DNA from: Modestobacter excelsi
Lineage (GTDB): Bacteria > Actinomycetota > Actinomycetes > Mycobacteriales > Geodermatophilaceae
Assembly (NCBI RefSeq): GCF_005930495.1
Contig: NZ_SJEX01000038.1
Span: 1 to 45,713 of the forward strand
Direction of reading: 5' to 3'
DNA: 45,713 nucleotides
Shown here: in pieces, positions 1-45,713 of the stretch
How the letters are laid out: the number at the start of each line of letters is the position of its first letter
Numbering within the stretch: position 1 is the stretch's first letter
Made by a program: the position numbers and the translations under genes
The notes under the pieces: model-generated
Told to the model about the DNA's origin: nothing
Seen by the model: the letters and a program-made list of their open reading frames with translations, nothing else
The model's database searches: none

Positions 1-41
1 CCACCGACCCCGCCCCCACCAGCGAGGACGGCGATGTCTGA
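1..41 (+). CDS. nuoH: NADH-quinone oxidoreductase subunit H, 3' end only (partial)
   Basis: The reading frame entering the window at base 3 reads [12 protein letters not shown] and stops at TGA 39-41, overlapping the nuoI start by 8 nt. An acidic, proline-containing C-terminal tail fits actinobacterial NuoH, and nuoH always precedes nuoI in this operon. Too little is present to confirm it by the protein itself; the call rests on operon position. Confidence 0.6.
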
Positions 42-675
42 GAACACCCCGGCCCGGCGCCAGTCCGGTGAGCTCGACCGGCCCACCGGCGGCGCGGCCC
101 CGGCGTCCACCGGCAAGCGCACCAGCTGGCTGCCCGGCCCCGCGCAGGGCTTCGGCGTCACCTTCGCGACGATGTTCAAGAAGGTGACGACCGAGGAGTA
201 CCCCGACGTCCCGAAGCAGACCAAGCCCCGCTACCACGGCCGGCACGTGCTGAACCGGCACCCCGACGGCCTGGAGAAGTGCGTGGGCTGCGAGCTGTGC
301 GCCTGGGCCTGCCCGGCCGACGCGATCTACGTCGAGGGCGGCGACAACACCGAGGAGGCCCGCTTCTCACCCGGGGAGCGGTACGGCCGCGTCTACCAGA
401 TCAACTACCTGCGCTGCATCTTCTGCGGGCTGTGCATCGAGGCCTGCCCGACCCGGTCGCTGACGATGAGCAACGACTTCGAGCTCGCCGACGACGACCG
501 GCAGGCCTTGATCTACACCAAGGAGCAGTTGATGGCCCCGCTGCTGCCCGGGATGGAGCAGCCGCCGCACCCGATGCGGCTCGGGAACGACGAGAAGGAC
601 TACTACGTGCGCGACCCGCGGGCAGCGGCCCCGGCGGCGCAGCCCGCCGAGCCGGTGCTGGAGGAGCGGGCATGA
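34..675 (+). CDS. nuoI: NADH-quinone oxidoreductase subunit I (2x[4Fe-4S])
   Basis: NuoI is the peripheral-arm subunit of complex I that carries clusters N6a and N6b and passes electrons toward NuoB and the quinone. The 213-residue protein has two full ferredoxin motifs, C83-C86-C89-C93P and C128-C131-C134-C138P, with the usual spacing. An N-terminal extension of about 60 residues, rich in P, A and T, precedes the conserved core, as is common in actinobacteria; the C-terminus also carries an Ala/Pro tail. It overlaps nuoJ by 4 nt (ATGA), so translation is probably coupled. Nothing is unusual in the cluster ligands. Confidence 0.97.
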
Positions 676-1565
676 GCGTGCTGGCCGCCGCGGCCGACAC
701 CGGCGTGCAGATCGGCACCGGGGAGGCCGTCGTCTTCTGGGTGCTCGGGCCGATCGCGCTGGCCGGGGCGCTGGGCATGGTGCTGTCGAGGAACGCCGTC
801 CACTCGGCGTTGTGGCTGGTCAACACGATGCTCGCGCTGGGCGTGCTCTACGTCGTCCAGGAGGCGCCGTTCCTCGGCGCGGTGCAGATCATCGTCTACA
901 CCGGCGCGATCATGATCCTCTTCCTCTTCGTGCTCATGCTGGTCGGCCGGGACACCTCCGACTCGGTGGTCGAGACGCTGCGCGGGCAGCGGGTCGCCGC
1001 GATCGTGCTGGGCATCGGGTTCGCCGGGCTGGTCGGCGCCGGCATCGCCGAGGCCACCCGGGACACCCCGGTGACCGGCCTGGAGTCGGTGCAGGGAGGC
1101 GCCGGGGGAGCGGCCGACGGCAACGTCCAGGCGATCGCCGAGCTGCTGTTCACCCGCTACCTGCTGGCCTTCGAAGTCACCAGCGCGCTGCTGATCACCG
1201 CCGCGGTGGGCGCCATGGTGCTGGCGCACACCGAGCGCGAGCCCGGCACCCGGCAGTCGCAGAAGGAGCTCTCCCGGGCCCGCTTCCTCACCGCGCACCA
1301 CCCGCAGACCCTGCCCGGCCCCGGCGTGTACGCGCGGGCCAACTCGATCGCCGCCCCCGGTCGGCTGCCCGACGGCCGCCCGTCGCAGGCCAGCTTCAGC
1401 ACCGGCGTCGAGCCGCAGGTGGTCGACGAGCTGCCGCCGACCGGCTCGACCGGCGCCGAGCGGTCGGGGTTGTCGCACGCCGGCGGGACCGACGCGGCGC
1501 TGGGCACGCTCGGCGGCCGGACCACCGGACCCACCCCCGGCAGCGGAGAGGCAGCGCCCCGATGA
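672..1565 (+). CDS. nuoJ: NADH-quinone oxidoreductase subunit J
   Basis: This is the membrane-arm subunit J, 297 residues. It has five predicted transmembrane segments in the first ~200 residues, including the conserved stretch around [19 protein letters not shown] soluble C-terminal tail of ~90 residues, rich in G, P and T, follows the last helix and is longer than in E. coli, as seen in other actinobacteria. I chose ATG 672 because it overlaps the nuoI stop (ATGA) and starts just before the first hydrophobic segment; the open frame continues further upstream but only as shadow sequence. The nuoK start overlaps its stop by 4 nt. Confidence 0.95.
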
Positions 1566-1861
1566 GCATCGCGAACTACCTGGTGCTGGCGGCGGTGCTG
1601 TTCACCATCGGTGCCGTGGGCGTGCTGGTGCGGCGCAACGCCATCGTCGTCTTCATGTGCGTCGAGCTGATGCTCAACTCGGTGAACCTGACGCTGGTCA
1701 CCTTCGCGCGGTCCACCGGGACGGTCGACGGCCAGCTCATCGCCTTCTTCGTGATGGTGGTGGCCGCAGCCGAGGTCGTGGTCGGCCTGGCGATCATCAT
1801 GAGCGTCTACCGGACCCGCCGTTCGGCGTCGGTCGACGACGTCAACCTGCTGAAGTACTGA
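1562..1861 (+). CDS. nuoK: NADH-quinone oxidoreductase subunit K
   Basis: This is a 99-residue, three-helix membrane subunit of complex I. The two buried glutamates needed for proton pumping in this family are present at E35 (in [13 protein letters not shown]) and E71 (in [11 protein letters not shown]). The length is typical. The start ATG 1562 overlaps the nuoJ stop; nuoL follows after 13 nt. Confidence 0.96.
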
Positions 1862-1874
1862 GCGGAGCCGGCTG

Positions 1875-3779
1875 ATGGAGACCCTCCCCGCGACCGGGCT
1901 GCTCAGTGCGTCCTGGTTGCTCATCGCGCTGCCCCTGGCGGGTGCCGCCGTGCTGCTGCTCGGCGGCCGGCGCACCGACCGCTGGGGCCACCTGCTGGGC
2001 ACCGGCACCGTCGTCGCCGCCTTCGCCCTCGGGCTGGCCTGCACCGTGCAGCTGGCCGGGCTGGACGAGCGGTCGGCGGACGTCGACCTGTTCACCTTCA
2101 TCTCCACCGGCAACCTCGACGTCGGGGCCGGACTGCTGTTCGACCCGCTGTCGGCGGTCTTCGTCCTGCTGATCACCGGCGTGGGTGCGCTGATCCACGT
2201 CTACTCGATCGGCTACATGGCGCACGACCCCGCGCGCCGGCGGTTCTTCGCCTACCTGAACCTGTTCGTCGCGGCGATGCTGCTGCTGGTCCTCGGCAAC
2301 AGCTACGTGGCCCTCTACGTCGGCTGGGAGGGCGTCGGTCTGGCGTCCTACCTGCTCATCGCCTTCTGGTACACCCGCCCGGCCGCGGCCACGGCGGCGA
2401 AGAAGGCCTTCATCATGAACCGGGTCGGCGACGTCGGCCTGGCGCTGGCCATCTTCCTGATGTTCGCCCAGCTCGGGACGACGTCCTACGCCGGCGTCTT
2501 CGGCGAGGTCGGGCTGCTGGCCGGCGGCACCGTCACCGCGATGGGGCTGCTGCTCCTGCTCGGCGCCTGCGGCAAGTCCGGCCAGTTCCCGCTGCAGGCC
2601 TGGCTGCCCGACGCGATGGAGGGCCCCACGCCGGTCTCCGCGCTGATCCACGCCGCGACCATGGTCACCGCCGGGGTCTACCTGATCGCCCGCAGCGCCC
2701 CGGTGTTCGACGAGACGCCGACCGCCCGCACCGTCGTCCTGGTCGTCGGCGCGATCACGCTGATGATCGGCGCGATCGTCGGCTGCGCCTACGACGACAT
2801 CAAGAAGGTGCTGGCCTACTCCACGGTCAGCCAGATCGGCTACATGTTCCTGGCCGTGGGGCTGGGCCCGGTCGGCTACGCCGCCGGGATCGCGCACCTG
2901 CTGGCGCACGGCTTCTTCAAGGCCGGGCTGTTCCTCGGCGCCGGGTCGGTCATGCACGCGATGAACGACCAGGTCGACATGCGCCGCTACGGCGGGCTGG
3001 CGAAGAAGCTGCCGGTCACCTTCGTCACCTTCGGGTTGGGCTACCTGGCGCTCATCGGCTTCCCGCTGCTGTCGGGCTGGTGGACCAAGGACGCCATCAT
3101 CGAGGCGGCCCTCGACCGGGGTGGGGCCTCCGGCTGGCTGCTCGGCGGGGTCGCCGTCCTCGGCGCCGGGCTCACCGCGTTCTACATGACCCGGCTGATG
3201 CTGATGACCTTCTTCGGCCGGGCCCGGTGGGAGGAGGGGGTGCACCCGCACGAGTCGCCCCCGGTGATGACCGCGCCGATGGTCGTGCTGGCGGTCGGCT
3301 CGGTCCTCGCCGGTTTCCTGCTGGTGCAGGCCTTCCCGCTGCAGGCGTGGCTCGAGCCGGTCTTCGGCGAGCCGGAGGAGGCCGCCCACGTGGTCGCCCC
3401 GGTGACCGTCGGGCTCGTGGTGTTCCTCGTCATGGCGCTCGGCATCGGCGCGGCGTGGCTGTTCGTCGGCCGTCGCGAGGTGCCCACCACCGCGCCGGCC
3501 CGGGTCTCGCCGGTGGTCGTCGCCGCCCGCCGCGGGCTCTACGCCGACGCGGTCAACGAGTCGCTGTTCATGCGCCCCGGCATGTGGCTCACCCGCGCGC
3601 TCGTCTGGCTGGACAACCGCGGCGTCGACGGCGTCGTCAACGGGACGGCGGCGGCCCTCGGCGGCTCGTCGTCCCGGCTGGGTCGCGCGCAGACCGGCTT
3701 CGTCCGCAGCTACGCCCTGGGCATGCTCGGCGGCGCGGTGCTGGTCGCCGGCGCACTGGTCGCGGTGACGACGGCATGA
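1875..3779 (+). CDS. nuoL: NADH-quinone oxidoreductase subunit L
   Basis: NuoL is the distal antiporter-like proton pump of the complex I membrane arm. It is 634 residues and highly hydrophobic, with about 16 membrane segments. Family hallmarks are visible: [13 protein letters not shown] with the key Glu, the lysine-bearing [34 protein letters not shown], and [13 protein letters not shown]. The C-terminal third carries the long lateral-helix region. A weak purine-rich site (GCGGAG) precedes ATG 1875. Its stop overlaps an 11-codon mini-ORF leading into nuoM. Confidence 0.97.
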
Positions 3780-3811
3780 CCGTCGCCGGATTCGGAGGAG
3801 TGACCCGGTGA
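3776..3811 (+). CDS. Possible 11-codon coupling mini-ORF between nuoL and nuoM
   Basis: ATG 3776 overlaps the nuoL stop as ATGA. The frame reads [11 protein letters not shown] and ends in TGA 3809-3811, which overlaps the nuoM start codon as GTGA. The mini-ORF therefore joins the two genes with a 4-nt overlap at each end, and it contains the GGAGGAG Shine-Dalgarno of nuoM. It may act only to keep ribosomes on the mRNA across the 28-nt gap. It may equally be chance: there is no evidence that the peptide is made. Confidence 0.25.
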
Positions 3812-5433
3812 GCGACTTCCCGTTCCTGCTGGCGATGATCGTCGTGCCCGCGGTCGGTGCTGCGGTCCTGGCCGCCCTGCCGCCGACCCGGCAGGCGCTG
3901 GCCCGGCAGCTGGCCATGGCGGTGAGCCTGCTCGTGCTGCTGCTCGCGGTGCTGGCCACGGTCGCCTTCGACCCCGCCGGCGACCGGTTCCAGCTGACCA
4001 CCTCGGTCACCTGGATCGCGGACTTCGGGGTGAGCTTCGCCCTCGGCGTCGACGGCATCGCCCTGGTGATGCTGCTGCTGATCGGGGTGCTGGTGCCCGT
4101 GGTCATCGGCGCGTCCTGGGACGAGCAGGCCGAGTCGGACGGGAAGCGCGGTCCCAGGTCGATGCGCACCTACTGGGCCTGGCTGCTGCTGCTCGAGTCG
4201 ATGATGGTCGGGGTCTTCGCCGCCACCGACGTCTTCCTGTTCTACGTCTTCTTCGAGGCCATGCTCATCCCGATGTACTTCCTGATCGGCAGCTTCGGCG
4301 GTCCGAACCGGCAGTACGCCGCGGTCAAGTTCTTCCTCTACAGCCTGCTCGGCGGGCTGGTCATGCTCGCCTCGGTCATCGGGCTGTACGTGGTCAGCAA
4401 CTCCCAGCTCGGCCAGGGCACGTTCGCCTTCGACGCGCTGCGCCAGCTGGACATCGACCCGAACGTGCAGAAGCTGCTGTTCCTGGGCTTCTTCGTCGCC
4501 TTCGCCATCAAGGCACCCCTGGTGCCCCTGCACACCTGGCTGCCCGACGCCGGTGCCGAGGCCCCCGTCGGCAGCGCCGTCCTGCTGGTCGGCGTGCTGG
4601 ACAAGGTGGGCACCTTCGGGTTCCTGCGCTACTGCCTGCCGCTGTTCCCCGACGCCTCCCGCGACCTGGCCCCGCTGGTCCTGGTGCTGGCGGTGATCGG
4701 GGTGCTGTACGCCGCGCTGGTGGCGATGGGGCAGTCGGACATGAAGCGGCTGGTGTCCTACACCTCGATCGCGCACTTCGGCTTCATCGCGCTGGGCATC
4801 TTCGCCTTCAGCACCGAGGCGGCCACCGGCGCGGTGCTGTACATGGTCAACCACGGCATCGCGACCGGCCTGCTGTTCCTGGCCGTCGGCATGGTGATCA
4901 CCCGCGGCGGTTCCCGGCAGATCCGCGACTACGGCGGCCTGGCCGCCAAGGCACCGCTGCTGGCCGGGGTGTTCCTGCTCGCCGGCCTGGCGTCGCTCGC
5001 GCTGCCCGGGACCAACAGCTTCGTCAGCGAGTTCCTGGTGCTCATCGGGTCGTTCCCGCGGGAACCGGTGTTCACGGTCCTGGCCACCGTCGGGATCGTG
5101 CTGGCCGCGCTCTACGTGCTGCTGATGTACCAGCGGGTCTTCCACGGGCCGCCCCGCGAGGTGCTCGGCGACGCCGAGGCGCAGCCCGAGGCGACGGGCG
5201 GCGGCTCGACCGCCGTGCTCACCGCGCCGGCCCCGGCCCGGACGTCGCGGGTGCTGGACCTGTCCCGGCGGGAGCTCGCCGTCGTGGCGCCGCTGGTGGC
5301 GCTGGTCATCGGGCTCGGCGTGTACCCGCAGCCGCTGATCGACCTGATCGACCCGGCGGTGCAGGCCACGATGAGCGACGTCGGCGTCGACCCCGGGGGC
5401 AGCGCTCCCGAAGCCCCCGGAGGAACCGACTGA
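3808..5433 (+). CDS. nuoM: NADH-quinone oxidoreductase subunit M
   Basis: This antiporter-like membrane subunit is 541 residues. The conserved glutamate helix FFEAMLIPMYFLIG, the lysine-containing AIKAPLVPLHTWLPDAGAE, and SYTSIAHFGFIALG are all present. The start is GTG 3808, with GGAGGAG at 3794-3800 and a 7-nt gap. A linker with Ala/Pro/Thr near residues 450-480 interrupts the last helices, a normal variation. The stop TGA overlaps nuoN ATG at a single base (5433). Confidence 0.97.
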   Translation: MSDFPFLLAMIVVPAVGAAVLAALPPTRQALARQLAMAVSLLVLLLAVLATVAFDPAGDRFQLTTSVTWIADFGVSFALGVDGIALVMLLLIGVLVPVVIGASWDEQAESDGKRGPRSMRTYWAWLLLLESMMVGVFAATDVFLFYVFFEAMLIPMYFLIGSFGGPNRQYAAVKFFLYSLLGGLVMLASVIGLYVVSNSQLGQGTFAFDALRQLDIDPNVQKLLFLGFFVAFAIKAPLVPLHTWLPDAGAEAPVGSAVLLVGVLDKVGTFGFLRYCLPLFPDASRDLAPLVLVLAVIGVLYAALVAMGQSDMKRLVSYTSIAHFGFIALGIFAFSTEAATGAVLYMVNHGIATGLLFLAVGMVITRGGSRQIRDYGGLAAKAPLLAGVFLLAGLASLALPGTNSFVSEFLVLIGSFPREPVFTVLATVGIVLAALYVLLMYQRVFHGPPREVLGDAEAQPEATGGGSTAVLTAPAPARTSRVLDLSRRELAVVAPLVALVIGLGVYPQPLIDLIDPAVQATMSDVGVDPGGSAPEAPGGTD

Positions 5434-6977
5434 TGGGTCCGATCACCGCCCCCTCGCTGTCCTACACCGCGCTCTCGCCGCTGCTGTTCGTGTTCGGCGC
5501 CGCCGCGGTCGGGGTGCTGGTCGAGGCGTTCGCGCCCCGCGCCGTCCGGCACCCCGTGCAGGTGGCGCTCGCGCTGGTCGGCACCGTCGGGGCGTTCGTC
5601 GCCACGCTGCTGCTGGCCGGCACGGAGGAGGTCACCGCCGGCGGGGCGCTCGCCGTCGACGGCGCCGCGCTGTTCCTGCAGGGCACGATCGCCGTCCTCG
5701 GGGCCCTGTCGGTGCTGCTGTTCAGCGAGCGCGCGGTCGACCCGGCGCGCTCGGCGTTCGTCGCCGTCGCCGCGGTGCCGGCCGGCAGCGTCCGCGACCG
5801 CGAGCTGGCGACCTCGTCGCGGGTGCAGACCGAGGTCTACCCGCTGGCGACCTTCGCCATCGGCGGGATGATGCTGTTCACCGCGTCGAACGACCTGCTC
5901 ATCATGTTCGTCGCGCTCGAGGTGCTCAGCCTGCCGCTGTACCTGCTCTCCGGGCTGGCCCGGCGGCGCCGGCTGCTGTCGCAGGAGGCCGCGGTCAAGT
6001 ACTTCCTGCTGGGCGCCTTCGCCTCCGCCTTCTTCCTGTACGGGCTGGCGCTGGTCTACGGCGCTACCGGCAGCGTCCGGCTCAGCGCCATCCGGGACGC
6101 CGCGGTCACCGAGGGCGGGGACACCCTGCTGGTGCTGGGCCTGGCCCTGCTGGTGGTCGGCCTGATGTTCAAGGCCAGCGTCGCGCCGTTCCACACCTGG
6201 ACGCCGGACGTCTACCAGGGCGCCCCGACGGCGGTCACCGCGTTCATGGCCGCGGCCACCAAGGTCGCCGCGTTCGGTGCGGTGCTGCGCCTGCTGTACG
6301 TCGCCTTCGGCACCGCCGACTGGACCTGGCGGCCGCTGGTCTACGGCCTGGCCATCGTGTCGATGCTGGTCGGGGCCGTCCTCGGGCTCACCCAGACCGA
6401 CCTCAAGCGGATGCTCGCCTACTCCTCGATCGCGCACGCCGGCTTCCTGCTGACTGGCGTGATCGGGCTGGGGCCCGGCGACAGCGGGTACGGGCTGGCC
6501 GCCACGATGTTCTACCTGCTCATCTACGGCCTGACCACGCTGGGCGCCTTCGGGCTGCTCACCCTCGTCCGGGACGGCGACGGCGAGGCCACCCACCTCT
6601 CCCAGTGGGCCGGGCTCGCCCAGCGCTCCCCGGTCGTCGCCGCGCTGATGGCCTTCTTCCTGCTGGCCCTCGCCGGGATCCCGCTCACCAGCGGCTTCAC
6701 CGGCAAGTTCGCCGTCTTCCGAGCGGCGATCGAGGACGGTGCCTGGCCGCTGGCGGTCGTCGGGCTGGTGGCCAGTGCGATCGCCGCCTTCTTCTACCTG
6801 CGGGTCGTCGTCCTCATGTACTTCTCGCCGGCGGCGCCGGACGGGCCCACCGTCGGCGTGCCCGGTCTGCCCACCACGATCGTGCTGGCGATCACCGCGG
6901 CCGCCACGCTCGTGCTCGGCGTCCTGCCGGGGGCGGTGCTGGACCTGGCCGAGTCGGCCGCGGTCCTGGTCGGCTGA
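5433..6977 (+). CDS. nuoN: NADH-quinone oxidoreductase subunit N
   Basis: This is the last nuo gene and the third antiporter-like pump subunit, 514 residues. Visible hallmarks are ALEVLSLPLYLLSG, KASVAPFHTWTPDVYQGAP and KRMLAYSSIAHAGF. A strong GGAGGAA (5419-5425) precedes ATG 5433. The operon appears to end here. The next gene, for a polyprenyl synthase, starts 124 nt later and is a frequent actinobacterial neighbour, consistent with supplying the quinone that complex I reduces. Confidence 0.97.
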   Translation: MGPITAPSLSYTALSPLLFVFGAAAVGVLVEAFAPRAVRHPVQVALALVGTVGAFVATLLLAGTEEVTAGGALAVDGAALFLQGTIAVLGALSVLLFSERAVDPARSAFVAVAAVPAGSVRDRELATSSRVQTEVYPLATFAIGGMMLFTASNDLLIMFVALEVLSLPLYLLSGLARRRRLLSQEAAVKYFLLGAFASAFFLYGLALVYGATGSVRLSAIRDAAVTEGGDTLLVLGLALLVVGLMFKASVAPFHTWTPDVYQGAPTAVTAFMAAATKVAAFGAVLRLLYVAFGTADWTWRPLVYGLAIVSMLVGAVLGLTQTDLKRMLAYSSIAHAGFLLTGVIGLGPGDSGYGLAATMFYLLIYGLTTLGAFGLLTLVRDGDGEATHLSQWAGLAQRSPVVAALMAFFLLALAGIPLTSGFTGKFAVFRAAIEDGAWPLAVVGLVASAIAAFFYLRVVVLMYFSPAAPDGPTVGVPGLPTTIVLAITAAATLVLGVLPGAVLDLAESAAVLVG

Positions 6978-7023
6978 GCTGCCCGCTCGGAGGTCGTCCA
7001 TGAGGACCCGGGGCGGCGGGCTG

Positions 7024-7029
7024 TATCTT
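7024..7029 (+). promoter_or_regulatory. Candidate -10 box for the polyprenyl synthase
   Basis: TATCTT fits the actinobacterial TAnnnT -10 pattern and lies 10 nt before ATG 7039 and 73 nt before TTG 7102. No convincing -35 is seen. If it is used, transcription would start near 7036, which would rule out ATG 7000 as the start codon. Confidence 0.35.
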
Positions 7030-7101
7030 CAGCGGTTGATGACCGGAGCCGGTACCACCAGCCCTCGGGCCCGTGGACGCACTGACCACCAGGAGACCCC
7101 G

Positions 7102-8112
7102 TTGCGCCGGCCTTCCACGCCCGCCTCGACCATCGGGCCCTGGCTGCCCGAGGGTGAGCTGGGGGACGCGCTGGCCGAGGGGATGGCGCGGGTCGAGGCG
7201 TCGCTGGGCACCGCGGTCACCAGCGACCACTCCTTCGTGAGCGAGGCGGCCGGTCACCTGATGGCCGCCGGTGGCAAGCGGCTGCGCCCGATGCTCGCCC
7301 TGCTCGCCGCCCAGCTCGGGGACGCCGACGCGCCCGAGGTCGTCCAGGCGGCCGTGGTCTGCGAGCTCACCCACCTGGCCACGCTGTACCACGACGACGT
7401 GATGGACGAGGCGTCCGTGCGCCGCGGGGCGCCCAGCGCCAACAGCCGGTGGAGCAACAGCGTCGCCATCCTCACCGGCGACTTCCTCTTCGCCCGGGCG
7501 TCGGACCTGCTCGCCGACCTCGGTCCCGAGGCCGTGCGGGTGCAGGCGCAGACCTTCGAGCGGCTGGTGATCGGCCAGCTCCGGGAGACCGTCGGCGCAC
7601 GCCCGGGCGAGGACCCGGTCGACCACTACCTCGGCGTGCTGGCAGACAAGACCGGCTCGCTGGTCGCCACCTCGGCCCGCTTCGGGGCCGCCTTCGCGGG
7701 CGTCCAGCCGCAGATGGTGACCGCCCTGACCTCCTTCGGCGAGGAGTTCGGCGTCGCCTTCCAGCTCTCCGACGACCTGATCGACATCGTGAGCGAGGGC
7801 GGGACGTCGGGGAAGTCGCCGGGCACCGACCTGCGGGAGGGGATCGCCACCCTGCCGGTGCTGTTCGCCCTCGCCGGGGACGACCCGGCCGAGGCCCGGC
7901 TGCGCGAGCTCGTCGCCGGACCGGTCGTCGACGAGGCCGAGCACGCCGAGGCCCTCGAGCTGCTGCGCCGGTCGCCGTCGCTGGCCCGGGCCACCGCTGT
8001 GCTGGGCGACTACGCCGACCGGGCCCGCGCCCGGCTGGACGCCGTCCCGGACGGCCCGGTGCGCGAGGCGCTGGCCGCGCTGTGCACCTACGTGGTCACC
8101 CGCACCAGCTGA
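7102..8112 (+). CDS. Polyprenyl (long-chain isoprenyl) diphosphate synthase, probably for the menaquinone side chain
   Basis: This trans-prenyltransferase adds isopentenyl units to an allylic diphosphate. Both aspartate-rich motifs are present: the first within YHDDVMDE (DDxxD) and the second in SDDLIDIV; GGKRLRP is the substrate-binding lysine/arginine motif. Length is 336 residues from TTG 7102 (preceded by AGGAGAC at 7091), which matches the conserved start of the family. ATG 7039 and ATG 7000 (with a good GGAGG at 6989-6993) are in frame and would add 21 or 34 residues. A TATCTT -10-like hexamer at 7024-7029 could drive a separate transcript. Its place after nuo suggests the menaquinone chain, but chain length cannot be read from sequence. 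Confidence 0.9.
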   Translation: MRRPSTPASTIGPWLPEGELGDALAEGMARVEASLGTAVTSDHSFVSEAAGHLMAAGGKRLRPMLALLAAQLGDADAPEVVQAAVVCELTHLATLYHDDVMDEASVRRGAPSANSRWSNSVAILTGDFLFARASDLLADLGPEAVRVQAQTFERLVIGQLRETVGARPGEDPVDHYLGVLADKTGSLVATSARFGAAFAGVQPQMVTALTSFGEEFGVAFQLSDDLIDIVSEGGTSGKSPGTDLREGIATLPVLFALAGDDPAEARLRELVAGPVVDEAEHAEALELLRRSPSLARATAVLGDYADRARARLDAVPDGPVREALAALCTYVVTRTS

Positions 8113-8113
8113 G

Positions 8114-8174
8114 GAAGGACCCCCGTGCCCCCCGCCCTTCGCAGGCTCAGGGCGGGACCCTGCACGGGGGCCGT
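8114..8174 (+). repeat. Repeat element R1 (stop-codon-anchored double inverted repeat)
   Basis: GAAGGA begins 1 nt after the stop of the polyprenyl synthase. Outer arms are GGACCCCCGTGC (8117-8128) and GCACGGGGGCC (8162-8172), complementary except for a bulged A. The inner stem is perfect: CCCGCCCT (8131-8138) with AGGGCGGG (8149-8156). The element overlaps the first 16-17 codons of the downstream sugar dehydrogenase as annotated. Confidence 0.85.
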
Positions 8175-9381
8175 GGTGCTCTCCGCCGTGCTGCTCGTGC
8201 TCGCTGCCTGCGGCGGTGACGCCCCTGGCGCGGAGGGGGACGAGGCGGCCACCGACGTGCCGGACCGCGCGCAGCCCTCGTCGACGGCCGGCGTCCCGGC
8301 GCTCGACGTGCAGGTGCTCGCCGACGGCCTGGACCACCCGTGGGACGTGGCGCAGGCGCCGGACGGGACGCTGCTGGTCGACGAGCGCGGTGGCGGGTTC
8401 ACCGCCGTCCGCCCCGACGGGTCGGTCCGCTCGGTCGACGCCGACCTCGACGACCTCTTCGCCACCGGGGAGACGGGCCTCATGGGCCTGGTGCTCGACC
8501 CCGCCTTCGCCGACAACCGGCGCTTCTACACCTGCCAGGGCGTCCAGCAGGACGGCGACGCCGAGATCCAGGTCATCGCCTGGACCGTCGACGAGGGCTG
8601 GAGCTCGGCCACCCGGGTCGCCGACCCGCTGCTCGGCGGCATCCCGGTCAACCAGCGCAGCGGCCGGCACGGCGGCTGCCGCCCGCGGTTCGACCCCACC
8701 GGGCAGCTGCTCGTCGGCACCGGCGACAACGCGGTGGGCAGCAACCCGCAGGACCTCGGCACGCTGGCCGGCAAGGTGCTGCGGATCGACCCGCAGACCG
8801 GGCAGCCCTCGGCCGGCAACCCGTTCCTGGACGCCGACGACCCGACCACCCGGCTGATCTGGAGCTACGGGCACCGCAACGTCCAGGGCATCGCGACCCA
8901 GCCGGGGACGCAGCAGGTGTACACGGTCGAGCAGGGCACCGACCGCGACGACGAGGTCAACCGGTCGGTCGCCGGTGGCGACTACGGCTACGACCCGGAC
9001 GGCCCACCCCCCGGCCCCGACGGCAGCTACGACGAGAGCGTGCCGATGACCGACCCGGACATCCCGGGCGCCATCCCCGCCGTGTGGTCCTCCGGGGACC
9101 CGACGATCGCCACCAGCGGCGCGACCTTCCTCGACGGCGCCCCGTGGGGCGGGTACGCCGGGGTGCTGCTGGTGGGCGTGCAGAAGGACACCGGGGTGCT
9201 CGGGCTGCGCATCGACGACCAGGGGCAGCTGGTCGAGCAGTTCCGGGTGCCCGAGCTGGAGGACTCCTACGGCCGGGTCCGCTCCCCGGTGCTGGGCTCG
9301 GACGGCGCGCTGTACCTCACCACCGACAACGGCGACGGTGCGGACCAGCTGCTCAGGGTGCGGCCGTCACCGGCAGGCTGA
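8125..9381 (+). CDS. PQQ-dependent sugar dehydrogenase (glucose/sorbosone dehydrogenase family), lipoprotein
   Basis: The 418-residue protein has a signal peptide with lipobox LAAC (lipidated Cys near residue 31), so it should be anchored outside the membrane. The mature part is a GSDH-type six-bladed propeller: LADGLDHPWDVAQAPDG, GETGLMGLVLDP, the RSGRHGGCR block, GDNAVGSNPQDLGTLAGKVLRID, and SYGHRNVQGIA are recognisable. The family oxidises aldose sugars with PQQ, but the true substrate is unknown. The start is uncertain. GTG 8125 lies inside repeat R1, so the Arg residues of the n-region are repeat-encoded; GTG 8173 or 8176 would give a shorter n-region with no positive charge. The 3' end overlaps the convergent P450 by 29 nt. 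Confidence 0.85.
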   Translation: MPPALRRLRAGPCTGAVVLSAVLLVLAACGGDAPGAEGDEAATDVPDRAQPSSTAGVPALDVQVLADGLDHPWDVAQAPDGTLLVDERGGGFTAVRPDGSVRSVDADLDDLFATGETGLMGLVLDPAFADNRRFYTCQGVQQDGDAEIQVIAWTVDEGWSSATRVADPLLGGIPVNQRSGRHGGCRPRFDPTGQLLVGTGDNAVGSNPQDLGTLAGKVLRIDPQTGQPSAGNPFLDADDPTTRLIWSYGHRNVQGIATQPGTQQVYTVEQGTDRDDEVNRSVAGGDYGYDPDGPPPGPDGSYDESVPMTDPDIPGAIPAVWSSGDPTIATSGATFLDGAPWGGYAGVLLVGVQKDTGVLGLRIDDQGQLVEQFRVPELEDSYGRVRSPVLGSDGALYLTTDNGDGADQLLRVRPSPAG

Positions 9382-10678
9382 GCGGTCCGCGGAGCACCGT
9401 CGCGACCCGGGGCACCGCACGGCCGGCCAGGCGCAGCCGTGGCGCCCGCTCGGCCAGCACGCGCAGCGCCACCTCCCCCTCCAGCCGGGCCAGGGGCGCA
9501 CCCAGGCAGTAGTGCACCCCGCCGGAGAACGCCAGGTGCGGCGCCGCCTGCTCGCGGTGCAGGTCGAACCGGTCCGGGTCCGGGTGCACCGCCGGGTCGC
9601 GGTTCGCGGCGGCCAGCAGCACCAGGACGCCGCTGTCCCGGCGCAGCGGTACGCCGCCGACCTCGACGTCGGCGTGCGCGAACCGGGCGGTCAGCTGGAC
9701 CGGCGGGTCGTAGCGCAGCGTCTCCTCCACCGCGGCCGCCGCGAGGGACGGGTCCTCGACCAGCGCGGCCCACTGGCCGGGCGTGCGCTGCAGGGCCTGC
9801 ACCGCGTTGCCGATCAGGTTGGTGGTGGTCTCGAAGCCGGCGACGAGCAGCAGCTGGGCCAGCGCCAGCACCTCGTCGGCCGTGGCGGTGCCGCCGTCGA
9901 CGGCGGCGGCGAGGGTCGAGACGACGTCCTCGCCCGGGTGCGCGCGGCGCTGGTCGAGCAGGTCCGCGAAGAGCCGGCGCAGTGAGCCGGTGGCCTCGGC
10001 GAGCTCGCGGGCGTGGCCGGGGGAGCGGACGCCGTCCAGGGCCGAGCCGACGGCGCGTCCCCAGCGGGCGAACCGCTCGCTGTCCACGTCCGGCACGTCG
10101 AGCAGGGCGGCGATGACCGTGATCGGCAGCGGGGAGGCGAGGTCGCGGACCAGGTCGAAGCGGCCCTCGCGGCGGCCCCGGGCCAGGGCGTCGTCCAGCA
10201 GCTCCGCGGTGACCCGCTCGGCCACCGCCCGGTAGTGCTCGAGCCGGCGCGGCGCGAAGGCGGGTTGGGCGAGCCGGCGCAGCCGGGTGTGGTCGGGCGG
10301 GTCGAGGGTCAGCAGCGAGAGGTCGACCGGCTCGAGCAGTGAACCGCCCCCGGCCTCCTCCGCCGTCCCGCCGAGCCGGCTCGCTCCCGCGGAGGGCTGG
10401 ACGCCGAACCGGCGGTCACGGAGCACCGCCTCGCACGAGGCGTGCGTGGCCACCGAGGTCAGCCCGGTGCGGCTGCGCACCGGACCGCCGCGGACCTCGG
10501 CCTCCCGCAGCGACGCGAGGACCGGGTACGGGTCCAGCCGCCACGGCCGGTGCAGCAGCCGCGCGACGCCGTCCCCGCGGACGGCCAGGGCCAGCCCCCC
10601 GGCCCGTATCGCCCCGAGCCGGGCCCCCAGCACGACGTCCGAGCGGAGCCGGCTCACTCGCTGTCGTGCGGTCTCCAC
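9353..10678 (-). CDS. Cytochrome P450 (class I bacterial type)
   Basis: This soluble heme monooxygenase has 441 residues from GTG 10678. The heme-binding loop FSGGVHYCLG carries the axial Cys, the I-helix oxygen-activation motif AGFETT is intact, and the K-helix ExxR appears in EETLRYDPP. Redox partners are not adjacent; korAB next door uses ferredoxin but a functional link is only speculation. The in-frame GTG 10717 would add 13 residues. No Shine-Dalgarno is seen for either start, and CACACT 7 nt before GTG 10678 could make the mRNA leaderless. Substrate is unknown. Confidence 0.93.
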   Translation of the reverse strand: METARQRVSRLRSDVVLGARLGAIRAGGLALAVRGDGVARLLHRPWRLDPYPVLASLREAEVRGGPVRSRTGLTSVATHASCEAVLRDRRFGVQPSAGASRLGGTAEEAGGGSLLEPVDLSLLTLDPPDHTRLRRLAQPAFAPRRLEHYRAVAERVTAELLDDALARGRREGRFDLVRDLASPLPITVIAALLDVPDVDSERFARWGRAVGSALDGVRSPGHARELAEATGSLRRLFADLLDQRRAHPGEDVVSTLAAAVDGGTATADEVLALAQLLLVAGFETTTNLIGNAVQALQRTPGQWAALVEDPSLAAAAVEETLRYDPPVQLTARFAHADVEVGGVPLRRDSGVLVLLAAANRDPAVHPDPDRFDLHREQAAPHLAFSGGVHYCLGAPLARLEGEVALRVLAERAPRLRLAGRAVPRVATVLRGPLSLPVTAAP

Positions 10679-10820
10679 ACGTCGGAGTGTGCCTGCCGTG
10701 CGAGGACCGGATGGCACCGCGTAGCGGGTGACGCTGAGCGGGGGGCCGGAGGCCCTCCCGAGGTGGCACGGCCAACGGCTCAGCGCCGCCCGGGACGGCT
10801 CCTGGCCGCGGTGTCATCCG

Positions 10821-11935
<1,115 letters not shown>

Positions 11936-11939
<4 letters not shown>

Positions 11940-13969
11940 AGGACTGCTCCGTTCGAGGCGGCCCCGACGGTGTGCTCGGCGGGGATCGCGGAGGGGATCG
12001 CGGTGGGGGTGGTGCCGGTGCTGTCGATGACGTCCTGCAGGACGGCGGCCAGCTCGGCAGCCCGGAAGGGCAGCCCGCGGACCTGGGTGTGGCTGTGCAC
12101 GTCGATGAGGTACTTGGCCCGCAGCAGCAGGGCCAGCTGGCCGAGGTTCATCTCGGGGCAGACGACGCGGTCGTAGCGGGCGAGGATCTCGCCCAGGTCG
12201 GCCGGCAGCGGGTTGAGGTGGCGCAGGTGCACCTGGGCGACCGACCGGCCCGACGCCCGGATCCGCCGGCAGGCGGCGCCGATCGGGCCGTAGGTGGAGC
12301 CCCAGCCGATGACGGCGACCGTCGCGTCGCCGGCCGGGTCGTCGACCTCGGTCGCCGGGATCGACGCGGCGATGCCGTCGATCTTGGCCTGGCGGGTGCG
12401 GGTCATGAAGTCGTGGTTGGCGGGGTCGTAGGAGATGTTGCCGGTCTTGTCGGCCTTCTCCAGCCCACCGATCCGGTGCTGCAGGCCGGCGGTGCCCGGC
12501 ACCGCCCAGGGGCGGGCCAGCGTGTCCGGGTCGCGGAGGTAGGGCAGGAACTGGCCCTCGGTGCCGTCCTCGGCGCTGCCGTTGGGCGCGCTCGCGAACT
12601 CCACCCGCAGGTCGGGCAGCTCGTCCACGGCCGGGATCGACCACGGCTCGGCGCCGTTGGCCAGGTACCCGTCCGACAGCAGGATGACCGGGGTCCGGTA
12701 GGTCAGGGCGATCCGGGTCGCCTCGAGCGCGGCGTCGAAGCAGTCACCGGGGGAGCGCGGTGCGATCACCGGGACCGGGGCCTCGCCGTTGCGGCCGAAC
12801 AGCGCCTGCAGCAGGTCCGACTGCTCGGTCTTGGTGGGCAGACCGGTCGAGGGGCCGCCGCGCTGCACGTCGACGATGAGCAGCGGCAGCTCGGTCATGA
12901 CCGCCAGACCGATGGTCTCGGCCTTGAGGGCGACACCCGGACCGGACGTCGTCGTCACGCCCAGGGCCCCGCCGAAGGAAGCGCCGAGCGCGGCACCGAT
13001 CCCGGCGATCTCGTCCTCGGCCTGGAAGGTGCGCACGCCGAAGGACTTGTGCCTGGACAGCTCGTGCAGGATGTCGCTGGCCGGGGTGATCGGGTAGGCG
13101 CCGAGGAAGACCGGCAGGCCCGAGCGCTGCCCGGCGGCGACGATCCCGTAGGCCAGCGCCTGGTTGCCGGAGATGTGCCGGTACTTGCCCGGGGCCATCG
13201 GGGCCGGCTTGACCTCGTAGGAGACCGCGAAGGCCTCCGTCGTCTCGCCGTAGTTGAAGCCGGCGCGGAAGGCGGCGATGTTGGCCGCGGCGATCTGCGG
13301 CTTGCGGCGGAACTGGCGCTCGAGGAAGCGGATGGTGCCCTCGGTGGGCCGGTGGTACATCCAGCTCAGCAAGCCGAGGGTGAACATGTTCTTGCTCCGC
13401 TCGGCCTCCTTCTTGCCGAGCCCGGAGTCGGCGAGCGCGTCGGTGGTCATCGAGGTCAGCGGCACGCTGACCAGCTGCCACTTGTCCAGCGAGCCGTCCT
13501 CGAGCGGGTTGGACGCGTAGCCGACCTTCGCCAGGTTGCGGGGGGTGAACTCGTCGGAGTCGGCGATGAGCAGGCCGCCGCCGGGGAGGTCGACGAGGTT
13601 GGCCTTCAGCGCCGCGGGGTTCATCACGACCAGGACGTCGGGTGCGTCACCCGGCGTCATGATGTCGTGGTCGGCGAAGTGCAGCTGGAAGGAGCTGACA
13701 CCCGGCAGGGTCCCCGTTGGTGCCCGGATCTCGGCGGGGAAGTTGGGCAGGGTCGACAGGTCGTTGCCGAACGTGGCGGTCTCGCTGGTGAAGCGACCGC
13801 CGGTCAGCTGCATGCCGTCCCCGGAGTCGCCGGCCAGCCGGATGACGACGCGGTCGAGCTCGACGACGCTCTTGACGAGGCCACCAGGGGCAGAGCTGTG
13901 GGCTGCGCGGTCCATGTCGGTGGCAACGCCGCTCGCGGCGGGGCTGATTCCGGGGTTCGTGCCAGTCAT
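11936..13969 (-). CDS. korA: 2-oxoglutarate:ferredoxin oxidoreductase, alpha (fused gamma-alpha) subunit
   Basis: The 677-residue protein begins with a gamma-type domain (RLAGDSGDGMQLTGGRF, about residues 45-230). The alpha domain follows (GNQALAYGIVAAG, YPITPASDILHEL, QAEDEIAGIGAALGASFGG), ending in a transketolase-C-like region. This fused layout is standard for the actinobacterial enzyme. ATG 13969 is preceded by GGAGG (13984-13980 on the reverse strand), and TAACCT (13998-13993) may be the -10. It is divergent from htpX across a 158-nt spacer and co-directional with korB. Confidence 0.94.
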
Positions 13970-14127
13970 GTGTGAGGTACCTCCGACCGGTCAGGTTACG
14001 TGCGGGCCGCCAGGTCCGACCGGCGAGCGGGGGAACGTGAGGCAACCCACACAGGGTCGCCTTGCCTCGCCCGGGCAGGGGCGCTGGTCAGGGGAACGGC
14101 GGCTGCGCCGACCGCGTTCTACCCGGC

Positions 14128-14988
14128 GTGCAACGGTGGAACAACGGGTGCAAGACCGCGGTGCTGCTCGGCCTCATGGCCGGCGTCATCGTGGGAGTCG
14201 GCAGCTTCTTCGGCCGGGGCGGGCTCGTCATCGCCCTGGGGGTCGCACTCGGCGTCAACGGCTGGGCGTACTTCCACTCCGACAAGCTGGCGCTGCGGGC
14301 CATGCGCGCCTTCCCGGTCACCGAGACGCAGGCACCGCAGATGTACGCGATCGTGCGGGAGCTGGCCACCGAGGCCCGCCAGCCGATGCCGCGGCTCTAC
14401 GTCAGCCCGACCAACCAGCCCAACGCCTTCGCCACCGGCCGCAACCCGCGCAACGCCGCGGTCTGCTGCACCCAGGGGATCCTCGAGCTGCTCGACCGTC
14501 GCGAGCTGCGCGGCGTGCTGGCCCACGAGCTCTCGCACGTCTACAACCGCGACATCCTGATCAGCTCGGTCGCCGGGGCGATGGCCACGGTGATCACCTA
14601 CCTGGCGCACATGGCGATGTTCGCGTCGCTGTTCGGCGGCCGCTCCGACGACCGGGAGGGCGGCAGCGCGCTCGGCGGGCTGCTGCTGGTCTTCCTCGGC
14701 CCGGTCGCCGCCGGCCTGGTCCAGATGGCGGTGAGCCGCAGCCGGGAGTACCAGGCCGACGCCTCGGGTGCGCAGCTGTCGCACGACCCGCTGGCGCTGG
14801 CCAGTGCCCTGGCGAAACTCGAGCGGGGCGTCGCCGCCCGGCCGCTGCCCCAGGACGACCGGCTGGTGACCCAGAGCCACCTCATGATCGCCAACCCGTT
14901 CCGCGGTCAGGGGATGGCCTCGATGTTCGCCACCCACCCGCCGATGGCGGAGCGGATCGCCCGGCTGCAGCAGATGGCCCGGGATTAG
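14128..14988 (+). CDS. htpX: HtpX-like membrane zinc metalloprotease
   Basis: HtpX is a stress-related M48 endopeptidase that degrades misfolded membrane proteins. The 286-residue protein has two N-terminal membrane segments (about 11-27 and 31-48). The active site is H133-E-L-S-H137, the third zinc ligand lies in SREYQAD, and membrane helices follow the HExxH. GTG 14128 gives the family N-terminus ([15 protein letters not shown]); the frame is open to ATG 14062, but that extension looks non-coding. Its TAG stop runs directly into repeat R2. Confidence 0.93.
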
Positions 14989-15048
14989 AAGGACCCCGCT
15001 GCCCCCCACCACTCGCTCCGCTCGCGGCGGGCCCCTGCAGCGGGGCCG
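14988..15048 (+). repeat. Repeat element R2
   Basis: The G of the htpX TAG stop is the first base of GAAGGACC. Outer arms GGACCCCGCTGC (14991-15002) and GCAGCGGGGCC (15037-15047) are complementary with one bulged A. The inner part is CCCCCCACCACTCGC then GCTCGCGGCGGGCCCC. It ends just upstream of the promoter of the SGNH hydrolase gene. Confidence 0.9.
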
Positions 15049-15064
15049 GCCGGGCACTGCTGCC

Positions 15065-15070
15065 TAGGCT
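15065..15070 (+). promoter_or_regulatory. -10 box of a leaderless promoter for the SGNH hydrolase
   Basis: TAGGCT ends 6 nt before GTG 15077 and there is no room for a Shine-Dalgarno site, so transcription probably starts at the start codon itself. No strong -35 is seen; the expected position abuts the right arm of R2. Confidence 0.55.
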
Positions 15071-15076
15071 CGGGTC

Positions 15077-15859
15077 GTGTACTACGTGGCGATCGGGGAC
15101 AGCTTCACCGAGGGCCTGGGCGACGAGCTGCCCGACGGCTCGGTCCGCGGCTGGGCCGACCTGGTGGCGGCCGGGCTGGCCGCCACGTCGGACCAGCCGG
15201 TCCACTACGCCAACCTCGCGGTCCGCGGCCGACTGCTCGCCCCCGTGGTCAGCGACCAGCTGGAGGCAGCGCTCGCGCTGAGCCCGGCACCGACGCTGCT
15301 CACCCTCAACGGCGGGGGCAACGACATGATGCGGCCCGGCTGCGACGTCGACCGGCTGGTCGGGCTCACCGAGCAGGCGGTCCTGCGGTGCGCCGACGCC
15401 GGCGTGCGGCTGGTGCTGCTGAGCGGGGCCGACCCCACCGCGCGGCTTCCTTTCGGCAGCATGATGCACCGCAGCGGCGTCGCCCTGACCGCCGCGGTCG
15501 CCGAGCTGGCGGCGCGGCACGACGTGCTCTTCGTCGACGCGTTCAGCGACGAGGAGCTGCGCCGTCCGGAGTACTGGTCGCCGGACCGGCTGCACCTGGG
15601 GCCGCCCGGCCACCGCCGGGTCGCCGGGCTGGTCCTCGCCGCGCTGGGGCAGCCCGGGGCGGCGCACGTCGTCGACCCCGGCCCGGACGAGATCCGGCGA
15701 CTGCGCACCGAGGCCCGCTACTACCGCGAGCACGTGCTGCCCTGGGCGCTGCGCCGGGTGCTCCGCCGCTCGTCCGGTCACGGCCGCACCGGCAAGCACC
15801 TGGACTGGGTGGAGGTCACCGCGGGCCCCTCCGTCCGGCAGGGCGAGCCGAGCCGCTGA
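15077..15859 (+). CDS. SGNH/GDSL-type hydrolase (esterase/lipase family), cytoplasmic
   Basis: The 260-residue protein has the SGNH blocks: I, AIGDSFTEG with nucleophile S9; III, NGGGND; V, SPDRLHLG with the Asp-x-x-His pair. There is no signal peptide, so it probably acts inside the cell. The basic C-terminal tail (YYREHVLPWALRRVLRR...) is seen in other actinobacterial members. The natural ester substrate is unknown. GTG 15077 appears leaderless. It is convergent with the MFS gene, with a 93-nt gap holding nothing I recognise. Confidence 0.9.
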   Translation: MYYVAIGDSFTEGLGDELPDGSVRGWADLVAAGLAATSDQPVHYANLAVRGRLLAPVVSDQLEAALALSPAPTLLTLNGGGNDMMRPGCDVDRLVGLTEQAVLRCADAGVRLVLLSGADPTARLPFGSMMHRSGVALTAAVAELAARHDVLFVDAFSDEELRRPEYWSPDRLHLGPPGHRRVAGLVLAALGQPGAAHVVDPGPDEIRRLRTEARYYREHVLPWALRRVLRRSSGHGRTGKHLDWVEVTAGPSVRQGEPSR

Positions 15860-15952
15860 GCCCCGCGGCCACCCGACCTGACCGACGATCGTGGACGGTC
15901 CGCCCGGCCCCGACGGCGGGGGAGCCTGCCGGTCCGGTGCGGCCCGGTCTCC

Positions 15953-17257
15953 TCAGGCAGGCCGCGCGCGGAGGGTGCTGATCAGCAGCACGAGGGCTGC
16001 CAGCTGCAGGACGCCGACGACCGCCACCAGCGCCGGCACGGACCGGGCCGACAGTTCCCCGGCCAGCGCGCCGCCGGCCAACGCGGCCACCCCCTGCACC
16101 GCGGCGAAGAACCCGTAGCCGGTGGCCCGGCGCCGGCTCGGCACGAGCTGGGCGACCAGCGCCTTGACGGTGGAGTCCTGCAGGCCGGCCGCCGCACCCC
16201 ACAGGAGCACGCCGACGACGACGAGGCCGAGGGAGTCGGAGAACGCCAGCGCCGGCACGGCGGCGACCAGGGCGGGCAGCACGAGCAGGCCGCGGCCCCC
16301 GAACCGGTCGTGCGCCCAGCCGGTGGCCAGCGCCGCCACCGCCTCGGCGGCCATCGCTGCGGCGTAGACCAGCGGCACGGCTGCCGTGGACACCAGCCCG
16401 TCGGTGACCAGGTGGTAGGAGATGACGCCGAAGGTGACCAGTCCGGCCGTGGCCAGCCCCGCCGATGCGGCGAACACCCAGAAGGCCCGGGGCAGCTGGG
16501 CGGCCGCCTGCCGCAACGACGGCCCCGGCCCGGTCTCCGAGGCACCGAGGGCCTGCTCGCGCAGCGGGTCGCCGGTCCGGCGGCGCAGCCACAGCAGCAG
16601 GCCGATGGCGGCCGCGCCGGGTACGGCGAGCACGATCAGGGCCGGCCACAGCAGGCCGGTGAGCCCGGCCACCGCGGCGACCAGCAGCGGGCCGGCGAAC
16701 GCGCCGATCTGGTCCAGCGCCTTGTGCACGCCGAACCCGCGGCCCAGGCCGACCGGTCCCGCCGCGTGGGCCAGCAGCGTGGACTTGGCCGGGCTGCGGA
16801 CCGCCTTCCCGGTCCGTTCGGCGAGCACCAGCAGGCAGCCGACCGTCAGTCCGGCGGCGCCGAGGAACGGCGTGAGGGCGAGCGCCGGCACCGAGACGGC
16901 GGTGAGTGCGTAGCCGGCGATGGTCGCGTTCCAGTACCCGCCGGAGCGGTCCACCCGGGAGCCGAAGGGCAGCCGCAGCACCAGCGCCAGCGCCTCCCCG
17001 GCGCCGGTGACCAGGCCGACGAGCAGCGCAGAGGCACCGAGCGAGGCCAGCAGCGGTCCGGTGACCGACCGGGCGCCTTCGTAGACCATGTCCGCGGCCA
17101 GGCTGACCACGCCGAACCCGACGACGGCCCGCCACGGTGACCAGCCCGGTCGCGGGCCCGGGACTTCGCCGGGGGAAGGCTCGGGGTCGGCGGGGGCCGG
17201 CAGGGTGCCGCCGGGGTGCTCGGACACTGTCCTCCTCGTGGGCGCGGTGTCCTCCAT
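15953..17257 (-). CDS. MFS transporter
   Basis: This 434-residue major facilitator protein has about 12 hydrophobic segments after a ~50-residue acidic/Pro-rich N-terminus. The motif-A-like loop between TM2 and TM3 reads RLPFGSRVDRSG, and SLAADMVYEGARS in TM1 is typical of an uncharacterised actinobacterial MFS group. Substrate cannot be predicted. I chose ATG 17257 because GAGG lies 5 nt upstream; ATG 17260 and GTG 17263 are alternatives. It lies directly downstream of arsR1 in the same direction, 73 nt away with a terminator hairpin between, so it is probably not part of the ars module. Confidence 0.85.
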   Translation of the reverse strand: MEDTAPTRRTVSEHPGGTLPAPADPEPSPGEVPGPRPGWSPWRAVVGFGVVSLAADMVYEGARSVTGPLLASLGASALLVGLVTGAGEALALVLRLPFGSRVDRSGGYWNATIAGYALTAVSVPALALTPFLGAAGLTVGCLLVLAERTGKAVRSPAKSTLLAHAAGPVGLGRGFGVHKALDQIGAFAGPLLVAAVAGLTGLLWPALIVLAVPGAAAIGLLLWLRRRTGDPLREQALGASETGPGPSLRQAAAQLPRAFWVFAASAGLATAGLVTFGVISYHLVTDGLVSTAAVPLVYAAAMAAEAVAALATGWAHDRFGGRGLLVLPALVAAVPALAFSDSLGLVVVGVLLWGAAAGLQDSTVKALVAQLVPSRRRATGYGFFAAVQGVAALAGGALAGELSARSVPALVAVVGVLQLAALVLLISTLRARPA

Positions 17258-17310
17258 CATCACCTCGGTGCGACGGCGGCCTCACGGCAGGCGGTCACTC
17301 CCCGTTGCGT

Positions 17311-17327
17311 CCCCAGCAGCGCTGGGG
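17311..17327 (-). terminator. Hairpin terminator after arsR1
   Basis: CCCCAGC and GCTGGGG form a perfect 7-bp stem with a 3-nt loop, 3 nt past the arsR1 stop. There is no U-tract, as is usual in high-GC actinobacteria. Confidence 0.6.
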
Positions 17328-17330
17328 GTC

Positions 17331-17726
17331 TCAGCAGGAGGGCGTCAGAGCCGAGCTGCGCGCCGTTGTGTCGCCCGCCGTGCTCAAGACCGCGGCCAGC
17401 GAGTCCAGCGCGCCCGGCACCAGGGCGAAGTAAGCCCACACGCCGCGCTTGTCACGGGTCAGCAGGCCGGCGTCGACGAGCACCTTCAGGTGGTGGGACA
17501 CCGTCGGCTGGGAGAGCCCGAGCGGCTCGGTGAGGTCGCAGACGCAGGCTTCACCGTTCTCGTGCGCTGCGACGAGCGAGAGCAGTCGGAGCCGAGCCGG
17601 GTCTGCGATCGCCTTCAGTGTGCGAGCGAGGTCGGTCGCCTCGGCAGCTGCGAGGGGCTGGCGGACCAAGGGGGCGCAGCAGGCGCCGTCCACCGATGAC
17701 GGGTAGGCCAACAGCTCGGTGCTCAC
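17331..17726 (-). CDS. arsR: ArsR-family arsenic-responsive repressor (first copy)
   Basis: The 131-residue winged-helix repressor has the core LKAIADPARLRLLSLV...LSQPTVSHHLKVLVDAGLL. An N-terminal cysteine pair C16-C17 and a CVC (C61, C63) at the DNA-recognition region are both present. The N-terminal CC together with a cysteine in helix alpha-3/4 resembles the As(III) site described for Corynebacterium ArsR, so arsenite is the likely inducer. It starts at GTG 17726 and is divergent from acr3, with a palindromic candidate operator between them. Confidence 0.9.
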   Translation of the reverse strand: MSTELLAYPSSVDGACCAPLVRQPLAAAEATDLARTLKAIADPARLRLLSLVAAHENGEACVCDLTEPLGLSQPTVSHHLKVLVDAGLLTRDKRGVWAYFALVPGALDSLAAVLSTAGDTTARSSALTPSC

Positions 17727-17779
17727 CGCGCCATCATGCGGCGTTCATTGACTTGTGTCGATACCTCGGTCAGGGTGAC

Positions 17780-17795
17780 ATCGACAGACGTCGAT
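17780..17795. promoter_or_regulatory. Candidate ArsR operator upstream of acr3
   Basis: ATCGAC-AGAC-GTCGAT is a perfect 6+6 inverted repeat in the arsR1/acr3 divergent spacer. A further half-site-like TGTCGAT lies at 17756-17762. A related motif (ATCGACTGTTGAT) occurs in the arsR2 spacer at 22189-22201, which supports an ArsR-site reading. Confidence 0.6.
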
Positions 17796-17824
17796 TGCCC
17801 GACCCAGAAGGGCACCACCTGCTG

Positions 17825-18955
17825 ATGAGCGACACCGTCGCCGAGACCCCCCGGTCCAACACCGACCTGGACACCCCGGTCCTCGCCAGGCTGTCCACGC
17901 TGGACAGGTTCCTGCCCGTGTGGATCATCGCCGCCATGGCGGCCGGCCTGCTGTTGGGTCGGCTCGTCCCCGGCCTGGACGACGCGCTGGACGCGGTGGA
18001 GGTGGGCGACGTCAGCCTGCCGATCGCGGTGGGCCTCCTGCTGATGATGTACCCGGTCCTCGCGAAGGTCCGGTACTCGGAACTGGACCGGGTGACCGGC
18101 GACCGGAAGCTGCTGGTCGCCTCGCTGGTGCTGAACTGGCTGGTCGGCCCGGCGCTGATGTTCGCGCTGGCCTGGCTGCTGCTGCCCGACCAGGCCGAGT
18201 ACCGCACCGGCCTGGTCATCGTCGGGCTTGCCCGTTGCATCGCCATGGTCCTGATCTGGAACGACCTGTCCTGCGGCGACCGCGAGGCCGCCGCCGTCCT
18301 GGTCGCGATCAACTCGGTCTTCCAGATCGTCGCCTTCGCCGCGCTCGGCTGGTTCTACCTGCAGGTGCTGCCCGGCTGGCTCGGCCTGTCCACCACCTCG
18401 GCGGAGTTCAGCGTCTGGGCCATCGTGCTCTCGGTGCTCGTCTTCCTCGGCATCCCACTGCTGGCCGGGTTCCTCACCCGCACGATCGGGGAGCACACCG
18501 TGGGCCGCAGCCGGTACGAGAGCCGCTTCCTGCCGAAGATCGGCCCGGTCGCCCTCTACGGGCTGCTGTTCACCATCGTCATGCTCTTCGCCCTGCAGGG
18601 CGACGCCATCACCACCCAGCCCTGGGACGTCGTCCGCATCGCGCTGCCGCTGCTGGCCTACTTCGCGCTGGTGTTCGGCGGTTCGTTCCTGCTCGGCATG
18701 CGGCTGCGCCTGGGCTACGCCAAGACCGCGACCCTGGCCTTCACCGCCGCCGGCAACAACTTCGAACTGGCCATCGCCGTCGCGATCGGCACCTTCGGTG
18801 TCACCTCCGGACAGGCCCTGGCCGGGGTCGTCGGGCCGCTCATCGAGGTGCCGGTCCTGGTCGCCCTCGTCTACGTCTCGCTCTGGGCCGCCCGGCGCTT
18901 CTTCCCCGACGACCCGACTGTTCCGGCTCGTGGTGACGGGGGAGCGTCACTGTGA
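17825..18955 (+). CDS. acr3: Arsenite efflux permease, ACR3 type
   Basis: This 376-residue ten-helix membrane carrier exports As(III). The family's essential cysteine is at C138 in ARCIAMVLIWNDLSCGDREA, and the conserved glutamate is E314 in AAGNNFELAIAVA. ATG 17825 follows a purine-rich AGAAGGG; the frame is open further upstream, but that stretch contains the operator and is not coding. It is the first gene of an acr3-arsC pair: GTG 18952, overlapping its stop as GTGA, is one possible start for arsC. Confidence 0.95.
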   Translation: MSDTVAETPRSNTDLDTPVLARLSTLDRFLPVWIIAAMAAGLLLGRLVPGLDDALDAVEVGDVSLPIAVGLLLMMYPVLAKVRYSELDRVTGDRKLLVASLVLNWLVGPALMFALAWLLLPDQAEYRTGLVIVGLARCIAMVLIWNDLSCGDREAAAVLVAINSVFQIVAFAALGWFYLQVLPGWLGLSTTSAEFSVWAIVLSVLVFLGIPLLAGFLTRTIGEHTVGRSRYESRFLPKIGPVALYGLLFTIVMLFALQGDAITTQPWDVVRIALPLLAYFALVFGGSFLLGMRLRLGYAKTATLAFTAAGNNFELAIAVAIGTFGVTSGQALAGVVGPLIEVPVLVALVYVSLWAARRFFPDDPTVPARGDGGASL

Positions 18956-19014
18956 CCCAGCCCCACCAGACGCCGGCGCTGGCCGAGCGAGTTCCCACCA
19001 TCAGGGAGGACCCC

Positions 19015-19434
19015 ATGAGCGACCGACCCAGCGTGCTGTTCGTGTGCGTGCACAACGCAGGCCGATCCCAGATGGCCGCCGGCTGGCTGCGGCACCTCGC
19101 CGGTGACGCCGTCGAGGTCCGTTCCGCCGGCTCCATCCCCGGTGACCAGGTCAACCCCGCGGCGGTCGCGGCCATGGCCGAGGTGGGCATCGACATCTCC
19201 GACCAGCGGCCCAAGGTGCTCACCACGGACGCCGTCGAGGCCTCCGACGTGGTCATCACCATGGGCTGCGGGGACGCCTGCCCGATCTTCCCGGGCAAGC
19301 GGTACCTGGACTGGGCGCTCGAGGACCCGGCCGGTAAGGGCGTGGAGTCCGTGCGGCCCATCCGCGACGAGATCGAAGGCCGGATCCGGGGCCTGCTCAC
19401 CGAGTTGGACGTCCCGGTCAGCAACGCCTCCTGA
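19015..19434 (+). CDS. arsC: Arsenate reductase, low-molecular-weight phosphatase type
   Basis: It reduces As(V) to As(III) for export by Acr3. From ATG 19015 it is 139 residues, with GGGAGGA at 19004-19010 as Shine-Dalgarno. The P-loop CVHNAGR (C11-x5-R17) and further cysteines C85 and C89 in MGCGDACP are present, and DWALEDPAG supplies the DP motif. The electron donor (thioredoxin or mycothiol/mycoredoxin) cannot be settled from sequence. GTG 18952 in frame would add 21 residues and overlap acr3 by 4 nt; the Shine-Dalgarno favours ATG 19015. Confidence 0.92.
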   Translation: MSDRPSVLFVCVHNAGRSQMAAGWLRHLAGDAVEVRSAGSIPGDQVNPAAVAAMAEVGIDISDQRPKVLTTDAVEASDVVITMGCGDACPIFPGKRYLDWALEDPAGKGVESVRPIRDEIEGRIRGLLTELDVPVSNAS

Positions 19435-19491
19435 GGGGCAAGCCCAGCGTCCTCTGGTGGTGACCCTCGACCCGGCAGGCAGCCTGACCGG

Positions 19492-20721
19492 TCAGAGCCG
19501 GGAGCTCGAGGCGGCGGCGCCGGCCGCCACCGCGACGAGCACGGCGAGGCCGACGAACATCGACGGGTAGCTGCCCAGTGCCTCGGCGAGCGCCGTGCCC
19601 GCCCACGGGGCGAGGGCGGCCGCGCCCGTGATGGGTGCGGCGAACCAGCCGGACAGGGCGCCGTAGCGGGCGCTGCCCCACCGGTCGGCGACGACGGTGG
19701 CCTGGAGCAGCGTGCCCGCCCCGCGCGCCGCCCCGGCGAAGACGGCCAGTCCGACCAGCAGCACGGCCGGGCCGGGGACGACGGCCAGCAGGGCGATCGC
19801 CAGCGCGGACGCCGCCACGATGGCGACTGTGCGGGCAGCGGGGCTGGTCCGAGCGGTCAGCGGCGCATAGCCGATCCGGCCCAGCAGCTGCCCGGCGCCC
19901 AGCAGCCCGAGGGTCGTGGCGGCCAGGGAGGCGGACATGCCGCGCCCGGTGAGCAGTGGGATCAGCGTCAGGCTGGCCGAGTACATGCCGAACGCAGTGA
20001 GGGTGAGCGCTCCGGACAGCAGCAGGAAGCCGGGGCTGGACACGATCGACCGCACCGGGGCGGGGGAGTCGTCGCGGTGGTCGTGCTCCGGTGCCGGCGT
20101 CCACGGCGGCGTGAGTGCCAGGGCGTGCAGCGGGACGGTCACCAGGGCCAGGACGACGGCCAGCGCCAGGTAGGTCGCCCGCCAGCTGAGGTGGTCCAGC
20201 AACAGGCTGGTCAGCGGCGCGAAGATCGTGCTCGCCAGGCCGGCCACCAGTGTCAGGGTGGTGAGCGCCCGCACCCGGGCCGGCCCGTACCAGCGGGTGA
20301 GCGCGGCGAAGCCGGCCTGGTAGAAGACCGCCGCCATCGCCACGCCGGCGACCAGCCATGCGGAGACGAACCACGCCAGGTTCGGCGCCAGCCCGATCGC
20401 CGCCGCGGCGGGCGCGGCCAGCAGGGAACCGGCGGTCATCACCCGCCGCGGACCGAACCGGTCCAGCCACCGCCCGACCGGGATCCCGGCCAGCGCGGAG
20501 ACCACCAGCCCGCCGGAGAACGCCGCGGTGGTGGCCGACGCCGACCAGCCGGTGTCGGCGGTGATCGAGGCCAGCGCGACCGGGAAGGCGTAGTAGAGGA
20601 CGCCCCAGCTGACGACCTCGGTGACGCACAGCGCGGCCAGCACCCGCCGCGGCGGACGGTGGACGCCGTCCGCCCCGGCAGTGCTGGACGTTGCCGGCCC
20701 GCCGGCCGGTTGCCCGGTCAA
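19492..20721 (-). CDS. MFS transporter paired with the ars-linked flavoprotein
   Basis: This 409-residue, 12-helix MFS protein has motif A as GRWLDRFGPRRV. It starts at TTG 20721, which overlaps the TGA stop of the upstream flavoprotein gene (TTGA), so it is probably translated by coupling. The pair sits opposite a second arsR and next to acr3-arsC, which suggests export of an arsenic compound, perhaps one made by the flavoprotein. That role is inference; the sequence alone only says MFS. Confidence 0.85.
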   Translation of the reverse strand: MTGQPAGGPATSSTAGADGVHRPPRRVLAALCVTEVVSWGVLYYAFPVALASITADTGWSASATTAAFSGGLVVSALAGIPVGRWLDRFGPRRVMTAGSLLAAPAAAAIGLAPNLAWFVSAWLVAGVAMAAVFYQAGFAALTRWYGPARVRALTTLTLVAGLASTIFAPLTSLLLDHLSWRATYLALAVVLALVTVPLHALALTPPWTPAPEHDHRDDSPAPVRSIVSSPGFLLLSGALTLTAFGMYSASLTLIPLLTGRGMSASLAATTLGLLGAGQLLGRIGYAPLTARTSPAARTVAIVAASALAIALLAVVPGPAVLLVGLAVFAGAARGAGTLLQATVVADRWGSARYGALSGWFAAPITGAAALAPWAGTALAEALGSYPSMFVGLAVLVAVAAGAAASSSRL

Positions 20722-22130
20722 CAGTTCGACGCGGGAGCTCCGATGGTCACCGGCTGCGGGGCCGCGCCGCAGCAGCCGGCCGCCGCGGGCTCCTGCGCCG
20801 AGTACCCGTGCTCGCTGCCGGTGGGGAAGCCGACGCCACAGGACTCCGCAGCTTCGCGGTCACCGAGGTCGGTGCTGCACACGCCCGTGCTCGGCAGGTG
20901 CAGCTGCACCGAGTCCGCAGCCTCGGTGTCCCCGGCCAGGGCGGCGGCGATCGAGCGGACCTGCTCGTAGCCGGTGGCCAGCAAGAACGTCGGGGCGCGG
21001 CCGTAGGACTTCATCCCGACCAGGTAGAAGCCCTCGTCGGGGTGGGTGAGGTCGCGGTGCCCGTGCGGCGGGACCGTGCCGCAGGAGTGGGAGTTGGGGT
21101 CGATCAGCGGGGCGAGCCGGGTGGGTGCCTCGACGCCGGGGTCCAGGTCGAGCCGGACCTCCCGCAGCACGTCCAGGTCCGGGCGGGAGCCGGTGGCTGC
21201 GGCGACGGTGTCCACGGTCAGCGTCAGGGGCTCCCCGTCGCGGCCGGTGCCGGTCACCTGCAGCTGCCCGCCGTCGGCCGGGGTCAGCTCGGTCAGCGTC
21301 ACCTCGCGGTGCAACTCGACGTGCCCGGCCTGCACTGCGGCCTTCAGCGTCGACCCGAGCAGGCCGCGGGCGGGCAGGCCGTCGGAGTCGCCGCCGCCGT
21401 ACAGCCGGGCCGGGGAGCGGCCGCGGATGGCCCAGCTGATCCGGGTGCCCGGCTCGGCGCGCTGCAGTTCGACCAACGCGAGGAGGGTGTTGGCCGCGGA
21501 GTGGCCCATGCCGACCACCAGGGTGTGCTTGCCGGCGAACCGGGCCCGGTCGGTGCCCAGCACGTCGGGCAGCGGCCCGACCAGCCACGGGCTGGCCCCC
21601 TGCTCCCCGACCGCAGGCAGCCCCGCGGTGCCCAGCGGGTTGGGCTGGCCCCAGGTCCCCGAGGCGTCGATGACCGCGCGTGCCGTCACGTCCTCGACCC
21701 GGCCGTCGGCGACGGTGCGCACCAGGTAGGCGCGGCCCTCACGGCCGACGGTGCGGGTCTTGTCCACCCCGACCCGGGACACCGCGACCACCCGGGTGCC
21801 GGTGTGGATGCGTCCGGTCAGCTGCGGGGTGGTGGCGAGCGGAGCCAGGTAGCGCTCGACCAGCTCGGCGCCGGTGGGCAGCTCGGCTGGCTCCGGGGAC
21901 TGCCAGCCGGTCGGCTCCAGCAGGCGGGCGGCAGCGGGGTCGACGTCGTACTCCCACGGCGAGAACAGCCGCACGTGGCCCCACGACCGCACCGCGGCCG
22001 CCGGCTGGTCCCCGGCCTCCAGGACCAGTGGCTCCAGGCCCCGCTCGAGCAGGTGGGCTGCGGCCGCCAGCCCCACCGGGCCGGCGCCGATCACCACGAC
22101 CGGCAGATGGTCCGTCGCGTACGCGCTCAT
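20718..22130 (-). CDS. FAD/NAD(P)-binding oxidoreductase, ars-associated (ArsO-like), with Cys-rich tail
   Basis: The 470-residue two-dinucleotide-fold flavoprotein has an FAD motif GAGPVGLAAAAH near residue 15 and an NAD(P) motif VVGMGHSAANT near 195. ATG 22130 begins just before the first Rossmann strand. The last ~50 residues hold five cysteines (GVCSTD, ESCGV, GCCGAA, SNC at the very end), an unusual tail suggesting thiol chemistry or metalloid binding. It is divergent from arsR2 and coupled to the MFS gene. Similar flavoproteins are found in ars operons and are called ArsO; their reaction is poorly known, so I do not assign one. Confidence 0.8.
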   Translation of the reverse strand: MSAYATDHLPVVVIGAGPVGLAAAAHLLERGLEPLVLEAGDQPAAAVRSWGHVRLFSPWEYDVDPAAARLLEPTGWQSPEPAELPTGAELVERYLAPLATTPQLTGRIHTGTRVVAVSRVGVDKTRTVGREGRAYLVRTVADGRVEDVTARAVIDASGTWGQPNPLGTAGLPAVGEQGASPWLVGPLPDVLGTDRARFAGKHTLVVGMGHSAANTLLALVELQRAEPGTRISWAIRGRSPARLYGGGDSDGLPARGLLGSTLKAAVQAGHVELHREVTLTELTPADGGQLQVTGTGRDGEPLTLTVDTVAAATGSRPDLDVLREVRLDLDPGVEAPTRLAPLIDPNSHSCGTVPPHGHRDLTHPDEGFYLVGMKSYGRAPTFLLATGYEQVRSIAAALAGDTEAADSVQLHLPSTGVCSTDLGDREAAESCGVGFPTGSEHGYSAQEPAAAGCCGAAPQPVTIGAPASNC

Positions 22131-22188
22131 CGTGTGCTCACGTCCTCGTTCGTCAGGCGATCGTCCAACGTCCACGCACGTTAACAAC

Positions 22189-22201
22189 ATCGACTGTTGA
22201 T
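22189..22201. promoter_or_regulatory. Candidate ArsR operator in the flavoprotein/arsR2 spacer
   Basis: ATCGACTGTTGAT is an imperfect inverted repeat (ATCrAC-n-GTyGAT) close in sequence to the arsR1 site. TTGATA (22197-22202) inside it could be the -35 of arsR2, with CATGAT (22218-22223) as a possible -10; repressor binding there would block transcription. A second small dyad, ATGA-n5-TCAT (22219-22231), runs into the arsR2 start codon. Confidence 0.5.
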
Positions 22202-22229
22202 AGCAATGGACGTGTGACATGATGTCGTC

Positions 22230-22589
22230 ATGCGCCAGGACCTGGACGTGCGACTGCTCGACGTCGACGAGCTGACCTCTCCCGCGGATCGTGCCCGGTT
22301 GCTCGCTCCCCAGCTCAAGGCGCTGTCCGACCCCAACCGTCTGCACCTGGTCCTGCTGCTGGCAGAAGGGCCACGCACCGTCCGCGAGCTCACCGACGCG
22401 GCAGGCATGAGCCAGACGCTGGTCAGCCACCATCTCGCCCCGCTCCGCGAGCAGGGGCTCGTGACCATCACACCCAAGGGGCGCAGCAACGTCTACGCGC
22501 TCTGCTGTGAGGCACTCGCGGGGCCGGTGAAGGCCCTGGCCACGATCGCCGCGCTGACCCCCGAGGGTGCCGACGCCTGCTGCTCCTGA
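22230..22589 (+). CDS. ArsR-family metalloregulator (second copy)
   Basis: This 119-residue winged-helix repressor has the core LKALSDPNRLHLVLLL...MSQTLVSHHLAPLREQGLV. It lacks the CVC motif of the first ArsR. Cysteine pairs are at C92-C93 and C117-C118 near the C-terminus, so its metal site is built differently and its inducer may differ (As(III), Sb(III) or another thiophilic ion). It likely controls the divergent flavoprotein-MFS pair and itself. Confidence 0.9.
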   Translation: MRQDLDVRLLDVDELTSPADRARLLAPQLKALSDPNRLHLVLLLAEGPRTVRELTDAAGMSQTLVSHHLAPLREQGLVTITPKGRSNVYALCCEALAGPVKALATIAALTPEGADACCS

Positions 22590-22605
22590 TCCGTCATGGA
22601 GATGC

Positions 22606-22637
22606 TTGACCTTGGACCCGGGTCCAAGGTGCAGGGT
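22606..22637 (+). promoter_or_regulatory. MerR-type promoter/operator
   Basis: TTGACC (22606-22611) is separated by 20 bp from CAGGGT (22632-22637). The spacer is dominated by a perfect 20-bp palindrome, CCTTGGACCC/GGGTCCAAGG (22610-22629). An over-long spacer carrying a dyad is the signature of promoters that MerR proteins untwist. It lies just upstream of merR, so regulation is autogenous, and the same transcript would carry the Cys-rich peptide. Confidence 0.8.
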
Positions 22638-22644
22638 GGTCCGC

Positions 22645-23088
22645 ATGACGACGACGGCCGCGCGCGGACTCCGGATCGCCGAGCTGGCCCGGGCCGTCGG
22701 CGTACCGACGGACACGGTCCGCTACTACGAGCGGGTCGGACTGCTGCCCCCGCCGAAGCGGACGCCGGGGGGCTACCGGGACTACGAGGTGAGCGCTGTC
22801 GACCGGCTGCAGTTCATCCAGGGTTCGCAGCGGCTGGGACTCCGACTGGTCGACATCGGCCACCTGCTCGCCGTCCGGGACACCGGGCGATGCCCGTGCG
22901 AGCCGGCGGGGGAACTGCTCCGCCGTCGTCTGGCCGACGTCGACGCCCAGATCGCTCAGCTCACCGCCCTGCGCGCGGAGATGGCCGCCATGGCCGCCGC
23001 CCTGCCGCAGGCCGAGTGCCCCGACCCCACGCCCGGCACCTGGTGCCCACCGGAGGAGGAGGGAGGTGAGTGCGCATGCTCCAGCTGA
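22645..23088 (+). CDS. MerR-family metal-responsive regulator
   Basis: The 147-residue protein has an N-terminal winged helix (LRIAELARAVGVPTDTVRYYER) and a long dimerisation helix. Six cysteines (C83, C85, C125, C134, C143, C145) lie in the metal-binding part. C83 sits where MerR/ZntR-type sensors place their first ligand, and the rest are on the C-terminal tail. A soft or transition metal is the probable signal, but Hg, Cd, Zn, Pb or Cu cannot be distinguished. ATG 22645 follows the MerR-type promoter. Its 3' end overlaps the small Cys-rich ORF by 13 nt. No transporter or reductase target is adjacent. Confidence 0.9.
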   Translation: MTTTAARGLRIAELARAVGVPTDTVRYYERVGLLPPPKRTPGGYRDYEVSAVDRLQFIQGSQRLGLRLVDIGHLLAVRDTGRCPCEPAGELLRRRLADVDAQIAQLTALRAEMAAMAAALPQAECPDPTPGTWCPPEEEGGECACSS

Positions 23089-23144
23089 CGTGTCCCTGCG
23101 ACCCGGACTGCACCGACTGCGAGTGCAGCAGCGGTTGCTGCTGA
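23076..23144 (+). CDS. 22-residue cysteine-rich, metallothionein-like peptide
   Basis: ATG 23076 lies inside the last codons of merR and has a strong GGAGG (23062-23066) nine bases upstream. The frame encodes 22 residues and stops at TGA 23142-23144. Seven residues are cysteine, at positions 6, 8, 12, 15, 17, 21 and 22, giving CxC, CxxC, CxC and CC motifs separated by D, E, S, P and T. This is the pattern of a tiny metallothionein or metal chaperone. Overlap with merR implies translational coupling and the same metal-induced promoter. I know of no named family that matches; function is inferred from composition and context only. Confidence 0.6.
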   Translation: MLQLTCPCDPDCTDCECSSGCC

Positions 23145-23257
23145 GCGAGCAGCTCCGACTCCGTACCGAGGACGGCCATCGTCGGGACGGTGACCGACCG
23201 GCAGGGATGGCCGTCCCTGCCGGTCGGGTCGGACGCATCACGCTGCTGATCGGTGGG

Positions 23258-23665
23258 TCAGCAGACCTTCGACAGGCTGAGCCGGCGGCGGTGGTGCTCG
23301 AAGTGGAGGTTCGGGTACCGGTGGACCTCGGCCAACGTCATCCGCGCCTGGGAGTACGGATCCCAGCTCGTCGGGAAGGGTATCCCTCGCCGGAGGGCGG
23401 ACTCGGACTCACGCTGCAGCCGACGCTGCAGGCCGGCGATGGTGCGGTCGCAGAGGCAGCCGAAGACCAGGTGGAACAGCGGCTGCTCGTTGGTCCACCG
23501 GGTGCCCTTGCTCGCAGACGATCGCGGCGCGATCGACCGCCGGCCGTGGGGGAGCGGGATCCGAGGGGGCGGGACTCCGCACCCGGCCAGGATGGTCGTG
23601 CCCGGCGGTCGCAGGCGACCCTCGCCGGCGCCGGTCCTGGGCGCACGTCGAGCGTCTGCGCCCAC
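23258..23665 (-). pseudogene. DinB-like protein remnant, probably with an internal deletion
   Basis: The reverse-strand frame (135 codons from GTG 23665) contains TRWTNEQPLFHLVFG near residue 55 and, near residues 90-130, RRGIPFPTSWDPY, MTLAEVHRYP and HFEHHRRRL. As I remember them, these blocks flank a much longer middle section in an actinobacterial DinB-like family. Here only about 20 residues separate them, so a central piece of roughly 60 codons seems to be missing. Family identity is from memory and not certain. It could instead be a short intact variant. It lies at the edge of the metal-response island. Confidence 0.45.
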
Positions 23666-23780
23666 CTCTGCCCCACGGGCGCCGGAGCGGGCGGCCTGAT
23701 GGCCGCCGCGCTCGGCGCTCGTGCGGACTGTGTGCGGACTGGTCAGAGCTGACGAGCTCTGACCTGCGGGAGCATCCGGG

Positions 23781-24272
23781 TCAGCGGTAGTTGTCGAACT
23801 GCAGGGCGATCTCGAAGTCCTTGCCCTTGAGCAGCTGCTGGACCGCCTGCAGGTCGTCGCGCTTCTTGCCGCTGACCCGGAGCTGGTCGCCCTGGATCTG
23901 CGCCTGCACGCCCTTGGGGCCCTCGTCGCGGATCGCCTTGGCGATCTCCTTGGCCTTGTCCGAGGCGATCCCCTGCTTGATGGTGGCGGAGATCTTGTAG
24001 ACCTTGCCCGAGGACTGCGGCTCGTCGGCGTCCAGCGCCTTCATCGAGATGCCGCGCTTGACCAGCTTCTCCTTGAAGACCTCGAGCGCGGCGGCGACCC
24101 GCTCCTCGGTGTCGGCCTGCAGGCTGACCGCCTCCTCGCCGGCCCAGGTGATGGTCGCGTTGACCCCGCGGAAGTCGAAGCGCTGCGAGAGCTCCTTGCC
24201 CGCCTGGTTCAGCGCGTTGTCGACCTCCTGGCGGTCGACCTTGCTGACGACGTCGAACGACGCATCGGCCAT
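23781..24272 (-). CDS. YajQ-family nucleotide-binding protein
   Basis: This 163-residue protein matches the YajQ/UPF0234 family along its whole length: [23 protein letters not shown] at the start and ALQFDNYR at the end. Members have two ferredoxin-like domains; some bind cyclic di-GMP and others bind nucleic acid or GTP, so the ligand here is open. ATG 24272 follows GAGGAGA. The gene is divergent from tRNA-Tyr, a common actinobacterial neighbour. Confidence 0.93.
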
Positions 24273-24341
24273 GACTGTCTCCTCTCTCGCGCCGTGGAGC
24301 GGGCTCGCCGGGGACCTCCCCGACCGCCGTCCACCGTCTTG

Positions 24342-24347
24342 TAGGCT
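24342..24347 (+). promoter_or_regulatory. -10 box of the tRNA-Tyr promoter
   Basis: TAGGCT lies 19 nt before the mature tRNA 5' end, at a proper distance for a short leader. It also sits in the yajQ upstream region, on the opposite strand. Confidence 0.5.
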
Positions 24348-24366
24348 CATCCGGCACCAGCACGGC

Positions 24367-24448
24367 GGCGGGTTGCCCGAGTGGCCAATGGGAGCGGACT
24401 GTAAATCCGTCGGCTTAGCCTACGAAGGTTCGAATCCTTCACCCGCCA
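24367..24448 (+). tRNA. tRNA-Tyr (GTA)
   Basis: Acceptor arms GGCGGGT/ACCCGCC pair fully, the anticodon GTA is at 24401-24403, a long variable arm (class II tRNA) is present, and the T-loop reads GGTTCGAATCC. Length is 82 nt; CCA is not encoded. Confidence 0.97.
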
Positions 24449-24458
24449 CACCCGGTGC

Positions 24459-24490
24459 GACGGCCCCCGACCTCACGGTCGGGGGCCGTC
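24459..24490 (+). terminator. Rho-independent-type hairpin after tRNA-Tyr
   Basis: GACGGCCCCCGACC and GGTCGGGGGCCGTC form a perfect 14-bp stem with a 4-nt loop, 10 nt after the tRNA. It also lies downstream of the convergent TadG-like gene, so it may serve both. Confidence 0.85.
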
Positions 24491-24512
24491 CTCGTTGCCG
24501 GGGCCCGCCGGT

Positions 24513-24953
24513 TCAGCCGACGGTCGGCGCGCGGGCGCTGGCCACCGCCGTGCGGTCCAGCGGCCGCCCGCCCAGGAACAGCCAGTCGAAGGCGATGTGC
24601 ACCGAGCGCGTGCACCGCACGGTCACCTCGGCCCCGTCGGTCTGCGCCGACCACGCGTCCAGCTGCACCCCGGCGTCGGCGAGCTGGTCGGCGACCGCGG
24701 CCTCGGCGGTCGACCGGGTCAGCGGCAGGTGGGCGCCCGCACCCTGGGCGTAGACGGCTGCCGCGTCGGCCTCGTTCGCCGCCGCCAGCGCCGCGCCGTC
24801 GCAGGCCGACTGGACCTCCTGCTGCTCCAGGAACGCGTCCGAGGCGGCGATGGCACCGAGCACCATCAGTGCGGCGACCAGCCAGCAGACCAGCACGAAC
24901 GGCAGCGTCGACCCGGCCTCGGGGTCGGTGAGCTGCTGGCTGTCCGGTCGCAC
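24513..24953 (-). CDS. TadG-like pilus assembly/secreted-membrane protein
   Basis: The 146-residue protein has one N-terminal membrane helix (about residues 16-38, FVLVCWLVAALMVLGAIAA) after a short GSTLP-type motif. It continues with EQQEVQSACDGAALAAAN, typical of TadE/TadG-like pilin-biogenesis proteins in actinobacteria. GTG 24953 is preceded at 6 nt by TACGCT, so the mRNA looks leaderless. No tadA/B/C/E genes are next to it in this window, so whether it belongs to a pilus system encoded elsewhere is open. The DnaA-box-like cluster lies just upstream. Confidence 0.8.
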   Translation of the reverse strand: MRPDSQQLTDPEAGSTLPFVLVCWLVAALMVLGAIAASDAFLEQQEVQSACDGAALAAANEADAAAVYAQGAGAHLPLTRSTAEAAVADQLADAGVQLDAWSAQTDGAEVTVRCTRSVHIAFDWLFLGGRPLDRTAVASARAPTVG

Positions 24954-24959
24954 GCGGGG

Positions 24960-24965
24960 AGCGTA
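24960..24965 (-). promoter_or_regulatory. Leaderless -10 box for the TadG-like gene
   Basis: On the reverse strand TACGCT is followed by 6 nt and then GTG. The spacing places the transcription start at or next to the start codon. Confidence 0.55.
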
Positions 24966-24991
24966 GAGGGCGCGGCGGCCGGTCGGCACGG

Positions 24992-25077
24992 TTGTCCACC
25001 GGTTGTGGACAGCGCCTGTGGACGATGTGGACGACGCGGCCGGGTCTCCGTGTAGTCGGCACAGGGGCTGTGGACGA
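24992..25077. promoter_or_regulatory. Cluster of five DnaA-box-like 9-mers
   Basis: TTGTCCACC (24992-25000), TGTGGACAG (25004-25012), TGTGGACGA (25017-25025), TGTGGACGA (25026-25034) and TGTGGACGA (25069-25077) each differ by one base from the high-GC actinobacterial DnaA box TTGTCCACA/TGTGGACAA. The first two form an inverted pair and the third and fourth abut in tandem. They fill the spacer between two divergent genes. dnaA, dnaN and gyr genes are not here, so this is not the usual oriC. Confidence 0.55.
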
Positions 25078-25095
25078 CGCCGTCCTGGCCCGTGC

Positions 25096-25115
25096 CCGGC
25101 CAGCAGACTGGCCGG
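25096..25115 (+). promoter_or_regulatory. Hairpin abutting the start codon of the WXG100-like gene
   Basis: CCGGCCAG and CTGGCCGG form a perfect 8-bp stem with the loop CAGA, ending 1 nt before ATG 25117. No Shine-Dalgarno is visible. In RNA it would hold the ribosome-binding zone closed, or in DNA it could be a regulator site. Confidence 0.5.
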
Positions 25116-25116
25116 C

Positions 25117-25398
25117 ATGACGATCGAGGTGGTCCCCGCGCAGCTGTACGCGCTGGCCGGCGTGCTCGACGGGGCGGCGGTCCAGGCGGCCCGGGTGGGC
25201 ACCACGCCGGCCGACGACCCGGTCGGCGGGCCGCTCGGCCCGGCGGTGGCCGGGTTCTGCGAGACCGCCCGCACCACCGGCCGCTGCCTGGCCGGCGAGC
25301 TGACCTGGCTGGGGGAGGCGGTGACCGCTGCGGCGGACTCCTGGCTCGGGTTGGACGGGCGGCTGCTGCCGGTGCCCGGCCGGGGTGTCCCGGGGTGA
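25117..25398 (+). CDS. Small WXG100/ESX-like helical protein
   Basis: The 93-residue, Ala-rich protein should form a helix-turn-helix of ESX type. It begins MTIEVVPAQLYALAGVLDGAA, has two cysteines (C48, C57) around the turn, and ends with WLGLD (W76-x3-D80), reminiscent of the YxxxD/E export signal of type VII substrates. There is no signal peptide. Its stop overlaps the next gene (GTGA). Members of this kind are usually partners of a larger helical effector or of the next gene product. Assignment is by fold style, not by a clear family match. Confidence 0.6.
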   Translation: MTIEVVPAQLYALAGVLDGAAVQAARVGTTPADDPVGGPLGPAVAGFCETARTTGRCLAGELTWLGEAVTAAADSWLGLDGRLLPVPGRGVPG

Positions 25399-27413
25399 CC
25401 GTCCCGCTCCCGCCCCCGGTCGCGCTGCCCGCGCCGCCCGGTTCCCCCGACGCCCTCGGCTCGGTGGTCGACCAGCTGACCTCGGCGGCGTACGCCGCAG
25501 GCCTGACGGTGTACCTGCTGCAGCCCGCGGGCGTGCTGAGCGGCTGGCAGGGTGCCGATGCCACCGTCGCCGCAGCCGAGGTGGTCGCCGCGCGGGCCGT
25601 CGCCGCCGACCTGCACGAGGCCGTGGCCGCGGCCGCCAGCCGGCTCGCCGACCACCACGAGCTCTGGCTGACCGTGCTCGCCCGGGTGATGACCCTGCGG
25701 GACGACCAGCGCTCCCGGTTCGCCGACGCCGGTGCCCGGTTGGCCGCGCTGGTCGGCATCCCGCTGGAGAGCGGGAGCGCGGCGACGCCCGCCGAGGCGG
25801 TGGCCCTGGCCCGGGCCGTGGCGGACGAGGACGCCGGCCGCGGCGTGGAGCACCGGGCGCTGCTGGAGCTGCTCGCCGAGGACGCCGCGGTGGCCGCTGC
25901 GGTGCTCGCTGGTGCCACCCGGCCGTTCGGGGGCACCGGCCGGCCCGGGGGCACCGCGGCGGTCACCGTCCGGCTCGCCGTGCAGCTGCCCGGCTGGGGA
26001 GCGGGGGCCCTCGCCGCGCTGGGCGAGGAGGCCGCCGACCAGCTCACCCGTCCCGGCACCGCGGAGGGGCTGACGACGGCGGTGCAGCGCTGGCGGCCCT
26101 ACGCCTCGGTGCCCGGCTTCGCCGACGCGCTGGTCGGTCGGCTCGGAGCCGACGGCGTCACCTGGCTGCTGTCCGTGCTCGCCGGGCTGGCCGGCACGGG
26201 GGAGGAGGAGCCGTTGGCCGGTCTGCTGGCCGGCGCGCTCGGCGGTCCCGGCAGCCTCGACGGCCCGGCCGGTGAGGTCCTCGACGCGGTGCACCTGAGC
26301 CCCGACGACCCGGACGGTGCCGCCGACGACCAGGCGGTGGCCATGGGGCTGGTCCTGGCAGCGCCGGGGGCCGGGTCGGCGCTGCCCGCCGTCTGGGGTC
26401 GTCAGCTGCTGGACCGGGAGACCGCCCGGGGAGCACGGGCCGGAGCGGCCGGCACCCGGGGCGGCCTGCTGCCCGACCCGGTCGAGGCGTCGCTGACGGT
26501 GCTGGCCCGCTCCGGCGACGCGGGGTCCGCGGCCCTTCTGCTCGACGACCCGGTCGCCTGGACCACGCTGCTGTCCCGCCCCTGGCCGGCGGGCGCCGAT
26601 CCCCTCAGGGCCGTGGTCGAGCTGGCGGCGTCCGGGCCGGAGGCCGGTCGCGCCGCGCGGGCTGCGCTGCTCGCGCTGGGTGCGGGGCTGGGCCGCGACG
26701 GCACCGGGCGGGTGCTGGACGACACCGGTGCCCTGGCGCAGGTCCGCGGCGGCGTGACCGACCTGGTCGCCGGTCAGCCGGGCGTGCTGCTGCCGGTGCT
26801 CGGCGCAGCGGTCGCCGGGGGAGCCCTCGACGCCCGGGACGACACCGCGCTCCGCGGGCTCGGCTACCTGGTCACCGACGCCGGGTCGGCGAGCCAGGTC
26901 ACCGCGGCGGTCGGGACCGCACTGCAGGCCGGTGCCGCGGGGGCCTCCGCCGCCGAGGTCGCCGGCGCGCACGTGGCCGTGCTCGAGTACGGCGAGCGGC
27001 TGCGGTACGCGCTGGCCTGGGGCCACACGCAGAGCCGAGCGGTGGACGCCCAGATGCTGTGGGAGCTGGGTGTCAGCCAGCCGCTGTCGCTGGTGTCGGG
27101 CCGGGCCGGTGAGCTGCTGGACGTGATCGAGGCCCCGGTGGCCGACCTCCTCGACGTGGACGGCGACGTCGAGATCGGGCCGGACACCGGTCGGGTGCGC
27201 ACGGCCGAGGACGCGGTGGACTTCGCGGGTGCTGTCCTCGGGCCGGACGTGGCGCCCGGCGCGTTCCTCCCCTCCGGTGCGGCCGCCCGGGCCGGGTTCG
27301 AGCGGACGGCCGACCTGCTGGGCAGGCTCGTCGCCCCCAGCGAGTCGCAGCTCGACCAGCTCCGCGACATGCCGCTGCCCGATCTGTCGTCGCGGCCGCG
27401 GCGGGGTGGATGA
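25395..27413 (+). CDS. Large Ala-rich helical protein, WXG-like N-terminal domain, unknown function
   Basis: This protein is 672 residues from GTG 25395, translationally coupled to the WXG100-like gene. Residues ~15-120 look like a WXG-type helical hairpin, with W51-Q-G53 in LSGWQGADATVAAAEVVAARAV. The rest is almost entirely Ala/Leu/Gly-rich helix with periodic DGV/GALAALG segments up to residue ~600. The C-terminal part near 560-600 reads AHVAVLEYGERLRYALAWGHTQSRAVDAQMLWELGV. I recognise no toxin or enzyme domain. By layout it resembles the ESX-partner plus long effector/scaffold pairs of actinobacteria. No type VII ATPase is in the window. Confidence 0.6.
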   Translation: MTVPLPPPVALPAPPGSPDALGSVVDQLTSAAYAAGLTVYLLQPAGVLSGWQGADATVAAAEVVAARAVAADLHEAVAAAASRLADHHELWLTVLARVMTLRDDQRSRFADAGARLAALVGIPLESGSAATPAEAVALARAVADEDAGRGVEHRALLELLAEDAAVAAAVLAGATRPFGGTGRPGGTAAVTVRLAVQLPGWGAGALAALGEEAADQLTRPGTAEGLTTAVQRWRPYASVPGFADALVGRLGADGVTWLLSVLAGLAGTGEEEPLAGLLAGALGGPGSLDGPAGEVLDAVHLSPDDPDGAADDQAVAMGLVLAAPGAGSALPAVWGRQLLDRETARGARAGAAGTRGGLLPDPVEASLTVLARSGDAGSAALLLDDPVAWTTLLSRPWPAGADPLRAVVELAASGPEAGRAARAALLALGAGLGRDGTGRVLDDTGALAQVRGGVTDLVAGQPGVLLPVLGAAVAGGALDARDDTALRGLGYLVTDAGSASQVTAAVGTALQAGAAGASAAEVAGAHVAVLEYGERLRYALAWGHTQSRAVDAQMLWELGVSQPLSLVSGRAGELLDVIEAPVADLLDVDGDVEIGPDTGRVRTAEDAVDFAGAVLGPDVAPGAFLPSGAAARAGFERTADLLGRLVAPSESQLDQLRDMPLPDLSSRPRRGG

Positions 27414-27649
27414 TGTTGCTCGACCGGGTGGATCAGCGGGTTCCGTCACTCTGTCGGCAGAACTGCTCGGCTGATGGTTGCGCAGAGTGACGACACGACG
27501 AAGATCACTTCACCCGTGCGTGTCAACGCTTGCCTCGTGTGGGTGACCCGCTGCAGTCTCCTGGCTGCGGTCTGTGCCGGACGACGCTCTGCCCCCGCGT
27601 GGGCGGCTGCCGCGACTCCCCGCAGTCCGTCATGCCCTCAGGAGGCGTC

Positions 27650-27739
27650 ATGTCCACCCTCAGCTCCGTCTCGACCACGCGTTCCGCTGCTGCCGACCGG
27701 GGTTGGAAGTGGAACCGCGGCTGGAAGTGGAACCGCTGA
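27650..27739 (+). CDS. 29-residue peptide with a C-terminal WKWNR tandem repeat
   Basis: ATG 27650 has a strong AGGAGG (27640-27645) four bases upstream. The 29-residue product starts with a Ser/Thr-rich stretch (MSTLSSVSTTRS), then AAADRG, and ends GWKWNRGWKWNR. The two copies are encoded by an almost exact 18-bp direct DNA repeat. It contains four Trp and a strongly basic tail. The leader-plus-core look resembles a ribosomal peptide precursor, or a cationic Trp-rich peptide; a Trp-sensing leader peptide is less likely as no trp gene follows. A hairpin follows the stop by 7 nt. No maturase is adjacent. I cannot name the family. Confidence 0.55.
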   Translation: MSTLSSVSTTRSAAADRGWKWNRGWKWNR

Positions 27740-27746
27740 CCGCCTG

Positions 27747-27765
27747 CCCGGCCCGTCGGGCCGGG
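27747..27765 (+). terminator. Hairpin after the WKWNR peptide
   Basis: CCCGGCCC and GGGCCGGG form a perfect 8-bp stem with loop GTC, 7 nt after the peptide stop. It isolates the peptide gene from the GGDEF/EAL gene. A weaker stem ACCCC/GGGGT lies nearby at about 27792-27804. Confidence 0.5.
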
Positions 27766-27836
27766 ACGTTCGTCGAGGCATGACCGGGATCACCCCCTGA
27801 GGGGTGAGCCTGCTGCCGGGCGGGGCTGGGCGCTGT

Positions 27837-27842
27837 TACCTT
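27837..27842 (+). promoter_or_regulatory. Candidate -10 for the GGDEF/EAL gene
   Basis: TACCTT at 27837-27842 gives a start site near 27849, about 28 nt before TTG 27877. The region between peptide and gene (27740-27876) holds otherwise only hairpins. Confidence 0.4.
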
Positions 27843-27876
27843 CGGCCTGACCGCCCCCCTGACAGACAGGCCCACC

Positions 27877-30416
27877 TTGGCCGAGCCCATGGTCCCCGAG
27901 CAACTGGGGACTCCGTTCCTCCGGCGGCCTTGGACGATCGCGCTCCTCGGCGGCGTCGTGGCCCTCGTCTTCGCCGTGCCCACGCTGCCCGGGGCTTGGT
28001 CCACGCCCCCGTACTGGGCGGTCGTCGCGGTGCTCGTCGCGTTCGTCCTGACGGAGTCGGTCCAGCTGGACCTCGAGTTCCGTCGGCAGACCTTCGCCAT
28101 CTCGCCGTCCGAGGTCGCCATGGTGGTCGGTCTCGTCGAGGTGGGTGGCGTCTGGACCGCGGTGGTGCGGGTGGCCGTCATGGTGCTCATCGGCGCCCGT
28201 CAGTCGCTTCCGCTGCCGAAGGTGGCGTTCAACGCGGCCAACTCGGTCGTCGAGGTCTGCACGGCGCTGCTCGTGCTCTCGCTGCTGCCTGAACTGGACC
28301 TCGACGACCCGCTGACCTGGCTGTGCCTGGTGTTCGCCCTGGTGGCCGCCACCGTGGTGGGGATGCTGCTGACCTGCGCGGCGATCAGCCTCAGTGACGG
28401 CTGGCCCGGGCGGCAGATGGTCCTGTCCGCCGTGCCGGCGCTGGTCGTGGCGCCGATGAGCGTGATCGTCGGCGTCATCGCGCTGCTGCTGACCTGGGAG
28501 ACGCCCTGGGCCTGGGCGCTCATCGTCCCGCTGGTGATCGGTGTGGTGGCGATCTTCCGGCAGTCCACGCACGCCGTCCGCGAGCGGCGCACCGTCCAGC
28601 GGGTCTACGACTTCGCCCGCCGGGTCGAGCTCGTCACGCCCGACGAGGCGGGCACCCGGGAGATCGTGAACGCGGTGCGCGAACTGCTCAACGCCGACCG
28701 GGTGGCGCTGTGGCTGCCGCCCTACCTCGACGAGGGCCCACAGCTGGTCGTCGACGCTGCCGACGGTGAGCTGGGGTGGTACGACGGCCCCGGAGACCCC
28801 GACGACCTGCTCCGCCGTCGTGCGCTGGCCCCCGACTGCGGGGGCCCGGTGCTCTCCTCGGCCGCCCGGGCCGACGGTGCCGAGCTCGCCGCACTGGTCC
28901 GCCGGGGTGCCCGTGAGGTGCTCGGTGCCCCGGTGACGACCGCCGCGGGTGAGCCCGGCTACCTCGAGGTCTGCGACCGGCGCAGTGACGTGGTCACCTT
29001 CGACCCGGGCGACCGGGGCGCCCTGGACTCGATGCTCACCCACGTCAACGCGGCGATCCGGCAGCAGCAGCTGCTGAGCCAGATCCGGCACGACGGCGAC
29101 CACGACCGGCTGACCGGGCTGCCCAACCGTCAGCGGCTCGCGGTCGAGATCGACGCCGTGCTGGTCGCCGAGCCGGCGACCGCCCGGGCGGGGCTGGTCC
29201 TCGCGACGCTGGACGGCTACACCAACGTCACCGACACCCTCGGGCACGCGGCCAGCGACGAGCTGCTGCTGGTCACCGCCGGACTGCTCAGGGAGCACGC
29301 GCCACCGCAGGCCGTCGTCGCCCGGATGGAGGGCGGCCAGTTCGCCGTCCTGCTGCCGGGGCTGTCGCTGCCGGCCACCGAGCGGGCCGCCCGTCGGCTC
29401 CGCGAGGCGGCCTCCACCCGCGCCCGGGTCGCCGGGCTGGACCTCGAGGTGTCGCTGACCATCGGTGTGGCCGCCGCGCCGGTGCACGGCACCGACTCCG
29501 GGACCCTCATCCAGCGGGCCGACGTCGCCCTGCTGGCCGCGCACAGCTCCGGCGGGGTCGCCACCTACCACCCGGTGCTGGACCAGCAGAGCCTGCGCCG
29601 GCTGCAGCTCGGCACCGAGCTGGAGACGGCGATGGCGGAGGAGCAGATCACCGTCGTCTTCCAGCCGATCGTGGACGCCCGGACGGCCGACATCGTCTCG
29701 GTGGAGACGCTGGTCCGCTGGGCGCACCCGCGCTACGGCGACGTCCCGCCGGACGACTTCATCAGCCTGGCCGAGCAGATCGGCCGGATCGGGCCGTTGA
29801 CCGACCACGTCCTGGACCGCGCCCTGGACCGCTGCCGCCGCTGGCTGGACCAGGACATCGCGATCTCCGTGGCGGTCAACCTCTCCGCGCGCTGCCTGTC
29901 CGAGCCCGACCTGGTCGCCCGGGTGCGCGGGGCGCTGCGGCACCACGGGGTCCCCGGCGAGCTGCTGACCCTCGAGCTCACCGAGGGCAGCGTCGTCGAT
30001 ACACCGTCCGCAACAGCAACGTGCTGGGCGAGCTGCACGCGCTGGGGCTGCGGCTGTCGATGGACGACTTCGGCACCGGCTACTCGTCGCTGTCCCAGCT
30101 CCGGCAGCTGCCGATCGACGAGCTGAAGATCGACAAGTCGTTCGTGCTGGGCATGTCCACCAGCCAGAACGAGTCGTTCATCGCCCGGTCGATCGTCGAG
30201 CTGGCGCACAACCTGGGGCTGCGGGTGGTCGCCGAGGGCGTCGAGGACGAGGTGACCCGCGACCTGCTGGCCCAGATGGGCTGCGACAAGCTGCAGGGGT
30301 TCCTGGTCAGCCGGCCGCTGCCGGAGGACCGGCTGGAGGGCTGGCTGCTGGCCAGGACCGGCGTCCGCAGTGCCGCACCGGGAGCCAGGCACCGCCGGCT
30401 GTTCGTCCGGACCTGA
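27877..30416 (+). pseudogene. Membrane GAF-GGDEF-EAL cyclic-di-GMP protein, broken by a frameshift near 30000
   Basis: From TTG 27877 (or ATG 27889) the frame encodes about seven N-terminal membrane helices (~residues 15-225), a GAF-like region (~230-400), a GGDEF domain and the first half of an EAL domain. At codon ~708 (VVD, base 30000) the frame shifts. The rest of the EAL domain (MDDFGTGYSS, ELKIDKSFV, VAEGVED) is in the frame ending at 30416. One missing base (GAT[G]ACACC) would restore DDTVRN. The GGDEF signature is degenerate (EGGQF), so cyclase activity is unlikely; EAL is ETL with the catalytic Glu kept, so an intact protein would be a phosphodiesterase. It is either a real mutation or a sequence error. 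Confidence 0.85.
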
Positions 30417-30417
30417 C

Positions 30418-30476
30418 GAAGGACCCCGCGTCCCCCACCACTCCCGAGCTCGTGGCGGGGCCCTGACGCGGGGCCG
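30418..30476 (+). repeat. Repeat element R3
   Basis: GAAGGA starts 1 nt after the stop of the EAL frame. Outer arms are GGACCCCGCGTC (30421-30432) and GACGCGGGGCC (30465-30475). The inner stem is CCCC(CA)CCAC with GTGG(C)GGGG, fully paired apart from the CA/C internal loop. Confidence 0.9.
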
Positions 30477-30555
30477 CTCCAGGGCGTCACCGAGCGGCTG
30501 TTACAGTCGTCGGGCACGGTCCGAGGGGGTCCGCCGGTCGCCGAGAACGGCTTGG

Positions 30556-30561
30556 TAGAGT
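30556..30561 (+). promoter_or_regulatory. Candidate -10 for tRNA-Thr
   Basis: TAGAGT lies 20 nt before the mature tRNA-Thr. A second TACAGT at 30502-30507 is also possible. Confidence 0.4.
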
Positions 30562-30581
30562 CTCCTCCGCTCCCGAGCAAC

Positions 30582-30654
30582 GCCCCTTTAGCTCAGTCGG
30601 CAGAGCGTCTCCATGGTAAGGAGAAGGTCTACGGTTCGATTCCGTAAAGGGGCT
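30582..30654 (+). tRNA. tRNA-Thr (GGT)
   Basis: Acceptor arms GCCCCTT/AAGGGGC pair fully, the D-arm reads TAGCTCAGTCGGCAGAGC, the anticodon loop is ATGGTAA (anticodon GGT), and the T-loop is GGTTCGATTCC. Length is 73 nt; CCA is not encoded. Confidence 0.97.
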
Positions 30655-30704
30655 CGTAGGAACGACCAGCGGGCCAGTCGAGAGACCGGGCCGCCCGGTC
30701 ACCC

Positions 30705-30778
30705 GGCGGTGTAGCTCAGCCTGGTAGAGCAAGCGGCTCATAATCGCTGTGTCACCGGTTCAAGTCCGGTCACCGCTA
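30705..30778 (+). tRNA. tRNA-Met (CAT), elongator type
   Basis: Acceptor GGCGGTG/CACCGCT has the usual G1-U72 wobble. Anticodon CAT is at 30739-30741 in loop CTCATAA, with T-loop GGTTCAAGTCC. The anticodon stem lacks the three G-C pairs of the initiator. Length is 74 nt; CCA is not encoded. Confidence 0.95.
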
Positions 30779-30784
30779 CCCCCG

Positions 30785-30810
30785 GACGGACCCCGCGAGC
30801 GGGGTCCGTC
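30785..30810 (+). terminator. Hairpin after tRNA-Met
   Basis: GACGGACCCCGC and GCGGGGTCCGTC form a perfect 12-bp inverted repeat around GA (in practice 11 bp with a 4-nt loop), 6 nt after the tRNA. It separates the tRNAs from rpmG. Confidence 0.8.
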
Positions 30811-30895
30811 GTCGTGTGCGGCACCCGCCGCGCACGAGCAGCACCCAGCACGTCGAGGCACTCTCGACACACAGAACAAGGCGAGGACAGCGCTC

Positions 30896-31060
30896 ATGGC
30901 AGCCACAGACGTCCGTCCGAAGATCACCCTGGCCTGCCAGGAGTGCAAGAACCGCAACTACATCACCCGCAAGAACCGTCGGAACGACCCCGACCGGATC
31001 GAGCTCAAGAAGTACTGCCCGACCGACCGTCGGCACACGGTCCACCGCGAGACGCGCTGA
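30896..31060 (+). CDS. rpmG: Ribosomal protein bL33
   Basis: This 54-residue large-subunit protein matches bL33 throughout ([35 protein letters not shown]). The first zinc-ribbon pair CQEC is intact, but the second is CPTD instead of CxxC, so the fourth ligand cysteine is replaced by Asp. ATG 30896 follows GCGAGGAC. It sits ahead of hadAB as in mycobacteria and streptomycetes. Confidence 0.97.
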
Positions 31061-31092
31061 TCCCAGCGGTCGCGAGGCGAGAGGGCGGGAGC

Positions 31093-31539
31093 ATGGCGCT
31101 GGACGCAGGACTGGTCGGGCGCAGCTACCCGCCCTCTGCCGTGTACGAGGTCGGGCGCGAGAAGATCGCCGAGTTCGCCGCGGCCCTGGGCGACCCCGAC
31201 CCGGTGTACCTCGACCCGGCGGCCGCCCGCGCCGCCGGTCACCCCGACGTCATCGCCCCGCCGACGTTCGCCATCGTGCTGAGCCTCGGTGCGGGCAACG
31301 TCGTGGTGGAGGACCCCGACGTCGCCATCGACTACAGCCGGGTCGTCCACGGGGAGCAGCGGTTCACCCACCACCGGCCCATCGGTGCCGGCGACCGGCT
31401 GGTCGCCACCGCCACCATCGACGCGGTGAGGACCGTCGCCGGCAACGACATGCTCACCACGCGGGTGGACCTCGCGACCGAGGACGGCGAACCGGTCTGC
31501 ACCACCCGCTCGATGCTCGTCGCCCGGGGCGGAGCGTGA
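31093..31539 (+). CDS. hadA: MaoC-like (3R)-hydroxyacyl dehydratase, HadA-type subunit
   Basis: This 148-residue hot-dog protein of the FAS1-type dehydratase N-terminal group starts GLVGRSYPPSAVYEVGREKIAEFAAALGD. It lacks the catalytic D-x4-H pair and would pair with HadB, as in mycobacterial HadAB. ATG 31093 follows GAGGGCGGGAG. Its stop overlaps hadB as GTGA. In non-mycolate genera the HadAB-like enzyme probably serves type II fatty acid or another acyl-dehydration step. Confidence 0.85.
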   Translation: MALDAGLVGRSYPPSAVYEVGREKIAEFAAALGDPDPVYLDPAAARAAGHPDVIAPPTFAIVLSLGAGNVVVEDPDVAIDYSRVVHGEQRFTHHRPIGAGDRLVATATIDAVRTVAGNDMLTTRVDLATEDGEPVCTTRSMLVARGGA

Positions 31540-31958
31540 GCCGCCGTCTGGCCGACGTCGAGGTCGGCGCCGAGCTCCCCGAGCAGACCTCCCGGGTCAC
31601 CCGCGCGGACCTGGTCCGGTACGCAGGTGCCTCCGGGGACTTCAACGTCATCCACTGGAACGAGCGGGTCGCCCGCGAGGTGGGTCTGCCCGACGTCATC
31701 GCCCACGGCATGCTCACCGCCGGGATCGCCGTGCGCGCGGTCACCCGCTGGGCCGGTGACCCGGGGGCCGTCGTGGACTACCAGGTGCGGTTCTCCCGCC
31801 CGGTCGTCGTCCCGGACGACGGGTCGGGTGCCGAGCTGACCGTCCGCGGGCGGGTCGCGGCGGTGGGGGAGGACGGCCGGGTGCGCGTCGACCTGACCGT
31901 CACCAGCAACGGGGACAAGGTGCTGTCCCTGGCCCGCGCCGTCGTCGCGCTGAGCTGA
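31536..31958 (+). CDS. hadB: MaoC-like (3R)-hydroxyacyl dehydratase, HadB-type catalytic subunit
   Basis: This 140-residue MaoC hydratase has the catalytic pair in DFNVIHWNERVAREVGLPDVIAHGML (D-x4-H). GTG 31536 overlaps the hadA stop. A single hot-dog fold with HadA gives the heterodimeric dehydratase. The gene order rpmG-hadA-hadB is conserved across actinobacteria. Confidence 0.88.
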   Translation: MSRRLADVEVGAELPEQTSRVTRADLVRYAGASGDFNVIHWNERVAREVGLPDVIAHGMLTAGIAVRAVTRWAGDPGAVVDYQVRFSRPVVVPDDGSGAELTVRGRVAAVGEDGRVRVDLTVTSNGDKVLSLARAVVALS

Positions 31959-31978
31959 CCCGGCGGGCGGGGGCGAGG

Positions 31979-33388
31979 ATGCGCCGGGCCCCGGTCGTCC
32001 TGGCCGCACTGCTGCTCACCGCCGGCTGCGGCGCGACCGGGCCGGAGGCGTTCCCCGCCCCGACCAGCGCCGCGCCGGACACCGGTGCCGGGAGCTGCCC
32101 CGGCGAGCGCGCCGCGCCCGACCCCGACCGGCCCGCCGTCGACCTCGCCTTCCGCCTCGACGACGACCTGCGGACGGTGACCGGCACAGAGACCGTCGCC
32201 TTCACCCCCGACCTGCCGACCGGGGAGCTCGTCTTCCGGCTGGTGCCCAACGGGCCCGACGCCACCGCGCTGGGCAACCAGCTGACCGTCACCGGGGTGC
32301 GCGGCGCGGACGTCGCCGGCAGCGGGTACGAGAGCGCGGCTGCGGCCGCCCCGGGTGGGCTGTACGTCGTCACCCTGGCCGACCGGCTGGCCGCGGGGGA
32401 GTCCACCGAGGTCGCGCTCGACTTCACGCTCCGGCTCGGCGGTGGCGGCTTCGAGCGGCTGGGCACCGCCGCGGGCGTCTCCTGGTGGGCCAGCGGCGCG
32501 CCGCTGCTGGCGTGGGAGCCGGGGGTGGGCTGGGCGCGCGACCCGTTCGTGGCCCTCCTCGGCGAGACCGCCAGCAGCCCCGTCAGCGACACGACCATCT
32601 CCGTCGACGCACCGGCCGCGCTCACCGTGCTGATGACCGGTGACCAGGACGAACCGACCCGCGAGCGCGGCGGCAGGCGCACCTGGACCTCCCACGAGCC
32701 GGTCGCCCGGGACGTCAGCGTGGCCGCGGGCTCCTTCGTCACCGCAGAGACCGAGGTGGCCGGCGTCCGGGTGACCACCGGGGTGCTCCCCGGTTCCGGT
32801 CGTGACCCGGCCCGGCTGGCCCGGGCGACGGGGCAGGCGATCGAGCAGCTCGCTGCCCGCTTCGGCGCGTTCCCCTATGCGACCCTCACCGTGCCGTGGC
32901 TGCCGGACTTCGGCGGCGGGATCGAGTACCCGTCGTCGATCCTGCTGGCGAGCGAGGACGAGACCGTGCTGGTGCACGAGGTCGCGCACATGTGGTTCTA
33001 CGGCATGGTCGGTGACTCCCAGTTCCGCGACCCGTGGCTGGACGAGGCGTTCGCCAGCTACGCGGAGTCGGTGACCGGCGACCCGCCCCCGGCCCGGGTG
33101 AGCCGGCTGCTGGCCACCGACGGGGACGTCGGCGGTTCGATGGCGTCCTTCCCCGACGACCGCCGCTACGTCACCGCGGTCTACGGCAAGGGCGCCGCCG
33201 CGCTGCTCACCGCGCGCCAGCAGGCCGGCGCCGAGGCCTTCGACGCGGCCCTGCGCTGCTACGTCGACGCCCGGGCCTGGACCATCGCGACCCCGGCCGA
33301 CGTCGGGACGGCGCTGGCCGACCTGCCGGCTGCGCTCGCCGTGCTGCAGCAGGCCGGGGCGCTCGACCCCGAGGACCTGCCCCGCTGA
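31979..33388 (+). CDS. M1-family zinc metallopeptidase, probable lipoprotein
   Basis: The 469-residue protein has a short signal peptide ending LLLTAGC; the lipobox is slightly off, with Thr at -3. It has an M1-like beta N-domain (residues ~50-230) and a catalytic domain with HEVAHMWF, followed 18 residues later by the zinc-binding Glu of WLDEAFASY. The usual GxMEN exopeptidase loop reads GGGIEYPS, so N-terminal amino-group recognition may differ. It is shorter than full M1 aminopeptidases because the C-terminal helical domain is reduced. It would act outside the membrane. It starts 20 nt after hadB and may share its transcript. Confidence 0.85.
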   Translation: MRRAPVVLAALLLTAGCGATGPEAFPAPTSAAPDTGAGSCPGERAAPDPDRPAVDLAFRLDDDLRTVTGTETVAFTPDLPTGELVFRLVPNGPDATALGNQLTVTGVRGADVAGSGYESAAAAAPGGLYVVTLADRLAAGESTEVALDFTLRLGGGGFERLGTAAGVSWWASGAPLLAWEPGVGWARDPFVALLGETASSPVSDTTISVDAPAALTVLMTGDQDEPTRERGGRRTWTSHEPVARDVSVAAGSFVTAETEVAGVRVTTGVLPGSGRDPARLARATGQAIEQLAARFGAFPYATLTVPWLPDFGGGIEYPSSILLASEDETVLVHEVAHMWFYGMVGDSQFRDPWLDEAFASYAESVTGDPPPARVSRLLATDGDVGGSMASFPDDRRYVTAVYGKGAAALLTARQQAGAEAFDAALRCYVDARAWTIATPADVGTALADLPAALAVLQQAGALDPEDLPR

Positions 33389-33399
33389 CGGCGTCGCGC

Positions 33400-34677
33400 T
33401 CAGCCGGCGGAGCCGAGCAGCCGCTGCATCCGGGAGACGCCCTCGACGAGGTCGTCGTCGCCGAGGGAGTAGGACAGCCGCAGGTAGCCGGGGGTCCCGA
33501 ACGCCTCACCGGGGACGACGGCGACCTGCGCCTCCTCCAGCAGCAGCTCGGCAAGCTCGACGCTGGTGTGCACGGTGCGCCCGGCGATCGGCCGACCGAG
33601 CAGCGCCTTCACCGACGGGTAGGCGTAGAAGGCGCCCTGCGGCTCGGGGCACGCGATCCCCGGGATCTCCCGGAGCATCCCCACCATCGTCTGCCGGCGG
33701 CGGTCGAAGGCCGCGCGCATGGTGGCGACGCCGGACTGCTCGCCGGTGAGCGCCGCGACGGCGGCCAGCTGGGAGACGTTGGCGACGTTGGACGTGGAGT
33801 GCGACTGCAGGGCGGTGGCGGCCGCGACGACGTCGGCGGGTCCGAGCAGCCAGCCCACCCGCCAGCCGGTCATCGCATAGGTCTTCGCGACGCCGTTGAC
33901 GACGACGCAGCGGGGCTGCAGCTCGGGCACCAGCGCAGGCAGCGACGGTGCGGTGGCCCCGCCGTAGACGAGGTGCTCGTAGATCTCGTCGGTCAGCACC
34001 CACAGCCCGGTGTCGAGGGCCCAGTGACCGATCTCGGAGACCTCCTCCGCCGGGTGCACCGCTCCGGTGGGGTTGGCCGGGGAGCAGAACACCAGCAGCC
34101 GGGTGCGCGGGGTGCGGGCGGCCTCCAGCTGGCCCACCGAGACCAGGTACCCGCTGGCCTCGTCGGCGACCACGGGCACCGGCACCCCGCCGGCCAGCCG
34201 GATGGCCTCCGGGTAGGTGGTCCAGTACGGGGTCGGCAGCAGCACCTCGTCGCCGGGGTCGATCATCGTGGCGAGGGCCTCCTGCACCGCCTGCTTGCCG
34301 CCGTTGGTGACCAGCACGTCGGCCGGGCGGGCGGAGAGCCCGGAGTCGCGCAGCGTCTTGGCGACGATCGCCTCCTTGAGCGCGGGCAGCCCACCCGCCG
34401 GGGAGTACCGGTGGTTCGCCGGGTCCTGGGCGGCGGCCACCGCCGCGACGACGACGTGCGGCGGCGACGGGAAGTCGGGCTCACCCGCGGCGAAGCCGAT
34501 GACGGGGGAGCCGGCGGCCCGCAGCGCCTTGGCGCGGGCGTCCACGGCCAGCGTCGCCGACGGGGTGATCGCAGCGACCCGCCGGGACACGCGGCGCTCG
34601 GCCGGCCGGACCGGGCCCGGTGGCGGGCCCGGTGGCGGGACCGGGACCGGGGAGTCCGGCACGGGGGCGGTGGTCAT
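33400..34677 (-). CDS. Pyridoxal phosphate-dependent aspartate aminotransferase (class I)
   Basis: The 425-residue fold-type I aminotransferase has [12 protein letters not shown] near the N-terminus, the PLP lysine in [17 protein letters not shown], and the C-terminal arginine in YLRLSYS. Family members next to secE/tRNA-Trp in actinobacteria are annotated aspC. ATG 34677 leaves a Pro-rich N-terminal tail of ~30 residues ([13 protein letters not shown]), which is dispensable in the family, so a start at the later GTG is possible. It is convergent with the metallopeptidase, with an 11-nt gap. Confidence 0.92.
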
Positions 34678-34753
34678 GGCGGCGATCGTGTCAGACCCGG
34701 GCGCGCCGGTCCTGCGGGATCGGGCCCTCGTGGGAGGGGGCTCACCTGCCGTG

Positions 34754-34784
34754 TTGGCCGTCGCTCCCGGCGGTCCCGTACACT
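34754..34784 (+). promoter_or_regulatory. Promoter for tRNA-Trp/secE-nusG
   Basis: TTGGCC (34754-34759) and TACACT (34779-34784), with a 19-nt spacer, lie about 95 nt before tRNA-Trp and divergent from the aminotransferase. Good hexamers, somewhat long spacer. Confidence 0.5.
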
Positions 34785-34878
34785 CGACGACCTGGGGCCA
34801 GTGGGACCCCGCCACCGGCGTGCCCCGGGGCTCCTCTCGAGGAGCTCGGTCGCGCCGTGACGCGGCCCGGCGTCCCCT

Positions 34879-34954
<76 letters not shown>

Positions 34955-34986
34955 CCACCTGACCGACGACCGAGGAACGAGGCGCT

Positions 34987-35472
34987 GTGAGCGAGGAGAA
35001 GGACGGCGGGCCGGACGACGGCGCCCGCGCCGACGACGAGCTGACCGCTGAGCAGATCGACGCCGAGACCCCCGGGGTCGAGGACGCCGCCGAGCTCGAG
35101 GCCGCCGAGGCCGAGCTCGCCGACGAGGCCGAGTCCGACGAGGACAAGGTCGTCGCCACACCCACGCGTCGCCGGCAGCGCAGCACCTCGGACCGGCCGG
35201 CCAACCGGTCCACCGGGGTCACCCGCGCCGGCGAGGGCACCCGGTCCCGCGCCGACGCCGAGCGGGCCCGCGCCGCCGAGCTGCGCGACAAGCGCAGCAT
35301 CGGCCGGTTCCTCCGCGAGGTCGTCGCCGAGCTCCGCAAGGTCATCTGGCCCGGCCGCAAGGAGCTGATCACCTACACGACCGTGGTGATCGTCTTCGTC
35401 GCGGTCATGGTCGCGCTGGTAGCCGGCCTCGACATCGCCTTCGCCCAGGGCGTGCTCGCCGTCTTCGGCTGA
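34987..35472 (+). CDS. secE: Preprotein translocase subunit SecE
   Basis: SecE clamps SecY in the Sec translocon. The conserved part is the last ~65 residues: [24 protein letters not shown] followed by one membrane helix. It is preceded by an acidic, then Arg/Ser-rich, disordered extension of ~95 residues, long even for actinobacteria (total 161). GTG 34987 is preceded by GAGGAACGAGG. It is in operon with nusG. Confidence 0.96.
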
Positions 35473-35516
35473 CCCCGCACCCTGGCCTGCACCGCACCCG
35501 ACAAGGAAGAGACCCA

Positions 35517-36413
35517 GTGACGGACCCCCGCGAGCCCTTCGAGACCGACAGCGCGGTCGAGGGCATCGACCTCGACGACGCGCGTGCGGACGTCCGCGGC
35601 AGCGTCGACCTCGAGACGGGCGCCGGCGAGACCGGCTCCGCCGAGGGCTCCAGCGACACCGCCGACCAGGACACCGCCAGCGGGGTCGCCGACGTGACCC
35701 CCGTCGTCGAGACCGGCAGCCAGGACAGCCTCGTCGGTGACCCGCTCGCCGAGCCGGCGCCCGACCACGACCCGCTGGTCACCGAGACCCTCGAGGCCGC
35801 CGCCGAGCACGACGAGGACCCGGCCGAGGCGCTGCGCTCGACGCTGCGCAGCCAGTTCGGCGACTGGTACGTGATCCACTCCTACGCGGGCTACGAGAAC
35901 AAGGTGAAGACCAACCTCGAGTCCCGGATCACGTCGCTGGACATGGAGGACTACATCTTCCAGATCGAGGTGCCCACCGAGGAGGTCACCGAGATCAAGA
36001 ACGGCAAGCGGACCCAGGTCAACCGCAAGAAGCTGCCCGGGTACCTGCTGGTCCGGATGGACCTCAACGACGAGTCGTGGGGCGCGGTGCGCAACACCCC
36101 CGGCGTCACCGGCTTCGTCGGCGCCACCTCCAAGCCCTCCCCGCTGAGCATCGACGAGGTCGTCAACCTGCTGGTGCCGGCGGTCACCGAGAAGCCGGCC
36201 GCGGCCGCCGAGGCCGCACCCGCCGCCTCCGCGACCACCGTCGTCGAGTTCGAGGTCGGCGAGTCCGTCACCGTCATGGACGGCCCGTTCGCGACGCTGC
36301 CGGCCACCATCAACGAGATCAACCCCGAGCAGCAGAAGCTCCAGGTCCTCGTCTCCATCTTCGGCCGCGAGACACCGGTCGAGCTGTCGTTCACGCAGGT
36401 CACCAAGATCTAG
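35517..36413 (+). CDS. nusG: Transcription termination/antitermination factor NusG
   Basis: The 298-residue protein has an NGN domain (about residues 115-225: [39 protein letters not shown]). An Ala-rich linker and a KOW domain ([24 protein letters not shown] to FTQVTKI) follow. An acidic N-terminal extension of ~110 residues is unstructured and long for the family. GTG 35517 follows AAGGAAGAG. Its TAG stop lies 2 nt before repeat R4. Confidence 0.97.
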
Positions 36414-36415
36414 CC

Positions 36416-36475
36416 GAAGGACCCGGTCGCCCCCCACCACTCGCAAGCTCGCGGCGGGGCCCTGCGACCGGGCCG
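36416..36475 (+). repeat. Repeat element R4
   Basis: GAAGGA starts 2 nt after the nusG stop. Outer arms are GGACCCGGTCGC (36419-36430) and GCGACCGGGCC (36464-36474). The inner part reads CCCCCCACCACTCGC AAG CTCGCGGCGGGGCCC. It lies between nusG and rplK, genes usually co-transcribed. Confidence 0.9.
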
Positions 36476-36522
36476 TTCCAGTCACTCTCACGCCGTTCCA
36501 TCCAGTCACCAAGAAGGAAGTC

Positions 36523-36951
36523 ATGCCCCCCAGGAAGCGGTTGACCGCGGTCATCAAGCTCCAGATCAACGCCGGCGCGGCCACCCCTGCGCCGCCCGTG
36601 GGCCCGGCCCTCGGTCAGCACGGCGTGAACATCATGGAGTTCTGCAAGGCATACAACGCTGCGACCGAGTCGCAGCGCGGCAACGTCATCCCGGTCGAGA
36701 TCTCGGTCTTCGAGGACCGGTCGTTCACCTTCGTCACCAAGACGCCGCCGGCAGCGCGCATGCTGCTCAAGGCCGCCGGGGTGGAGAAGGGCTCGGGCGA
36801 GCCGCACAAGACCAAGGTCGCCACCGTCACCCGTGACCAGGTCCGGGAGATCGCCCAGACCAAGATGGCCGACCTCAACGCCAACGACCTCGAGCAGGCC
36901 GAGAAGATCATCGCCGGCACCGCCCGGTCGATGGGCATCACGGTCCGATGA
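36523..36951 (+). CDS. rplK: Ribosomal protein uL11
   Basis: This 142-residue uL11 binds 23S rRNA at the GTPase-associated centre. [24 protein letters not shown] and the C-terminal [19 protein letters not shown] are clear. ATG 36523 has GAAGGAAG upstream. Its TGA shares two bases with GAAGG of R5. Confidence 0.98.
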
Positions 36952-37010
36952 AGGACCTCGGTGCCCCCCAGCCCTCGCTCCGCTCGAGCCGGGGCCCTGC
37001 ACCGAGGCCG
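36950..37010 (+). repeat. Repeat element R5
   Basis: The rplK stop TGA overlaps the element start (TGAAGGACC). Outer arms are GGACCTCGGTGC (36953-36964) and GCACCGAGGCC (36999-37009). These carry two compensatory changes relative to R2 (T-A and G-C pairs), keeping the stem. The inner stem is CCCC...CTCG/CGAG...GGGG. Confidence 0.9.
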
Positions 37011-37087
37011 TTCCAGTAACTCATTCGTGGGAGGGCCGGCCAGGCCCGTTCACCACACGACCCCGTCCCGGGGAAGGGAGCACCACC

Positions 37088-37807
37088 ATGGCCAAGCACG
37101 GCAAGAACTACCGCAAGGTCGCCGAGCTCGTCGACGACGGCACGCTCTACAGCCCGCTGCAGGCCGCCGGCCTCGCCAAGCAGACCTCGACCACCACGTA
37201 CGACGCCACCGTCGAGGTCGCGATCCGCCTCGGGGTCGACCCCCGCAAGGCCGACCAGATGGTCCGCGGCACGGTCAACCTGCCGCACGGCACCGGCAAG
37301 ACCGCCCGCGTCATCGTCTTCGCGACCGGTGACAAGGCCGCCCAGGCCGAGGCCGCCGGCGCCGACGTCGTGGGCTCCGACGACCTGATCGAGCGGATCC
37401 AGGGCGGCTTCCTGGACTTCGACGCCGCGATCGCGACGCCCGACCAGATGGCCAAGGTCGGCCGGATCGCCCGCATCCTCGGCCCCCGTGGCCTGATGCC
37501 GAACCCGAAGACCGGCACCGTGACCCCCGACGTCACCAAGGCCGTCAACGACATCAAGGGCGGGAAGATCAACTTCCGCGTCGACAAGCAGGCCAACCTG
37601 CACCTGGTGATCGGCAAGACCTCCTTCGACGAGGCCAAGCTGGTGGAGAACTACGCCGCCGCGCTCGACGAGGTGCTCCGCGCCAAGCCGTCGGCCGCCA
37701 AGGGCCGGTACGTCAAGAAGGTCACCGTCTCGACCACCATGGGCCCGGGCATCCCGGTCGACCCGAACCGCACCCGCAACCTGCTGGTGGACGAGCCCGC
37801 CGTCTGA
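37088..37807 (+). CDS. rplA: Ribosomal protein uL1
   Basis: This 239-residue uL1 of the ribosomal stalk base contains [22 protein letters not shown] and [16 protein letters not shown] 37088 follows GGAAGGGAG. In many genomes rplJ-rplL follow at some distance; here the next gene is a convergent lsr2, so the ribosomal block ends at this point. Confidence 0.98.
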
Positions 37808-37808
37808 C

Positions 37809-37870
37809 GGAACGCCCCCTGCCCCCCACCACTCGCGAAGCTCGCGGAGGGGCCCTGCAGGCAGCCCGTT
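37809..37870 (+). repeat. Repeat element R6 (arms mismatched)
   Basis: It starts 1 nt after the rplA stop as GGAACGCCCCCTGC (37809-37822). The right side GCAGGCAGCCCGTT (37857-37870) pairs only in part (GCAGG and GTT). The inner part CCCCCCACCACTCGCGAAGCTCGCGGAGGGGCCC is standard. The last bases form the lsr2 TAA stop. It is the only copy with a poor outer stem. Confidence 0.75.
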
Positions 37871-38222
37871 AGTGGGCGGCTTCGAAGGCCTCGACGACGC
37901 TGGCCGGGATGCGGCCGCGGTCGCTCACCTCGTGGCCGTTCTTGCGGGCCCACTCGCGGATGGCGCCGGCCTGCTCGCGGTCCATCCGGCCACCGCCGCC
38001 GGTCGCCCGGGAACGGCCCGCACCGGAGGCGCGGGTACCGCGGCTGCTGACCTTGCGCGCGGCCGAGACGTACTTGCCGAGCACGTCGCGCATCTCGTTG
38101 GCGTTCTTCTCGGAGAGGTCGATCTCGTACGTCGTCCCGTCGAGGGCGAAGGAGACGGTCTCGTCAGCGGAGATGCTGTCATCGAGGTCGTCGCTCAGGA
38201 TGACCTGGACCTTGCGTGCCAT
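37869..38222 (-). CDS. lsr2: Lsr2-type nucleoid-associated protein
   Basis: Lsr2 is the actinobacterial H-NS analogue that coats AT-rich and horizontally acquired DNA. The 117-residue protein has an N-terminal dimerisation domain ([14 protein letters not shown]...[21 protein letters not shown]) and a C-terminal DNA-binding helix pair with the AT-hook-like RGRIP ([22 protein letters not shown]). The 140-nt upstream spacer is more AT-rich than its surroundings. The gene borders lysS in many actinobacteria. Confidence 0.96.
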
Positions 38223-38262
38223 TTGTCTGCTGCTTCCTGTTGCGCCGGGCATGTGGACTGTC

Positions 38263-38268
38263 GTATTA
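38263..38268 (-). promoter_or_regulatory. Candidate -10 of lsr2
   Basis: On the reverse strand TAATAC lies about 40 nt before the lsr2 ATG. No good -35 is seen at 17 nt. Confidence 0.4.
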
Positions 38269-38362
38269 CCGCCCCGTGATCGACAACCCATTCCACCACA
38301 CCTGCGTGCGTTGACACCAATGTCCGCGCAATTGCTCGCCGGAATGACCCCGAACAGGTGAC

Positions 38363-39958
38363 CTATTGGTGCAGCGGACGAACGAGGGGGAACAGGATCG
38401 TCTCCCTGATGCCCAATCCGGTGAGCGTCATCATCAGCCTGTCGATGCCCATCCCGACACCGGCGGTCGGCGGCATGCCGTACTCGAGGGCCTCCAGGAA
38501 GTCCTCGTCGAGGACCATCGCCTCGGGGTCGCCGGCGGCGGCGAGCAGCGCCTGCTGGGTGAACCGCTCCCGCTGGGCCACCGGGTCCACGAGCTCGGAG
38601 TAGCCGGTGCCGCGTTCGATGCCGCCGATGTACAGGTCCCACTTCTCGGCCAGGCCCGGCTGGGACCGGTGTGCCCGGGTGAGCGGCGAGGTGTCCAGCG
38701 GGTAGTCGATGACGAACGTCGGCGACTGCAGCGTGTGCTGGACCAGCGCCTCGAAGACCTCCTCGACCACCTTGCCGGGCAGCCAGGCCGGGTCGACGCC
38801 GACGTCGTGGGCGGCGGCGAGGGCGCGCAACTGCTCGACCGGGGTCTGCGGGGTGACCTCCTCCCCCACCGCCTCCGACACCGCGGTGTAGAGCGGGATC
38901 TGCGGCCACTCTCCGGAGAGGTCCAGTTCCGTGCCGTCGTGATGACGCGCCACGTGGTCGCCGAACAGGGCCGCACAGCATTCCTGGACGAGCTCACGGG
39001 TGATCCGGGCGCCGTCGGAGTAATCGCCGTACGCGGCATAGAACTCGAGCATCGCGAACTCCGGCGAGTGCGAGGAGTCAGCGCCCTCGTTGCGGAAGTT
39101 GCGATTGATCTCGAACACGCGGTCCAGCCCGCCGACGATGCAGCGCTTGAGGAACAACTCCGGTGCGATGCGCAGGTACAGGTCGAGGTCGAAGGCGTTC
39201 ATGTGCGTGCGGAACGGTCGCGCGGCAGCGCCGCCGTGCACCGTCTGCAACATCGGCGTCTCGACCTCGAGGAACCCGCGACCGGTGAGCCCCGCGCGCA
39301 ACGAGCTCATCACCGCCGCCCGTTCCTGGACGGTCCGCCGCGCCTCGTCGCGCACGATGAGGTCGACGTACCGGCGGCGGACCCGCAGTTCCTCGCTCAT
39401 CGGCTTGTGCGCGACCGGCAGCGGGCGCAGCGCCTTGGCCGCGAGCTCCCAGGAGTCGGCGAAGACCGACAGCTCACCGCGTCGCGACGTCCCGACCTCA
39501 CCGGTGACGAGGACGTGGTCGCCGAGGTCGACGTCGGCCTTCCAGGCCGCGAGCGCCTCCTCCCCCACCCGGTCGCGGGAGAGCATGACCTGCAGCTCGG
39601 TGTCGCCCTCGCGCAGCGTCGCGAAGCAGAGCTTGCCGGTGTTGCGGGAGAAGATGACCCGGCCGGTGACGCCCACCTGCTCGCCGGTCATGGTGTCCGG
39701 CTCGAGGTCGGGGTGCTCGGCGCGCACGTCGGTGAGGCTCGCGGTGCGGGCCACGACGACGGGGTACGGGTCGATCCCGGACTCGCGGAGCCGGTCGAGC
39801 TTTGCCCGCCGGACCCGCAGCTGCTCGGGCAGCTCGTCCTCGGGTGCTGCGACCTGGCCGGGGCCCTGGTCCGACCCCGCGCCCCGATCCGCTCCTCGCT
39901 CGTTCCTCGCCGCGGTGCTCCCGGGGCTGTCGTCGGACGGACGTGCTTCCTCACTCAC
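38363..39958 (-). CDS. lysS: Lysyl-tRNA synthetase, class II
   Basis: The 531-residue enzyme charges tRNA-Lys. The OB-fold anticodon domain covers ~residues 45-190. Class II motifs are visible: motif 1 in [11 protein letters not shown], motif 2 in [17 protein letters not shown], and motif 3 in [13 protein letters not shown]. It starts at GTG 39958, 10 nt after coaX. The first ~40 residues ([13 protein letters not shown]...[14 protein letters not shown]) are unconserved and include GAGCGAGGAGCGG-type sequence shared with the nadB-nadC spacer. Confidence 0.96.
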
Positions 39959-39968
39959 GGCGACGAGC

Positions 39969-40781
39969 CTACGGGCGGGACGACGGCGTCCCCCCACCGC
40001 TGGCCTGGTGGCGCTCGAAGGCCAGCCGCAGGCCGTGCACGGTGAGATCGGGCTCACGCTCGCCGATCGACCGGCAGCTGTCCACCACCAGCGGGTGCAG
40101 CCCGCCGGTGGCCACGACCACCGGCGACGCGCCGAACTGGGCGATGAGCTCCGCGGCGATCCGCGCGACCAGCCCGTCGACCAGGCCGGCGAAGCCCAGC
40201 ACCACACCCGACTGCAGCGCTGCGACGGTGTTCTTGCCGATGGCGTGGGTCGGCACGGTCAGCTCGACCGAACGCAGCTGGGCCGCCCGGTTCGCCAGCG
40301 CCTCCAGGCTCACCTCGAGTCCGGGTGCCAGTGCCCCGCCGAGGAACTGCCCGTCCGGTCCCACGGCGTCCACGTTGGTCGAGGTGCCGAAGTCGACGAC
40401 GACGACCGGCCGCCCGTGCCCGTCGGGTCGCTTCCCGAACAGCTCGTGCGCGGCCAGCGCGGTGACCACCCGGTCCGCGCCGACCTCCCGCGGGTTGTCC
40501 ACGTGCAGCGGGACGCCGGTGCGCACGCCCGGGCCGATCAGGGTGACCGGGACGGCGAGCCGGTCCAGCAGCTGGCGCAGCGCCGGCAGCAGCGCAGGCA
40601 CGGTGGAGCAGACCGCCACGCCGGTGACCTCGGTGTCCCGGAGCAGCGCGCGCCAGAGCATGTGCAGCTCGTCGGAGGTGGCCCGTGCGTGCGTGGTGAC
40701 CCGCCAGCAGCCGACCCGCCGGTCACCGTCGAAGGTGGCCAGCACGGTCTGGCTGTTGCCGACGTCCACCGCGAGCAGCAC
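39969..40781 (-). CDS. coaX: Type III pantothenate kinase
   Basis: This 270-residue ASKHA-fold kinase catalyses the first step of coenzyme A synthesis. [11 protein letters not shown] is the phosphate-1 motif, [11 protein letters not shown] and [14 protein letters not shown] the others, and [15 protein letters not shown] closes the pantothenate site. It starts at GTG 40781, only 3 nt after nadC, so it belongs to the same operon. The final ~10 residues are a G/S/P tail. Confidence 0.95.
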
Positions 40782-40784
40782 CGC

Positions 40785-41720
40785 TCACTCCTCCCGCAGG
40801 TCGAGGGCGAGGTCGAGGACCGGCGAGGAGTGGGTGAGCGCGCCGACGGAGAGGAAGTCCACCCCGGTGTCGGCGACCTCCCGGGCCAGGTCGAGGGTCA
40901 GCCCGCCGGTGGCCTCGAGCTCCACGTCGAGGTCCCCCACCAGCGCGACCACCGCCCGCAGCTGGTCGGGGGTCATGTTGTCCAGCAGCAGGAAGTCCGC
41001 GCCGGCGTCCACCGCCTCGCCGACCTGCTCGATCGTGTCGCACTCGACCTGCACGGTGATCCGCGGTGCGCGCTCGCGGACCAGCGCGACCGCCGCGGCC
41101 ACCGAGCCGGCGGCCGCCACGTGGTTGTCCTTGACCATCGCGACGTCGTAGAGCCCCATCCGCTTGTTCGACCCCCTGCCGCAGCGCACCGCGTACTTCT
41201 CCAGCGGGCGCAGGCCCGGGGTCGTCTTGCGGGTGTCCAGGACCACGGCGCCGGTGCCGGCCACCGCGTCGGCCCAGGCGCGGGTGTGCGTGGCGATGCC
41301 GCTGGCCCGGCTGGCGATGTTCAGCGCGCTGCGCTCGGCGGCCAGCAGCGCCCGCACCGGGCCGCGGACGGTGAGCAGCACGTCCCCGCGGCGCACCCGG
41401 TCACCGTCGGTCGCGCCGGCGGTCAGCGCGGCGCCCGGGGCCAGCCGGGTGAAGACGCGGGCGGCCACGGGCAGGCCGGCGACCACCCCGTCGGCGCGGG
41501 CGACGAGGTCAGCCGTGCCGTACTGCGCGCCGGGCACGGTGGCCGCGCTGGTGACGTCGTAGCTGACCGCGACGTCGGGCTCGCGCGGCAGTGGGGCGCC
41601 GCCGGTGAGGTCCTCCGTGAGGGTGCGCTCGACCAGCTCGTCGACCCAGCCGGCGGTCAGGCCCGTGCCGGTCAGGTCGGTCGGGTCGGTGGGCAGCGCC
41701 CTCGTCACGGGCTCGCTCAC
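40785..41720 (-). CDS. nadC: Quinolinate phosphoribosyltransferase (nicotinate-nucleotide pyrophosphorylase)
   Basis: The 311-residue enzyme makes nicotinate mononucleotide from quinolinate and PRPP. TRKTTPGLR, KDNHV and ECDTIEQV...GADFLLLDNM are conserved. The usual GGGxNHR block reads CGRGSNKR, with Lys at the position of a His that contacts substrate in the M. tuberculosis enzyme. It starts at GTG 41720, after a GAGCG-rich spacer. It acts downstream of NadB; nadA is not in the window. Confidence 0.95.
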   Translation of the reverse strand: MSEPVTRALPTDPTDLTGTGLTAGWVDELVERTLTEDLTGGAPLPREPDVAVSYDVTSAATVPGAQYGTADLVARADGVVAGLPVAARVFTRLAPGAALTAGATDGDRVRRGDVLLTVRGPVRALLAAERSALNIASRASGIATHTRAWADAVAGTGAVVLDTRKTTPGLRPLEKYAVRCGRGSNKRMGLYDVAMVKDNHVAAAGSVAAAVALVRERAPRITVQVECDTIEQVGEAVDAGADFLLLDNMTPDQLRAVVALVGDLDVELEATGGLTLDLAREVADTGVDFLSVGALTHSSPVLDLALDLREE

Positions 41721-41790
41721 CGCGTCATGCCTCGCTCCGCTCGGTGGTTCGTCCCGCTCCTCGCTCGCTGGCGCTCGCTGCGATGCTCGC
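41721..41790 (-). repeat. GAGCGA-rich spacer repeat between nadB and nadC
   Basis: This 70-nt spacer on the reverse strand is built from GAGCGAGC-like units: TGAGCGAGC at both ends, CAGCGAGCG, GCGAGCGAGGAGCGG, and GAGCGGAGCGAGG. It includes a mini-ORF ATG-ACG-CGG-TGA overlapping the nadC GTG start. CCGCTCCTCGCTCG recurs in the 5' end of lysS (about 39891), and CTCGCTCCGCTCG recurs in R2 and R5. Confidence 0.55.
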
Positions 41791-43461
41791 TCACCAGGAC
41801 ACCTCCACGGCTTCCCCCACGGGGCGGCGGGTCAGCGCCACCTCGCCGTCGCCGTCCAGCCGGACGTCCAGGTGCACGCGCCACTCCTCCTCCGCCTCGG
41901 GGTGGTCCTCCCGCCAGTGGCAGCCGCGGGTCTCCTCGCGTGCGGCCGCCGCGGCGGTGATCGCGGTCGCGACGGTGAGCAGGTCGGTGGTCTCCCAGCC
42001 GGGCACCCCGGGGACGGCGGTGGTCCGCTCCCCCAGCGCGGCCAGCCGCCCGGCGGCCTCCGCCAGCCCGGTGCCGCTGCGCAGCGCCCCCACCCGCGCG
42101 GACATCGTGCCGGTGAGGCCGGCGCGGGCCGCGGCGTCGACGAGCGCCTCCGGACGGGCGTCGACCCGCTCGGCGGGTGCGGGCACCGGCAGCTCCCGGG
42201 CCAGTGCCTCGCCGATCCGCCCGGCGAAGACCAGCCCCTCGAGCAGCGAGTTGGACGCCAGCCGGTTGGCACCGTGCACGCCGGTGCAGGCCACCTCGCC
42301 GCAGGCGTAGAGCCCGGGCACCGTGGTGCGGCCGGACAGGTCGGTGGCCAGCCCGCCGGAGGCGTAGTGCGCGGCCGGGGTGACCGGGACCAGAGCTGTC
42401 GTCGGGTCGATGCCGGCCTCGCGGCAGCGGGCCACGATGGTCGGGAACCGCGTGGCCAGCCCGGGGACCCCGCGGGCGTCGAGCTCCACGTGGTCGACGC
42501 CGTCGCGCAGCTGCACCCGGGTGATCGCCTTGGCCACCACGTCGCGCGGCGCCAGCTCGGCCAGCGGGTGGGTGCCGACCATGAACCGCTCGCCGGCGGC
42601 GTCGCGGAGCACGGCACCCTCCCCCCGCAGCGCCTCGGAGACCAGCGGCTGCTGTCCGCGCGCGCCCGGCCCGAGGTACAGGGCGGTGGGGTGGAACTGG
42701 ACGAACTCGAGGTCGGTGGCGACCGCACCGGCCCGCAGCCCGAGCGCGACGCCGTCGCCCGTGGAGACCGCCGGGTTGGTGGTGGCGGCGTACACCTGGC
42801 CCATCCCGCCGGTGGCCAGCACGACGGCCCGCGCGCGCACCGCCCCGACGCCGTCGGCGCTGCCCTCGCCGAGCACGTGCAGGGTGACGCCGGCGACCCG
42901 GCCGGTGACGTCCCGGACGACGTCGAGCACCATCGCGTGCTCGATCAAGGTGGTCCCGGGGTCTGCGGCGACGGCGTCCCGGAGGGCGCGCTGCACCTCA
43001 GCGCCGGTGGCGTCGCCGCCGGCGTGCACGATCCGGTCGGTGGAGTGCCCGCCCTCGCGGGTGAGCAGCAGGTGACCGGCGCCGTCGCGGTCGAAAGCCG
43101 CCCCCCAGTTGATCAGCTGGTGCAGCCGGTCCGGCCCCTCGGTGACCAGGGCCCGCACCGCCGCCGGGTCGCACAGCCCGACCCCGGCGACCTCGGTGTC
43201 CCGGGCGTGCGCCGCCGGGGTGTCGGTCGCGCTGAGGACGGCGGCGATCCCGCCCTGCGCCCAGCGGGTCGAGCCGTCGTCGACCTCGACCTTGGTGACG
43301 ACGGCGACCGACAGCCCCGCCGCCCGGGCGTGCAGGGCCACGCAGAGCCCGGCGACGCCGGACCCGACGACGCAGACGTCCGCGGACAGCTCCCAGCCGG
43401 GTGCCGGTGCCCGCAGCCGCAACGGCAGCCCGGTGGCCCGGGCGACCGCCGACCCGGTCAA
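41791..43461 (-). CDS. nadB: L-aspartate oxidase
   Basis: The 556-residue flavoenzyme oxidises L-aspartate to iminoaspartate, the first step of de novo NAD. The FAD motif is [15 protein letters not shown], the capping-domain [20 protein letters not shown] and [12 protein letters not shown] are present, and [23 protein letters not shown] binds FAD. It starts at TTG 43461, which overlaps the panD stop (TTGA), implying translation by coupling; no independent ribosome site is seen. Confidence 0.95.
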
Positions 43462-43964
43462 CGGACCGGTACGCCCAGCGGAGGAAGGACCCCGTCCTGC
43501 CCTCCGCTCGCCAGCTCGCGAGGGAACCCGGGACGGGGCCGGAGACCATCGACCGCGAGCGGACTCCGTTGGTGGTCCGTGGCACCGGGCACCGGGGCGG
43601 AGGGGTCACCGCCGAGCTCGACGATGCGGTTGTCGGCGTCGACGTGCACCACCCGGGGGAGGTGGCTCTTCGCCTCGGACTCGTCCATCTGCCCGTAGCT
43701 GATCAGGATGACCAGGTCGCCGGGGTGCACCAGGTGCGCGGCGGCGCCGTTGATGCCGATGACCCCGGTGCCCCGCTCCCCGGGGATCACGTAGGTCTCC
43801 AGCCGGGCACCGTTCGTGACGTCGACGATCGCCACCTGCTCGCCGGGCAGCAGGTCTGCGGCGTCCAGCAGGTCCTCGTCGATGGTCACCGAGCCGACGT
43901 AGTGCAGGTCGGCCTGGGTCACCGTGGCCCGGTGGATCTTGCTCTTGAGCATGGTGCGCATCAT
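43458..43964 (-). CDS. panD: Aspartate 1-decarboxylase with repeat-derived C-terminal tail
   Basis: PanD makes beta-alanine for pantothenate. The pro-enzyme cleaves itself between Gly24 and Ser25 (HYVGSVTID) to form the pyruvoyl group. ATG 43964 overlaps the panC stop (ATGA). The length, 168 residues, exceeds the usual 120-140. The extra tail from about residue 145 ([12 protein letters not shown] then [10 protein letters not shown]) is the in-frame translation of repeat R7. A later ATG (43961) is possible. Confidence 0.95.
43484..43541 (+). repeat. Repeat element R7 (inside panD, reverse orientation to the gene)
   Basis: Outer arms GGACCCCGTCC (43487-43497) and GGACGGGGCC (43531-43540) are complementary with one bulged A. 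The inner stem is CCCTC (43500-43504) with GAGGG (43520-43524). It is the one copy not anchored at a forward stop codon: it is read on the reverse strand within the 3' end of panD, ending about 24 nt before the panD stop. Confidence 0.85.
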
Positions 43965-44803
43965 CGGGGGTCCCCCAGGTCGATCGCGGTGTTGTCGATG
44001 AGCCGGGTGCTGCCGGCGCGGGCGGCGACCAGCAGGCGGGCGGGTCCGGCGCCCGGCGCGGGGCCGAGGTCGGGGTCGGTGAGCTCGAGGTAGTCCGGCA
44101 CGAGGGCGGGTGCGGCGGCCAGCACGGACCGGGCGGCGGCCAGGACGGCGTCCGGCCCGTCCGACCCGGCGGCCGCACCGGCCCGCAGCGCGGCGGAGAT
44201 CGCCGCGGCGGCGGTGCGCTGCTCCGCGCTGAGGTAGCGGTTGCGGCTGGACAGCGCCATGCCGTCGGCCTCGCGGACGGTCGGCACGCCGACCACCTCG
44301 ACACCGAGCGCCAGCTCCCGGGCCATGGCCCGGACGAGGGTCAGCTGCTGGTAGTCCTTCTCCCCGAAGACGGCGACGTCCGGGCGCACGAGGCCGAGGA
44401 GCTTCGCCACCACGGTGAGCACGCCGGTGAAGTGCCCGGGGCGGACGGCGCCCTCCAGCACGTCCCCGAGCGGACCCGGCTGCACGGTCACGCCGGCCGA
44501 GCCGGGCGGGTAGACCTCCTGCACCGGGGGGTGGAACACCAGGTCGGCGCCCTCCTCCGCGAGCGCGGCGAGGTCGGCGTCCCAGGTGCGCGGGTAACGG
44601 TCGAAGTCCTCGCCCGGGGCGAACTGGGTGGGGTTGACGAACACCGAGACCACCACGCTGCCGCCCAGGGCCCCTGCCGCCCGGACCAGGGTCCGGTGCC
44701 CCTCGTGCAGCGCGCCCATGGTGGGCACCAGCACGACCGGGGCCGGCAGCTCGTCGCGGAGCTTGCGCAGGTGGGCGGTGGTCTCCGCCACCTGCGGGCT
44801 CAT
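43961..44803 (-). CDS. panC: Pantothenate synthetase
   Basis: The 280-residue ligase joins pantoate and beta-alanine. [10 protein letters not shown] is the HIGH-type nucleotide site, FVNPTQF and GEKDYQQL bind substrate, and SSRNRYLS is the KMSKS-like loop. It overlaps both neighbours by 4 nt (ATGA): the DUF2520 gene upstream and panD downstream. The four genes form one coupled translation unit. Confidence 0.97.
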
Positions 44804-45713
44804 CGCGCAGCCTCCTCGGCCGAGCCGTCGAGCAGGTCGAGCAGCGGTGCGCCCTCGTGCCGCTTGAGCCGGCCGGCGGCCAGCGCCCGCTCGGTCGTGC
44901 GCCGGGCCAGCGCGACATAGGCGTCCACGGAGGACGGCGCCCGCTCGGTGAGCGTCTGCAGGTGCTGGGCGACGGTGCCGACGTCGCCGCGGCTGACCGG
45001 CCCGGTGAGGCCGCGGTCGCCGCGACGGAGCCCGTTGTCCAGCGCGGCGGTGAGCAGCGGGGTCAGCACCCGGGCCGGGTCGGTGACGCCGGCGGTGCGC
45101 AGCAGGTCCGCGGCCTCGGCGACCAGGGTGACCAGGTGGTTGGCGCCGGTGACCAGGGCGGCGTGGTAGAGGCCGCGGTCGGCCTCCGCCACCCAGAACG
45201 GCTCCCCGCCCATCTCCAGGACCAGCGTCTCGGCGACCGGGCGGTGCTCCGGGCGGCTGGTGACACCGAAGGGGGCGGCCACCACCCGGTGCAGGTCCTC
45301 GGGCCCGCCGGAGAAGGTCATCGCCGGGTGCAGCGCCAGCGAGAGGACCCCGGCCCGCTCGGCCGGTGCCAGCACGGTCAGGCCGTGCGCGCCGGAGGTG
45401 TGGAAGAGCAGCTGGCCGCGGCGCCAGGCACCGGTCTCGGCCAGACCGGCAACGAGGCCGGCGAGGATGTCGTCCGGCACGGCCAGGACGACGAGGTCAC
45501 TCGCGGCGACCACCTCGTCGGCGGGCAGCAGCGGGACGCCGGGCAGCAGCCGGGCGGCACGCTCGGACGAGGCGGCGGACAGGCCTGAGGCGGCGACCAC
45601 GTCGTGGCCGGCGGCGGCGAGCGCGGCACCGAGGACGGCACCGACCCGTCCGGCTCCCACGACGCCGACCCGGAGCCGGGCGGGGGCCTCGTCAGCCGGC
45701 AGCAGTCCGGGGG
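44800..45713 (-). CDS. Rossmann-like/DUF2520 oxidoreductase, 5' end outside window (partial)
   Basis: At least 303 residues are visible. The dinucleotide fold [20 protein letters not shown] is followed by [13 protein letters not shown], the SGAHG and LHPAMTFSG motifs, and a helical DUF2520 C-domain ([25 protein letters not shown]). GTG 45660 falls inside the first glycine-rich strand, so the true start is upstream, beyond 45713. The fold is that of NADP-dependent ketopantoate reductase-like enzymes. Overlap with panC suggests a role in pantothenate synthesis, possibly the PanE step; this is inference. Confidence 0.88.

What the first reader, a model, noticed from the sequence alone, without database searches (positions are those of the whole stretch)
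8114..43541. A seven-copy, stop-codon-anchored repeat family with covarying outer stems
R1 8114, R2 14988, R3 30418, R4 36416, R5 36950, R6 37809, R7 43484. Six copies begin (GAAGGA or GGAACG) within -2 to +2 nt of the stop codon of a forward gene (polyprenyl synthase, htpX, GGDEF/EAL, nusG, rplK, rplA). The outer arms differ by copy but stay complementary: CCCCGTGC/GCACGGGG, CCCCGCTGC/GCAGCGGGG, CCCCGCGTC/GACGCGGGG, CCCGGTCGC/GCGACCGGG, CCTCGGTGC/GCACCGAGG, CCCCGTCC/GGACGGGG. Compensatory change in both arms points to selection for structure, or to repair or copying through a hairpin. On the reverse strand the inner A-C mismatch becomes a G-U pair. Candidate roles: U-less terminators, 3'-end stabilisers that uncouple nusG/rplK/rplA, or a REP/MITE family targeting stop codons.
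Basis: partly seen in the sequence, partly recalled or inferred. Interest (0 to 1): 0.85.

Follow-up and report, generated by a model that had tools for sequence, protein, structure and literature searches.

The report
Stop-codon-anchored mobile DNA hairpin family
In a family of soil and rock bacteria, hundreds of copies of a small DNA hairpin sit where genes end; they behave more like tiny mobile elements whose arms are kept matched as DNA than like the RNA stop signals they resemble.

Summary
In detail: seven related ~64-nt hairpins lie in the window and six abut a forward stop codon. The window is from Modestobacter (Geodermatophilaceae). A covariance model finds 54 copies in 764 kb of the genome (about 370 if extrapolated) and matches in 101 of 112 family genomes. 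45 of 54 copies start -3 to +5 nt from a same-strand stop, against 37 of 2000 random intergenic points (within -6..8).

Covariation is very strong but not RNA-like. In the outer stem, G.T (33) is no commoner than A.C (40), and two-sided changes exceed one-sided ones (367 to 96). SRP RNA of the family gives 176:0 and 2 to 43. Related Modestobacter genomes (flanks 89-99% identical) carry no copy, a different copy or a reversed copy at the same stop. Per stop, copies are as frequent at codirectional as at convergent gene ends. After rplA, 19 of 21 loci with a copy also have a separate hairpin.

Best reading: a non-autonomous REPIN-like mobile palindrome that lands at stop codons in one main orientation, its stem constrained as folded DNA. 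No Y1 (RAYT) transposase was found in 108 family genomes, so the mobiliser is unknown.

The parts
8114..8177 (+). R1: copy at +1 after the TGA of the polyprenyl synthase gene (7102-8112); stem CCCCCGTGC/GCACGGGGG; its right end runs into the start region of the next gene (called at 8173)
14988..15052 (+). R2: copy whose first G is the third base of the TAG stop of the M48 peptidase (htpX-like) gene (14128-14988); stem CCCCGCTGC/GCAGCGGGG
30418..30480 (+). R3: copy at +1 after the TGA (30414-30416) that ends the EAL reading frame; stem CCCCGCGTC/GACGCGGGG
36416..36479 (+). R4: copy at +2 after the TAG of nusG; stem CCCGGTCGC/GCGACCGGG; absent or different in related Modestobacter genomes
36950..37014 (+). 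R5: copy overlapping the TGA of rplK (T|GAAGGACC); stem CCTCGGTGC/GCACCGAGG; last rplK codon differs from most relatives shown; reversed copy in G087
37806..37872 (+). R6: degraded copy directly after the TGA of rplA, filling the gap to the convergent Lsr2 gene
43484..43545 (+). R7: copy in reverse orientation to its host gene, read through as part of the C-terminal tail of aspartate decarboxylase (panD, minus strand 43458-43964)

Best explanation
The repeats are copies of a non-autonomous mobile palindrome, REPIN-like, widespread in the Geodermatophilaceae. One unit is about 64-66 nt: a conserved left end (GAAGGACC, with an extrahelical A), a variable complementary stem, a conserved inner hairpin with a frequent A-C mismatch and a CCCT internal bulge, and a right end GGCC, followed by GTTCC in many copies. 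Shown: copies differ in presence, sequence and orientation between related genomes at the same stop codon; they start next to stop codons in one main orientation; mismatches in the outer stem show no wobble preference. Inferred: the unit is copied and inserted through a folded DNA form (single-strand hairpin or cruciform) recognised by an unknown enzyme that needs the ends, apex and mismatch features but not a given stem sequence; insertion favours the stop codon, and only junctions that leave or rebuild a stop survive. The constraint on pairing acts at copying, or through replication-time correction of one arm by the other, more than on the transcript. Resident copies would then be mostly dispensable and decay.
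For: 54 copies in 764 kb. Left end within -6..8 nt of a same-strand stop in 45 of 54 own copies and 114 of 150 relatives' copies, against 37 of 2000 random intergenic points. At the same gene ends related genomes have no copy (R4: G087, G092, G106; R5: G092, G106, G105), a different copy or a reversed one (R5: G087), with 89-99% identity of the coding flank. The exact left end varies from near control level to 185 per genome in the family. Outer-stem G.T 33 vs A.C 40, against SRP 176:0 and tRNA 60:0. Two-sided 367 vs one-sided 96 cells, SRP 2 vs 43. In six Modestobacter loci that share one copy after the EAL gene, three show one-sided stem changes and none a two-sided one, by eye. Equal frequency per non-overlapping stop: 27 of 352 vs 17 of 202, p 0.75. 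Separate hairpin in 19 of 21 named loci with a copy after rplA.
Against: No mobiliser was found: Y1_Tnp in 0 of 108 genomes; RVT_1 and IS110 transposases do not follow the copies. No target-site duplication was shown and no excision intermediate could be looked for. Over all 18 pairs A.C exceeds G.T (95 vs 50, p 0.0002), mainly through one inner pair (32 vs 4); without it 63 vs 46, p 0.13. That excess would be G.U on the opposite strand, so an antisense RNA constraint on the inner hairpin is not excluded. After rplA the copies of G085, G087 and G090 differ at only 2 to 5 of 50 bases, so they look like one inherited copy, and six of seven Modestobacter genomes have some copy there. The nusG end is filled in 34 of 63 named loci with recurrent loop types, so some copies may be old or kept by selection. 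The orientation bias would also fit a function in the sense transcript. Per gap, copies are commoner in convergent gaps (17 of 101 vs 27 of 352, p 0.012). 29 of 150 relatives' and 7 of 54 own copies abut no called stop at either end. R3 and its G087 counterpart look like one insertion that changed a stem pair on both sides, so resident copies can also change in concert.
Confidence: 0.65

Rival explanations
1. RNA 3'-end element: U-less terminators or mRNA 3' stabilisers that act in the sense transcript and are kept by selection at gene ends.
For: Orientation bias and stop adjacency; stable folds for R3, R5, R7; strong covariation; nusG end filled in 34 of 63 named loci; per gap, more frequent in convergent gaps.
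Against: No wobble preference in the outer stem; equal frequency per stop; a separate hairpin in 19 of 21 loci with a copy after rplA; copies lie between genes that related species keep close together without one; no Rfam match in the window apart from tRNAs; copy number from near control level to 185 between genomes of one family.
Confidence: 0.18
2. DNA-level functional site, such as a cruciform or supercoiling/nucleoid-protein site at gene ends (as proposed for BIMEs), spread and homogenised by ectopic gene conversion.
For: Outer-stem pairing constraint shows no strand preference; copies sit at 3' ends; conserved apex and mismatch suggest a sequence-reading partner.
Against: No model match in G001 and G029 and few in G017 (2) and G007 (4), while other genomes of the same genera have many; 140-kb and 40-kb stretches of the own genome without copies; no partner protein known.
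Confidence: 0.1
3. Ordinary vertically inherited hairpins whose arms are kept matched by replication template switching, with no mobility.
For: Template switching is proposed to make two-sided changes in stems at once (PMC8794818, passages read); R3 and its G087 counterpart differ by a two-sided change.
Against: It does not explain hundreds of related copies with a conserved apex, nor presence, absence and reversal at the same stops among related genomes.
Confidence: 0.05

Closest known systems
REPINs and REPs with RAYT transposases (PMC3116915, PMC2817692, PMC8266576: passages read; PMC3733652: passages and section 15 read)
   Same: High-copy extragenic palindromes at gene 3' ends; conserved ends with a variable complementary stretch and common compensatory changes (REPINs); stem mismatches needed for processing (E. 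coli REP); GTAG REPs often supply the TAG stop of the neighbouring ORF.
   Different: No conserved GTAG or CGTC head, a single ~64-nt hairpin with a conserved apex, no Y1 transposase found in 108 family genomes, and a left end fixed to the stop codon at single-base scale in one main orientation.
Intrinsic transcription terminators
   Same: GC-rich hairpin after the stop codon.
   Different: No T-run; sequence-related across many genes; variable among related species; no enrichment per stop at convergent ends; usually upstream of another hairpin after rplA.
Integron attC sites (PMC2727003: abstract start in the search listing only; otherwise recalled)
   Same: Little sequence conservation with structural recognition, recombination through one strand; extrahelical bases and position after stop codons (recalled).
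   Different: Dispersed behind core genes rather than in cassette arrays; no integrase link shown; core-site consensus not searched for.
MITEs and mycobacterial MIRU repeats (recalled)
   Same: Short non-autonomous repeats; MIRUs overlap stop/start codons.
   Different: No target-site duplication shown; no sequence relation tested.

Membership tests
REP / REPIN | High-copy extragenic palindrome | tested here: met
   54 copies in 764 kb; 2 of 54 inside a called gene
REP / REPIN | Unpaired GTAG or CGTC head | tested here: not met
   Left flank and end of the 43 copies of at least 45 bits: no conserved GTAG or CGTC; the conserved part is GAAGGACC
REP / REPIN | Cognate Y1 (RAYT) transposase in the genome | tested here: not met
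   PF01797: 0 of 108 family genomes; rings in 5 of 14 control genomes
REP / REPIN | Compensatory changes in the hairpin | tested here: met
   16 of 18 pairs with two-sided change; 399 two-sided cells vs 116 in shuffles
REP / REPIN | Excised intermediates or observed movement | not testable with these tools
   No reads available; only presence/absence between species
Intrinsic terminator | T-run after the hairpin | tested here: not met
   Right flank of the same 43 copies shows no T-run
Intrinsic terminator | Enriched where transcription should end | tested here: inconclusive
   Per stop no: 27 of 352 codirectional vs 17 of 202 convergent, p 0.75; per gap yes: 17 of 101, p 0.012
Intrinsic terminator | Transcript 3' ends in the right arm | not testable with these tools
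   No transcriptome held
Structured RNA motif | Helix tolerates G.U more than A.C on the sense strand | tested here: not met
   Outer stem 33 vs 40, all 18 pairs 50 vs 95, against 176 vs 0 (SRP) and 60 vs 0 (tRNA); a control on rplA terminator arms was too small (9 arms; 1 vs 1)
Structured RNA motif | Known Rfam family | tested here: not met
   Only 4 tRNAs in the window at gathering scores
MITE | Target-site duplication | not tested
   Filled and empty sites were only inspected by eye; junctions vary, last codons and stops often differ
Integron attC | Core sites RYYYAAC and GTTRRRY (recalled) | not tested
   No search was run

The most novel reading that the evidence does not exclude
An unknown enzyme, not of the Y1 (RAYT) type, copies a folded-DNA hairpin into stop codons across a whole actinobacterial family: a stop-codon-seeking mobile element in which each new copy can carry a freshly rewritten but perfectly complementary stem, because only one arm is transmitted and the other is rebuilt from it.
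Probability: 0.25. Interest if true: 0.85.

Novelty: new variant of a known kind. Interest (0 to 1): 0.6.

Why it matters
Covariation in a repeated hairpin is usually read as evidence of RNA function. Here a simple G.U against A.C count separates constraint on DNA from constraint on the sense RNA, and a strongly covarying hairpin fails the sense-RNA reading. If the mobile reading is right, a bacterial family in which no Y1 transposase was found has its own class of small palindromic mobile DNA that uses stop codons as landing sites, which raises a testable question: what moves it and how it finds the stop. It also warns annotators against calling these copies terminators behind core genes such as nusG, rplK and rplA.

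Tried and rejected
RAYT partner: not found in the searched genomes. Reverse transcriptase (RVT_1 in 47 of 108 genomes; no match in G058, the genome richest in exact left ends, nor in G029) and IS110 transposase (71 of 108; none in the own genome) as required mobilisers: not consistent with the distribution of copies. U-less terminators: rejected as the general explanation. Stop-adjacent hairpins in general: of 69 other stops followed by a perfect stem of at least 10 pairs, the stem starts at 0-4 nt in 3, 5-9 in 17, 10-14 in 15, 15-19 in 11, 20-29 in 12 and further in 11; the tight anchoring belongs to this family, although 5-9 is also the commonest bin there. 'The stop codon is part of the element': of 8 own copies without a host stop (9 not adjacent to a called stop, less R3), 5 have TGA at +1 or TAG at +2, but only 2 of 36 in relatives, so undecided. 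TAG is enriched among stops with a copy in relatives (31 of 114 vs 69 of 914) but not significantly in the own genome (8 of 45 vs 76 of 672). Control on rplA terminator arms: too few. Literature: searches listed no paper on this repeat; the library holds open-licence papers only and only the listed entries were looked at.

Limits and rows dropped: of 56 model matches in 764 kb (E up to 0.1) the two weakest (22.4 and 22.1 bits; one is the opposite strand of another hit) were left out of the placement counts, but all 56 rows of alignment A4 were used in the pair counts. Of 154 matches in the named loci the tool aligned 150 (A5). Both alignments are fitted to the model. The model search of a genome scores a capped number of candidates (150, 47, 26), so those counts are lower bounds. 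The seven contigs taken for the census were chosen among contigs with a pattern hit, so 370 copies may be an overestimate. Relatives' counts come from one shared locus and are not independent. G.T and A.C counts are cells, not events; the SRP cells come from 29 distinct sequences and 8 G.U pair types. The control structures (RNAalifold for SRP, ARAGORN for tRNA) lean towards pairs that can form, so their zero A.C counts are somewhat favoured. Gene calls are from my own simple caller.
Full report
What is there. The window (74% GC) lies in a 5.26-Mb genome whose closest named matches are Modestobacter (best is M. altitudinis), family Geodermatophilaceae. Six abut a forward stop codon; the seventh, R7, is read through in reverse inside the tail of panD. 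R6 is degraded.

Family size and spread. GAAGGACCCYG occurs 75 times in the genome against 8 for the reversed control. A covariance model from 12 copies finds 150 places in the genome, which is the scoring limit, and 54 matches at E up to 0.0023 in 764 kb (window and seven whole contigs), or about 370 per genome. In the family 101 of 112 genomes have matches at E up to 1e-4. In a set of 200 genomes of the order 30 match, and 27 of these are of the family. The exact left end GAAGGACCCCG ranges from near control level (G029: 8 against 3; G017: 4 against 3) to 185 against 4 (G058).

Anatomy. Left end GAAGGACC with an unpaired A, a stem whose middle pairs vary widely, an inner hairpin with a frequent A-C mismatch and the apex TCGC..GCTCG, a CCCT bulge on the right, and right end GGCC, in many copies followed by GTTCCAG. 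A second type with a shorter stem (CCCCGTCC) and a CCTCT bulge is common. Three perfect 66-nt tandem units end a contig in G011, which supports these limits but could be an assembly effect.

Placement. With a simple codon-based gene caller, 45 of 54 own copies start -3 to +5 nt from a same-strand stop, the mode being +1 (24 copies). In the named relatives 114 of 150 start -4 to +3. Random intergenic points give 37 of 2000 within -6..8. Counting R3, whose gene is frameshifted, the own number is 46. Right-end-only adjacency (reversed copies) is 2 of 54 and 7 of 150; 7 of 54 and 29 of 150 abut no called stop. Reversed copies are seen after rplK in G087 and other genomes and after the EAL gene in three loci. 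Junctions after or inside the stop (T|GA, TA|G, TGA|, TGAN|) all occur. The last codon or the stop often differs from genomes without a copy: CGA for AAG in rplK, TAG or TAA for TGA in nusG.

Not a terminator in general. Per non-overlapping stop, copies are as frequent between codirectional genes (27 of 352) as at convergent ends (17 of 202; p 0.75). Per gap, convergent gaps hold more (17 of 101; p 0.012), as expected if each of the two stops is a target. No T-run follows. After rplA, 52 of 62 named loci have a separate GC-rich hairpin, and 19 of the 21 loci with a model hit there have it too; in the rows I read the copy lies between the stop and that hairpin. The window itself does not show this second hairpin after rplA. 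Related genomes have the same nusG-rplK and rplK-rplA spaces without a copy.

Turnover. Six same-genus genomes were compared with the window; flank identities are 89-99%. R1: no copy in G087, G106, G090 and G105, another sequence in G092, not covered in G085. R4: none in G087, G092 and G106; different in G085, G090 and G105. R5: none in G092, G106 and G105; different in G085 and G090; reversed in G087. R3: G087 looks like the same insertion with a two-sided change; G085 and G105 differ. After rplA the model finds a copy in the window and in five of the six; those of G085, G087 and G090 differ at only 2 to 5 of 50 bases and look like one inherited copy, while the window, G106 and G092 differ. 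Whether a different sequence means replacement or divergence is not settled in each case. After the EAL gene six Modestobacter loci share one copy; three of them show one-sided stem changes, none a two-sided one, by eye. Filled fractions in the named loci: nusG 34 of 63, rplK 23 of 62, rplA 21 of 62, EAL 19 of 68. At nusG recurrent loop types suggest some old copies.

Covariation and what it means. In 150 relatives' copies 95.4% of cells pair, 16 of 18 pairs show two-sided change, and two-sided cells number 399 against 116 in shuffles and 26-52 with slid partners. The own copies give 137 against 38. In the 11 outer pairs G.T is 11 and A.C 8 (own), 22 and 32 (relatives); 33 vs 40 is no difference (p 0.48). 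SRP RNA from 30 genomes of the family (29 distinct) gives G.U 176, A.C 0, and 34 distinct tRNAs of the named loci 60 and 0. One-sided against two-sided cells are 96 against 367 for the element's outer stem and 43 against 2 for SRP. Over all 18 pairs A.C exceeds G.T (95 vs 50, p 0.0002), chiefly through one inner pair (32 vs 4); without it 63 vs 46, p 0.13. So a sense-strand RNA helix is not what is conserved. The outer stem looks constrained as DNA; for the inner hairpin an antisense-strand preference is possible. A control on rplA terminator arms was too small to use.

Mechanism. The simplest account is a non-autonomous palindrome propagated in folded form. REPINs are the nearest precedent: they too combine conserved ends with a complementary variable part and common compensatory changes (PMC3116915, passages). 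E. coli REP processing needs the stem mismatches (PMC8266576, passages). GTAG REPs often supply the stop codon of the ORF before them (PMC3733652, section 15). But the defining partner was not found: Y1_Tnp in 0 of 108 genomes. Reverse transcriptases and IS110 transposases do not follow the copies. Template switching, proposed to make two-sided changes in stems (PMC8794818, passages), could account for the concerted arms.

Novelty. No paper on this repeat was listed, and Rfam has no match to it in the window at gathering scores. Works like a REPIN: likely. Is a REP/REPIN by its defining features: two were tested and not met (head motif, RAYT), so I do not file it there.

Noticed in passing
window about 41740-41788 (minus strand) and G000:C92:137747: A second, unrelated dispersed repeat (GAGCATCGCAGCGAGC...GAGCGAGGAGCGG) starts 2 nt after a stop codon in 2 of 4 pattern matches in 764 kb, and similar sequence follows rplA in some species. 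Another stop-adjacent repeat family may exist.
   Followed up: partly
window 37027-37060 and rplK-rplA spacers of relatives: A block GTGGGAGGGCC..GGCCCGTTCACCACACGA recurs between rplK and rplA in the loci displayed; it resembles an L1-binding site (recalled), so rplA may be autoregulated there.
   Followed up: no
window about 29990-30130: The GGDEF/EAL gene is frameshifted in this assembly: the EAL end is in another frame.
   Followed up: no
window 43458-43964 (minus): panD has a C-terminal tail of about 54 residues beyond its domain match, and R7 encodes part of it.
   Followed up: partly
window 8160-8180 and L185, L210, L175: At the R1 site the right end of the element touches the called start of the next gene; three relatives have ATG inside the right arm (GCATGG).
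   Followed up: no
G000:C3:1-140000 and G000:C92:1-40000: No element in these 180 kb, where about 12 would be expected; part of it has lower GC and weaker codon bias, so it may be acquired DNA.
   Followed up: partly
G000:C139:28265-28915 and same-genus genomes: An RVT_1 match in an open frame of about 480 residues is found in many genomes of the genus.
   Followed up: no
L271 (G011:C24 end): Three head-to-tail 66-nt units of the element at a contig end; real amplification or assembly effect.
   Followed up: no
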